Source: Linnemannia hyalina (Eukaryota > Mortierellomycota > Mortierellomycetes > Mortierellales > Mortierellaceae). Taken from it: a stretch of 64,000 nucleotides of DNA. The notes under the pieces are model-generated. The model saw only the letters and a program-made list of their open reading frames with translations, ran no database searches and was not told the DNA's origin. Where the stretch lies: assembly GCA_019671135.1 (NCBI GenBank), contig JAHRHY010000001.1, positions 3,286,001 to 3,350,000 of the forward strand, in the 5' to 3' direction. Shown here in pieces: positions 1 through 64,000 of the stretch. Made by a program: the position numbers and the translations under genes. The stretch's first letter is position 1; each line of letters opens with the position of its first letter.

Positions 1-316
1 GTAAGGGTTACTGGAGGAATCGAATGATGGGCAGAATGGTAAATAGCATTGTATTAGTATCATGATCTTTGCCTTAAGAAGACTGAGGAAGTAGTTCTAC
101 TCTTTGCCTTGAGTTTTCTGAAAAGCTGATCTGTTTTCGTTATCATCCATCAATGAAGGCTTGCAAGGAGAGGCAGAAGATATCACGATCGTTCTTAACA
201 TATCAACTGCATGCAATATGAACAAAGGCTGAAACTTGCAATAGAAAAAGGGTATATTCGATTATTTACAAGGTATGATGATGCGACGACGACAGCGATA
301 GAAATACAAAACTTAC

Positions 317-636
317 AAGCTCTTCTTTTTTTCACCCATGTCCAAATCGCCATCGAGGTCTCCACCAGTGGTTCTTGTATGCGGGAGGTTGGCAGATGTG
401 CCACGAAGGCCACCGACTCTGCGACCACCACCACCGCCTGCGCCACCACGTCTCCGGTCAGAGCGACCACTGCTGGCTCCACGGTGAACACGTCCTCCTC
501 CTCCTCCTCCTCCACCGCCACCGCTGCTGCTGTGACCAGAAAAGTTGGAGGTAAACAAGCCTTCTGTCTCGTTTCCTGTGATGCTGCCGCTCTGGCGTCC
601 TCCGCTTCCACCACGTCCGTCTCTGTCCCTCTGCAT
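317..636 (-). CDS. 5' exon of a Gly/Arg-rich protein, possibly Mex67/NXF-type
   Basis: An ATG-started exon of 106 codons plus two bases ends at a strong donor (GTAAGT, 316-311). It encodes a low-complexity, Gly/Arg/Ser-rich N-terminus: QRDRDGRGGSGG near the start, then a run of ten glycines, and a DLDGDLDMG motif close to the exon end. Arg/Gly-rich N-termini with a 'DGDLDM' motif occur in fungal Mex67/TAP mRNA-export factors, which is the only resemblance I can offer, and it is weak. The next exon was not found in the 310 bases left before the window edge, so the gene is partial and its domain content is unknown. A pyrimidine-rich leader lies upstream on the coding strand (640-860). It could equally be another RGG-rich RNA-binding protein. 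Confidence 0.45.
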
Positions 637-1148
637 GTTTGCTTGTTGTTTGTTGTGTTGATGCTGTTTCCGAGTGTCAAGTCCGTGTGGAATGTCCGGG
701 GGCCGTGATGGTTGTTTGCTTGTTGTAATGAGTGAATGTCCGAGTGAGTGGTTGAGTGTTGTTGAATCGAGGAGTACAGGGAATGGGAGAAGAAAAAAGG
801 AGAAGGAAGGTTTAGCGAAAGGGAGGAGGAAAGGAAAGAAAGAAAAGGAAGGCCTCCTTTGCAACGCCTTCTAGGTGGCTTAGAATGTTTTCGGATCAGC
901 ACCAAGCACCAGCATGGCGGAGCATTTCTTTCGCCGCCTGTTGTTGGCCACCAAATTTGTTATTGCCTACGCCTCTTTCACCAAAATGATATCATGACAG
1001 CTGGATGGTTCCTTGCTTCTTATGAGCTAGTTTATTACAGTAATATATTATCATAAAGGAAGGAGAGAGAAATATCGTACAATGTGGAGAAGGGATGATG
1101 TGCAAATGTTCCTACACTAGGAATTGGTTGTGTGTGTGTTGGGGGGGA

Positions 1149-1884
1149 TTATGCTTGAGGGAAAGTACGTTCCTTCAGTCGAGAGTAAAGACCGACGTCC
1201 TCATGGCAGTTGGGGCAAGAGTGCATGATGTCCTTGGTCGAGGTAATGCACAAGGGCAACAGACAGCATCCGCAGGAGGTGATACCGGCGAGCAAGAGAC
1301 CCAGGATTCCCAAGTATGTGCACGATCCTAATGGTTACGAAAATGAAAGAAGAGATCAGTGATGCTTTCTAAATTAAGCTTGAATGCCAAGACATTTTTT
1401 TGGATAAGAATTGAGGTGGCTCCTTACCATTCTCAGGTGTAGTCTCGGTGAGGACAAGGTAGTGGCAATGAGGACAAACAACAACACCAGGCTTGGCCTT
1501 CAAATCCTCGATCCTACCAGGGGGACGCATCATAATCAACGGCGACGCCAAACAGTTGGCCTGCTGGTTTGGAGGCTGAGGAGCGAAACCGGCAGGAGCT
1601 GGTGGAGGCTTTGAGTGGTCGTCGAATTTGGGGTGCTGGTATGTGGGTTGGTAGGGTTGCTGCTGAGGAGGGTTGTAGAGCTGGGGGTAGAGACCGGGGC
1701 CGCTTGGGCCAGCTGCTGAGGAAGGACCGGGGACCTGGTGGCCTGCGATGTAGGGTGATGAGGGTGCGGTAGAGGGTGTGTAGGCTGGGGGTTCGAATTC
1801 CTGCGTGAGGAGTGCGTTCTGGGAGTGGTCGTCGTTGTCGTTGTGGGTATTGACGGGAGTATATTGGCCTTTTCTGTCAGACAT
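1149..1884 (-). CDS. LITAF-domain zinc-ribbon membrane protein
   Basis: Two exons (1884-1428 and 1327-1149) give a protein of 211 residues. The intron has donor GTAAGG and acceptor CCATTAG. The N-terminal 110 residues are Pro/Gln/Tyr-rich and disordered. They contain a PPAY motif (residues 32-35), the type of site that NEDD4/Rsp5 WW domains bind in animal LITAF proteins. The C-terminal LITAF domain has the first zinc knuckle CPHC (137-140), a hydrophobic Cys-rich segment (about 158-180) that enters the membrane without crossing it, and the second knuckle CPNC (190-193) followed by HEDVGLY. The family acts on the cytosolic face of late endosomes and lysosomes. The intron falls between the two knuckles, so the first exon alone would not encode a working domain. 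Length and architecture are typical and the gene looks intact. Confidence 0.9.
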
Positions 1885-2079
1885 GATGTATGCGAGCGTG
1901 TTTGAGTGGACAGAGGGTTGTGTAAGTGATGAGAAGAGTTGTTGTTGTGATGAAAGAAAAGGAATAAAAGAGATGCCTTGCTCCTTTTATCCCTCGTTTC
2001 GATCCTCTGTGTGTCTGTGCGTGTGGTCTGTCTGAAGTCTTGGCACGCCTAAAGTCGATCAATCCAATCAAACAAAAGT

Positions 2080-3533
2080 CACGCCCCTTTGCCCAGCGGC
2101 CAAGAAAGCCAAAAATGTAATCCAATTACCTCTGCAGAATAGAAGGCATTATTTCTTGCCAAGAAGGTTGGTCCAGGTATGACCTCCATAATTGTTCCAG
2201 TCGGCGGCGAAACGTGGATCTTCAAGAAGAGCTCCTTGAGTCCCAATACCTGCATTAGTCCATGAGACGTCCGATGCTCAAAACTCTGCAACGACAACCT
2301 CAGGATCTGAAGTGTGCCAGCATGCGCCAGGATCGCCAATGCCAGAACCATGCATCTCAAAAAACGTCCAGCCGTGCGACAACTAGAAACCAACTGCTCA
2401 CAGTAACTTGAATGAAGGGCTAGGTACTCTATCGTCAGGGCCTACATCTTGCAACAGTGGTCCCGGATATCACGCGCAATCCAATCAAGGTCGATATACA
2501 TCTCCGGGTGATGATAAGCTCCATCAAGTTGGGACGGCATCCAATGATCACCTGCAGTTCTCTGAGAGCAACATAGCCTCAATTTGTCGACTTTTACGCT
2601 CAAGAACGAATAAACTGTCGAATGGTATCCCGGGGCTTCCGTGCAAGTTGGTTGCTGAAAGAAAACCTCTCAAGGTTCGGGAGGCACTCAAACCCGGGCA
2701 CATTCATCTTCTCCAACATCGCCGTGACATTCGTCAGCTACCCCGAATCATCAAGCTGCTGAATCAACTCCAGCTCTACCGCACCCTGGACAAGCCCCAT
2801 TCGATAACGCAGCATTTGTCCCGAATCCAGTCGCATCCTCTCATTGTGCCGTGGCTGATGGCCTTCAGGGACAAGCCAGTTCAAATCGACCTCACCGTAC
2901 TTGATCGTTCGTCCAGCGGTTCTGTTGTAGATTTGTAACCTTCTCGGATGTTTCAGCCTTGACAAGAGACAAAGCCCTCCTTCGAGACGCAACGACAATT
3001 CAGGGCGATAGGCGTCAAAGCGGTACCCATGACTGCACCCATAAGGCAGAGTGATCTCGAGATCCCCAAGCATCGGACATACTCTCGAGATGCATCCAAA
3101 CAGGATCCGGGAATTCAATCCTGACTTGAGCATGTACCGTCGATAGCTATACATCTCCAGCTTAATCGACAACAGACCCGACACGTCCAGATCCCAGGAA
3201 GGTCGTCCGGCCACCCATCATCATACTCCCAACCCAGGTGGTTGGTCGACATGGGTAACTGCACATTGTCCTCCTTTGGTTCCAGGTGCCCGCCACGTGA
3301 ATGATAGTCCATCGCCACCAGTAAGTAGGGAGACTTGAGGGTTTGAGGTGTCGCAAATGGGGTGGCTCGCAGAGGTAGCGATGCAAGAGCCGAGGAATGG
3401 TCGTCGAAATGTCGCGCGCACAGGGGTAAGCGCCAACAAAGGCCTGCGAGTCCCCGCAGAGCTCGACCGAGGTGACGAAATCTGGCAGCGACACCAGTTC
3501 CTGAAGCAAGGCCACGTTGACGTCCGGCGCTCA
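2080..3533 (-). pseudogene. F-box/LRR-type gene relic
   Basis: Read on the minus strand, several frames carry pieces of one protein. One frame near 3533-3250 reads VALLQELVSLPDFVTSVEL, then ISTTIPRLLHRYLCEPPHL, a phrase typical of the F-box/leucine-rich-repeat families expanded in Mortierella-type fungi. Another frame (3214-2738) gives 158 open residues, including ISRVCPMLGDLEITLPYGCS and DLNWLVPEG. A third (2393-2079) carries LKELFLKIHVSPP. The frames do not connect without shifts or stops and no F-box is left at the 5' end, so I call it a degraded copy. The intact relative in this window is at 12937-14511. Splicing could join some pieces, but I found no convincing splice sites. Confidence 0.6.
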
Positions 3534-3535
3534 CA

Positions 3536-3924
3536 GTGTCCATTCGTTGGTACCGCCCTGAAAACCCCTGACTATGTCTTGTTGTTTCGCCGCGCTGGCG
3601 ATGAATTGGCCGGGCCAATGGGTTGGCTATCCCCACTCCGAAAACACCTGGCAGACTACTGAAGACTTTGCAAATGCCCAAGACCTCCTCGACTAATGCT
3701 TGTCCAAACACCGGGTCTCCCTTTAGAAGGGGGAGTGTCAGAGTATCCACTCTGATATGACTTGATTGTATTTAGAGGAGAGAGCAAGAGCTAAAATAGG
3801 GTGCTATCTGTGACTTGACTGTCGGTCTTGCCAGAGAGAGGTTATCCACCGTTGCAGACACCAGCCGACAGAATGACGTTTCAACCACGTTATTGGTCCC
3901 TAGTCGCGCTCTTATTCCTCAACA
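3536..3924 (+). mobile_element. possible Ty1/copia 3' end: RNase H tail, PPT and LTR
   Basis: A purine-rich tract (AGAAGGGGGAG, 3725-3735) is followed directly by TGTCAGAGTATCC. This is the usual arrangement of polypurine tract and 3' LTR start in copia elements. A TG...CA segment could run from 3736 to 3924 (ending CTCAACA, 189 bp). Just upstream, one plus-strand frame has GDELA and then LSPLRKHLAD, reminiscent of the end of copia RNase H. No 5' LTR, no reverse transcriptase and no target duplication were seen. The element, if real, lies at the head of the F-box relic. This is a weak call. Confidence 0.3.
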
Positions 3925-4165
3925 TATTCCTCACTGTCAGCATCGACTACTGAAGAGGCGATAACTGGCTGGCGTCACTGGGCAGCTTGGGTAGGTGTCA
4001 CAGTTGCTTTCCGAGTACCATGTGCTAAGGGGACGGGTAGCGGCTGTTGGACTTGATGGGAACGCCGTTTGAGTGTTCTCGAGGTGAAGAGCCCAAACGG
4101 TGAAGGACTGAGCACCAAAAGACGAGAGTCACGAAAGGATGAGTTCTCAAGAGACACTTCTGCCT

Positions 4166-5926
4166 TTAAGAATTTTTAGGCGTGAGTACTGTGACCTGTC
4201 CGAGGCCATACAGCTTTGGCGTCTGCAGTGGTGTCCTGGCTTCACTTTGCTCATCATCCTCCTGTGCCTCTGCTTGCCATAGCGGCGATTTTGGCTCCGT
4301 AATTGAAGCAGAGCGCTTCTTCCGAACCTGTTCCTTGATGTCGGCCTGGTATTCCAGCAGAAGTTTCTATCAAACAAACAGGGTTTCTATTAGCACTCTA
4401 CAGCTTATGCACAAATTACTCCAAAATAAACAAGAATACGTACCGTATAGTCCCAAAAAAGCTTTGCAGAGGGTCCGGACAGGAAACTAGCAAGCTCATC
4501 CTTGCTTGTAGGGAGATCAGTGACATCCACACAGGCAGCGCCGCCAAGAAAAATGTCTCCTTGCGCCTGCAGGTCGCACACCATGGCACTCATCCCTAAA
4601 GTTGAAGCATATAACCACGAGAAAGAGCCTTTTCCAACCAGCGCAAAATAATAATAATATAAGGACATACCTCTGATGTCGAGCGGGTTCACCCTTGGCA
4701 GATGCACACCCCGCTTCGCCGCAACGGTGTGAAGGCCGTCCACAAGGAGCATTAGATCGACTTTCTACACGCTGTCTGTGTTGTGGGCAAGCTGAAACAG
4801 TTGAGAGAAAAAACGTTTCTGCAGCTTATTCGCGATACAGACAAACTCCCCACTATGAACAAAAAAACTCCCCACTATGAACAAAAACAAATGCAAATGA
4901 AAATTCTCAGCCAGCATACAGCGTGCATGAAGTTCAATCTTCCACCGCAGTGGGTGCACTGCAGTCGCCGGTATTACTAGCTGTGGGCTGCGTGAAGAAC
5001 AAGTGGGACGTGACCTCCGAGGCCAGGTACGACTGCACATCAGCCCCAGAACGTTTGAGACAGTCATATATTCTACTTGCCTTCGCAATTTCGGGGCTCC
5101 GTCGCTAAGTACCTCCAGACAACGCTTCCAAAGGGCAACGACTTCTGCTTCCGATACAGGGACAGTCTCCTGGTGGATCATTGACGCACTTGGAATGGAT
5201 TGGAGAAAAAAAAAAGATCAATAACATGAACTGTAATCATTGCATTCATGCGGTTGGGAAAATTTACAGGTCGCGGACCAGGCGAACTAGCGGCGCCTCG
5301 AGAGGCATATCCTTGCCCTTCAGGGTATCTCGAGCGAATACACCCAGCATGTCTTTGCACTTGAGGGAGAGGACATAGAGGCCGCGTTTGAGTTACCGCG
5401 AGAGCTGCTCCAGGACGCCGATCGCGCCTTGATCTGGTTCCTACAGCTCAGGCGCCCGCACACTGTAGCCATCCACTCGATGTCTGCGGAGGTCGACAGT
5501 CCCTGTCAACGCCGTGCTATTTCACAGTACAAAACAAGCACAAGTACAATTATCAGTAATGCCAGGTAAGGCCCATTAAAAGTAAAAAGCACACCAACAC
5601 ATACAACATGGCACTGCAGTCAACAGCCGAGACAGCTGGCTTGCTCAGAAGCGAGAGCACCTGTTCCAGCAGGATGTCCTCTACATCTTGCGTCTCGACA
5701 TCGGGTAATTCGAGATCATCAACTGATCGGCCTTGCATCTTGTCGACGCATGCAGCTGTCAGCGTCCTCCATTGCTCCTCCATTGCGGCCTGTGACTCTT
5801 CGAGGGCAGGCAGGGACTCAGAGACATCTATTATAAATGTTATGAAATGGTCTGAGAACAGAGGTGGCATTTTCATACGCACAAGCACACCATAACACTT
5901 CTTCACCCCTTACCATCGTCTGCCAT
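4166..5926 (-). pseudogene. multi-exon gene of unknown family with in-frame stops
   Basis: Clean splice signals and open frames trace a minus-strand gene. It starts MADD (5926), donor GTAAGG, acceptor ATAATAG, then DVSESLPALEESQ. A block near 5400-5270 reads KRGLYVLSLKCKDMLGVFA, followed by MIHQETVPVSEAEVVALWKR near 5181. Next comes MLLVDGLHTVAAKRGVHLP (4752), an intron (donor GTATGT, acceptor CTTTAG), GMSAMVCDLQAQGDIFLGG, and another intron (donor GTACGT, acceptor TTGATAG). The end is VTVLTPKNS and a stop at 4166. The reading frame is broken by TAG near 5445, TAA near 5394 and TAG near 4767, and by a probable frameshift near 5105. I do not recognise the family. The 3' exons look conserved in style, so decay may be recent. 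A 24-bp tandem repeat (about 4851-4890) lies in one intron. Confidence 0.5.
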
Positions 5927-6207
5927 GGAGTCTGCGGTGGTGCTGGTTTGGTCTATTAAGCATTGCAAACAGTAAACAGAAATCAGCAAAATGCCATTTC
6001 TTGACATTTCCTGACATTCCTAGAGTGATCGTACAGTCTTTTCTGGATATGATGGAATCATACTGAGCAAATATATTTTTCAATCAGACTGAATAAGGAG
6101 TAACTATGACGTTTGTTTACATGTCGCTGGGATATGGACTTCCTATGTGATTAACTTGATTTCTTCATATCTTCTCCATCACACATCTCTCCACAGCATC
6201 ATTCACC

Positions 6208-7981
6208 ATGCCACCACTCAAAACCAACCCAACGAAGAAGAACCTGCCACTTGCTCGAAAGGCCGACCTTATTAAAGAGTACGACGACCTCCAGAGCAAG
6301 AATGTCAAGGTCACAAACAAGAGCCTTGCTGACAAGTACAGCGTATCTCCCACAACGCTCTCGACAATCCTCAAGCTCAGGGATGGAATCCTTCCCTTTA
6401 AAGAGCAAGCACCCGAGGAAGCGAATAAAATGACAAAACTGTATAAACGCAACATGCTGCCTGTCGAGGACGCACTTATGGGGTGGTTTAGAAAGCAGCG
6501 AGATCAAGGTAAACATTTTCCTGTTGGTATGCGAAAGAAATAAAATACATCTATTGTGTTCTGTTCGTCTAACTAATTTACTACTATACTACGCGATAAA
6601 CAGGCCTCTGTGTTCTCGAAAAGAATATAAGAGCAGAGGCTTTGGCGATCTGGACCGCTATGAGACCCCATTTCCGCGAAGGAACCGCACCAAAAGAATG
6701 TCATTTCAGTGCACGCTGGTGTTCAGGATTCAAGAACAGCCGAATGATCAAACTGCGGATTGGACATGGCGAGAGTGGATCAGTCGACCTTGAAGCTGTG
6801 AGAGCACGCATTGATGAGATAAAAACTCAGCTGTTACGCTTCAATTTGGAGGACATCTACAACTGCGACAAGACAGGACTGTATCTTCGAGCCATCTCCA
6901 ACAAAAGTCTGGACTCCAAACGCTTTCATGGTTGCAAGGTTGTCCGCTCGACGAGAGTGTCGATTTTGTTCTCGAATTCCACTGGATCGGACAAGAGGAA
7001 GCCGTTAGTGCTGAGTATGTTCATATTAGAGAAAGGGGTATTTTGTTTTTGTTTTGTGTTTTGTGTGCTATGTATGAACATTAATACTGTATCTTTTTAT
7101 TCAAAAAAACAGGCAAGCACAAATCGAGGGGACTTGTCTCTGCTATCCTCAATGATATCGACATAGATACTTCTGGCAATGGTTACATGGAGAAGCTGGT
7201 TTTCTACAATTGGTTTCGCAGTCTCGACGACGACATGCGCCGGCAAAAGCGAAATGTCGCCGTTATGATTGATGGCGTCGGCAGCCACAACGACTCGGAG
7301 ACAAAAGGCCTGACCAATAGCACAGTCATTCGACTTCCGGCAAACACTACCTCCCTTACTCAGCCAATGGATCAAGGAATCATTCGGTCCTTCAAGGTTC
7401 CTTACAACCAGGAAATGCTTCATGCGATCAACTGTTGGAGGCTCAGGAACCTGCACACGAACAGGAAGACAAACAAGCACAGGGACGGACATAGCGATTC
7501 GATAGATAATAAGGATCTCTGGATATGCATTGTGATTGCTTGGAGAAAGGTCACGGAAGCCTGTATTCGCAACTGCTTCGCCAAAGCGCCGATCCTAAGC
7601 AACCCCCAGTCGAATGATCTCAAGGAACTTGGAACCGAATCCGTACAACACCTAGTGGAAACACTTCAGCAGGAACTCATCGCCAAATACCGGCATCTGG
7701 AGGTCGAATTAGCTTCGCAGAATGACATCGGCGTGCTGAACTATCTGGATATGATCTACAGCGATGGACCAGACGAGGATATGTTGAGCGCTATCCAGGA
7801 GACCATGAATACGGACGAGTTCAAGTCGCTGTTTTTGGAGCACTCAGTTGACCATATTCACGATGTTGACGAGGACGACGAGGAGACTGAAGATGAGGAG
7901 GAGGATTCGGATTTTGAGATTTCCGATGAATCTCTATCTGACAACGACCACGGTGAACCAACACTGGTGAACCAACACTAA
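6208..7981 (+). CDS. pogo/Tigger-like DDE_1 transposase, C-terminally truncated
   Basis: Three exons (6208-6508, 6604-7014, 7113-7981) splice cleanly: donor GTAAAC with acceptor AAACAG, and donor GTATGT with acceptor AAACAG. The N-terminus has a CENP-B-like helix-turn-helix region (ARKADLIKEYDDLQS, SLADKYSVSPTTLSTIL). The DDE_1 catalytic core follows: YNCDKTGLYLR with the first Asp, VMIDGVGSHND with the second, and LPANTTSLTQPMDQGIIRSFK with the third. An acidic tail (DEDDEETEDEEED) ends the ORF. The enzyme would cut and paste a DNA element with TA target sites. The stop at 7979-7981 is created by a 14-bp tandem duplication (7952-7965 and 7966-7979) that shifts the frame; a further 100 codons lie open behind it. 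I did not find the terminal inverted repeats, and the 3' flank is occupied by the inserted duplication block from about 8298. Confidence 0.85.
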
Positions 7982-8292
7982 CCCTTCAGAGCATGAACAC
8001 CTATGTCCGCGGCAACGAACGCCTATCACCATCTTCCAGTCCTCTGGATGAGGAGTACTACCATTGCAATAGAGAGTCATTCATCGAGAGTCTGGATCGA
8101 CTCAAGAGTGTCATCACTGCGATGCCTGACATGGACTCAAATGCACTCAAACATCTTGTCTTTCTACATCGATCGGTGGACACAAGTGCAGATTACTTGG
8201 AATTGGAAAACCCCAACATGGACACCAACATCTACAACGATATCATTGCGTACTCCGACGTGCTTCTTTATTCTGAGCATGAGGATGTGTAG
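7982..8292 (+). pseudogene. orphaned C-terminal tail of the transposase
   Basis: This stretch is open in the frame that would follow if the preceding 14-bp duplication had not occurred. It reads on from HGEPTL into SMNTYVRGNERLSPSSS and ends EHEDV before a stop at 8290-8292. An ATG at 7993 could start a separate 99-residue protein, but there is no promoter or known domain to support that. The simplest reading is the lost tail of the transposase. Confidence 0.65.
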
Positions 8293-9378
8293 GAAGGAGA
8301 AATAAAAACTTTAGCTTCTATTTCGACCTTGAACGAATCGCAATTGAAAGAGCGAGGTCCATGAAAAAAACTTGATTCTCCAACTCCCAACGGACGAGAA
8401 GGTATTCTCTCTGTCGTACAGTACTCTTTTCCGCCATGTGTCTGCTGTGATTTCTTTCTGGCTGAGATGTATGAACAGAGTGGGTTTAGCACGGCCTAGT
8501 TGTGAGCATTTTTTCATTCTCAGTTTTGTATCGCCCTTCGTCAAGATCAAGAGGAGAAATAAGGAAAAAGACGAAGGAATGTAAACAACAACGGTTGAAG
8601 CAAAGAAAAGTCAAAGGGGAGAAATAGACAGAGCTGGTAGGAGACAAGACGCCACCAAAGGGGATCAAGACTCAGTTAATATCTTTGAGTGCAAAAAAGA
8701 TGGGTCTCGCCTGCAAGCAGACTTGCTGTGGATCGACGTTTAATGCAAGCCCATTCTTCTTTTCAAGAGGAAAGAAAAAGGACAGATGAACGAACAGAGA
8801 TGACTTAGAGTAGGCGGAGATATTTCATGCAACATGCATGGGTAGGACGTTGGCCATGCAACGATCTGGATCATATCGAACACACTCAATAAAGAACCAT
8901 TCCGTTGGGACGAGACATTGTTCTAGCAACAAATGAATGTATGAGTCAAGGCGGGGGAACTTTGCTGATTGCGACGAAGGCGCCGTCCTTACTTCTTTCT
9001 CCTCTTGAGTCATAACGCAAAAAGAAATAACGCGTAACAAAGCCATGAGTCCAACTCGTTGCCCCTTTATGGTCACCCCTATTTTGAATGTCCCACTTGG
9101 CCTACTGTTACCCCTAACCCTCACCCTAAATGGTTTATGTAATCGGTTGTTTGTGGAGCAACAGAGACAAGAGAAGACAGGAAGAGACCCCCCCACGACA
9201 CACAGGAGGTTGAGACAGAAAGGTAAACAATAGAGTCTTATTTTCCTTCGCAAAAAGTACAAAGTTTGTCCCTGTCCTCAACTTGTCCCCCTTCTCAAAG
9301 GGTGGTAAGGTTGTCGCGTCCGTGGTCTGTGTTACTTGTTCGGATGTCCGTTCTGGATCCTTGGCTGGGGCAATTGCT

Positions 9379-10366
9379 TTACAGGATACCGGTGACTAAG
9401 CCCTCGAGCTCTGCACTATTTCCAGTGCTCTGGTGCTCTCGACCCTCGACATAGGCGGCATAGCGGATCATGGTCGTTGGGAGGACCTCGACTTTGCTTC
9501 CGCACTCGTAGAATTCGGCGTAGTTGACCAGGACAAAGGGGATGGTGGTGATGTTGCCTTTCTCGAGTGATCGTGCACATACGTGCATATTGTGCTCCGC
9601 GATCTTGCCCCAACTATCCACAAAACAGAGTCAGGTTGAAGGAAACGATGACCCCGGATCCAAGGAGGGGACATAATTAAGACGAAGAGTGGAAGGGATG
9701 CGGATTGAATACAAACGTAATAGTAATAAAAAGGAAAATCGATTGGTTAGAATGGGCTGGACACATATCAGTCCCTTTTGCATGAATCACGCAAAAGAGT
9801 TGACTGGGAAGGAAGACGAGGGATCTTGACGGGGGAGAGAGAAAGAGGGAGGAGGGACAGAGGGGAGAAAAGGGCGCTCTCTTGCGATACCGCTGGCTGG
9901 AGGTGGTGCACTCCCGCCTGATCAATCAGCCAAGTCTGCCATTCAGCCAGCAAAGTAATACCACAAACACAAATCACAACACACAACACTACAACAAGGA
10001 CGGAATACAAGAGAGTGGAGAGAAAAGCACAACAAAAAAACCAATGACGATAGGCAAATTGCAAGGAGAAGGAGCAAGCGAGCGAGGGATGGATGCAATA
10101 GGACCAAACTCGGTCAAGTGCTCACTTTCTCCCCTATTATCTAATGTACCGGAGAGGCATGACAAACACACACGCACGCAAACAAAAACGAGAGCAAATG
10201 GCTAAGACACGGACAAAAAAAAACAAAAAAAAATGGACGAGTGAACTTACGGCATGGCGTAGCTGTAGTAGAGAACGACCACTCTCCTGTTGCCGTTGAT
10301 AATCTCGTCCAGCTGCTCCTGGGTCTTGCACTCGATGATGATCGAAGCGATCGTATTGCTTGTCAT
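9379..10366 (-). CDS. thioredoxin-fold protein without CXXC, left paralogue
   Basis: Two exons (10366-10251 and 9613-9379) flank a 637-nt intron (donor GTAAGTTC, acceptor GTGGATAG) and encode 116 residues. The order of elements is that of thioredoxin: strand VVVLYYSY, the active-site loop, then VLPTTMIRY with the expected cis-proline (P84), and a final helix SAELEGLVTGIL. The catalytic CGPC is replaced by MPWG (residues 38-41) before a conserved Lys, so thiol redox activity is not expected. The paralogue at 51603 differs by 10 residues, all encoded by exon 2. The TATA box is kept, but about 257 bp of the 5' leader present in the other copy are missing here. Function is unknown. A chaperone, regulatory or binding role is known for other redox-dead thioredoxin folds, but nothing here shows which applies. 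Confidence 0.8.
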
Positions 10367-10599
10367 GGTGTTCAAGAGAGTTTTGGTGTATGTTGTGTGT
10401 GTTTGCTGTTGTGGGTTGTGTGTGGGGACCGAGGTGTGTCGTCGAACGTAGGAAGAGCAGAGACAGGTACGGAGGAAGAAAAAGGACTGAGCTGTGTTCT
10501 GGGTGAGTGAGAGAGATAATATATGTGTGTGGGTGACGAGAAGAGAAGAGAAGAGAGAAGACAGAAAAGAGAGATGGGTTATCAATGGCGGACGAGATC

Positions 10600-10607
10600 T
10601 TTTTATA
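10600..10607 (-). promoter_or_regulatory. TATA box of the left thioredoxin-like gene
   Basis: TATAAAAA reads on the minus strand within GTATAAAAAGATCTCGTCCGCC. The same context is kept at 51083-51090 in the right arm, although the leader between TATA and ATG has diverged in length. Conservation in both copies supports a real core promoter. Confidence 0.6.
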
Positions 10608-11296
10608 CTCGATCGTTGGATCGACAACCTTTGGCTACTGGTAATAAAAATATTTGATCAACATACACACAGTACATCGATAGTGCAAGGAGAAGAAGGA
10701 AGGATGGAGTATCGCCAACACAACAAGAAAAAAACAAACAAAGATTGTCAAAGGAACACGGCATGGATATTCCATTCATTTCATGCACTCGCTCATTCAT
10801 TATATTAGAATTCACTTTCAATCAATCGTCGACAACAAGAATAACAACAACACCAACGGCAGCAACAGCAACACACTTTTATTTCACAAGAAAGCTGAAA
10901 GGGAGGGTTGATGGAGGAGAAAAAAGAAGGCACTCCACCACCCAGGCCTTCTGAAACCAAGTATCGATACTCTTTTCTTATTTTAACGTGGAAAGATGGA
11001 CTAACAATCAGACTTGTCAACAACCTGGCTGTGCCTGCTCCTTGCTCAAGTCGGTAGTATCAGCTCCAAAGTAAAGGAGGACTAGGTTCATCTTTCGATC
11101 TTGTTTTTTCCGTGGTCGACACTCTTGGCCAACTTTCCTGCGGCCCCCTTTCTCTCCCTCTCCCCATACTCTCGCCCTTTTTCGTACCCCTTCGGAAGAT
11201 GCTATTTTCTTTTTGCACCCAAACAAACTCACAAGATGGGGGGTTGGAAAAAAACAAGGGAGTTAATCATATAGGAAGAATCAAAAGGACGCACAG

Positions 11297-11566
11297 GATA
11301 TGGCAGAGGAGATCAAGCAGAAGGTGCGCAAGAAGATCGCCAAGAGGTTCAGCTCTTCCATCGAAGGTGATACTATCGAATTGTTCAAGTCCAAGTACCA
11401 AGGAGAAAGGTTCGCGACTGAGGTGGTTGAGATGCATACAGGCGAAGATGCTCGTGACAGAAAAGCAGTGTTCGGTTGAGAGGTGAATCGGGTGACTGTC
11501 ATTGGGGATAGTGCAGCACGGGCGATCAAAGGTACAACCAGAGGGGATTTGGGTGTCTGCCCAAAG
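11297..11566 (+). pseudogene. orphan exon-like ORF fragment
   Basis: A 90-codon stretch is framed by an acceptor-like CGCACAG and a donor-like AAG/GTAATG. It reads MAEEIKQKVRKKIAKRF, then IELFKSKYQGERFATEVVEM, then EVNRVTVIGDSAARAIKG, with one TGA at 11477-11479 that could be a former CGA. The amphipathic Lys-rich start and regular codon use suggest former coding sequence. I do not recognise the family. It lies just outside the duplicated block and has no copy at the right arm. Confidence 0.35.
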
Positions 11567-11740
11567 GTAATGAGTTCTAGAAGGAAGAGTGAAAAGAGAA
11601 GGGAAAGATAGATGAAGGTCCACTGGAAGATGGACATGAAGACAAGGAAAGAAAGATATATTTATGAAGGAGAACGGAAAGGAACGAAAGGTAATTCTAC
11701 GGAAATGCTAGTTATTTATATAGAGGTGCGGTTCGGCTAT

Positions 11741-11870
11741 GAGTCCCGGGGGGGCCGGCGTCGAGGGGCCGGTCGATCGTTAGAGCCCTCGAGAGAGATT
11801 TCGGTACGGGGCCCGCTGGTGCCGTTAGGGCATCAGCGTCGGCCCGGAGGACCGAAGTGTGCCGCGACTC
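11741..11870. ncRNA. GC-rich segment able to fold as a three-way junction
   Basis: The 130-bp stretch stands out as GC-rich in AT-rich surroundings. GAGTC (11741-11745) pairs with GACTC (11866-11870). Inside, CGAGGG (11762-11767) pairs with CCCTCG (11786-11791). A long hairpin stacks TTCGGT (11800-11805) on ACCGAA (11851-11856), GGGCC (11809-11813) on GGCCC (11841-11845), and CGCTGGTGCC (11814-11823) on GGCATCAGCG (11829-11838) around a 5-nt loop. A second small hairpin, TTGCTT/AAGCAA, follows near 11930. I cannot match it to a known RNA; a fragment of a large rRNA is one possibility. Strand and expression are unknown. Confidence 0.3.
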
Positions 11871-12259
11871 AGGATCCTAGGGGCCGGTAGGGGACGTGGT
11901 GACCAGATAGACTATAGGTGAACTTGCTTAAGGGGAAGCAAGGAATCTTAACAAGTAACAGCAGCACGTCATATGACCCACCGTAAATCCAAGCAGAAAT
12001 AAAGATGGACTGAATAACATCCTTATATTTTTTTAATTCAGTAAGATTTGCGTTTTTCTGCAGAACGGAGTGTAAGCCAAATGCTATTTTACAAATCGAA
12101 TTCTCATTCTGATTACCTTTTTTTAAAATAATAGACGCCTGAGAGAATGTCGCTGCCTACCTTACCCACGGCTAAGTCGTGGTGAAAAACACGAAAGAGG
12201 AGACATTCGAGAACTCAATCGGGGTGTTCATTCTTTTATAACAAGAGTCAATCCAGCCT

Positions 12260-12535
12260 TTGGTCCAAGAGTCGCAAACCCAGCGGCTGATCGGAGAGTT
12301 TGTTGAGACATTGGCTGTCGGGATGCACGCCGCAGAGGAGACGAAGAGGGCAGAGTTGCAGAAAGCCTCACCGCCAATGACTATAACCAATGTCTATCGT
12401 CGCAAAGCCAAGCGGGATGCTGTCACAAAGGACGAGCGAGAGATCCTTACTCATCTACACGTGCGTCTCGAACCCTACGATACCGACAAGGAGCAACAGG
12501 GTGTTGAGCAGATGGAAATAAATAATGAAACTTGA
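12260..12535 (+). pseudogene. unidentified 91-residue ORF, probable gene fragment
   Basis: The ORF contains QTQRLIGEFVETLAVGMHA and a charged C-terminal half (KDEREILTHLHVRLEPYD). In the same frame upstream, VVKNTKEETFENSIGVF reads in from 12180 but is cut by a stop. The composition looks like real protein, yet no domain is recognisable and there is no clear promoter. It sits among F-box relics, so I take it as the 3' remnant of a broken gene. The stretch 11870-12260 between it and the GC-rich segment shows no other gene. Confidence 0.3.
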
Positions 12536-12659
12536 GCGAATCACATCCATGGGCACAGGGCCTTGAATACACTTTAAAAAATAAAAACATCCACTAAAAG
12601 ACCGACATTCTTCAGTCGGTTTTTCAATTCCCGATCAAACCAGCAATGGTTGATTGGCC

Positions 12660-12930
12660 AATGGAGTTGGAGGCCAAGACGCATGGGGAGGGACTGATGA
12701 AATAGCGCAAGTTCTTTGTCAAGAACATAGAGGAGGTCTTTGTCCGTCCCTTCAGTCTCTGCGATAATTTAAAAGACACTTCCGGGTTCTCCGAGTGGCA
12801 ATATCAGCCCAAAGAGTTGGTCGTGCTCGAGATCTTTGCCGGTCCGTCACTGGCCTCCTTGGATAATCGTGGTCGCCGAGGTGCGTGTCCCCAAACCAAC
12901 CAACACTGTCTGTGAAAATAAATAATATTA
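12660..12930 (-). pseudogene. short fragment related to the F-box gene C-terminus
   Basis: Around 12798-12835 the plus strand reads GGCAATATCAGCCCAAAGAG then TTGGTCGTGCTCGAGAT. It parallels the C-terminal coding part of the neighbouring F-box gene near 13100-13140 (GGCGATACCAGCCCATGAAG then CTGGTCGTACTCGAAAT). The rest is too diverged to join. It probably marks a tandem copy lost by decay. Confidence 0.35.
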
Positions 12931-12936
12931 AGGATA

Positions 12937-14511
12937 TCACCAGGAAGCAGAAAGTCTAGGGTCTGGCGACCGGCTATAGGAAACGAGATTCAAGGCCACA
13001 AACTGAAGCCGGTCCTGCCCCTTGACCATCCCAAACAGCTCCTTCAGGCACAGCTTGGACGGCGCGTCTTCTTCGTCGTGAAGGATTGACGAGTCCTGAG
13101 GGTGGCGATACCAGCCCATGAAGCTGGTCGTACTCGAAATGTCCACAGTATTGCTCAGAGTTCGCCATGCTGGGCCTCCCATCATCCCCATCCCTCCGAT
13201 TTCGCCATCGAAATCGAACGCCAGCTGCTCCAACCCGTGACACCCCCACGGCTGACCCTGTAGAAACTTTAACGTCGCCAGGGTCGACATCCCAGCACTA
13301 CCGCTGAGAGACAACGTCTTGAGTCGGCGGCACTCGACCAATACCCGGAGGATCTCCTTTGGATCAAACGCGCCCTGGAGCTCACAAAAGTAGTCGACAG
13401 TGATGTGTTCCAGGGTGGCAGAGTGGGCCAATATGGAGCAGAGAAGGTCTCGTTCGCTGTTTCTGGGGGTCATGGCTGCAAACTTGATCGTGCTCAGTCC
13501 ATACAAGGAGCAGCCTCGAATAAGGGAGCCAATGGAAAACCCGCGCTCAAATTCGTCGTGATTATCGTTGATGACCAGAATAGAGAGACGCGGACAGTGG
13601 TTTTTGAGAGTACTGGCAAGGCGGCTCATGTCGAATCGTGCGATGGTAATGTCCACCGTGAACTGTTGAAGGTCGGGGCAACATCCGGCTAGATAGATCA
13701 GGTCCGTGTTCTTTGGGAAATATGGCACCCGCAAAGTCTTGACTATGGGCAACACCAGCTCACATCCTCCACTCCCTTTGTCTGCCCCTCCGCTGACTCC
13801 TGTATCGCCTTTACGTCCTTGAGGTTGACCCTTGGGAAGGTCGCTTTCCTTGAAACCATGGACCCCTGAGAGCTCCAGTCTCTCCAATGTCCTCGCCATC
13901 GTCCCCAACGCCTTGACCAGCGATCCCTGATAGCTGTTCCACCGATCCAGTTGCAGATCCCGAATGTTGTCCAGCTGCTCGAAATCTGTCTCGTCCAATC
14001 TTGCCCGCGTTTTGGACGCCTCTGACCCCTCCCACTGCAAAACCTCGACGCCAGGATTCATCCGAACCAGTGTCCGCTGAGTCTGCATGCTCATGTTAGT
14101 CGCCTTGGATGCGACGTCGTACCGCATGTCCAAACTCTCCAACAAGGTGCAATTGAATGGACCATCGCATCCTCCATGCGAACGGAAGTGTCGAAAGAGA
14201 AGGCTGTATCGCGTAATGATACGAGTGGGTACACGTTGCATCTCCTCAAAGTCGTATTCGCGCCATAGGATCGGGAGGAGGGTCCTGTACCAAAGCTTGC
14301 AGACCAGGAAGCAGGCGTGGAAGGTGTTGGGTTGGAATCGACGGATACTGTCTATATTTCCCCACTTGGTCGTCACCGACTGGACTGAGAAATACGGTAG
14401 AAACCATCCTACCCTAGCGAGAATCTCTGGTAGCGCGAGTGCGTCGCGGGCGGAGGCTCTTGAGGACTTTGGGTGTGACTTCTGTTGCTTATTCTTGCGC
14501 CGGGGACCCAT
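12937..14511 (-). CDS. F-box/leucine-rich-repeat protein
   Basis: A single-exon ORF. I choose the ATG at 14511 (MGPRRKNKQQKS), giving 524 residues, because the 55 residues upstream of it in the same frame look like leader sequence. After a basic start comes an F-box-like region (about residues 23-90: ALALPEILARVGWFLPYFS, then HACFLVCKLWYRTLLPILW with the closing Trp). Degenerate leucine-rich repeats follow (LESLDMRYD, LQWEGSEASKTRARLDE, LERLELSGVHGF, LKTLSLSGS). Such proteins usually recruit substrates to SCF ubiquitin ligases through Skp1, and the LRR part gives specificity. The frame is intact, unlike at least three relatives in this window. Expression and substrate cannot be judged from the sequence. 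Confidence 0.8.
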   Translation of the reverse strand: MGPRRKNKQQKSHPKSSRASARDALALPEILARVGWFLPYFSVQSVTTKWGNIDSIRRFQPNTFHACFLVCKLWYRTLLPILWREYDFEEMQRVPTRIITRYSLLFRHFRSHGGCDGPFNCTLLESLDMRYDVASKATNMSMQTQRTLVRMNPGVEVLQWEGSEASKTRARLDETDFEQLDNIRDLQLDRWNSYQGSLVKALGTMARTLERLELSGVHGFKESDLPKGQPQGRKGDTGVSGGADKGSGGCELVLPIVKTLRVPYFPKNTDLIYLAGCCPDLQQFTVDITIARFDMSRLASTLKNHCPRLSILVINDNHDEFERGFSIGSLIRGCSLYGLSTIKFAAMTPRNSERDLLCSILAHSATLEHITVDYFCELQGAFDPKEILRVLVECRRLKTLSLSGSAGMSTLATLKFLQGQPWGCHGLEQLAFDFDGEIGGMGMMGGPAWRTLSNTVDISSTTSFMGWYRHPQDSSILHDEEDAPSKLCLKELFGMVKGQDRLQFVALNLVSYSRSPDPRLSASW

Positions 14512-14749
14512 TGAGTATCGAATTCTTGTTCCTTGGCTCCTTGTATGCTGAAGTCCTGCAGTTGTCCTTTGGTGTCGTTGGTGTTGGAATGAACAGAACA
14601 GATGAGTTCCGTGAATGCCATCTCTTTTTCTCTTGGTAACCCTGCCTGACCATTGATCAGCAGTCACTTTGCTCACGTGCCTTAAGTCTAGGCGCCACTA
14701 AGCACCTGGCCAAGTTCTAAACTTTCATCGGTCGCAGCGGGAAAGCATA

Positions 14750-15330
14750 CGCGAAACAAATTCGACAGGTCTATCTTACTAAGCAACCTTTGAAGGTGCT
14801 CCAAGTTCTTGACCATCTTGAACAGCACCATCAGCCATGACTTGGGCATCTTTCCTGCCGTCTCGTCACGGAGAAGAGACTAATGTGGGTAACAACACCA
14901 ACCTTAATAGTCATCTGTGCTGGAGATGTTGGCAAGCCCAAGGCCGCTCCAATGATTTGCAACCCCATTCCTGACTCTTCAGTACATTCAGCGTCTCATG
15001 AATTGTCAGTGAAAGGCCCCTCAGTCTTGCAAATCACCCACATACTGCAAGGTCCGAGGTCCTTAGCTAACTCTGATCCCTCCCAGCTCAGTCATTCGAG
15101 GCCGGCATTCATTCGAACCAGCCGCTTTTGCATATGCATAGAAAGGAGCAGGCGTGAAAGGTTTTGGGCCGAAAGCATTGTTGGTACTTCTGCCCTCTCC
15201 AGAAGTCCGTCACCTTCTCGACTGGCCAGAGCGGCAAAGAGTGGCCGATCTGTGCGACGATTTCAGGCGGCTAGAGTGGATGTGTTGTCATGTTCCGAGA
15301 GTGGCGGTTTCTTTTTTCGGTGATGGCGTG
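14750..15330 (-). pseudogene. degraded copy of the neighbouring F-box/LRR gene
   Basis: The minus strand near 15146-15055 reads MHMQKRLVRMNAGLE, a stop, then LSWEGSELAKDLGP. This matches MSMQTQRTLVRMNPGVEVL and QWEGSEASKTRARL of the intact gene at 12937-14511. A TGA replaces a sense codon in the middle of the match. Further weak similarity extends toward 14750. The F-box itself is missing, so this is a truncated, broken tandem copy. Confidence 0.6.
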
Positions 15331-15596
15331 CGTGTCTGAGCTCCTTCCAGGGTCATACTTCGGGAGCGGGAGCGGTAGTGACACGTCACGTGCCGTTCGG
15401 CGCTAAATACGCCCACACGGCACGTTTCACTTTCCAACCACCCGTGGCGGACTATCATCGCCTCTTGAGAATTTGAGATACCCGAACCTCTGTCTCTGAT
15501 ATTCTCGTTCCTGGAAACTGAATCCACCATCGACACTGCCAGCCTTGTGTGCGGCACTGGCACCAATTGAGAAAAGGTCAACTGCCTTCTATTGTA

Positions 15597-15641
15597 CAGC
15601 GCGCTTTCAAAAAGAATGGCCGGAAAAAAAATGAGCAAAAA
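15597..15641 (+). repeat. left terminal inverted repeat of the Tc1-like element
   Basis: It begins CAGCGCGCTTTC and ends near ATGAGCAA. It pairs with 16767-16807 on the opposite strand. Differences from the partner are few (GCGC versus GAGC near the tip, and in the A-rich inner part). Confidence 0.85.
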
Positions 15642-15667
15642 AAATAAAATAGAGAGGGGAGTGTGAG

Positions 15668-16672
15668 TTACCACCTTGTATGACCACCTTTATTTTTAAG
15701 AGCGGCCTTGATCCTTTGAGGCATGCCATCGATGAGTTTGTTGAGGTAGCCCTTTGATATTTCTTTCCATTCCTCGTTAAGAGCGGTCAGCATGTCCTTG
15801 ATGGTTCTTGGGCGGATGCGTCTATGGTGAACGGCGTTCTTCAGGACGGACCACACGTTTTCAATGGGGTTGAGATCAGGACTCTGGGCAGGCCATTTGA
15901 CAGGCGTGACAGAATGTTGTTCCTTCCATTGGCTGGATACCTTGGCACGATGAATAGAGGCCCCATCCTCCATTAAAAAGGCGTTGGAGGTCTGCGCTAG
16001 GAACCCAAGAAGCTCACCCTTGTAGACCAGCTCGATAAAGTCCACCGCCTTGTTCTGGCCAGGAGGGATGACAACAAGATTGGACATACTGCTTCCAACA
16101 AACGCACCCCAAACCATCACAGACGTTCGTCCGCTCTTGAATGATGGGGCAAGACAGGAGTTATGGTACTTCTCCTTCTCTGTCTTCCAAACTCGAACCT
16201 TTCGAAAGTTCTTCCCCACTTCGAACGAAGACTCATCTGTCTATGCAACTTCCCTCCATTCGTCCGCGGTCCAATTCTTATACTTTTTTGCAAAAGCCAA
16301 TCTCGCGGATTTATGGGCAGGAGTAAGATGTAGTTTGACTACTGCAGAACGGCTGAAAATACTGAGACTATGGAGCTTCCTTCTCACTGTAGCCTCGGAG
16401 ACCTTGATGGGGAGAGCATTGGTGATATCACTAAGAGTGGCACGACGGTTCTTGCGGATAACGGCAACGAGGGTCCGGGTATCTCGTTCAGTGAGCTTGC
16501 AGGGGCGACCAGGGGATTTCTTGGTGAGAACAGTTCCTCGTTCCTTGTACTGGGCGAGGATTCGTCGGACAGTTCGTTCACTGACATCGAGAGTGGCGGC
16601 AATCTTGGGGGACTTCACGCCAGCCTTGCTCATGCCCAAGATCTCTCCTCGTTTAACGTCTGAGAGGGCCAT
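15668..16672 (-). pseudogene. Tc1-like DD34E transposase with one nonsense codon
   Basis: The frame runs 334 codons from MALSDVKRGEILGMSKAG to KNKGGHTRW. The N-terminus holds two helix-turn-helix regions with a GRP linker between them (KKSPGRPCKLTERD). The catalytic Asp is in TDESSF, the second in MEDGASIHRA, and the Glu in SPDLNPIENVWSVLK. The only lesion is TAG at 16238-16240 (after REVA), where relatives usually have Trp or another residue before the TDES motif; one G-to-A change from TGG would explain it. Everything downstream is open and conserved, so the stop is probably young. A restart at the ATG at 16219 would lack the first catalytic Asp. Confidence 0.85.
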
Positions 16673-16766
16673 GAGAGAGTAAGAGTGGAAAGGGGAGAAA
16701 AGTGTAAGGATATGGGTGTGTGAATAGAATGGAAAAGAAACAAAAAGAAGAAAAAGAAAAAAAATT

Positions 16767-16807
16767 GCTCACGTTTTATTCCGGCCATTCTTTTTGAAAG
16801 CGCTCTG
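16767..16807 (-). repeat. right terminal inverted repeat of the Tc1-like element
   Basis: Read on the minus strand it begins CAGAGCGCTTTC and reaches CGTGAGCAA. A TA dinucleotide follows at 16808-16809. Confidence 0.85.
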
Positions 16808-17935
16808 TACAGGGATGACCATCGCGGGCTCGAAGAGCTGGAACAAGTAGTCGCCATCTTGCCTAGGGCAACTCATCTCTTTGCTATCTCTTAGACGGCT
16901 TCAATGCCAACGACAACAAGACCACGCTCTTCTTGGGCGCTCTGGAGCACAAAAGAACGCAACTTGCCGGCATACATCCCTCATCATACTTGCCTCCGCG
17001 ATTGCTTCACCAGTGCTACATATTTAGGAGCTGGAGCTGCTGGGATGCTTTAACCTTCTACACGCAATTCCTCCATTCGTCCCTACTTAAAGTCGCTCAC
17101 CCACCTACTCATCCGCCACAACTGCTCCGACCCGTTTTCATTGTTTCGCTTGTTGCTTATCTGCCCTCTTCTGGAAAGTCTTCGTATGGAGCCAGCACAA
17201 CCTATCCGAATATTGGATCTTCGGAAGCGGAAGCTTTTCTCGACTGATAGTCATCAATCTCCTCAACTTCGTCTCCCCTAACAGGTTCTCCGGCGCATTC
17301 AGGTTGCTCAGTTTGCACTGAGGCCATTTCATCCAAGAGTCCCCTCCTCCAGGTTCTCAAGTTGGAATTGGCACAGCCTGCGCCAACCCCACCGTGGAGC
17401 CGTATAAGTTTTGTCATGCACCTCCGGTCGACCTCTATCCGCCACCTGTCGGTTCTCGAGTCACCAGCAAGGGGCCCACGCATCCGGGACGAAACCGCGG
17501 CGGTATGCTCAGATACTACTGAATGGACCTTTCTAGGACGTAGACTGAGCCTTCAGACCATCCATAACCTTAACAACGGACCGAATGTTATGACGCGGCT
17601 GGAGCTGGCTACGTTGCGCCCCATTTGCACGACTTTCTCTGCGACTCACCGCATTTATTGCGCCTCAGGGCACACAGGACTGGGTTTATGTTCTGGCATC
17701 TCGACGTTTTCCGTTCCCTCAGCCCAGCCACCAGCATTTCTACAAATGCGTCGCCACAGCAACAAGCAGAGATCGGTCAAGTGAGACTTTGCGCGGTGGA
17801 GAAGTGGAAGAATGATACAGCGATTTATGAATCGACTTTGAAGGTTCTGCTGCAGCTGGTGCACTGCAGCTTTTTGTCGGATGCGGAGAAGATGATCGAG
17901 AAGCTAGACAGTGGAGACGTCGAATGTTGACCTCG

Positions 17936-20900
17936 ACCGACGACGATGCGCCCAAGCTGTGGTCCTTGTTGATGGATATTGTAGTAGGCAAATGAACAGT
18001 AATAGAAAATTAGGTGTCGACCCAAAGTCTAGAACTTCAACTTTACCTCTTAGTGCTTTCCTCCACATCGATGCAGACATCAGTCAGCGCCTCAGCACAA
18101 AAGATAAGGAAACTGTAATGATTTGTCCAAGTTGGTTAGCGCCTGCTTGCCTTGCTTTACTTTTTGCTACTACCAGCCAATCGGACCCGTTTCCATGGAC
18201 GACAACACCTGTGTTTTACCTGTCGACAAGGATGATTGGATATGCGACCCTGGGAAAGTTGCTAGTCCTGGGGTACAGGGCGGTAGCTGCTCTCGTACGT
18301 CAGTGTGCGTGTCCGTATCCGTATGAGTGTATGTGGTTGTGTGCCTTTTTTTTCTTCATGGGAAAATGCCAACCAAGAAAGAACAACAACAAAACATAAC
18401 ATAACAAAACAAAACAACGAAGCACCAACGACATGTTTTCAAACAAAACAAATACAAAGCACCACAGGTCACGGGGGAAACCAATACGACAACCAAATGC
18501 ATAATGCAAATTATGAGGAGAAATTGTTTCCTCTCCACACTTGCCTGCTTTCCCCCTTCCATCCTCTTCAACACCTTTCATTTGTTACTTGTCCTGTGGC
18601 TGTTTGATGCCTTTGGAGAGAAGGAATGAAAGGCATCTACTTTGCCATTTTGCAACATTGAGAGCAATCGGTTTGTTTGTTAGTCCCTCGCTTTTTGTTT
18701 GCCGTTTGACTTTGCATGTCTATAACGTTCGATCGGGCTTGTTTGTTTGTTAGCTATAGGGGCGAGAACTAAATGGAGGTGTCCGCAAGGTATGTGAGCA
18801 AAGAAAAACTGCCACCCTCTTTCTCTCTTGCACTCATCCAACAGTCGACACCTATCCTCGGCAAACAACCACCCTAGCAAGGAGTTTTCCTCGGACAATG
18901 GAAACGCATTTGCACCATCGCACAAGTAAAGGGTTGGTTGGAAAGAGCACCGAGTAATAACCACGATCACTAAAAAAAAAAAAAAAAAAGAGGCCCATCC
19001 TAATTTCATAGGATAAAGAGCTGGTGAACAATGCGGCTCTTTTTGTTTGTTGGCGCTAATAAACGTAAAAAAAATGGAGAGGCGAAAAAAGACAAAGGCA
19101 AAGATCGGAAAGGAAGAAGGAGCAAGTACGTAGACAAAGGTATGTCGGTTTATTAAGTTCGCCCCATCGACCCTGCCTCATTTAACAAAGGAAAGGAATG
19201 TGAGGGATTCAAGCATGTGCATTTGCATTTGAGAGGTTCTCCTCCTCTGCGTTAATGCGTTAATTGGTTGTTTGAAGAAAAATAAAAGGAGAGGGAAGGC
19301 AAGACAAAGCGCGAGCCTGAAAGGAATGAGAATCTACTCCTGTTTCTGCATAAAAACTGAGAGGGCGCCACCTCCATCAGACGTATTGTAAAAACCAATT
19401 GCGGCGACGAAGTGGAGATCATAAGTGAAAATGAGGTTGGGGAAATGAGGGTTTTATTTGGTAGAATAGATTGTTTCTGGAATCACCAATAAATAATAAA
19501 CTTTAAGGTCGGGTTTGACGCGTGAAATACATACCAAATGATATGTAGGTGAACCGTTCTTCTTCAAGTGTGAGCTGAAGTAAGAGAACTTCCGGATGGT
19601 ATCCACGTACATACCACATCAGGCAGTGTATGTTCCTCCCATGGGAGGAGGATAAAGGCGAGCGCATGAATCGTCTTCAGATGAGAAAGAAGAAGGCAGA
19701 TGCTGCTGGCTTGGTTGAGCATATGCCATCGGTGTCCTGTCTTGTGAAATAAACGCGTGCAGAAAAAAGTAATATTGTTAGTCTTGTAGGTGGAGATCGA
19801 CTGGGTTGACCCCGCGACGCACACTGTTGATGCATTTGAGATCGGTCATCTTCCATCCGCTCTTTTCTTCTTTTCTCTCGCTTTGTTTGCCATCTGGCCA
19901 AAATCGGAGGAGGCATTGCGTTATTTTTCAGCGTCTGTTCATCTGGGAAGGGAAAAGTAGGGACTTACTGTTGGGTACAAACCATGGACATGTGCCTTCT
20001 GCTCACCTTGTTTGTTTATTTTCTTGTCGAACTTCCTTTTTCCTTTGGATGGGGTAGTAACGCGACCTAAGTGAGGAGGCGAAAAGTTCAAAAAAAAAAA
20101 AAAAAAAAAGAAAGGCAGGGAATAGAAACACATCGATGGGTGACGGTGGTGGTGGTGGTGGTTGTGCTTTTTTCAGAGGTCAGCGACCAATCGCATTGGG
20201 AAGACTGGTAGCATGCAGACAAATGAGCATGAAAAAAGGGCTGGAAACAACGAGAGCATGATGACCCTTTTTTCTTCTTTCTGTGGAGGATTAAAAAGGT
20301 TCGATGCTGACGGTCATTGAAGGAGAAAGAAAAAGGATACAATCAGGTGGAGAGAAGACAGGGGACAACATAGCTGTAACCACACTTTTATGCGTGCGAG
20401 GGAATATGGACATTTACGAAAGGAAAGCGGGCATTTTTTTTTTGCAGGAAAGCAAATGGGAGAATGGTCCCTGGAGAGCCCTGCCTTTTTCACGCTTATT
20501 CTTTTGTTTCGGGACAAAAGGGGTGAAGAGTGGTGTTGCAAGTAGGATTGCATTTGCGCTTGTGCATCGTTATTCCCGCTGGTTGAATGATTCATATTCC
20601 GACAATGTAAGTGTTTGTGGACAACCATCATTCTTTCTCGGGCTGAGAAACAGCGCAATGAAAGGGAAAGGGCAGGTCGCGGAGGGCATTGGGACAAGCG
20701 AATTAGCGAGTTGGTTGTTGTTACTCCTGTACTTTGCTTTTTGTTTGTTGTCGCGATAGTCTGCGTTCCTTGTCCTGTTCTTCCTCCTGTTGTTGCCTTG
20801 GTCTTGGTCGATTGGGACTCAACCTTAGTTTTTGTTGGTTCATGTTGTCTTATCGCTTTCTCTTCTTGATAGTCAATTCGAAACTAGGGACAGGCATGTC

Positions 20901-21816
20901 CCTCCGCCACATGCAACCAACTAAAACTCACAAGCAGCAATCAATTCAAACAAACACAAACAACAAACAAACTGAACAGGGCACCATGCAATAGCAATCG
21001 GCTGTTGATTGACTCCTTCGATTCAATTGTCCATCCCCCGTTGTTTTTCATTCCCTTCACCCTTTCACCTATCATTCTCTTCGCTGTCAATGGCATGCTG
21101 TTTCCTGAACCTGCGTGCGTTCTACATCCCTACGAGTACCTTCTTTCCAAGTCGGATTCATTCTCCACACATACGCTTTCCACAGTAATTAGAAACAACC
21201 TTGGTACTGTACCTTCCAACTCTCTTCGCCAGCTTTCCTTCTTTACCCCACCGCTAGCTCACCTTCCTTCCTTTGTTCCCTACCCAGTCCACACAAACCC
21301 ATTACGTTTCTTACTTCTCTCCATTCTCTTCATTCTTTTCTCTCTCTCGATTTAATCTTTTCCCTACTCTCTCCTCTCCTCTCACTCCCACCTTCTCTCT
21401 TCCTCCACTCTCCCTTAGTCATCGATTGATTCTAATCGCTCTTCCTTCCTCATCCACCTCCTCACTCTCTCATCCACTTTGCTCCACCCTTTTGTCTCAT
21501 TCCGCAGACCCTTCCACCGCACAAAGTATAAAAGAGACAAAAGAAATAACGAGCCTCTCTCTTCCACCTTTTTGTTTTTACGCCCGTTGTGAACAATTCG
21601 CCCTCCCATCAAACTCCCTTACACTGTTCGCCTCACGCCCCCTTCCTTTCTTTCACCTTTTTTATTACTATCAACCCTGCCTGTCGACTCTCGCTCCCTA
21701 ATAAACCATCCCATACGATCGGACTTCCTCCTTCTTTTCACACCAACGCCGCTTCCCCTCTCTACCCTTTCCAGGAAGCAACCTTTTGTTCACAGGCGTG
21801 AATAGCCACCACAGTC
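17936..21816. other. long gene-free upstream region of the kinase gene
   Basis: I see no supported gene here. The sequence holds A/T runs (18972-18989, 20091-20109), a 14-bp palindrome CCTCCCATGGGAGG near 19635, and a strongly pyrimidine-rich stretch from about 21020 to 21800 directly before the kinase ATG. Pyrimidine-rich leaders recur before other genes of this window (39851, 51603), so this part is likely promoter and 5' UTR. The open frames in it are compositional. Confidence 0.5.
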
Positions 21817-24800
21817 ATGGCGAATGACCGGACCCAGTCGGCTCAGGTCAAGAAGAACAACCGCGCCGAGGAATGGCTCAAGAACGCGGTCAAAGACAAG
21901 CATGTCCGGCTGATCCCCTTTTCAGAAATCAGCAAAGTCAAGTACAATGTCGCTAAGGGTGGGTCGGGCACCATCCATCTGGGCGCTTGGCGTAATATGC
22001 ACGTTGCCATTAAGGAGCAGCACAATACCAACGACCTTATCAAAGAGGTGAGACATTCCCCCTTCCTATATGTCCTATGCCACATCCCATCCATCAACCA
22101 TCAACCATCAGTTGCGCGTTTATCAGTCTCACTTTTTAGTTGCACTTATTTTTTATGTTCTGTTGGTACCCGTTTCGGCCATTCTTTCATTTATTATCAT
22201 TGTCTTTCTCTTGCCCAACAGTTAACAACAACCACAAACATTATCAACTCCAAAGAAAAAACAAACACATTGCACATCCATTCATATTCATGAAGACAAG
22301 AGACAAGATGAGCTTGTGTGCTCACTCAACAAGAAAGAAAACACATGGCAGTGCCCAATCATGAATCTGCGATGTAACCCCGAGGAAAGACTGAGCGAGA
22401 GCAAGAAGAAAAAAAAGAAAAAAGACAAAGAGGGGACAAGATTGAACAGAATAACGCTCATCAATTGTTCCGTGTGTTTTCCGTGACTTCATTTACTCCG
22501 TAGCCTCTTTCGCTCTTTACTTTGTTTTGTTGGTTCTTATTATTTTCCTTTCCTCCGTGGAGGAACAAGAGCAACCGATACAGAGAATGGCCACGAGAAC
22601 GACGCCTCCAGACTCAAATCGGGAATGGCCACAAACGAAGCTACTAAAAGATGATACGCACATGCAACCTCCGCCAACCACTCGTGAGTGTGCGCCATTG
22701 GTATATATATATATTACAATCTCTTCTTTTTCTTCAGCATCCTCGTTCTCTTCATACTCATACTCCGCCGGTTTAGCCCCATTGGACACCTTTTGCCATT
22801 ACAGGCTCTTACAGACCCTTACTTTTTTCTCTTCATCCTTACCAACCATTTCCCCACTCTCTTCCCTTTTCCATCTTTTCTGCTTACATACTCTGGATAC
22901 AATTTTCTAATCATGGCTGCATACCTTATTGACCACCTGGCAAATAGCTCAAGATGCACAAACAGGTTCACGATTCCAACTATATCGTCAAGTTCTTTGG
23001 CATCACTAAACACCCGCTTACCCATGACACCTGCATCGTTATGCAGTTTGCAGAGAATGGCTGTCTACAGGACTATCTCGAGACCCAGAACGTCGCCATC
23101 TCCTGGCTGACCAAGTACCGACTCGCCTGGGAGGTTGCTAGCGGACTCGACTTCATCCATCGCGAAAACATTTTCCACACCGACCTTCACTCTCGCAACA
23201 TCCTCATCGACACTGGCGGAAAGGCCCTGATCACCGACTTTGGACTCAGCAAGTCTGTCAACAAAACCATCTATACCACCAAGGCCGGTCTCTTTGGCGT
23301 CGTGCCCTATGTCGCTCCCGAGCGGATGCAGAACCCCTCGATCACATATACAGCCAAGTGCGACATCTACAGTCTGGGCGTCATCCTCTGGGAGCTCTCT
23401 AGTTGCGTGATTCCTTTTGAGGCGCAACTGCAGGATGTCATGTTGGCCGTCAACATTATTGCGGGAGTTCGTGAGAAGACTATACCAGGAACTGCTGTTG
23501 AGTACGAGATGCTCTACAGGCGCTGCTGGGACGGACTGCCCCAGAATAGACCCCAGATGGACATTGTTCTGTCAGAGTTGGTCGAGCTCCTAGCCGCAGA
23601 ACAAATCAACCCACGACCTGCAGCCACGAGACCACGCTCACCCAAGCCAACTCGCCCATTGTCTAGTGACTCGATGGTCGCCCCTAGTCTGCCATTTGCG
23701 TACGAAACCGAAGCCAGCCAGCCTCCTTCACTAGAGAACACCCATCATGTTGGTCCCGGCTCTCCCTCGCGAGCATTAACTCGGCAATCCTTGGGAAAGG
23801 CTTCCATGGTCGGAGTGCCGTCTGTTCCGATTCGACAGGACCGCACTGGCGCTACAAGGGTCTCTTTTCACGAGCCACATCCCAGAGACAACTCGCAAGT
23901 TAACGGTACCAAGCCTCCGGGTCCAGCCCAATTAGATGCAAACAACAGGAATGGGGCTGTCAAGGCGACTCCACTTGCGATCAAAAAGGGCGCGGCGACG
24001 AATGCACAGGCAGAGGCACATACTACTGACGCCATGGATAGTCCTATTCTACCCAACGGCCACGCTGTTTCTGAGATAACGAAACCACCACAACCCTCCA
24101 ACACGACTCCAGAGCAAGGAAAGGACAAGGAGCAAAAGGGGCAGAAGAGCAAGGAACAGAAACTAGCCGAGTCATCCGGAGGAACAGCCCTGTCAACATC
24201 AGACGCAGGTTCAAAGCCGGTTGGATCGATCCTCGAGCTTTTGCCTCCCTTGCCAGAGTTCCACCAGCTCTCGTTCTCGCCCAACTCTTCTGGCAGCAAC
24301 GATGGACATTCCCTTACTCCTGCACCTCCGCCACCAACACCGTCGTTCACCCAAGAGCCATCTCTCAACAAGTTGCCCGGGGATGCAGTCCTGGCCCTGG
24401 CCCGTGGGCTGCCCATGTTTGATGTCGTCAGTAAGCTGCCCCAAGCCTCTTTCAAGAATATCTCTACCATCTCGCCACCACCCAGTGGCGCGCCCCCACC
24501 ACCTCCAGGAGCCGTGGCTGGTCACTCCAACACGCCCAGAGTCATTTCACCGCCGCATCATCGGAACACTCCCAGGGCATCCAAGACCATCTCGCCTCCT
24601 GCTGGTGCCCCTCCACCAAGGAGTATTCCCTCACCGTCTCTCGGTCCAGGGGTTCCAAGACCTCCTCCAGGCCCTCCACCAACTCCAAAGCTTGGACCTG
24701 CGTCTGGCAATGGAACAAATCCAGGACCCGCTGGAGTAAATGGAACAAACGCAACAGGAAACAGGAATCCCGTCGAGCCCATCCAGTACACCCCATCGAC

Positions 24801-27170
24801 ATCTTACAGTCCAGGACCAGGCAAGAACCCCAAAACTGGTCAACCCAATGGTTCAAGTAGCCCTTCTAATGGCAACTCTGAGCAGTCGACCTTGCCACCC
24901 GCTGCTTCGACCAATGCTGATACCACGCGGCCAACACCTGCACGACAGATACCGATGGGTTTCCCTGTTGTGACACCTCTCAGCCCTCCACACTGGACTC
25001 GGACGCCAACACCTGTTGCGACTGAGCCTCCATCGACTGCCTCCCGAGTACCCGCGTCTTTTGCATCCTCTGGTTCTTCTCCGTCATCTTCAGCAGGATC
25101 TTCTCCTTCAGGGTCACCATCGTCCACCTCGCCATCGACAACCCCTTCTTCTGTAAACGGATCCCCGCCCACCAACCGACGCGACTTTAGGCCCATTTCA
25201 TATTTGACACAGAAGCACACGGGACTCCTGGACTTGGTCGAGCAGGTAGATCAACAACTGCAGGCGCGGCAGCAGCAGCAGCATCAGCATCAACAGCACC
25301 AGCAACAACAGCCTCATGTCGAGCCCCCACCCAGAAGGAATGGCGACAACACCTATGTCCCCAACCCCAACAATAACATCATCCCACCAAGTCAGCTCCT
25401 CATGCAGCGAGCACAGAGCCCAGAGCTGATTCGGCTGGATAACAATATCCTGGGCAGCCCAAGTCTCCGGCCGGCACCGCTGCCTGAGAACGGCAACAGG
25501 ATCATCCGGAGTCCTCACTTGGCACCCCTAAACCGTCCTACATCTCCTGCGTTTATGTTGCCTACTTCCAACAGGAATAATGACAGGACTGGCGGTCTCT
25601 TTGCTGGCGACGCGAAGAACTGGATGCGCACCCTGAAAAGTAAGTTTTCCTTGCACTCCTTCCCGCACACACATTTTGTTATTTTTTTTATGTTTAGGCC
25701 ATGAGGCTTATTATTTTTTCCTCTGGCAATATAGATCCACCCAGGCGCGACTCGGAAGAGGACGATGCGCGGTCTGTCAGTGACTACCGGCCACAGCTGC
25801 CCTCCAAGGACTCCTCCTCCTCCTCCACAACTACTACAACAGGAACGTCCCTCTCAACCTCGCCCTCGACCCCAACATCAGCCAACGGCCATGGTAGCAC
25901 CCCTTCGTCTCTCCAACCTCGAGTCCAGGCCAACACCTTTTACAGCATCTCCGACCCGTACAAGGAAATGAACCACGACGAGCCCACCGACTTTTTCGCG
26001 GCCGTCACCCAGTCAGATCTGGCGACCATCGAGCGCATGCTCAAATCTTTCCCGCACCTTATCCATGACTCGAATGGGTTCTGGCCCCACCCGACTCCGC
26101 TCCTTGTCGCAGCCCGGTCCAGGAGGGCGTTAGAGACCATGAAGGTGCTTTTGCAGCATGGCGCAGATCTTGACCGAGGCGATCATAATGGGACCACGGT
26201 TCTGCACTATGTCTGTGAGCAGTACTCGAACCCCGTCGAGGCGATCCAGTTCTTGGTTCGTGCCGGCGCAGATCCCAACAGTCGTGATGCCAAGAAGCGG
26301 ACGCCCTTGATTGTCCTCTTGCAGAATACTCATTTGGTAGCGACAAAGGTTCTTCTAGAGGCTATGCTGACGCTGTTTAAGTCTGGAGCCCAGGCGAATG
26401 TGGTTGAGGCCCAGTACCAGCGATCGGCACTTCATGTCGCCATCATGCACTACCAACCCCCAGCTCCTAATCAGCAACACCAGCAACAACAGCAGTCTCA
26501 TCAGGGCCACGGCGGTCCGGTCATGGTCGCTGGTGGGATTCAAATTGGCAAGGATCTGGCCCCTGTCCTGGAGCTGCTCCTCAAGCGTGGCGCAGACGTG
26601 AATGCACGGGACACTCGCAAGGCAACCCCGCTCCACGTTCTCCTCGAACGCATGGACAACGAAGAACTGGTCCAAATGCTCCTCCTCTACGGCGCCGACC
26701 CAGGCATCCGCACCAACAGACGCAACGCGCTGATGATTGCCGCAGAACACCTTCGGGTCATGTCCGCCTGGTTCCTCCTCGAGAATGACCTCCTCTCCTC
26801 CAACACTGAATCCATCAAACGCGCGACCGAACTTTGTTCCAAGGCAGACGGGCCCGACAAGTCTGCAAAACCCCTCCTCAAGAACACGCTCTCGGATTGG
26901 CAGGGTAAAGAGGGCAAACAGCGTCGGATCCAGCTCGCTCAGGATTGTGTCCTCCGTGTTCAGCGGACACCCGATATGAAGACCATTGATCAGACGGCTG
27001 CGGCGCTCGAGTTCCTGGAGAGTGTTGGGCAACCGATTCATCGCGCCAGTGCTGTTGTGGGTTCTGGTCGAGGAGATATTGCTGTTGGTGGGTTTGGCGG
27101 CGCTGGATCTACTGTGGGTGGCGGCGGAGGGTATGGCGTGAGTAGTAGCAACAATGCCTATGGCACTTGA
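21817..27170 (+). CDS. protein kinase with proline-rich linker and ankyrin repeats
   Basis: Three exons (21817-22047, 22948-25639, 25735-27170) encode 1452 residues. Introns use GTGAGA/AAATAG (900 nt) and GTAAGT/AATATAG. The kinase domain is N-terminal: glycine loop KGGSGTI, VAIK with Lys66, catalytic loop HTDLHSRN (residues 154-161), DFG (174-176) and APE (200-202). HRD is changed to HTD, as in many tyrosine-kinase-like proteins of Mucoromycota, while the catalytic Asp and Asn are kept, so activity is plausible. Residues of about 290-1000 are Pro/Ser/Thr-rich, with PPPP stretches that could bind SH3 or WW domains, and a Gln/His run. From about residue 1055, five to six ankyrin repeats follow (for example LLQHGADLDRGDHNGTTVLH and LLKRGADVNARDTRKATPLH), then a Gly-rich end. 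It probably acts in cytoplasmic signalling, with the ankyrins choosing partners. Confidence 0.9.
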
Positions 27171-27877
27171 TCGGGAAACCAACACTATCATCACCAACAC
27201 AACGTCTCCCCTACCACCAGCAGTGCCTCCCACCGCTAGAGAGCCATCGATTCTCTTTTCTTGTAACGTTCATTTCAGTTTTCGTATTTTATCTTTCTAG
27301 CTCTACCCTTTAACGACCGTCAATAGACCGTTCTTGTTCTATCTCCTTTGTACTATTACCTTCAACTTCACAAAAAAAGATACCCATTTCGTCATGCATC
27401 TTTCATGAGTATTAAAACTATTCAAAAATCTAATACTGTGAAATGTGCTCTTTGTCCGACATGTCTCTGGCCTTTCCACAGGCGGAAGTGAGTTAATGTA
27501 GGCCTGCCGCCGATATGATTTCTCGCGACTGACTGACAGGACGCGTCTGAAGAATTTTTTGAGACAATCGCGCCGTTATCAGTGAGCAAATGGCATGACG
27601 GCTATGTACAGGTATATATAATACATTTCTCTCCCATTTACCTTTCCTTCTTCTTTCCTTTTGCTTTTTTCTCTCCTTTCTTTCTTTCTCACCTTCATCC
27701 TTTCCTACCCTCCCTCCTCCCTTTTGTCTTCCTTTTCTTACATCCCCTCGCCAATATCACCATCCCTTTCGACAACAACAGACACACCCCACCACTCTCA
27801 GTCTCTCGCTCAGTATCTCTCGCCTTTCCAACAACAACATCTCGACACCGTCCTCGTCCTCGTCCTCAGTCTCACAG

Positions 27878-28809
27878 ATGACCGGACCTTCACTCCCAAA
27901 GGTCATCACCACCATCCTCGGCTTCTTGAACGAAAACACTCTGTCGATTCACTACTCCTGGTCTCTCGTCTCTGGCCCTGTCTTGGCAGGATTGGAGCTG
28001 GATAGGTCTCTCGGAGATGTCCATACCTAGAGAGCTTACAGGTCGATATTCCTAGCGCTGACGCTACTGCTGGTATGGCTGAGACTCCGTTGTTCATACT
28101 GCGGAGCATAGATGGACCTGTAAGGCGTGTGTGCTTGTCAAGTTGGATCAATTTAGACGGCTTAGGATCTCGTCTGGACGCGGTCGGCGGGTCTTTGAGC
28201 GTGAGGGTTGAGAGGGACGTCAAGCGGATCTCTGGACACTGTGTCGGTGGCTGCAACGACTAATTCAGTTGTCGATGTCACAGAGCCTGGATCAGCAAGG
28301 TACAGCCGTCCTGCTATGGTCGATGGTTGGGGGCTTGGGGCGCAGAGATGGACTTGAACGGCAATGAGGACAAGGACCAGTGTTGGCTTCATTACATCGT
28401 CAACCTTTTGGATATAGCGAGGACGCTGGAACCAGAGTCCGACGAACAAGAAGTACGTACCTGAACATCCAGGCAGCCCGGACACGGAGGTTGTTGAGGT
28501 AGAGCCGGAGGATGAAGAACCTGAGGACGAGGAGCCTTCTGTCCCTGAACTTGTTCCAGCAGCGTGTCTCCTAGGTGTCCAGCAGGTCTTAAAGAGCATG
28601 AATTGTTGCGTGATGTGAAGGTCGTTCATGGTCCGATGGATGCAGTCGGACGGCTTCCGCCTCCTACCAAATTCAAGCGACTCTACCTTGAATCTGAGAC
28701 ACTTCTAGGCGATATTCTGTGGGTGAAACGGTTCTTGTTGTTGTTGTTTGTGCCTATGATAAAAATTCCGCCGACACCCATTTCAATGATAACCACACGA
28801 TTACAATGA
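27878..28809 (+). pseudogene. F-box-like relic
   Basis: The start MTGPSLPKVITTILGFLNEN looks like an F-box N-terminus and is preceded by a pyrimidine-rich leader (27610-27870). The continuation of the F-box, SLLLVSRLWPCLGRIGAG, lies in a different frame (near 27950-28003), so a frameshift separates the two. Later pieces (ELLRDVKVVHG, FKRLYLESETLLGDI, about 28600-28720) resemble LRR parts of the same family. Stops interrupt every frame. It is a dead member of the local F-box family. Confidence 0.5.
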
Positions 28810-28947
28810 TCGACGCAGTGAGGCATGCAAGTAAACAAAGAAGTAAATAATTATGTACTAAGAAAACGATAGAGAAAAAGGGCACTCTATGAGGAATGGA
28901 GAAATGAATGAAATAACGGGTATCTACAAGATAAATAGATATTAGAG

Positions 28948-30069
28948 CTAGGCATAATCGACACGCCTGCATCCTCCAGGCTGCAAGAACTTGAACTTAT
29001 CGCTGTTCTTGATGGCCCAAGCAGGCAAGCCGACGGCATTGAAGGTCTTGGGGATGGGTCCCAGTGGATGGATCAGATCCTTGTACGAGTAGGCCTCGGG
29101 GAACATGCCAAACAGATCGGCTCCTTTGCAGATCACATCCTGGAGGTAGGTCTTGTCCAACATGTACTTGTATCGGAGACGGTCCGCGTGCGAGTACGCC
29201 TTCATCTTGAACTGGAAGTCTTCGATCAACCGGAAGCAGAAGGAATAGTGCCAGCCTATTTTGCGTAAGAAAAATATATGCTACGATACGTGATTCACTT
29301 TAACAGTACTATGAAAAAAGGAGACAAGAAAGAGTAATTACTTACCGGCGTTGGCAAGAAGAACGGAAGATGCCTGTTGACGAATATACCACAACCGCTC
29401 CTTGGGCCACTGCTGAATGCTGGGCGTATTCTTTCCACCGTCGTCGACAGGGAACTCGTAACTATACAGATAGTTCTGCAAGTTGACGTGCACCGCTGGA
29501 GGGACGTCATCACAGGAACTCAACAGTTCAACACTTTGCCGACTCGGGATCTTGTCGACATCGCTAAAGATCACATAGTCGCCCTCCTTGATGTCCGTCG
29601 ACCACAGCAACCTGGTCATCTCGTCTCTCATGGCTCCTTCGTTGACCTATGGCGCCTCTCCAGGCACCAGTTCTCTCAAGGGGACCAGCTTGTAGATGAT
29701 CTTGTCCTCGGCGAACGAGTACCGCTCCCGGTTCTCCTGAAAGACGGCAGGCTTGGGGATTCCTGTAAAGGTTCGGCTCGACTCAAGGATCACAAAGTGG
29801 TCAACCACATCGTACAGCTCCCTCATCCGGATCTCCAGCATATCCAGCTCGACACTGAAAATCACAGCATCGTACACCTTGCCCTCGCGAGCAGGACCCG
29901 TCATGGCATCAGAGTCGTTATCAACTACTCCTGCTCCTGCTGCTGCTAGTGCGCCTCCTTGTGGGGTGTAGGTCCAGCCGTGGGCATGACATCTCTCCTG
30001 CATGGTGAGACCCTCGGAGTAGTAGTGGACGATGGTTTCATTCCAGATGTAGGGCTCATGGTCATTGTT
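28948..30069 (-). pseudogene. GT17 glycosyltransferase with in-frame TAG
   Basis: The frame reads DHEPYIWNETIVHYYSEG, ERCHAHGWTY, YDAVIFSVELDMLEIRMREL, then VIFSDVDKIPSR, QNYLYSYEF and, after an intron (donor GTAAGT at 29345, acceptor AAAATAG before 29255), GWHYSFCFRLIEDFQFKM. These are the landmarks of family 17 (beta-1,4-mannosyl-glycoprotein N-acetylglucosaminyltransferase type), a Golgi type II membrane enzyme. Two lesions stand out. TAG at 29647-29649 interrupts GEAP/VNEGAMRDEM, where relatives usually have Trp. The only in-frame ATG is at 30003, after conserved-looking sequence, and the upstream frame toward 30234 lacks an ATG. A 39-nt intron around the stop is conceivable but unusually short. 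A TATA-like element lies near 30245. The gene is probably recently inactivated. Confidence 0.75.
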
Positions 30070-30716
30070 TGGTGATGCAAAAGGATAAGGAAAGGAGAGA
30101 GGAATAAGTAGGGGAGATATAAAGAAGAAAAGATGAAGGATGATGGAGTGGGTGATGAGAGCAAAGGAAGAAAAGAAACAGAGGAAGGAAAGGGAAGAAG
30201 GGGAGAAAACAGAGACAGGCCAAGGGACAAGCAAGGGATAGACCTATAAATATATCAATCGGATGGTCGATTAAGCAGCAAGACTGTCAGGATAGAGGAA
30301 CAACAGCGATTCGCCTAGCGGCAAGCGGACAACAAAACGCCACACTCAATGAGGTGGGTGCAAAATATTCCGTTGTTTTTGGCGTTGCACATTCCTTCTC
30401 GCACCAGCCATTGATTCATTGAGCTCAGCAGAGCAAACATATCCCAGCTGTTGTGATGTTTGACAGTTGGAAACAAAAACAAAATGAAAAAAAGAAGACG
30501 AACACCCAAATGATAAAAGATGCTGACATTCCCTTTTTTTCTGTTCTTTTTATGAATTGGTCTACAAGAAAAAGATAGAGAGGAGGGGGCATGATAGATG
30601 GAGGAGAGTAGGGATTGGCATGTTTGTGAAATAGTATTTTGTTGGTCACTCTATTTTCCTAGAAAGGGGGCAAGGGACCAGCGACTTTGAAAGAGCTGTG
30701 CTGGGAACGGGGTGAT

Positions 30717-32835
30717 TTACAGAGCAGAGGCACCAGTAATAATATCAACCAACTCGGAGGTAATAGCAGCCTGGCGGGAACGGTTGTAGGTCATGGTCAA
30801 ACGGTCAACCATCTCTCCAGCGTTCTTGGTGGCGTTCTCCATGGCAGTGCGCTTGGCAGACATTTCCGAGGCGTGACCCTCGACAAGACCCCAGTAGATG
30901 TTGTTGGCGAACAAGAACTCGTGGTAGTTCTCCAAAACTTCATCATCGATCTCGTAGGCAGCGAAGGCATCTATTATGAGTGGAGTGGATTGGATGGAGA
31001 GATGGATACATGTTAGAGGAAGAGGAATACGAAGAAGAGAATGACAAGGTTGAGGAAGAAAGATAAAGACAAGGAGATAGAGGGAAAAAAAGAAGAGGAT
31101 CAGAAAGGAAGAGACAGTAATACAAAAGAAAGAGAGAAAGGACGTACCGGCAGCCTTCAAAGCCTCGGAAGAGTAGACGTTGATGGGTTTGGCCTCATAG
31201 GCGATGGCAGAGGTGAACTCGTTGTAGATGATGGTGGCAGTGTCGAACTTGATGCCGGAGGACTTGATGGTGTCGGCAGCAGCGCTGGCCTCAGCGAAGG
31301 TGGGGATGGCCTTTCCGATCTGGTTGAAGGACATCTGGATGTCACTGCGGTGAGAACGGGACATCTGGTTCTTGGCCTTGTCACCCAAGACAATGACACC
31401 AGACGAAGGGCCGTCAACAGCGATCAAGCGGCGGGTAGCCTTGGCAACGGAGGAGTGGATACCACCGCAAAGACCACGGTCAGAGGAAGAGACGATGTAG
31501 ACCTTGTCCTCGTTCTCGAGAGGGGCAGTGTTGGCGTTCTTGTAGATGCCTATCCAATTCACAAGAATTGTATTACAAAGGATACGGTCAATATGGCGCC
31601 AATGTCGAATATGAATCCTCTCGTCTCAATCGACCCGTTGGCACCTGTCCATGATTTGTTTCCTTGTGTGGCATATCGATCGTTCCTGGGAACAATATCC
31701 TGATAAAGAGCGCCATTCAGCACCATAAAAAAGAGAGGAAAAACGTACTGGCAGAGGTGGCACCGTAGGCGCGAGCAGTCTCCATAGCACGCTGGGCCTT
31801 GGCGACCTTGGTCGAGGCAATCATCTTCATCGACTTTGTGATCTTTCCAATGTTCCTGATAGCGTTCAGGCGCATCTGGACTATTAAACATAGAAAATGA
31901 GCGGGAAACATGGTCAGTAAACTTGGCTTCAAAACGTCACATCGTTATCAATTGACAATCACCATGCTCTTCGGCTCTGACGATATCACAGGACGTATTC
32001 TTGAGAAGGATGAACTTACTCTCTCTGAGGGTACCCATGTTACGGGCCTGGACGCCGGTGCTACAATTGACAATGTAATATCAAAGAGGCACTGTTAGAA
32101 TCAATTGCTATTTTCACGCGACGTTTTGGTCGTTGCCAGTGAATCCGACGATAGGATGCAGACTACGGGTGTCTATCGCGAACGATGTGGAGGAATAAAC
32201 GCTGACTTTTACGCGTTTCTTCTGTCTACAGTTTGGTAAAGTTGCTGAGGATCTCTCCGATGGCGAGAACATCAAAACGGTGTGATCATCTGTTCCTGAC
32301 ACCACCCTATCACCGTCTTGTTGCTGGATGTATAGTAAATCACGACGGATGCCGCGTCCTTTACTTCGATTGGGACACTCTTCATGGGTATTTGTCGGGT
32401 TGGTTTGAGGTAGACCGTTCCGATGATGTCGTTCCTGAAATAATAAAATCAGATATGGCAGAAGCATAGAAACTGATCCTTGACGGTTGGCTGAGAGAAA
32501 CACTTCGTATCTCTCCATGGGGTGCCAGCCAGCTCCTTTTTTCAGGGGTGCCAGTTCATGCATCCCGTCGCAAAGTCATCCACGGTATGAATTGCGTCCA
32601 GTTTGTTTGATCAACCCTGCTGGATCAAAGTGTCGGACAGCAGGTGAGCATATGTAGGAAGAAAACGGGTGTAATGTTTTGATAGGAAGAAGGCGTTGAA
32701 CGTGAAGGAGCAGTGAGGGGTGAGGAGGCGGGTGTGTGCAGTTTGTGAGGAAGGAGGAGGAGAGTGTCGAGCAGCAAGTAGGACAAAGTACCTGAGCACA
32801 TTGGCGATGGGTTGAGCACGAGTGGCGGCGAACAT
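30717..32835 (-). CDS. ATP3: mitochondrial ATP synthase gamma subunit
   Basis: Five exons: 32835-32792, 32060-32020, 31880-31749, 31549-31148 and 30970-30717. They encode 290 residues, the normal family size. The start MFAATRAQPIANVLR is a plausible mitochondrial presequence. The N-terminal helix of the rotor shaft is clear (MRLNAIRNIGKITKSMKMIA), as are SSDRGLCGGIHSS and the C-terminal helix (NRSRQAAITSELVDIITGA) that penetrates the alpha3beta3 head. The protein is the central stalk of F1 and couples proton flow to ATP synthesis. Intron 1 is long (731 nt) while the others are 139-199 nt; it has no recognisable gene inside. Splice sites are canonical and the gene looks intact. It lies 302 bp downstream of the PLD-like gene on the same strand. 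Confidence 0.95.
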
Positions 32836-33137
32836 GGTGGGTTGATGGGGTTGTCGAAGGTGTAAAGAAAAAGATGCAACCCGGTCGTTGAGTGTCTTCC
32901 TTCTTGTCCCTGCCTGGCCCGCAAACACCAATATCTAGCCAGCACTAAAAACAAAAAAAGATGACGGTTGGAAGAGTCTGATTGATGCAAATGCTGTGTC
33001 ACCATTCAGCCCTCTTCATTCCACTAACATTTGAACAGCCGCGCTTGCGTTTGTCAATTAGGTATTATTGAAGATAGGTAGATACGAGGTAAGAGTTCTA
33101 TAGACCAATTAGAAAGGGAACAATAAAAAAAAAGCGC

Positions 33138-34736
33138 TTAGGCAAACTCGGCCCAGAGACGCTCAAACTCGCCCTTGAAGCCCTGGATGGCCTTGGGAGA
33201 GTTGGTTAAAGTCAAGTTCTCCCTGTTATCAAAACGGGCTCCCTTGGTCCAGTTGTATGAGCCATTGATCACCAACTGATCGTCAATAACCGCAAACTTG
33301 TGGTGCATAAACGATTTGCTATTATCATACAGAAAGATGGGTGCATTGGTAAGTAAGCCTGGTTCCTTCGCTCGACGTAATATCCCTTTCAATTGAACGA
33401 ACATTACGCTCTTTTGTCAGCGGCCTAACTGTCATAGTACCTCTTATCAACGCGGGTGGAGATGTCGTTGTTATCACGGAGACGGTTAACATCCGAGCCC
33501 AAGTCATCAGCCTAGAAACAGAAGTATTGAGTGCGTTTAGACATCATTGTTGCTGAACCATCCGATCCTGTTGCACATTAGAAAGGTCGACATATTCATA
33601 GAGTTTTCTTTTTTACCTTCTCGCTATCAGAAATGATACGGACTTTGACACCACGCTCATGAGCCTAAGAAACACGCAAGGAACACGACATATTAGCAGA
33701 TTACTCTCTCCATCAACACTATAGATAAAGATACCATAAAGAAAAAGAAAAGAGGCGCTTAGTTACCCTGATGATGGCGTTGGCGAGGTGGTCGTCGGTG
33801 ATGGTGTAGACACAAATATCCAAAGACTTCTGAGCGCCATCGAGAGTCTTGACCAACTGCTTAAAGCTCTCCTCCGATGGGAAGAAGATAGGGTTGATAA
33901 AGATGTTGGATCCGCCCTGGTTGTTGTTGTTGGTGGTGGGATGGGTGACTGGAGGAGGGGTAACAACATGACCTCCGTTTCCGTGGTTGCCCTGGTTGCC
34001 ATGGTTGGAGGCGTTAAGAAGAGTCTCGAGCCAGGTAATCTAACAAGTGTGTTGCCATAGGAATGACAAAAACTAGGTCAGTGAACATGCATCAACTTTA
34101 TCCCGCTCCGGCTCACAGACATAACTGTCATTTCAGTCCAATAGATGTTGCCGTTCCATCCTTTATCCAAGCAGAGCTACATATGTCCAGCTGGCAAAAA
34201 TGAGAAAAGGGGAAAGAACAAGTGAATGAATAGACAAGGAGGAACGTACCACGTCCTTGTCGTGATCGACAGCACAGGCCTCACGGGCAGCGTTGAAGAG
34301 CTGTTGGATGGAGGGTGCGGAGCCATTCTTTTGAGCCTGCTGCTCGAAGACGCTGACGAGGCTCTGGCGAACGGTCTGATCGTTGACGATCGAAGGGGCC
34401 GAGTTGAAGGTCTAATATTATTGTGAGATATGTCCCAGGGGTATGAGAGAAAGAAGCGTCAATAAATCTGTGATGATTCATCAGTCAACTCTCTTTGTGT
34501 CACTTTTCAGGCACCAGAAAGGATGTCTGTGCTTGTGCATATGAAAAGCGGCGGGAGGCACAGTCCAATTCTTCTGATGATCAACTCTTTGCAGTTGAAT
34601 GAGAGAGTTTGGAATGGGAGCGGTCACTTGCAGCATCGAGGTAGTCGGCGGTCGACATGTTTTGGGCCTCCTGGACCGAAACAGTGCGAGGAGGGCGCAC
34701 AAAGGGCAGTAAACAGTTGAGAATCAGTCCTGACAT
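33138..34736 (-). CDS. single-HKD phospholipase-D-like protein
   Basis: Six exons: 34736-34632, 34411-34250, 34039-33767, 33664-33617, 33511-33441 and 33318-33138. They give 279 residues. The PLD-like domain has KTLDGAQKSLDICVYTITDD (start of the fold), HERGVKVRIISDSEK, and the catalytic HKD motif HHKFAVID followed by QLVINGSYNWTKGA. A single HKD means the enzyme would work as a dimer, as in mitochondrial PLD6/Zucchini and bacterial Nuc. Substrate could be cardiolipin or nucleic acid; the sequence does not decide. A His/Asn/Gly-rich spacer lies around residues 100-125. Intron 1 appears to use a GC-AG donor (GCAAGT at 34631), because only that keeps the frame into TFNSAPSIVNDQ. A pyrimidine-rich leader precedes the ATG. 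Confidence 0.85.
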
Positions 34737-37700
34737 GGTGATGAGAAAGAGTGGAGTGGATGTACAAAAAGTGGGTGTAAAGGTTGAGAAGAGTGATGGG
34801 GTGACAAGTACAAGAAGGAAAGAGAGAGAAAAGGGAGGAGAAAGAGTGAAAGAGAGAAAGAGAAAGAGAGAAAGAGGCCTATTGTCTTTCAGGGCACAAC
34901 GGAGAGAGAAAGAGGAGCCAGGCGGAAGTGAGCCAAGAAGCTGCCATTGGTCACAATTGGCCATGACATCGTCCCAATTTGTCTGTTTATGTTATGTATG
35001 GCTGTTTGTGTGTTAGCTCAGCTAGTTGAAGTCCCTATTGCACCACTCTGTATCCTATAAAAAAAACGTAAAAAAAAACTTCCCGCCCTCCTTTTGCGAG
35101 CGCTATCTATATTTCGATTAGACCCCTCTTCGTGCCAAGTTCCTTTGGTGTTTTGGTATGTCCACACTTGTTTCTGACAACAACTACTTCTTGACACCCG
35201 CCTCACGTCGGCACGGCCCTCTCTTCCACCAATTGCTGCCCTGGCCAACAGGCAAGTCTCAAGCATATCTATGAATGACATGCGCCACTCTGTTAATACC
35301 TGCTCCCCTTGCCTATTCGTCCTTTTCTCCTAAATCGCATCGAGCCTGCCTGCACAAGATTTTGACATCATTCCTTCGAGAACCCGATTGCATTTATGTG
35401 TGTCCAATCCGTTTATTTGTTCCTCCCCTTGCGGGTGTTCAGTAGGCAAGGGAAAATTTGTTCAGTGGTTTCTCCTTCTCCTCCCGCTCCTTCTTCACAT
35501 GCGCACATACGCTCGTGTTAAAAGTAAAGGCAAATAAACAAACGGTCTTTCTCCTCCCCTTGGTCAGGGTTCAATCCAGCCTCGCTTAATATGCTAGAAG
35601 TCCACGCGCTTTCTTTTCACAAGCCTAGGTGTTGCAAAGGGGGCTGGCTACTCAATGGCGCATACCTCGCTTAACGCCTTCAAACTACGCTCTCTACCAA
35701 ACAAATTAGCTATTCCGCCGATTTCAGGGGGGAGAGGGGCATTGCATATCATCGTTGCATGCTACATAGACAAATGAAATCTCGAGGGACATAATGGTAC
35801 ACCGTTAGCGAGGTAGGGGAGAGGAGTGTGCGATCAACTCACTATCGATCAAACACCAGAAGGGGTAACAAAAGTCATGCATTAGGTGAGTTTTCCTTGC
35901 AGGAACGAAGGCAGGCAGCAGACCAGAAAGAGCAAAAAGAAAGAGGGAGGTACAAGGACTGAACGTCGCGATCGGTGAATTATTATATTTCGCTGTTAAT
36001 GCGGAGGCGAGAAACAAAAAAAAATGCCCCTGAAACGTCTCAGGTTCAGGGGCACGTACTGTACCTTTTTTACCAATACTGAGACATCTGCCTTGATGTG
36101 CAGCACAGAACAGACTTGGTTATGCCTGGGATTCCCTCTCATTCCTTTCTCTCTCCTTCTTGGGAAAAGCAATCTGAAAACGCGTCATCAACATCCACAC
36201 ATCTGTTGTTCTTTTGCACTACGTTCACAAACGCGCTTTTGGGTGAAATGCTTGCATTGTCTCTCCTTTTGAGCTTGCTCGGTCGGTGTGTTTTGCTAAG
36301 ACTTGTAAGTCAGGGAACAGGTGTTGTAGATCGCTAACGGTCCGGGGTAATGTAATGCCCTCCTCCCCAATTATCAAAGTAGCTATTTTGTTTTGTGAGC
36401 TACGGACGGAAATGGGGCTAACAAACATTATTGAGCATTGAGACGGAATTATGCCTCCGTGTTTTTTTAACATGGGACGAACGGCCCATGCGAGGGATAC
36501 TTAAACACAGACCATTTGTGCAAACACGGAGCAAGTTGTTGTCAAAGTCCAAGCTCTAATTAATGAACTAGAAAAAGTATATGAAGGAAAGAATGACCGG
36601 ATCGAGCAAGGGGCGATTGTCTATCGTGAAAAGAGGTAAAGAGACTTCGAAAGTGAAAGTGCGAGAACCTCGTTTTTGCTGTCGTAGTAAAACAAGAGGA
36701 TGTTATTCGTTGAACGACTTGTTCGCTTGTTTGTCTGTCTGTTTGTCTGTCTGATTGTTAGTTTGTTTGCTCGCTTTTTTTCATCCTTTGCCTTGTTGGC
36801 TTGTTTGTACGACAGGTTTCGGTTGGCTTTTTGATTTCCATCTTTTTTTCTCAACAACAAACAAACAAGCAAACAAGCAACAGCAGCTCAGAGGCGCTGA
36901 ATAGCGGGGAAAATTGCCCTCGCTGCCTCGCATCTCATCATCTTCCGTTGTGGCATGCTGCTTGTTGGTTTTGCATTAATTGCTTCGATGAGACAACAAC
37001 AAACACGCCTTAACCTTGAACCTTGAACGATCAACCCAGACACAACGGAATGAGATGTGTATAGACACTGACTTTGGTCATCATTTCTTTCAACCCAATC
37101 CCATAAATATACAGATAGTCTTCTTCCCCTTCCGTCCATCTCTCTCTTCTATTTTGTTGTTTTCGATCATTCACCCACATCATTCACCATTTGCGAGTTG
37201 CAAGTAAATATGCTGACCTTTTTATATAGCGCTGCCCTGCTTCTTCTCTCTTTCATCTTCTCTCTCTTCATCTTCTCTTTCATTCTCTTTTCTTCAATTG
37301 CCGTCGCGCTCCTCCTCCTTTTCCTCCACTCCTCTCCTCTCCCTCCTTTATCCTTCTCGTTGTCCCAATCCAAAATATCCTCAATCTCATCTGCTTTCAT
37401 TTTTTACTATCTCGGTCCCTCCTGGTTCCTCTCCTTCCCTCTCTCTCTCCCTCTTTCTCTCGCGCTCATCGTGCCCGCTCTTTCCCTTCTTCCTTCTCTC
37501 ATTTCTAGCCTTAATTCCTCACTTTCTCTTTCTTTTTTTTCTTTTCTCATCTTTTCTCTCTTTTCGTTTGTTTTCGTGGATCGTGCCTTTACGCTCTCTT
37601 CCTCCTTCAGCTTCGACCGCTCGTTGTACATAATCCCCAGCCATCTTCGCACACTCACTCACTCCTTCACCAACACTCGCACGTTTTCTGCTCAGTTCGA

Positions 37701-39850
37701 CAGTTTGCTCCGCCCACGCACGCACGCACTGCTCAACTCTCTTTCGTACTCTGACAGCAACAACAACAATAACTAAAACAACAAAAACCTTCTTTTACTT
37801 TTTGTTGTTTCTCTCATTCACCTTTTTCACGATCATTTTACGTCTCTTTATGTCCATCCTTCTTCCTTTTCCACGCCTTTGTTCCTTTCTTACTTTTTCT
37901 CGTCACTCACGACCAATTCAACCATAACGACAACACCACTATTACCAATTCTTAATTCTTACTATTCTTTACTCCACTCACGCCCTGCTCGTCTACTTTC
38001 CTGTTATTTATTCTTCCTGTCTGCCTCCACATCAGCCTCCTGCTTCCTTCACTTCTGACGCACATACCTGCCCACAAGTACACCATCACATAACGGCCAG
38101 GGGTACACTGCCATACTTCTTCGCGCATAAAGTATATAGCACATCTCGTACTCTTTGTCCTCTTCACTATTCTTCGTGCATTGTTCGTGCATGCTTTTGC
38201 ATTGTTAGTTAGTGTTCCACTCTTCTCTTCTGCTTATTTTCATACCGCGACATCCTCCCACGAAAAGAAGCTTGACCATAAATACTTCCAGCTACGCCCA
38301 CCTCCCCAGCATCTTTTCTGTATTGCTTTCACGACCGTCCCCCTCCTTTTTTTTTCTTCAACTCCATCTTTTTTTTTTCCATCGTCTCCTTGACCGGCAA
38401 TCGCTGTGTTAAAATCGCTTTCTCGCCTGCCGCCACCTTCGGAAAAGGTAAGACTCGCCTTGCTGCCTTTGCTGCCTTCTTTACCCTCCACTTTCCCAAT
38501 CTCCCTCTCTCCTTCACCTTTCGCTTCCTTTCGTTTCCCTTCCCTTCCCTTCCCTTCCCTTTCCTTTTCTTTCTCCCCCCGTTTCTTCCTACTATCCTTC
38601 CTTTTTACTTTACTAAATCCAACCTAAAAAGTCTTGCCCGGTCTTACAGAATACAACAAACACAAATCTTTGACATAAGTGCCTATACTTCCCCTCACCC
38701 CCTTCCTCCCTACAATCGTCCACCAAATCCACCCCTCGACATAACACCAATGCGTCTCTCCTTGCCCCCTCTCCCTCTCCCTCTCTCTCGTTCTCTCTCG
38801 TCTCCTTATTATCCCGCTTGCATTATTACCCGTAGGCTGGGCTGTTGAAGGACGAACCGACGGAAAAAAAGAAAAAAAAACGGGCGGTGTGTTTGTACTC
38901 AATTCATTGGAACAAATGTTTGATTACTTGTTCGATCGCATTAATGCGAGGGTGAGGGCAAGAAACGAGGCAAAAAAAAGTGGATTGGTTAGGTCGCCCT
39001 GGTCTTGGCTTAGTGCCACACTGAACGTCCTTAAATCCTTTTTTGCGCTTGGTTATTTTCGGAAGGAGAAAAGAATGGGAAGTATACTCGAAGGGCAAGG
39101 AACCTCGTACCAATCATGCTACCCATGCATGGCAATGGCGCCTTCCTTCCACCTCTGCCCTTCTTGTGTCGTCGCACTTTAAGTTCTATCTTTATTCTCC
39201 TCCCCTTTCTTCTCTTCTTCGTCTCGCCTCTTTCCTTTTGTCCTTTCTGGTTGTTTTTCTCCACTTTACACTGCTGAGACGACAAAGTCAACAGCAACAA
39301 AAGAACCATTGGCTATAGCCTCTCCCGAGTTCGGGAAGAATTTGCTCTGGGAGAAAGAAAAGAAGAAAAATACAAAGTGGCCCCCACACCATCGTTCTTT
39401 CTAAACTCTACCCTAAAGTTAATTCATGCCAGGAGCAACAGAGGGAGTAAAAAAAAGGCACAATCAACGCCCTCCTGTGCTTCTGTCTTGATTGTTACTT
39501 GCTGGGAAGAGGAATCTTGGAAGGAAAAAAAAGAGAGGTCAAAGCAGAGTAGAACAAAAAAACTCCCCTTGCTTGGAAGCGAGTCACCATTTTTTCCGTC
39601 AACCGCTGCCTTTCCGCACCCCTTCTCGCCTCCCAGAGGGTGCTAAAAATGAACTTTGAAGGGACAGTGGTGGGGGTGGTAAAAAGGCGTGAATGAGGGG
39701 ACATTGATGCTTGACATTGATCCAATCCCAAAATGAATAAAGACGAGCAAAAGCAGTATCCTAATCCATTTTTCTCTCTCTCTTTCTTCCCCTCTCTTGC
39801 TACCGTTTCTCCCCTACCGTCTATTTTCTCTACTGTGCCAACCCTACACG
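34737..39850. other. large intergenic region without a supported gene
   Basis: I find no convincing exon in these 5.1 kb. The segment 37130-38850 is markedly pyrimidine-rich on the plus strand, including a CCCTT repeat near 38535-38565. It produces long open but biased frames (Leu/Ser/Phe/Pro), for example 37198-37776. It likely belongs to the distal promoter or leader of the gene at 39851. A compact hairpin lies at 36025-36054. Confidence 0.5.
36025..36054. other. perfect 10-bp hairpin
   Basis: TGCCCCTGAA (36025-36034) and TTCAGGGGCA (36045-36054) are exact reverse complements around a 10-nt spacer. A run of nine A residues precedes it. No gene or terminator role is evident nearby. Confidence 0.4.
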
Positions 39851-42800
39851 ATGAAACGTATAATACGATCCTTCAGCAGGCCCAACTCCGTTGTAGAACC
39901 TCTTCAGTCAAAAGGTAGTCGCGCTAGGCGTAGTCTTGGCAATCTTCTTTCAAAGACTAGGCCCTCTCCAGCGCCCGAAGCATTTGTGCTCCAGTTCCCA
40001 AACAGGACAATTGAACAACTCAAGCAGCAATCAGCTCCACTTCCTCCTCCAACTATACCCAAACAACAGCAACATCAACAAGAACGGCAGCAGACCAATC
40101 AGAAACTACAAAGGCGCATACATCACCATCAACAACAACAACAAAATACCATGGAGTTTATTGAGAGCAATAACATGTCCAACATGTCAATGCCACCGAG
40201 GGCTCGGCTGTTCGAGCTAAAGACGAGTGCGGAATTTGCCGCGGAGGATTTCAACCATACAATCAAGACATGGGTCAACATGGCCAGTCTCCTTGTAAAA
40301 CAGGTACACTTTTTGTTTGTCTCATTGATGAGGTGCTTTCTTGTTTGTCTCTGATCAGCGATCGGCTCGTTGTTGATCTGCTCCTTTGGACGGATGGATC
40401 TGGTCTGGCCTCATCTATTCGGCTCCAGCCCTCTCTGCCTGCTTCTTTTCTCTCGCTTTCCGACTATGCACTTATCTACCACACAGACACACAGCCCATG
40501 AACACGAAAGAAAAAGCCTGTAATACTCACTTCGCATATAATTATATACATTGCACATGTACTCTAATAGGGCAATATGGCGGAATCGAAAGGGGATGAC
40601 GAAAACGCATACATCTCCTTCGTACGAGCATGTCTGTAAGTACATCTGATGGAAGACAGAAACGAAACGAAACAAAACAAAAGCAAAGAAAAGAAAGACC
40701 GAGAGTGTAGAGAACAGTCCATGCAGTCAACGTACCTCAGTTTAATTACATGCATCCCCTCCCTTCCTAACGGCTTGGGCGGAGGTGTAAAAGGAGTGAC
40801 TCTACCACGCATAATGCATATCTTCTAACATATTTATATGTTTATTTATCGACGATGCTAGGATTATTACGAAAATCATCCCAGTTCAACCGCACTACCG
40901 CTCGATGATGAACGATATTGTCTGCATCGACCTCCGCCAAAAGATCCTGCTGATCATCACAAGGATGGGACACCTGGAGAGGCGGCTCTTGAAGCGGTTC
41001 GAGGACGAGACTAGGCAGATCGCCACCGCCGCCCGGATAACACAAGTCTCAGCTGTCGCGCAGCTGAACTCGCTTTCATCCAGCAAGACCACCGTCGTCA
41101 CAACTACCATGAACAATCGACCTACCAGCACTATTTTCAAGGTTGAGCGGACTATGAACAATTTGAGCGTGGAGTATTACAGTCCCGAGGAGCCTGTCGT
41201 GGATCAGGAAGAGGACTACATCGACGATGAGAGTGACGATGAGAGCGTCGACGGCCGGGAGAACCTCAACATCGGCGTGTACAACAACGATGACAACAAC
41301 GACGACATCAATATCGACGATAACGATGAGATCATCGCCACGGTAGAGATCCATGACGACTACTTGACAAACGACGGCGCCGATCTGATGCTGGAGCTCA
41401 GCCCTGAGAGTTACATCAACCACCACCATCGTCGCGTCATGACAGGACCTCGCACTGAACCCTCGCCGCAGCAGCCGCCACCATACCATCAGTCCGACAA
41501 CGACGACCGAGACCGGTACTACCTGGAGCACACATCCGAGAAACCCATCAATCTGAACGGGACTCTAAAGAAGAAGAGCAGCAATGAGGATGATCGGAGT
41601 CTTCTCTCACCGGAATGTCAGCCCAACTATACCGCCATGCCTTCATCACTCTTTCCTCGTCAGCGGGAGGGGTTCCATGTCAGGAGATGTTCCTCGACCG
41701 ATACCATCCGGTCTAGTGTTCACTTTCCTGTCAACTCCCTCTCAACTGCCACTGCCTTTCCTTTGACCACCGCTCCTCGAGCCAACCTCGCCACACCGCC
41801 AATCCCGGTTCGATCCGATAAGCGCAGCTCGATGATGGCCTCGGTATCATTTGACCGAAACAACCTCAACAACATCGGTAACAGCAATGTCAACTACGTT
41901 CGGGACCGCAGCAACCAAGGCGTCGCCGTCGTGCCGGATTACAGAGGCACGGCTGCTGCAGGGTCGGGACCCACATCAACGACGACGGCAGTCCGAGGTG
42001 GATATGATCGGGATGTCCTTCATAGCCGATTCTCGAACCGACGAACCATGAGCTTTGAGGGCAACGGCAACTTTTACCCATCGTTGGGAGGGGTTTCATC
42101 TTCTGCTTATGATGTCCAGCAGCAGCGGCCGACTCACACGGGAGGGGCCTCAGCGCTCTGGAGACATAACAGTACCTCTGTGGGTCGCGTGACCCCTAGG
42201 ATCAACAACGGCAATAACGGTAGCAGCCTAGGTCACCGCAAGCGAGCATCCTTCGACCTGCACCAACATCAACAACAGCAGCAGCACCAACGCGAGTATC
42301 ATGGCAACGGCATCACAGCGGCATCCCTGAATGCAGATCTCCCCCCTACACCAAGATCGTCCCTTGAGAAACTGAGCGAGCACTTTTCTGCAGGATCGAG
42401 CAAGACAAGCATGGGAGGCTCGTTCAAGAACGGGTTCTCGCCTTCTCCTTCGACCTCGCCGTCGACCGCATCTTCGACCCCCTTCGCGTCACCCATGATG
42501 AAGACTAATGCCCAGATGCCCCAGAGCTTTAGCGTCATCCAACAGCAGCAGCATGGCCACGGGCACGGACACACCCCTTCGTTGACCTCATCCATCACCT
42601 CCGGTTCAACTTTGGTTATGACCGACTCGACCTTCGCCATGTCCGCGACGGGCACAGCAACTAACAGCTCAGCCACCTACACCCCCACCACCGCTATGTC
42701 CGTCGGATCCCCCCAACTCTCCAACTCGACTTCCATCTCCTCTTCCTCTTCTCCCACCATGACCAACTTCTCCTCCTGGACAACCTCAGGCAAGAAAGCT

Positions 42801-42965
42801 GGTCTCCTCCGCAAGATCCGGTCCAAACCCAAGATGCAAGAAATGTTCGATATTGTCCAAGTCCCCGTTTCCCCCTCCCCTGTCCATGCCCAGCTCCCCT
42901 TGCCTTTGCATAGGCAGCAGCAGCAGCATCAACAAGTTTACCCCCCTATTGCCATGCGGACTTGA
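39851..42965 (+). CDS. USP8/AMSH-type dimerisation-domain protein with disordered tail
   Basis: Three exons (39851-40303, 40571-40635, 40862-42965) encode 873 residues. The small middle exon is needed to keep frame: acceptor CTAATAG, donor GTAAGT, coding GNMAESKGDDENAYISFVRAC. Together the exons form an N-terminal helical domain (about residues 115-210): LKTSAEFAAEDFNHTIKTWV, then the AYISFVRACLIITKIIP phrase and YRSMMNDI. This resembles the USP8_dimer fold of AMSH, USP8 and yeast Rfu1, used in endosomal ubiquitin sorting. The remaining 650 residues are Ser/Thr/Asn/Gln-rich with acidic Asp/Asn runs, and they end with a basic KKAGLLRKIRSKPKMQEMF. No JAMM or USP protease domain is present. An adaptor or inhibitor of a deubiquitinase, as Rfu1 is for Doa4, is one possibility; that is inference. 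Confidence 0.75.
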
Positions 42966-44253
42966 GGACTGTAGGATGTTGTTATTTCACCGTCCCTGAT
43001 TTTCTTTTCTTTTCTTTTCTTTTCGATATCTTTCTTCGTTCCTTTTCTCTTATTGAAACCATTCTCTTTGGCGTAATATAATCTTTAACCCATTACAACA
43101 ACAACCAAAAAAAAAAAAAAAAAAAAAAACGCGCATGTCGCGAGCCGATCGACGAGATCGAAGCATTCTGTACAGTACCCCCCACCCAGCAAATAAATCT
43201 TTTTGACCTCCAAACAAACCATGTACGAAGAAAGAATGGCCTAGTATTGAACGTTGTTGTGCCCGGAAGGAGCATCCGAACAAAAACAATGGGTCAATTA
43301 GGGCAAGGGTATCGATGGAGTCTCGACGATTACGCCCGTTGCTTCGCTCAGCTAGAGACAACAAGAGATGGGATGGTGGAGAGAAAACGAGAAGGTGATA
43401 AAAGGGAGGGAGTAGGGCACAAGAAGGGCTCTCAGCTACGAGAGACGAAGAAGGAGAAGAAACTCAACAAGAAACACAAGATGATAACACAGGGAAGAGA
43501 GAAAATAAAATAACGCGAGATGTGGAGAATTAGAGTCGTGACACAAAAAAATAATACACAACAGCCCAAAGGTATGTATGCCATGCATGCATGGCGACAG
43601 CAAAACAAAAATAAAGACAAAAGATAAAGAAGTCGAAGAGCAAAAACGTGTTCCAGGAGAGAGAAGAAATGGGGGAAGAAATGTGAGAGAGAGAAAGACA
43701 AGAAAATGAAGGACGATAGACGAGAAGAGATGACATAAGAGCATTTGGTAGCGAAGTAGAAGATGCTTCTGTTGTAATGTAGTATGTTTGGTTTCAAGAG
43801 AATGGTGACGGGTTATTTTTCGCGTGTCAAGATATGCGACCTTCCACGCGCATACGCTGAGTGGGCGAGCGAGACGAAAGCTTTGAACTAGAGAATACAG
43901 TCATATGGAGCGACCATGTCAACGGGGAAAGACAGACAGAGTACAAAAAGAAACACGCGAAAGGCGTTGTTGTGTTTTTTTGCTCATAGATTTTTATTGA
44001 GGAAAGCCTACAGTATCAAGGTTTCTTTTTGTGTTCGAGAGACGAAGGAAGGAAGGAAGGAGGAGGGAGGGTAAGGAATGGTCAAATCACCAATGCAGAC
44101 ACATAGTTCAATAATCAGACATGCATTCAAAAAGAAAACATCACATACAACCTTGCAGCTGCAACACCTCAAAGAGAAATGAGCACAATAAAGAAATTTG
44201 CTCTCGTTGCGTGCCGTCTCATGAACCCATGGCCAAGAATAAGAGATGAAGTC

Positions 44254-44257
<4 letters not shown>

Positions 44258-44309
<52 letters not shown>

Positions 44310-44334
44310 TGAGAGAGAGAGAGGGAGAGAGAGA
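44258..44334 (+). repeat. (GT)n followed by (GA)n microsatellite
   Basis: About 25 uninterrupted GT units (44258-44307) pass into a GA-rich run to about 44334. The Thr-His open frames over it on the minus strand are products of the repeat. Confidence 0.95.
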
Positions 44335-45355
44335 ACCGGAAAACAACTACGCCTGCAATTACCACCATTTATCTCTCCAAGGGACACGCCGTCTGCTGTG
44401 AGTTGAGTTTTCGTTCGTTAGTGGGTTCCTTGGCGCGTTCTTTCGTTTCGCTCGGTTGAGCATTTCACCATCCTTCTTCCGCAACCCGACCGCGCTGAAA
44501 AAGAGAAATGAATGAGTGGTGACTACGATAGAGATTGGAGGGCCATACGTTGAACGTTCAAGATAGAGCCCCTCAAAATAGCCCCAGAAAACACAACAGA
44601 TGAAGGACTGAACTTATAACGGGTCGAGGCGCGTAGGGTCGACGAGCATTGCGCTCTTTTTGTTGTTTTTGTGTGTTTGGGGTATGAATGTAACAGCGAG
44701 AAGGCAATGCAAATTAATAAAGTAAGCAAAAACGCCGTGTATCAATTGATGCCAACAGCCGCGTGCGGAATAGATTTTCTGGAAATTAAAAATGGTCTAC
44801 TGTCATTGAGCATCAGGGGAAAAGCGAGTACAAAGTGCAGAAAAGCAATTGAAGGGGGATGCGAGAATGAATGTCATACCGAAATGACCTTCCTCATCCC
44901 CAGCTTTGGATGCAGCACAGAAACACAAATACAAACGCAAACAAATAATCAAAAGACGAAAGAACAATACCAAAAGAAAAGGAGATTAAGTTCTTCTCCA
45001 TTGTTGTGTGCCACGGGACCTTGAGAACCATTTGTTTATGGACAACAGACACGCTGAAGAGGCAATCGATTCAAAGGTACCCATTTTTATCTGAAGGTGA
45101 TCCATGGCCACTGAATGCAAGAGAGAGAGAATAACAGGAGTCCATCATCCAGGTACGCGATCATTAATGGCACTGATACGGTGTCATGTTTGTTTCTGAT
45201 CAATCTACATCAATCAATCATTGAATCAGGGGGGAAGATAAAGTAAAAAGGTCTCGGTCCCAACCAACGAACTAATCCTCCTAGCTGTTACTATACATGT
45301 ATACACCATTCCTCTCAAGCCCCTTCACTCTCTCCCGACTTCGCATTTCGATGTG

Positions 45356-45385
45356 GCGATGCGATGCGATGCGATGCGATGCTTC
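45356..45385 (+). repeat. (GCGAT)6 repeat
   Basis: Six perfect copies of the pentamer GCGAT in tandem. Confidence 0.9.
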
Positions 45386-46309
45386 TTCTCTTGCTACTGG
45401 AAAGGTTCATTTGGGTGCACAAAAAGAGCGCTCTTTCAGTCTTGTGTGGACTTTCCTCATTCTTTTTCCACCACGTTATGACGAGTGGGGTATGGCTCAT
45501 CGATTTTCTCTCCTCTCTCTCTCTGTGTCCCTCCATCTTGTCCACTTCTTTCTTTGAGCACCCATCTCCACTGAACAGATTGTCAGATGACAGGGGTGCC
45601 TGGATTATCGTTGTTTGTTCCTCTCAAACTTCAAAGTACGACAGAGAGAATACCTTCTCGTCCGTTGGGAGTTGGAGAACCACGTTTTTTTCATGGGCCT
45701 CGCTCTTTCAATTGCGATTCGTTCAAAGGTCGAAATAGAAGCTAAATTTTTTATTTCCGACACTCAACCTAATCCCATTCCGTCACCCATCACACTTCTA
45801 TTCACTACATCTGTATTTTTTTCGCTCGCAGTTGAAACCTCTCTCACTCTCCTTCTCTTACGCCCAAAAGTCTCTCCCAGTCTCCCACCCTTGTGTTTTC
45901 CAACCCGCCATCTTGTGAGTTTGTTTGGGTGCAAAAAAAAATTAAAATCTTCCGAAGGGGTACGAAAAAGGGCGAAAGTATGGGGAGAGGGAAAGAAAGG
46001 GGGACCGCGGGAAAGTTGGCCGAGAGAGTCGACGACGAAAAAAAACAAGATCGAAAGATGAACCTAGTCCCCCTTTACTTTGGAGCTGATACTACCGACT
46101 TGAGCAAGGAGCAGGCACAGCCAGGTTGTTGACAAGTCTGATTACTGCCAATTCAATGCTACTCATCGCCCATCTTGATCTCTTTTGTTAGTTCCATCTT
46201 TCCACGTTAAAATAAGAAAAGAGGATCGATACTTGGTTTCAGAAGGCCTGGGTGATGGAGTGCCTTCTTTTTTCTCCTCCATCAACCCTCCCTTTCAGCT
46301 TTCTTGTGA

Positions 46310-49300
46310 TCCAAAAAAAAACTATCCGTCGTCATCATGCTTTCCTTGGAACAGTAATGTGCCAGAAGTATTATGTTATCCATCGAAAACAAAGATAGGA
46401 GAGAGAGGGAGAAAAGTGAATGGAGAGAATGAGAGAGCGAGGAGAGAAGAGAAGAGAATGAAAGGATTGAAGAGATCTTGACTTCCCCCCTTCGCGCTCA
46501 AATGAACCACATAAAACGTGAGTTCAATTTCAATTGAGCAAATGAACGTTTCATTGGTTCTCATTTCACAATAAAAAGTGGACCGATAGTCGACCTAACC
46601 ACAGCTCCCTCGCTCTCTCATTTCTTATTGCGTAGTATGCGGCGAGGTAGGAAGAGGAAGAGGAGCGGAAAGGTGAGAGTAACAGGGCATAAAAGGACAA
46701 CCTGGCCAACAGCCCTCATTTTGATTGTGCTTGTTCTTTAGCAGGGGTTTGTTCTGTTAGCTTGCGAGCCTTCCTAAAAGCATTTCCATGCTCATGGACT
46801 CCTCCGTCCTCGCTTCAGCCTTCTCTCCTTTCTTGTTCGTGTTTTTTTTGCGATCTCATCAGTTGGTGAGGTGAGGTGAGAGTTGGCAGCAGAAACAAAA
46901 ACCCAACGTTTGAGGGCTGACCATTATTTGTGTTTTGTTTTGGCGTGGTCGCACAAATGTAAAACAGCGCAGGTCATGTGGCAGTTCGAAACTAATAACA
47001 ACTTCATCCTCCGCTTTGAGGGAAAGAGAGGAAGTGTGAGGGAAGCGCGAGGTGAGCCTTTTTCGTTTTGTGTCAAATATAAAAACGTGGCGTAACCCTA
47101 CTGCCCGCGTGTACGACCTCGAAAAGAGGAATGGAAAAGAATGGGCGAGACACAAACTAAAAACACGAGGTAAGGCTGATCGCTCTCTGTCTGTCTGAAG
47201 GCGGAGAAAAAAACAACGTTCCCCTTGTGCGATGAACACATGTTCACCGTCAAACAAGAAGGCAAAAAAAAATTTGCCATGCTGCATACAGAGGTCTCTT
47301 CATGTCAGGTTGGGTTTAGATGTCATCAAAGAATCGCGAAAATGAAAAAAGGTGGAGATGAACAAACAATTTGGTGTATCCTTCCATCTAGTCTTGTAAT
47401 GGTTTCCGCCCAGCTTCGCGTTTCCCTTTCTATTTTGCGTCATCGATTGAAGGGGGTGAGATTGTTTATAGAACTGGAATAGGGTAGTAAGAGGAAAGGA
47501 GAGGAGAGGCGTTCGGCAGGATGATGTGTAAGCATGCCCCCCTGTTCTGACCAATCGTTGAGACCTATGGCCATGCAAGAACTAGCGGCATATCGGATGC
47601 AACAAATAGCAAAGCGATGAATTAGATAGGTTGAGAGCTCTCTCTCTTCCTCTCCTTTTTCCTGATGTCGTTTGTGAGAGCGTGTAACACTGTTTTCCGC
47701 TGTTGTCTGATGATGTCGAAATAGCTCGCTCTCTCATTTCCGAATGCTTGCAGAATGAAAATGAACCTTTCGTTTTCATTGTTTTTTGGGTGTCAATGTA
47801 TTTTTGTCGTTATGGTGTTGTTGACATTGCTGGTTGGAATGATGTTGCTCTTTTTTTGTTTGCGGTTATTCTGTTGCGGTCCACTTCGCAAGAAATGAAT
47901 ATTCGACCATCAAAGCAATAAGGACTTGATTGTGCCTGAAAGCAACAAGTTTAATCTTCAATGTTTTCCTTGTTTCCTTATTCACGCGCTTTTGTTGACA
48001 TAGTGTCGAGAACAAGGCGCCAATGGCTCATGGTCATCTGGGCAAAAGAAAGAGTAAAGAGGAGCATATCGCCTCTTCCTCCTACTCTTACTCCTGCCTT
48101 TCCTTTTCGCCCAATTTCCTTGCCTTCGTATGCGTGTTGTGGAAATGTGTCGCATGATGGTATGATACCGCAACCATAAAATAAAACGTAACGATGGGGA
48201 TGGGGATGGGGTAAAAAGGAGGGAAGGGGAGTTTCGTTAGAGAAGGGGACACGGGTACGCTACTGGCATTTAGTCTTGTTGGTTAGTTTTTTGTTGTTTG
48301 ATGTGTCACCCTTTTGAATGGCTAGGGGGTGACCTAAGAGGTGAAGTGTAGGAAGGGAGAAGACAGGGGGTTGACATGGTAGTCGCAGCATAAAAAGATT
48401 GTCAAGGAAAATCAAAAAAGGAGAAAAAATGCCGAAACGTAAGTGAAAAAAACTGGTGGTAATGAGAACGAAAAAACAACAATAGGGAGGGGAATGAGAG
48501 CGAGGGACACGCTGACATCAACACTTACCATTTGGCGAAAACAAGAAGACAAGGCAGAGACGAAAAGAGTTTGGAAACAACATCGACGACCCGCGTCCCT
48601 TTCAAAAAAGGTTTATTCACAAAAAAAGTAATGCATAAATGCTACAGCAACAGCTCCTTATTCTGACTGTCGCTGTTGATATTGTCTCCTTACTCTTTAT
48701 GTTCACCCAATCATTCTCCCCCTCCTTTTCTCCTACTCCTAGGTAAACATAAACAAAAAAATACTTCCGCGGTCGCGTCCTCCGAAACATCAACGAAACG
48801 CGCATCGTCCACTCGGCAAAAAAGAAAGAGAAAATCCGCTTTGGAAACGAATAGTTGAGGAGCATTGCAGAAAAAAAAAGGGGGGGAGAAAAAATGGATA
48901 CAAACAATAACAAACCGGCTTAGCATCGGCAAAGGAGTGATGACATGCTCAATCGTCTGCCTTACTAATGCAGTTAGAGAAGCACTCCTTATCAATTGTT
49001 TTGGAGTTAGTAATGGGTCGGTCAGCAGCGTTATGCAAGACGAACGGGGCACACGCCTGTTGAGGTCGTACGACGGATTATTTCTTTATGACCTTGCTGA
49101 CAGATATTTTTACTTGAACACAGACGTTCTTTTAACACTAATGACCTCGAGAAGGAGTAGAAAGCACAGATAGGATACTTCCTTTTTCTATTGATTTTTT
49201 TTTGTTTTGTTTTGGTAACGATCAATGCCCAGCTGTGACAACAGGCAGACAAATCACCGAACAAAGACGATGCCTGCAGAATGTCATATCATGCTATATC

Positions 49301-50768
49301 GTTTATTTTATTTTATTTATTTTATGTTTTTGGTGAGGCAATGAAGGAAACGTTTATCACACTTTGCCTGATCAACCGCTTTTTGTGGCCTGATGTACAT
49401 AATAAGCACTCTTATCTTTCTCCATAAACATTTATCCGCGATTAGGAAAGGGCCTGTATTTCCTCCAAGAGATGGAGAAAAAAAGTGATGACAATTATAC
49501 GATGAGGAATAAAAAAGCAAAAAGGAGTGAAGGGTGATAAAGAATGGAGTCACTGCGCCTGAAAGACCGAAATCACTACACCGGATGCTCTTTCCTTCGT
49601 ACCTGATTGTCAAATCGACACAAGGGGCAGATTAATGACGATGACGATCTCGATGGAGGGATGTGGTACTGCCGACAGAGGACCCCATCGGCCCTTTTCT
49701 CGCAGTTTGACAACTACAGGAATTGAACGAGAGTGCAAGTGAGCAAAAAGTAACAAGTGAGTGAGTGAGAGTGGGTAAAAGACACATTCACTTTTTTCTT
49801 TCTGTGTCTAGGTCCATGTACTAAGGCACACATGCATTGGACCCATTGAGTGAATTAGAGAACATGACGGTACTGTTGAAATAGGAGTTACACAACACAA
49901 CGGTCTTTATTTTTCCTCTTGTTGCTCTTCCCTCACTTCTCTCGTTCTACCTCGCTCTCGATTACTTTCTGTCTGTCTGTCAGCGACTTTGTCTCCCCAA
50001 CCTTGTCCCCATTTGGTGTGCTCACGCACTTCTTCATCACATAAACATAACAACATAGCCTCTTTTTTTTATGGATGCCTATTACATATACACACACACT
50101 AATGAGAAAGAGAGACAGAGAGAAGGAGAGGACAAAAAGGGGAGGAGACGAGAAAACGACAGCAAAGTGAGAGCGTGGTGCTGTTGAGAGCTCTCCGGTT
50201 TTTATTTTACATGGAATGAATTGAGGAGCACAGGGGCAAATGAATGCAAATGTGTAATATTGAATCAGTGAAATGAATGAAGGAATGAATGAGTTGAATA
50301 AATGAATGACAATATCAAAAACGAGAGCTGTGGGTCGCTTCCTTCGTCCTCTTTTCCTACCCACCTTCGCCTTGTCACTCTTGTCACTTTTTTATTCAAT
50401 CATCTCGTCTATATATTCATTCGTGCTCTCCTTTCACTCACTCGCTTTACCTCTTTGCTGTTGCTCCTATGGTGCCTGGCTCAGTCAATTGCTTAATATT
50501 TGCGGTTTGGTTTATACTCCTCAATATCCTTCTTGAATGAACTTTTTTTTTTACAAACAGGTTTAATGACAAAAAAAACGAAAGGCAACACCGCCCCATA
50601 TTCATACTTTTTTTATTTTTCACCCTATTACTGGGTTCAACTCAGAAAACAATAACGACCTAAGGCTAAAAACGCTTAATGACCGATCTCTTTTTGAAGA
50701 CAAAATGGAGGGAGGAATTTCTTTTACTTGCGTTTGGCAAAGGTGTGTCAGGGCAAAGGGTCATTATG
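46310..50768. other. 4.46 kb present only in the right arm; no gene recognised
   Basis: This is flanked on both sides by sequence that is contiguous in the left arm. I see no terminal repeats, target duplication or transposase, so nothing shows it to be an insertion; loss from the left arm with TCA microhomology fits better. It contains only short biased ORFs, purine- or pyrimidine-rich tracts and a TTTTA repeat near 49303-49326. Confidence 0.5.
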
Positions 50769-50815
50769 AAATAAAAGTGTGTTGCTGTTACTGCTGTCGA
50801 TGTTGTTGATGTTGC

Positions 50816-50869
<54 letters not shown>
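50816..50869 (+). repeat. (TTG)18 microsatellite, expanded relative to the other arm
   Basis: An almost pure run of about 18 TTG units. The equivalent place in the left arm (10838-10873) has only a few interrupted CAA/CAG units, so the expansion followed the duplication. Confidence 0.9.
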
Positions 50870-51082
50870 CGACTATTGATTGAAAGTGAATTCTAATATA
50901 ATGAATGAGCGAGTGAATGAAATGAATGGAGTATCCATGCCGTGTTCCTTTGACAATCTTTATTTGTTTCGTTTCTTGTTGTATTGGTGATACTCCATCC
51001 ATCCTTCTTCTTGCACAATTGATGTATTGTGTGTATGTTGATCAATTATTATTAGCCAAAGGTTGTCGATCCAACGATCAAG

Positions 51083-51090
51083 TATAAAAA
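51083..51090 (+). promoter_or_regulatory. TATA box of the right thioredoxin-like gene
   Basis: TATAAAAA followed by GATCTCGTCCGCCA, identical in core to the left copy at 10607-10600. A pyrimidine-rich leader of about 510 bp separates it from the ATG at 51603. Confidence 0.6.
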
Positions 51091-51602
51091 GATCTCGTCC
51101 GCCATTTATAACCCCATTCTGTCTTCTCTCTTCTCTTCTCTTCTCCTTCACTCTCCATCACTCCCCCTCACTCTTACCGTCACCCACACACACACATATT
51201 ATCTCTCTCACTCACCCCCACTCCCTCTCCTTTTCCCCCTTCTCTCCACACATACACCAACAACTCCTCGAATACTCTTTCCCCGGATCGTTCACCACTC
51301 GCCTTGACTGCACTCCGAACTCAACTCTACTCCACTCCCTAACCTTACACTCAACTCCTACAGCTATCCGCACTGCCCTCGTCGTCACCCTTGTCTGCCC
51401 ACCCCCCTCTCGCTGCCAGCCTTTAATTTCCGTCGTCTTTTTTATTTTTTGCCGCCAAAAAATAAGACCTCTGTCCAGAACCCTTTTTCTTCCTCCGTAC
51501 CTGTCTCTGCTCTTCCTACGTTCGACGACACACCTCGGTCCCCCCACACACAACCCACAACAGCAAACACACACAACATACACCAAAACTCTCTTGAACA
51601 CC

Positions 51603-52591
51603 ATGACAAGCAATACGATCGCTTCGATCATCATCGAGTGCAAGACCCAGGAGCAGCTGGACGAGATTATCAACGGCAACAGGAGAGTGGTCGTTCTCTA
51701 CTACAGCTACGCCATGCCGTAAGTTCACTCGTCCATTTTTTTTTGTTTTTTTTTTGTCCGTGTCTTAGCCATTTGCTCTCGTTTTTGTTTGCGTGCGTGT
51801 GTGTTTGTCATGCCTCTCCGGTACATTAGATAATAGGGGAGAAAGTGAGCACTTGACCGAGTTTGGTCCTATTGCATCCATCCCTCGCTCGCTTGCTCCT
51901 TCTCCTTGCAATTTGCCTATCGTCATTGGTTTTTTTGTTGTGCTTTTCTCTCCACTCTCTTGTATTCCGTCCTTGTTGTAGTGTTGTGTGTTGTGATTTG
52001 TGTTTGTGGTATTACTTTGCTGGCTGAATGGCAGACTTGGCTGATTGATCAGGCGGGAGTGCACCACCTCCAGCCAGCGGTATCGCAAGAGAGCGCCCTT
52101 TTCTCCCCTCTGTCCCTCCTCCCTCTTTCTCTCTCCCCCGACAAGATCCCTCGTCTTCCTTCCCAGTCAACTCTTTTGCGTGATTCAGGCAAAAGGGACT
52201 GATATGTGTCCAGCCCATTCTAACCAATCGATTTTCCTTTTTATTACTATTACGTTTGTATTCAATCCGCATCCCTTCCACTCTTCGTCTTAATTATGTC
52301 CCCTCCTTGGATCCGGCGTCATCGTTTCCTTCAACCTGACTCTGTTTTGTGGATAGTTGGGGCAAGATCGCGGAGCACAAGATGCACGTATGTGCACGAG
52401 CACTCGAGCAAGGCAACATCACCGACATCCCCTTTGTCCTGGTCAACTACGCCGAATTCTACGAGTACGGAAGCAAAGTCGAAGTCCTCCCAACGACCAT
52501 GATCCGCTATGCCGCCTATGTCGACGGTCAAGAGCGCCATAGCACTGGAAATAGTGCAGAGCTCGAGGGCTTAGTCACCGGTATCCTGTAA
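51603..52591 (+). CDS. thioredoxin-fold protein without CXXC, right paralogue
   Basis: Exons 51603-51718 and 52357-52591 encode 116 residues; the intron is 638 nt (GTAAGTTC ... GTGGATAG). The start is the first ATG of the short frame (MTSNTIASIIIECKTQEQ). The open frame from 51063 is leader sequence and not needed. The fold follows thioredoxin: VVVLYYSY strand, active-site loop with MPWG in place of CGPC, conserved Lys42, cis-Pro in VLPTTMIRY (P84), and C-terminal helix. Exon 1 is identical in DNA to the left copy. Exon 2 differs at 11 of 235 bases, 10 of which change amino acids. The leader is about 257 bp longer than at the left copy. Both copies keep an open frame, so both may be expressed. 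Confidence 0.8.
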
Positions 52592-55500
52592 AGCAATTGC
52601 CCCAGCCAAGGATCCAGAACGGACATCCGAACAAGTAACACAGACCACGGACGCGACAATTTTACCACCCTTTGAGAAGGAGGACAAGTTGAGGACAGGA
52701 ACAAACTTTGTACTTTTTGCGAAGGAAAATAAGACCGGCCCGGACCCTATTGCTTTTGTCATTACCTTTTCTTTGTCAATTTGCATCCACACACATTACA
52801 TATAACATATCCTTGCTACATATCTTCTTTTTTTCTAATAATTCTTGATTTCATTTTCCTTCTTCTGCGGTGTTTGCCTGTGCTTTTCTTCATTCTCCTC
52901 TCGTTCTTTTAACCTTTCCTTTGTACCTTCAATACTTCTATTCTGTGTGATGCAAGGCAGTCTGCTATTTTCAGGTCTGTTCAGATGAGAGTTTGCTTTC
53001 TTCCTTGCGTTGCGCACATAATTCTTTGCTCCTCTTCCCCTCCTTCCCTGCCACTCCTATTAAAACAAACGTAATAATTAATTATTGTAGTTCAATTCCG
53101 TGGTACGATATCATTTCGAATGCGCAAAGGTTCTTCTTTCTTTCCTTCTTTGAGTCCCTGACTCCCTGACTGACTATTGAAAGGTGATGCGTGAATCAAG
53201 TCAGCATCGCATCTCTCTCTCAGCCCTTGATATCGTTTGTAGTTTGACAAAGGTATGAGATGCAGAACTTTGTGACAAAACAGCTTCAGCCTAGGAGGCG
53301 ATGCACTCAAACAAATCAAACATTAGCAACAACAACAATCAACAGTGTTATCGTCTGCACGAAGCAAACAAGGGTGGCGAGTAACAGATGCGTCCCCTTT
53401 GGTTCTATTTGTGTCCACTCTTCCGCCTCATACATTGGTATTTCTTCTGACATATCGCATCCTTTTTTTCTTTCTTCAACCACTTCTTTGACTTGAACGC
53501 GCCTTTATTTCTATTCTATTCTATTCTGTTCTATTCTATCATTTACTTTTGTCTTTATGTACAAGTGTGTGTATGTATGTGTGTCTGCACGCCAGACACA
53601 TACTCCGGCATCGGACAAAATGAAAACACAGCAGCAACAAACAAAATTGCTTGATAGTGGAATAGAAAGAATAAGAGAGGGAGAGAGGAGAGCAAAATGG
53701 AGGATGGACGGATGAGCACAATTGGTTATTATTTTTTTGTTTTTGTTTTTGTTTTTGTTTTCGATCTAGCTGCATCTATTGTTTTATTGTTGTTGTCTCT
53801 ATTGTTTACCTTTCTGTCTCAACCTCCTGTGTGTCGTGGGGGGGTCTCTTCCTGTCTTCTCTTGTCTCTCAGAGTTGCTCCACAAACAACCGATTACATA
53901 AACCATTTAGGGTGAGGGTTAGGGGTAACAGTAGGCAAGTGGGACATTCAAAATAGGGGTGACCAAAAAGGGGCAACGAGTTGGACTCATGGCTTTGTTA
54001 CGCGTTATTTCTTTTTGCGTTATTACTCAGGACGTGAAAGAAGTAAGGACGGCGCCTTCGTCTTTGCATAGCATATTATCGGTTCCACGTTGGCAGAGAA
54101 TGGCAATTGATGCCATTCTCCAACCCCCCGCCCTTTCTTCTTTCTTTCCCACTCATTCCCCATGCGACCTCGACCTCATTTTCACTTTCATCATACACCT
54201 CCTGCCCACTTTGTCTTTCAAAGAAAGGGCTCAATCCTCATTTTACTTTAATTCCGCTTCTCCCCTTTAGCTTAGCCTTGTCTCTCTTGTCCAGTGCACA
54301 CACTGCTCTCACTTTTCGTCCTTCTCGTACACGTCGTTCGCTCATTCGCTCTCGGCTCCCTCCCGCTGGTTGGCACCTTCATCCCCCATTCATTAGTTTC
54401 TTCTCCCGACGGTGGACGGCGCGAAAAGATTGTGTCTTACATTACCCCGCCCTTTTTTTTTTGTCTTCCACTGTCGCAACAATAACGACGACGACGACAG
54501 CAACAACGCCGACCACAAAAAAAAAGTCCTGGCGTCCATCATAGCACCATCGGAACTCGTTGCAGCTAAACATATGGTTGGACACAAAGCGCGGCGGTGG
54601 CGAGGTCAGTGTCAACTAACAACGTACTAAGTGCGTGAATATAATTATTTTTTTTTGCGATCGAGGAGAGAAAAAGAAAAAAAGCCATCTCGCCTCTCTC
54701 GCTCCATGCCTTTTCCCACCTGCCACCAAGTATGAACATTCGCGCACTTATTGTTGAAGGTGCACACTGACGAAAAACTTTAGCTTGAGTGTTTGTTTTC
54801 GTTGGCGAGGTTGTTGTGCCATACTTAATGTGCAGTCGGTCGACGTCTTGTTTACGAGTCGATGATGTATGGTGGCATTTTCGTTCATTTTCTTTAGATT
54901 CAGCGAGTGGGACCCCGCGCCCCCCATTTATAATGTTGCCTACTTCGTACCCTCTTTACAGTACCTACAGCACTATTACTCAGGAGAAAAATCAAAGGAA
55001 GCAGAGGAGGAGATGGGAGTAGAAGCGAAGGAACTCAACTTTTTTCATTCACTGATGCGAGGAAGCAATTGTGCGTGTTGATAGTCTTTTGGGAAAGGAA
55101 TTTGAGAAAGAGGAAGATGCAGTTGAAGAAAAGAGAGGAAAATGAACACATACATTTCCATTCTTCTTTTTACAGCAATCAGCAAAGTTCTCCCGCCTTG
55201 ACTCATACGGTCATTTGTTGCTTGAGCAATGTCTCAACCCAAAGGAACAGTCATACGTTTGGGCCCAATAGGGAGGGATGCTGCGATTACGGCGAGATGC
55301 TCGACCAACGGAATGGTTCTTTGTTGAGTGTGTTCGATATGATCCAGATAGTTGCATGGCCAACGTCCTACTCATGCATGTTGCATGAAATATCCCCACC
55401 TATTCTAAGTCATCTCTGTTCGTTCATCTCATGTCGCCTGTCCTTTTTCTTTCCTTTTGAAAAGAAGAATGGCCTTGCATTAAACGTCGATCCACAGCAA

Positions 55501-55801
55501 GTCTGCTTGCAGGCGAGACCCATCTTTTTTGAACTCAAAGATATTAACTGAGTCTTGATCCCCTTTGGTGTCGTCTTGTCTCCTGCCAGATCTGTCTATT
55601 TCTCCCCTTTGACTTTTCTTTGCTTCAACCGTTGTTCACATTCCTTCGTCTTCTTCCTTATAACTCCTCTTGATCTTGACGAAGGGCGATACAAAACTGA
55701 GAATGAAAAAATGCTCACAACTAGGCCGTGCTAAACCCACTCTGTTCATACATCTCAGCCTGAAAGAAATCATAGCAGACACATGGCGGAAAAGAGTACT
55801 G

Positions 55802-58800
55802 GTAGATATCTACTCAGATGAACGTCCCAGTATCTTCAAAATAGACTCCGAAACAACCGTTACCGGTAGAGTACTTTCACGCTTCGTTTCCTTTCCTGTC
55901 ATCAGGTCCTTGTACCCACCGCTGCAAATATGTTCGACACGTGTAAGGAATGTTGGAAAGGCTGAGGAAAAACAAAAGTGAAGGAGAGTCCATAGCAAAT
56001 TGCAATGGAAGACGGAAAATGAAGTAGCTATATTTGTTTTTCTAGCCACAGTTCCTTCTCGTCGTTCTCTTTTCCAATTGTGCATGCAATTGGTCAATGA
56101 GAGTGCAAAGAACCTTTCTTCCGCTCTGCTGTAGCCAATGCCTAACGCAAAAGATGACGAAAAACATGAAAAAGGTCGTTGCCAAGGAACAAAAAAGCAT
56201 TTTGACCGAAAGCCAAAGAAAAGCTGAAAGAGCAGGGCTCTTTTTTTCTATTGTACTGCACATCGACAGCTCTATGTCTTTGTAATCCTACAGTACCTTT
56301 GAACGCCATTCTTTATACTTTTGCTCAAATAACACCTTTAATAGGAACGTGGAGACCCCACCCTCCTCCCCCCAGCGCGCCGTCTTCTAAATATATACTT
56401 TGCCTTGCCTTGCCTTGACCTGGAGCCGGACAGGGAAAAAAAGAGGGAGAGTGGAATGATAAACTAGTCTAGCACAGAGAACGGGAGCTCAGCACCTCAT
56501 TTTTTTTTGTAAGAGATCGGAAGGATGAAAAAAATGCTTGATCTGGCTCACTTTTTTTCATTGTCCTCCTTTCTTTTCCTCTCTCCGCTCTTAGCCTCGT
56601 ATCTTCTCATTCTCTCTCTCTCTTTCTTTCCACCTTCTCTCTCTCTGACTGCGGATGCCATTGGTGTTTCTAGTCCGAATCGGCTCTCTTGACCCGCCTC
56701 CCCTATTTCTTCTTTTTCGATCGTACTGTACATGTAAAGGTTAGATATTAGCAAAATGTCTTGGAAAATAGCTCTCTTTTTTATTTCCTCCTTTGACCGA
56801 GACACACACCTGCACGAAAACGAGGAAATTATCCTTCTCCCTCCATGACCGGGTTGCACAGAACTCAGGAACCAGAGACAAAAGACAAAAAGGAAAAAAA
56901 AATCAGAACAGCGAGAGACACACTGCTGGGCGAACACATGCACAAGGATGAAAGAAAGAGGGAAGGAGAGAGGAGGCGAGACGAAAAACGATCTGGGCCC
57001 ATCAATTTTACGTTTACCATCACAGAAGTACACATTCCCCCAGCAGAGTTAATCATATATGAAATCGGGCGTAACTTTTCTCAATTACGCGTCTGATTAT
57101 CTTAAAGTGTGGGAGAAAGCGTATAGAGTTTCGGGCATGTTTCGTCTCCGTTATCTGAATTGAGTCTGTTTGGATCAACAAACAAACAAACATGATGAAT
57201 TCTGTAGAAAATAGAGGAGCGATTTCGCAATTGAAGGATAGCATGAATCCAGCCCTCCGGCCTCGTTCAATTGCATGTTTCCGATAATTTTTTATACACT
57301 TCTTTCAGACAACAAGCATTCATTGGTTTCTCCTCTACTTAATCGAACTTCTTGTCGGCTGGGCTGATGTTAAAAAAAAAGTCGTTTCGGAAAGCAGGTT
57401 TTTGTTTGTTTGTTTATATATCGTTTCAGCTCCATTTACTGCGTTTACTCACAGGTGTATTATATTCCGTTGAATGTGTCAGCAAAAAAAAGGGGGCAAA
57501 AGTGAGGATAGAGATGTATCCCAACTAGAAAAGCGAAACGACAAATGATTTTGCGGTGCTATGACCAATCCATCCTAAAACATATGTACGCCGCGAAAAG
57601 TACAGGAGACCACCCTCCAAACAGTTCACGCGTCCCCTTCTTTTTCTTTTGGGCCCGTGTCCTGCGTGAGACTCAAATGAGAAAGACCCTTGTTTCTTTG
57701 TTAGAGACGAATGACGAAGGGAAGAAGAGATGGAGAGGAGAAAGATATGCATGCATGCATGCATAGTAAATATGAAACCGTTCCCTTTTCTCGGCCACTA
57801 CTTCTTCAACCCCTTCTCCTGAGAGAAAAAAAAGAAACTGGATCATGGGCCTGCTTCGTTTTTATCTACGAACAATGAATGAATCGAGTTGAGGTCTAGA
57901 GTCTTATGGAACAACAAAAAGGAGAACCCCAACACAAAGGTGTGTGAAAAAACAACAACGATAGATGATTACACCAGCCCCAAGAGAAAAGTGATCCCAT
58001 TCATTCTGCGTTGCTATTGCATGTCCTGAAACTCCTAGTACGCGGGTGAGTAGGACCTTTTTTTTATAAAAGAGATAAAAGAAAGTAAAACTCAATGCCT
58101 GAGAAGGTTTCGGCAGTTGAACGTTTTGAATCTTGCTTGGTATCTCGATGAAGTAAAAGAGACTTTTACATTCATTTTTTTGCCACTTTTCTCTCTTCAA
58201 TGGAGCGCATGATTGCGAAACAGCATGTGAGCTACGAAAGACGCGAGAAGCTATACATATCCTATAGTATTATTCTAGATATCCTAACAGCGTGACCAAA
58301 ATGAGTGATATGTACTCTCCATGCCGCGCAAAACACAAAGAAAATGGGGACGAATTGTGTAGAGCCACAATTCTGGTGTTCATAGAATTGTCTAACCATC
58401 CTGACTTTTGAACATGACGTTCTTTCTCCCTATTTTTTTTCGTTCGTCCCATCTGCCCTTCTTTTCTGTCTATGTTTCTTCATTTTCAATGAAAGCCGAA
58501 CAACCTCATGTTGGTGTCGCACAGGATCCTGTGCGACCGGCCCGCAAAAGTAGCTGTCGGTGTTTGTGAAAATGGACGACGATCGCCCTCAGTTTCTTTA
58601 TTTGGACGAGGACGAAAGACGAAAGACGAAGATCCACCTCTTTTTCCCTCCTTGATGGCGCCTTCTTTCACAACTTGAATGAAAACTGGTCTTCGTTTTT
58701 GTGTTCCGATAGTATTCCATCCTGAAATGCATTATTTTGAGCCAATGTACAACCCTTTACGATATATGTTTTGTATGTTACATATTACAAGGGTAAGCAG

Positions 58801-58856
58801 CCGGCCCTTGCTAAGGGCAGTGGTAGAGCGCATCATCATCCTCGTCGTAGTCGTCT
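55802..58856. other. intergenic region, no supported gene
   Basis: No exon with credible splice signals or domain was found. Visible features are a short ATGC repeat (57746-57764), a tandem TTGCC repeat near 56400-56415, and a 22-bp palindrome. The 161-codon open frame at 56548-57033 (-) is low-complexity and unsupported. Confidence 0.5.
58516..58537. other. perfect 22-bp palindrome
   Basis: GTCGCACAGGA is followed at once by its reverse complement, with no spacer. The centre is a BamHI-like GGATCC. It may be a binding site for a dimeric factor, or chance. Confidence 0.5.
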
Positions 58857-60701
58857 TCACAGGTTTGAGTGGATAGGGTCCTCCTGGGCCATCTCATCCT
58901 CTTGCCACATCTGAGCGTCCACCATTGGGTAGCAAAGTTCCCAGCGAGCTTTTCGCATCGCCTTTCCAAATTCGTTGTCCATAATCATGTCATCAAATTC
59001 AGGGTGCCTGTGTGAATATGTGGCAAGATCCTCGCTGGTCACTGTTTCGATGATCGGCAGGTTGTTGGTGGCGAAGCCGCTCGTGGTGGTGATGGCTGTA
59101 CTGTTGTTGCTGCTGACAGAGTTCTCTTGGGCCTGGCGATCGGTTGTTGCGTTATTGTTGGGCGAGGATTGAGTTGTCAAGTGATCCTCTGTTCGGCGCG
59201 TCTTAACCTGATGATCGAAAGTGTTGTGGTCATCGGTCGTTTCGTCGACTGCGTGCCTTTTGATGTTGGTGCTGTGCTCGATGGTTGTGTAGTAGATGAT
59301 TGAATCATCGAGGGTCGCATTCCCCATTGTAGAATACTCTATGGCTCCATCTTGCATGACTAAGTGCTCTCCGGTGGAGATGCTGGAAGAGGATCCAGCG
59401 GTTGTACCCTCAGTAACACGAGTCTTCTTGGTTGCGGGCTCGTCGGTCGAGCATTCTTCTGTCTCGACGTTGTCGATGGCGTACTTCTTGTTGACGCGCT
59501 CTTCAGTTGTCTGTTGGTCAACTGGACGGCTGTTGGACATCTTCTCGTCGTGTGTGACTATGGGGAAAACTGCATGGAGCTGGGCGTTAAGTGATACACG
59601 CTTACCCTTTTCGAGCTCTCGCCATAGCTCGCTGTCATCCAGATATTCCTGGGTAGCGCGTCTAAGTGCGGTACCGAACCTCTCCGGAACCTCTTCTGGA
59701 AGCTTGGGCGGTCCCTTCACACGGTCTTGGTCAAGAGATATGATGCGAGGAGGGTTCGAATCAAACTGAATGCGTCGGCGAGAAACAGTAGCAGGGGCAG
59801 GCGCCGAGGTAACGCTGCCTTGTGGAGGATGGGTCAAGATGAAAGCGGGGCTCATCGAATTTCTTTGTTCGATCGTCTTGCCCTGCACGGAAGTTGTGCC
59901 TTTAGCCGTGGTGGTAAAGTTGCGCGGTGCGACGTCTGTTTTGCCTATGGATTGTACCGCCTTGGTCAACTCTGGGTCTGGTGTGAGGAGGATTCGCACA
60001 AACTCCTCATTCGTCAAGCAGGTCGCAACCTGGTCGGCATTCGACTGCTTCGTGCTCTGGACCGTTCTGTGGTCTGAGGGTGAGATCGTTTCGCCGTATT
60101 CGAAACGAGCAGACGAGGCCATAACACCGCCATCATATCCATATACTGGCTGAAAAGCTCCGGGATCGTCACCGAGATTAGACGACGGCTGGGAGGTGCC
60201 GAGTTCGAGACCCAGGGGTGGCTGGGCAGCACCAACTCCGTTTCTGGTATAGAGGAGGGGTGTGTTGTAGTTGAGGAACGCATGTGCTGTGGAGTGTCCA
60301 GCTGCTGTGTTGTTGCTATTGTTGTTCAGGCTGTTGGCTGGCTCCTGCTGCCGGTAAAGATGTCCAGCAGTTCGTGCTTGACCGTGTGCATACTCTGATG
60401 AAGGCGATGGAAAATAGGGTGGCCTTTCTTTTATAGCCTTCTTGCTGCCGTTGTTGCTGATGAGTTGCTGCTCGATGGCGCGACCCTGGGTCCAAGCCTG
60501 CGCCTGCACAAGCTCTGGTGAAGGTGATGGGAGGTGGGGTGAACGCGTTGCTGTCGTGTTGGTGATACTGTCGTTGTTGAGTTGTGTCTGCGCGTGCGGT
60601 ATACTAAGCGAAGACGCGGTGAGAGTGGTGGTTATAGTCGCCGACTCGTTGTCTTTGGAGGAGGGCACGCCATCGAAAAAGTCTGCCCTGCTGATGTCCA
60701 T
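58857..60701 (-). CDS. low-complexity protein with two FGxAxRxA modules
   Basis: A single-exon ORF of 614 codons from an ATG at 60701 (MDISRADFFDGVPSSKD). Most of it is Ser/Thr/Asn/Gln-rich and probably disordered. Two internal similarities are visible. Near residues 50-110, SPHLPSPSPELVQAQAWTQG resembles YFPSPSSEYAHGQARTAG. A structured-looking motif appears twice: ERFGTALRRATQEYLDDSELW (around residue 345) and NEFGKAMRKARWEL...MWQED (from residue 576, near the C-terminus). A KKTRVTEG stretch and KRHAVDE could be nuclear signals. No known domain is recognised. The gene is transcribed away from CDC5 with a 532-bp shared upstream region. Possibly a lineage-specific regulator; that is only a guess. 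Confidence 0.7.
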   Translation of the reverse strand: MDISRADFFDGVPSSKDNESATITTTLTASSLSIPHAQTQLNNDSITNTTATRSPHLPSPSPELVQAQAWTQGRAIEQQLISNNGSKKAIKERPPYFPSPSSEYAHGQARTAGHLYRQQEPANSLNNNSNNTAAGHSTAHAFLNYNTPLLYTRNGVGAAQPPLGLELGTSQPSSNLGDDPGAFQPVYGYDGGVMASSARFEYGETISPSDHRTVQSTKQSNADQVATCLTNEEFVRILLTPDPELTKAVQSIGKTDVAPRNFTTTAKGTTSVQGKTIEQRNSMSPAFILTHPPQGSVTSAPAPATVSRRRIQFDSNPPRIISLDQDRVKGPPKLPEEVPERFGTALRRATQEYLDDSELWRELEKGKRVSLNAQLHAVFPIVTHDEKMSNSRPVDQQTTEERVNKKYAIDNVETEECSTDEPATKKTRVTEGTTAGSSSSISTGEHLVMQDGAIEYSTMGNATLDDSIIYYTTIEHSTNIKRHAVDETTDDHNTFDHQVKTRRTEDHLTTQSSPNNNATTDRQAQENSVSSNNSTAITTTSGFATNNLPIIETVTSEDLATYSHRHPEFDDMIMDNEFGKAMRKARWELCYPMVDAQMWQEDEMAQEDPIHSNL

Positions 60702-61233
60702 TTTGTTTTTAAGTACAAGTCAACTTGTAATTATACTTAATTGAGAGAGTCCTAACCAGTAAGGGTATTTCGAGAGAATCCAGCTTGTGTATGAGAGAGG
60801 TCAATTGAGAAAGAGAGCGTGAAGACTCGCTAGTCGAGAAAGAGAAGGGCATGTGAAAGCAAGAGATCGAGAATCGAGTTCGAGAGAGTCCGACAGGAGT
60901 ATTTATTTGAGAAGAGAATAGTCAGGTAAATGGACCAGAAGAGAAAGTAAGCAAAGGGGCAGACTTGCGAATGCGAAGCAACCCAAGGTTAGTTCAGTTG
61001 TTACCAGAGTTCAGGCTTGATTAGTTGCGAGGGTAAACGTTACGCAGAATGACTGAGGGTTGGAATGATGTGGTCGCCTCATATTTATACTTTGGTCACG
61101 TGGATTCTAATGAGGCAGGAATATATTCGGTGACGCTAACCTCGCCGCCGATCAGAGCGATCAAATAACTTTCGTGGTGGTTGCATTGCAATGTCAACTC
61201 TTCCACCGCCACCGTCGCCAACACACTACTTAC
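60702..61233. promoter_or_regulatory. divergent intergenic promoter region
   Basis: The 532 bp lie between two head-to-head genes. The half next to the minus-strand gene is rich in GAGA motifs (GAGAGAGT, GAGAAAGAGA; 60740-60900). TATTTATA-like sequences occur near 61080 and 60900. A GATCAGAGCGATCAAA stretch near 61150 precedes the CDC5 leader. No specific factor site is assigned. Confidence 0.4.

Positions 61234-64000
<2,767 letters not shown>

Follow-up and report, generated by a model that had tools for sequence, protein, structure and literature searches.

An inverted, circularly permuted duplication of an intron-bearing gene between two truncated pogo-like transposons in Linnemannia hyalina

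Circle-mediated duplication or translocation has base-level support in human, cattle and wine yeast, and the earlier note on this DNA was right to name such cases from animals and yeast (PMC7450558, PMC3053389). In the human cSDPs described by Chicote et al. (2020, PMC7450558), the block order changes from A-B/C-D to B-A/D-C, the closing junction shares at most 2 bp, the donor ends are without homology, and the acceptor is a non-tandem site within interspersed repeats; in all these respects they resemble the locus analyzed here. A survey of 306 rice-blast genomes for circle-mediated translocations reported none, within limits such as its restriction to non-repetitive regions (PMC9694575). Among the best-ranked matches listed from the open-access literature, none described a circle-mediated case in the fungal lineage of L. 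hyalina. The kind of event considered below is thus already known, while the lineage is unusual.

Order and orientation of the two arms

Self-BLAST of the window, i.e., the whole stretch of 64,000 nucleotides that was analyzed, revealed an arm map that was re-checked by base-level alignment, with which it agrees. The features are as follows:

8299-11260: left arm (copy), matching the right locus on its minus strand, by self-BLAST and base-level alignment
8299..8419, plus strand: segment A, copy of 45757-45636 (minus strand), with 117 matches, 4 mismatches and 1 gap
8420..10889 (8419-10889 in the alignment), plus strand: segment B, matching six non-adjacent pieces within 55801-50764 (minus strand)
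10884..11260, plus strand: segment C, copy of 46309-46185 and 46143-45888 (minus strand)
45636..55801, minus strand: donor locus, 10,166 bp
45758..45887, minus strand: donor stretch between the positions of the arm's outer ends, 130 bp, where a circle would have opened

All pieces of the left arm pair with the minus strand of the right locus, in the cyclic order A-B-C against B-C-A. This is one cyclic rotation of the donor order in a single orientation throughout, as a circle would leave it. The closest arm-to-arm piece spans 1,254 bp at 98% identity (E = 0), which excludes chance. The inverted, circularly permuted duplication claimed in the earlier note is therefore real, and the alignment confirms its A/B join at 8419/8420, which brings 45636/7 next to 55801; its arm limits, 8298-11262, are corrected to 8299-11260. 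The right-arm order of B, spacer, C and A that it gave also stands, but not the continuity of B and C, both of which are interrupted, and its description was incomplete as to the flanking transposons, the filler at 11261-11278 and the gene inside B.

In the donor, the arm's two outer ends fall at 45757 and 45888, with 130 bp between them; the opening had previously been placed at 45777-45885. The intervening sequence, 45758-45887, was not found in the left arm, its top match within 5001-13000 having an E of 0.026 over 26 bp. It is this proximity of the copy's two ends that makes us prefer a circle, as about 1-3% of linear copies would be expected to end so close to where they began (an estimate from 130/10,166, for one or two sides). 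The closing junction shares 1 bp, as expected from end joining, and a comparison of the 600-bp surroundings of the two donor ends gave no significant match (best E 0.12).

Our best reading, to which we give slightly less than an even chance, is that a ~10.2-kb donor circle was reintegrated at a break in transposon sequence and subsequently eroded. A segment of the right locus of about 10.17 kb (45636-55801), carrying one small gene and with ends that share almost no sequence, would have circularized. The circle would have opened between C and A (45758-45887), losing 130 bp, and would have been joined, inverted, into a break 35 kb away that was flanked by two truncated pogo-like transposons. 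The right-hand joint would have been extended by a polymerase that used the acceptor transposon as its template for 15-18 bases. The copy would then, or in part while it was being made, have lost about 7 kb outside the gene at seven sites, and gene conversion between the arms would have re-copied part of the gene.

The permutation depends on segment A alone, which at 121 bp is short enough to have moved by itself in one arm after a collinear inverted duplication. This is very improbable, as A would have had to land by B in the correct orientation, with its other copy 130 bp from C, and extra events are needed; moreover, own-genome searches located A in the two arms only. The same order would also be obtained, as the earlier note had proposed, from a tandem pair at the right locus, if a copy spanning the tandem junction moved to the left and the tandem then collapsed. 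We consider this intermediate improbable, given that no relic of a second unit was found beside the right locus at E 1e-5, that a copy of 0.987 unit with ends 130 bp apart would be a coincidence, and that the collapse is an extra step.

Two own-genome searches, in which the best candidates alone were scored, detected no third copy of the duplication; the short matches, of 42-69 bp, were on contigs C1, C2, C3 and C4. Besides the left arm, the donor locus matched only about 43 bp on C4 and, on contig C23, the two exons of a diverged paralogue of the gene described below (75-77% over both exons).

The duplicated gene and the divergence of its copies

The cargo of the duplication is a complete intron-bearing gene with a protein product of 116 aa, present as two copies:

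9379..10366, minus strand: left gene copy, exon 1 10366-10251, exon 2 9613-9379
51603..52591, plus strand: right gene copy, probably parental, exon 1 51603-51718, exon 2 52357-52591

The left product is identical to the NCBI protein KI688_000935 of Linnemannia hyalina, so that the left gene is publicly annotated. The intron is retained in both copies (638 bp on the right, 637 bp on the left), each of which also has a start and a stop. Because the copied gene still holds its intron, a retrocopy is ruled out, as is a circular-RNA copy, the kb-sized gaps described below having no splice signals.

The right copy is probably the parent, because the left protein deviates at conserved residues, namely, K47 (K in 47/47 others) and A54 (A in 43/47, E in 4). 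The branch length is 0.074 for the left copy vs 0.035 for the right one, the nearest branch being that of Mortierella sp. GBA39. The reverse holds at positions 62 and 100, where the right copy has the rare residue (D in 4/47 and H in 1/47, respectively). Between the copies, nine codons differ in the amino acid and one is silently changed, all in exon 2; these protein changes are too few for any claim of selection. No Pfam domain (best E 0.14) and no solved structural relative (best E 0.28) was found for the 116-aa product. Several of its homologues bear the UniRef name 'Thioredoxin domain'; by eye, the CXXC pair is absent. No further donor genes were recognized among ten of its open frames, of 111-226 aa, which are without a Pfam match, and the window contains no known RNA families or tRNA.

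Alignment of the arms covers 2,932 sites, with differences at 92. This divergence speaks against an assembly artefact as the origin of the second arm, as do the PacBio assembly, with a mean polymerase read length of 21.9 kb, and the presence of the left gene in the public annotation; nothing was found in favor of such an artefact, and it is extremely improbable. The substitutions are unevenly distributed, with 4% between the arms elsewhere and zero in one tract:

9830..10485, no strand assigned: substitution-free tract, 656 bp, bounded on one side by the 264-bp gap and containing two small indels

When the 92 substitutions were shuffled 10,000 times, no clean run exceeded 414. The tract is likely the product of a later gene conversion between the arms and, as it stops at the 264-bp gap, this gap is suggested to be older than the conversion.

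Missing stretches, acceptor transposons and filler

The left arm keeps about 3,009 of the 10,166 donor bases, with seven internal interruptions, a count that omits smaller gaps within pieces, e.g., 48 bases of a CAA repeat and 10 bases in B1. In donor coordinates, the stretches missing at the left are as follows:

near 55304-55239, donor: 49-66 bp, depending on the alignment, with TTGG at both edges
55174-54063, donor: 1,112 bp
53796-52736, donor: 1,061 bp
51481-51218, donor: 264 bp
51177-51150, donor: 28 bp
50763-46310, donor: 4,454 bp
46184-46144, donor: 41 bp

The three kb-sized gaps share only 0, 1 and 3 bp at their edges, and splice signals (GT-AG edges) are absent from them. Elsewhere in the genome, the missing stretches have one match only, the already mentioned ~43 bp on C4, in a search that skipped simple repeats and whose results are lower bounds. 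With no other genomic place, minimal shared edges and no splice signals, the gaps are more likely losses from the left arm than insertions into the right locus, and the latter are unsupported as their source. The blocks lack the strict continuity that could be asked of a circle-mediated duplication; the criteria used for the human cSDPs admit later insertions and deletions within blocks (PMC7450558).

A circle leaves these seven interruptions, which amount to about 70% of the donor, unpredicted. Consequently, the statement of the earlier note that a circle gives exactly this order holds for the rotation and the 130-bp spacing, but not for the exactness, all the more as template switching can give the same map.

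The left arm sits between two truncated pogo-like transposons, one of them separated from it by a short filler:

6034..8298, plus strand: pogo-A, 5' part of a pogo-like DDE transposon, left side of the acceptor, left end CAGTC... at 6034 after TA
11261..11278, minus strand: filler at the arm's right end, 18 bp, inverted copy of 6139-6156 (17/18 bases)
11276..12072, plus strand: pogo-B, 3' end of a second pogo-like transposon, right side of the acceptor, 5' part missing

The transposase of pogo-A is encoded at about 6208-8292 (exon limits by eye), with the stop TAG at 8290-8292, and its frame is disrupted by a 14-bp tandem repeat at 7952-7979; the 3' end of the element was not found. It matches the Pfam domain DDE_1 on 7085-7978 (E 2.9e-20) and, below the cut-off of that domain, CENP-B_N on 6160-6540 (E 9e-4). 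Contig C15 carries a second, truncated pogo-A copy (6034-7276 at 93%), the similarity of which begins at the same base. The pogo-B element is split by another repeat at 11469-11954, and its right end, ...GGAGTG before TA, was placed by eye.

A cargo flanked by pogo-like left and right ends, each beside TA and with first bases that are loosely alike (9/13, by eye), could be a composite pogo element, from 6034 to about 12072, that captured the gene region in gap repair after excision. Such a transduplication is decidedly improbable. The left-hand and right-hand ends come from different pogo-like families and have only the TA on both sides in place of matching terminal repeats; additionally, no second copy of the composite element was seen in the own-genome search, and the broken transposase frame also argues against it.

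None of 2,000 random 18-mers from the window matched 6034-8298 with at most one mismatch, and the filler 18-mer has one more match in the window, at 57047-57064, with two mismatches. The pair 6139-6156/11261-11278 is less likely to be a terminal repeat of the transposon itself, because the element begins at 6034 and the pogo-B similarity begins at 11276. The motif TAGGAAG is present in the filler (11272-11278) and at the opposite edge of the arm (8290-8296); its third occurrence, inside the arm at 10449, makes a target duplication a weak reading.

MMBIR/FoSTeS rearrangements carry microhomology and templated insertions and may in this be like the arm described here; the filler, compared with the inverted 6139-6156, has the form of such a templated insertion. 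With no circle, a break inside one of the pogo transposons or between them could have been repaired by replication that switched template serially (either MMBIR/FoSTeS-like or as an interrupted gap repair). The right locus would have been invaded near 45.8 kb by one broken end or by both, with copying in opposite directions, A one way and C and B the other, and with skipping; 18 bp from the 5' part of the acceptor would also have been copied, and end joining at 8419/8420 would have been the last step. We regard this route as rather unlikely but as a serious rival of the circle, for it accounts for the nine-piece patchwork and the inverted filler, and its internal gaps need no later events. Ten additional bases, seen by eye close to the B3/B4 junction, and the end of the substitution-free tract at the 264-bp gap, suggesting that the gap predates conversion, also favor it. 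Microhomology adds up to 13 bp over 7 junctions vs 4.7 expected (P 0.0055; 4/7 values by eye, the low-complexity 28-bp gap left out), although later deletions between short repeats would look alike. Nevertheless, this route requires that two ends invade at sites no more than 130 bp apart and then diverge, or that one strand jump back 10.2 kb and halt 130 bp from its starting point. Nor are substitutions raised beside the A|B junction, which is bordered by 44 identical bp at the end of A and by 27 at the start of B.

Comparison with described systems

The copy is too patchy and old for proof of a circle. The fuller version of the circle reading is somewhat unlikely: that formation of the circle and replicative insertion belong to one event, outside yeasts and in an early-diverging fungus, in which the circle entered a broken transposon joint by template switching partly copied from the transposon, with the copies still recombining later. 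If the circle is true, the locus would be a gene-bearing example from Mortierellomycota whose acceptor may hold a templated scar, indicating that the route exists in fungi outside yeasts, and the reading supplies a searchable junction, 45636/55801, for circle DNA. If template switching acted instead, the arm would be a natural multi-piece repair patch bearing a whole gene.

The complex rearrangements attributed to MMBIR/FoSTeS (PMC2621351) also contain discontinuous duplicated pieces; unlike them, the arm has a strict cyclic order, one donor locus and one orientation. The hAT transduplication of histone H3 in Dothideomycetes (PMC6710886) likewise places a fungal host gene amid parts of a DNA transposon. 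That case exists in many copies, with inverted repeats that match and target duplications of 8 bp, whereas here there are two different half-elements, one copy and a kept intron.

The human cSDPs (PMC7450558) differ from this locus in their size of 22-3,918 kb, in junction losses of 1-27 bp and in having outgroups without the derivative; here, the size is 10 kb, about 70% is missing, and 130 bp were lost at the opening. The human eccDNA-mediated duplications of Takahashi and Innan (2020, PMC7188851) have, as here, two flipped blocks and a separate acceptor; they are three cases of about 20-130 kb, in whose account we saw no description of comparable internal losses. The caveat given with them, that cases on the same chromosome may be nested events, applies here also. 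The 17-kb region B of wine yeast, which spread by way of a circular extrachromosomal form (Galeote et al. 2011, PMC3053389), is also fungal and circularly permuted. Its integration is nonhomologous, as here, with possible microhomology of 2-3 bases at 4/6 insertions; region B has several permuted copies and a tested replication origin, compared with the one copy in L. hyalina.

Circular order of the two arms

Comparison of the window with itself identified ten matching stretches, in a single orientation, between the left arm (8299-11260, plus strand) and the right locus, the putative donor (45636-55801, minus strand). Along the left arm, the donor coordinates descend throughout, with a sole exception: at the A/B junction they return from 45636 to 55801. 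The circular permutation proposed in the earlier note was borne out. Segment B, which had been described as continuous, was found to consist of six donor pieces, and C is also interrupted, by a 41-bp gap. About 3,009 of the 10,166 donor bases are kept in the left arm.

Donor counterparts of the left-arm segments (merged self-comparison stretches)
45757-45636, minus strand, segment A
55801-55297, 55247-55175, 54062-53797, 52735-51482, 51217-51178 and 51149-50764, minus strand, segment B
46309-46185 and 46143-45888, minus strand, segment C

Neither the left arm nor the right locus, used as a query against the same genome, revealed a third copy of the arm among the best candidates; besides a diverged paralogue of the gene that it carries, located on contig C23 (75-77% across its two exons), the remaining matches were short.

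The carried gene and the divergence between arms

Only one gene was recognised in the donor; it codes for a 116-aa protein and has one intron (exon 1, 51603-51718; exon 2, 52357-52591). No stop-to-stop open frame longer than 226 aa is present in 42966-58856 (about 16 kb), where this gene was also the only one recognised; the ten other donor open frames compared with Pfam had no match, and no Pfam domain was found in the 116-aa protein. The left gene copy matches the right one in structure and keeps its frame open, and its product is identical in every residue to KI688_000935 (P0001) of Linnemannia hyalina. Downstream of the gene, a telomere-like sequence, ACCCCTAACCCTCACCCTAA, is identical between the arms (9110-9129 and 53907-53926).

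Over 2,932 aligned sites, the arms show 92 substitutions, whose distribution among eight segments is uneven (chi-square 41.7, 7 degrees of freedom, P 6e-7). The stretch 9830-10485, which takes in exon 1 plus roughly two thirds of the intron, has zero substitutions versus 4.0% elsewhere, while the longest substitution-free run over 10,000 shuffles was 414. Later gene conversion between the arms probably explains this stretch, and its ending at the edge of a 264-bp gap suggests that the gap predates the conversion. Since the arms are inverted relative to each other, a crossover between them could invert the intervening 35 kb.

All nine amino-acid differences between the left and right proteins are encoded by exon 2. 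A search at E 0.001 or better gave 64 homologues, left copy included, and those named by organism all belong to Mortierella and related genera. Based on an alignment of 46 of the 64, selected by length, plus the C23 paralogue, the left copy has asparagine at position 47 (lysine in 47/47 other sequences) and serine at position 54 (alanine in 43/47, glutamate in 4/47), positions 62 and 100 set the right copy apart (D in 4/47 and H in 1/47, respectively), and the other five sites are variable across relatives. A 37-row tree, built from 34 of the 64 homologues and three more sequences, places the two copies as sisters (support 98/87, bootstrap not settled) with Mortierella sp. GBA39 as their nearest neighbour (91/82); the left-copy branch is about twice as long as the right-copy branch. 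These relationships fit a duplication after the split from Mortierella sp. GBA39, with the right copy as the parent; they fall short of proof because changes have occurred in both copies and the probably converted stretch includes exon 1.

The acceptor site

Pogo elements start with CAGT and duplicate TA. To the left of A, a pogo-like transposon, pogo-A, starts at 6034, the identical base at which the similarity of a copy on contig C15 begins. Its transposase gene, with the frame shifted near the end by a 14-bp tandem duplication (7952-7979), stops at TAG 8290-8292, six bases ahead of A; no 3' end of pogo-A was found. In the C15 copy (L025:6187), similarity stops inside the transposase and other sequence follows. 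The sequence starting at 11276 is similar to the 3' terminus of another pogo-like element, pogo-B, which has relatives on contigs C1 and C8. A sharp-edged repeat of about 486 bp, with further copies (78-89%) on C33, C12 and C13, among others, splits the pogo-B sequence at 11469-11954; the latter ends near 12072, where it resembles the end of a small palindromic MITE-like element on C22; this right end (11981-12074) has many short, often paired inverted matches genome-wide. With part of pogo-A on the left and a different pogo-like 3' end on the right, the arm is, judged from these similarities, located at the joint between two truncated transposons. The motif TAGGAAG flanks the arm on either side (8290 and 11272) and also occurs within it (10449). 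Self-comparison of the window also showed a Tc1/mariner-like element at 15593-16811, with inverted ends of about 46 bp and transposase-like open frames at 15671-16240 and 16244-16768, the second with Pfam HTH_Tnp_Tc3_2.

Origin of the left arm and known cases

In the proposed circle, the donor would have been closed at 45636/55801, opened at 45758-45887 and inserted at the left. The order and the orientation, together with the closeness of the left arm's outer ends, which map 130 bp apart in the donor, make a circle more likely than either a linear copy or a tandem intermediate; given random stopping points, we estimate that this closeness alone speaks roughly 40-80 to 1 for the circle. Template-switching repair (MMBIR) without a circle would yield the seven internal losses at once, whereas a circle does not predict them, and the continuous blocks of the strict form of circle-mediated duplication are not found here. 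Right of C, an 18-bp filler (11261-11278) is an inverted copy of 6139-6156 (17/18 bases); none of 2,000 random 18-mers from the window, draws within the target being skipped, matched 6034-8298 with at most one mismatch. Polymerase copying during joining would best explain the filler and may go along with circle insertion, given that, in the study of human circle-mediated duplications, insertion could be accounted for by either end joining or MMBIR (PMC7450558). Weighing order, orientation and closeness against the internal losses, with the filler compatible with circle insertion, we tentatively give a circle-mediated origin close to an even chance and regard template switching without a circle as less likely, though a serious rival.

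Circle-mediated cases have been described in human, with end joining proposed for closure (PMC7450558), and in wine yeast (PMC3053389). These papers and a rice-blast paper cite a case in cattle; the latter reports none among 306 rice-blast genomes, within limits such as a restriction to non-repetitive regions (PMC9694575). The best-ranked, mainly open-access Mortierella/Mucoromycota literature yielded no case from this lineage. Despite its interrupted blocks, the permuted left arm would, on the circle reading, belong to an already known kind, the circle-mediated duplication.
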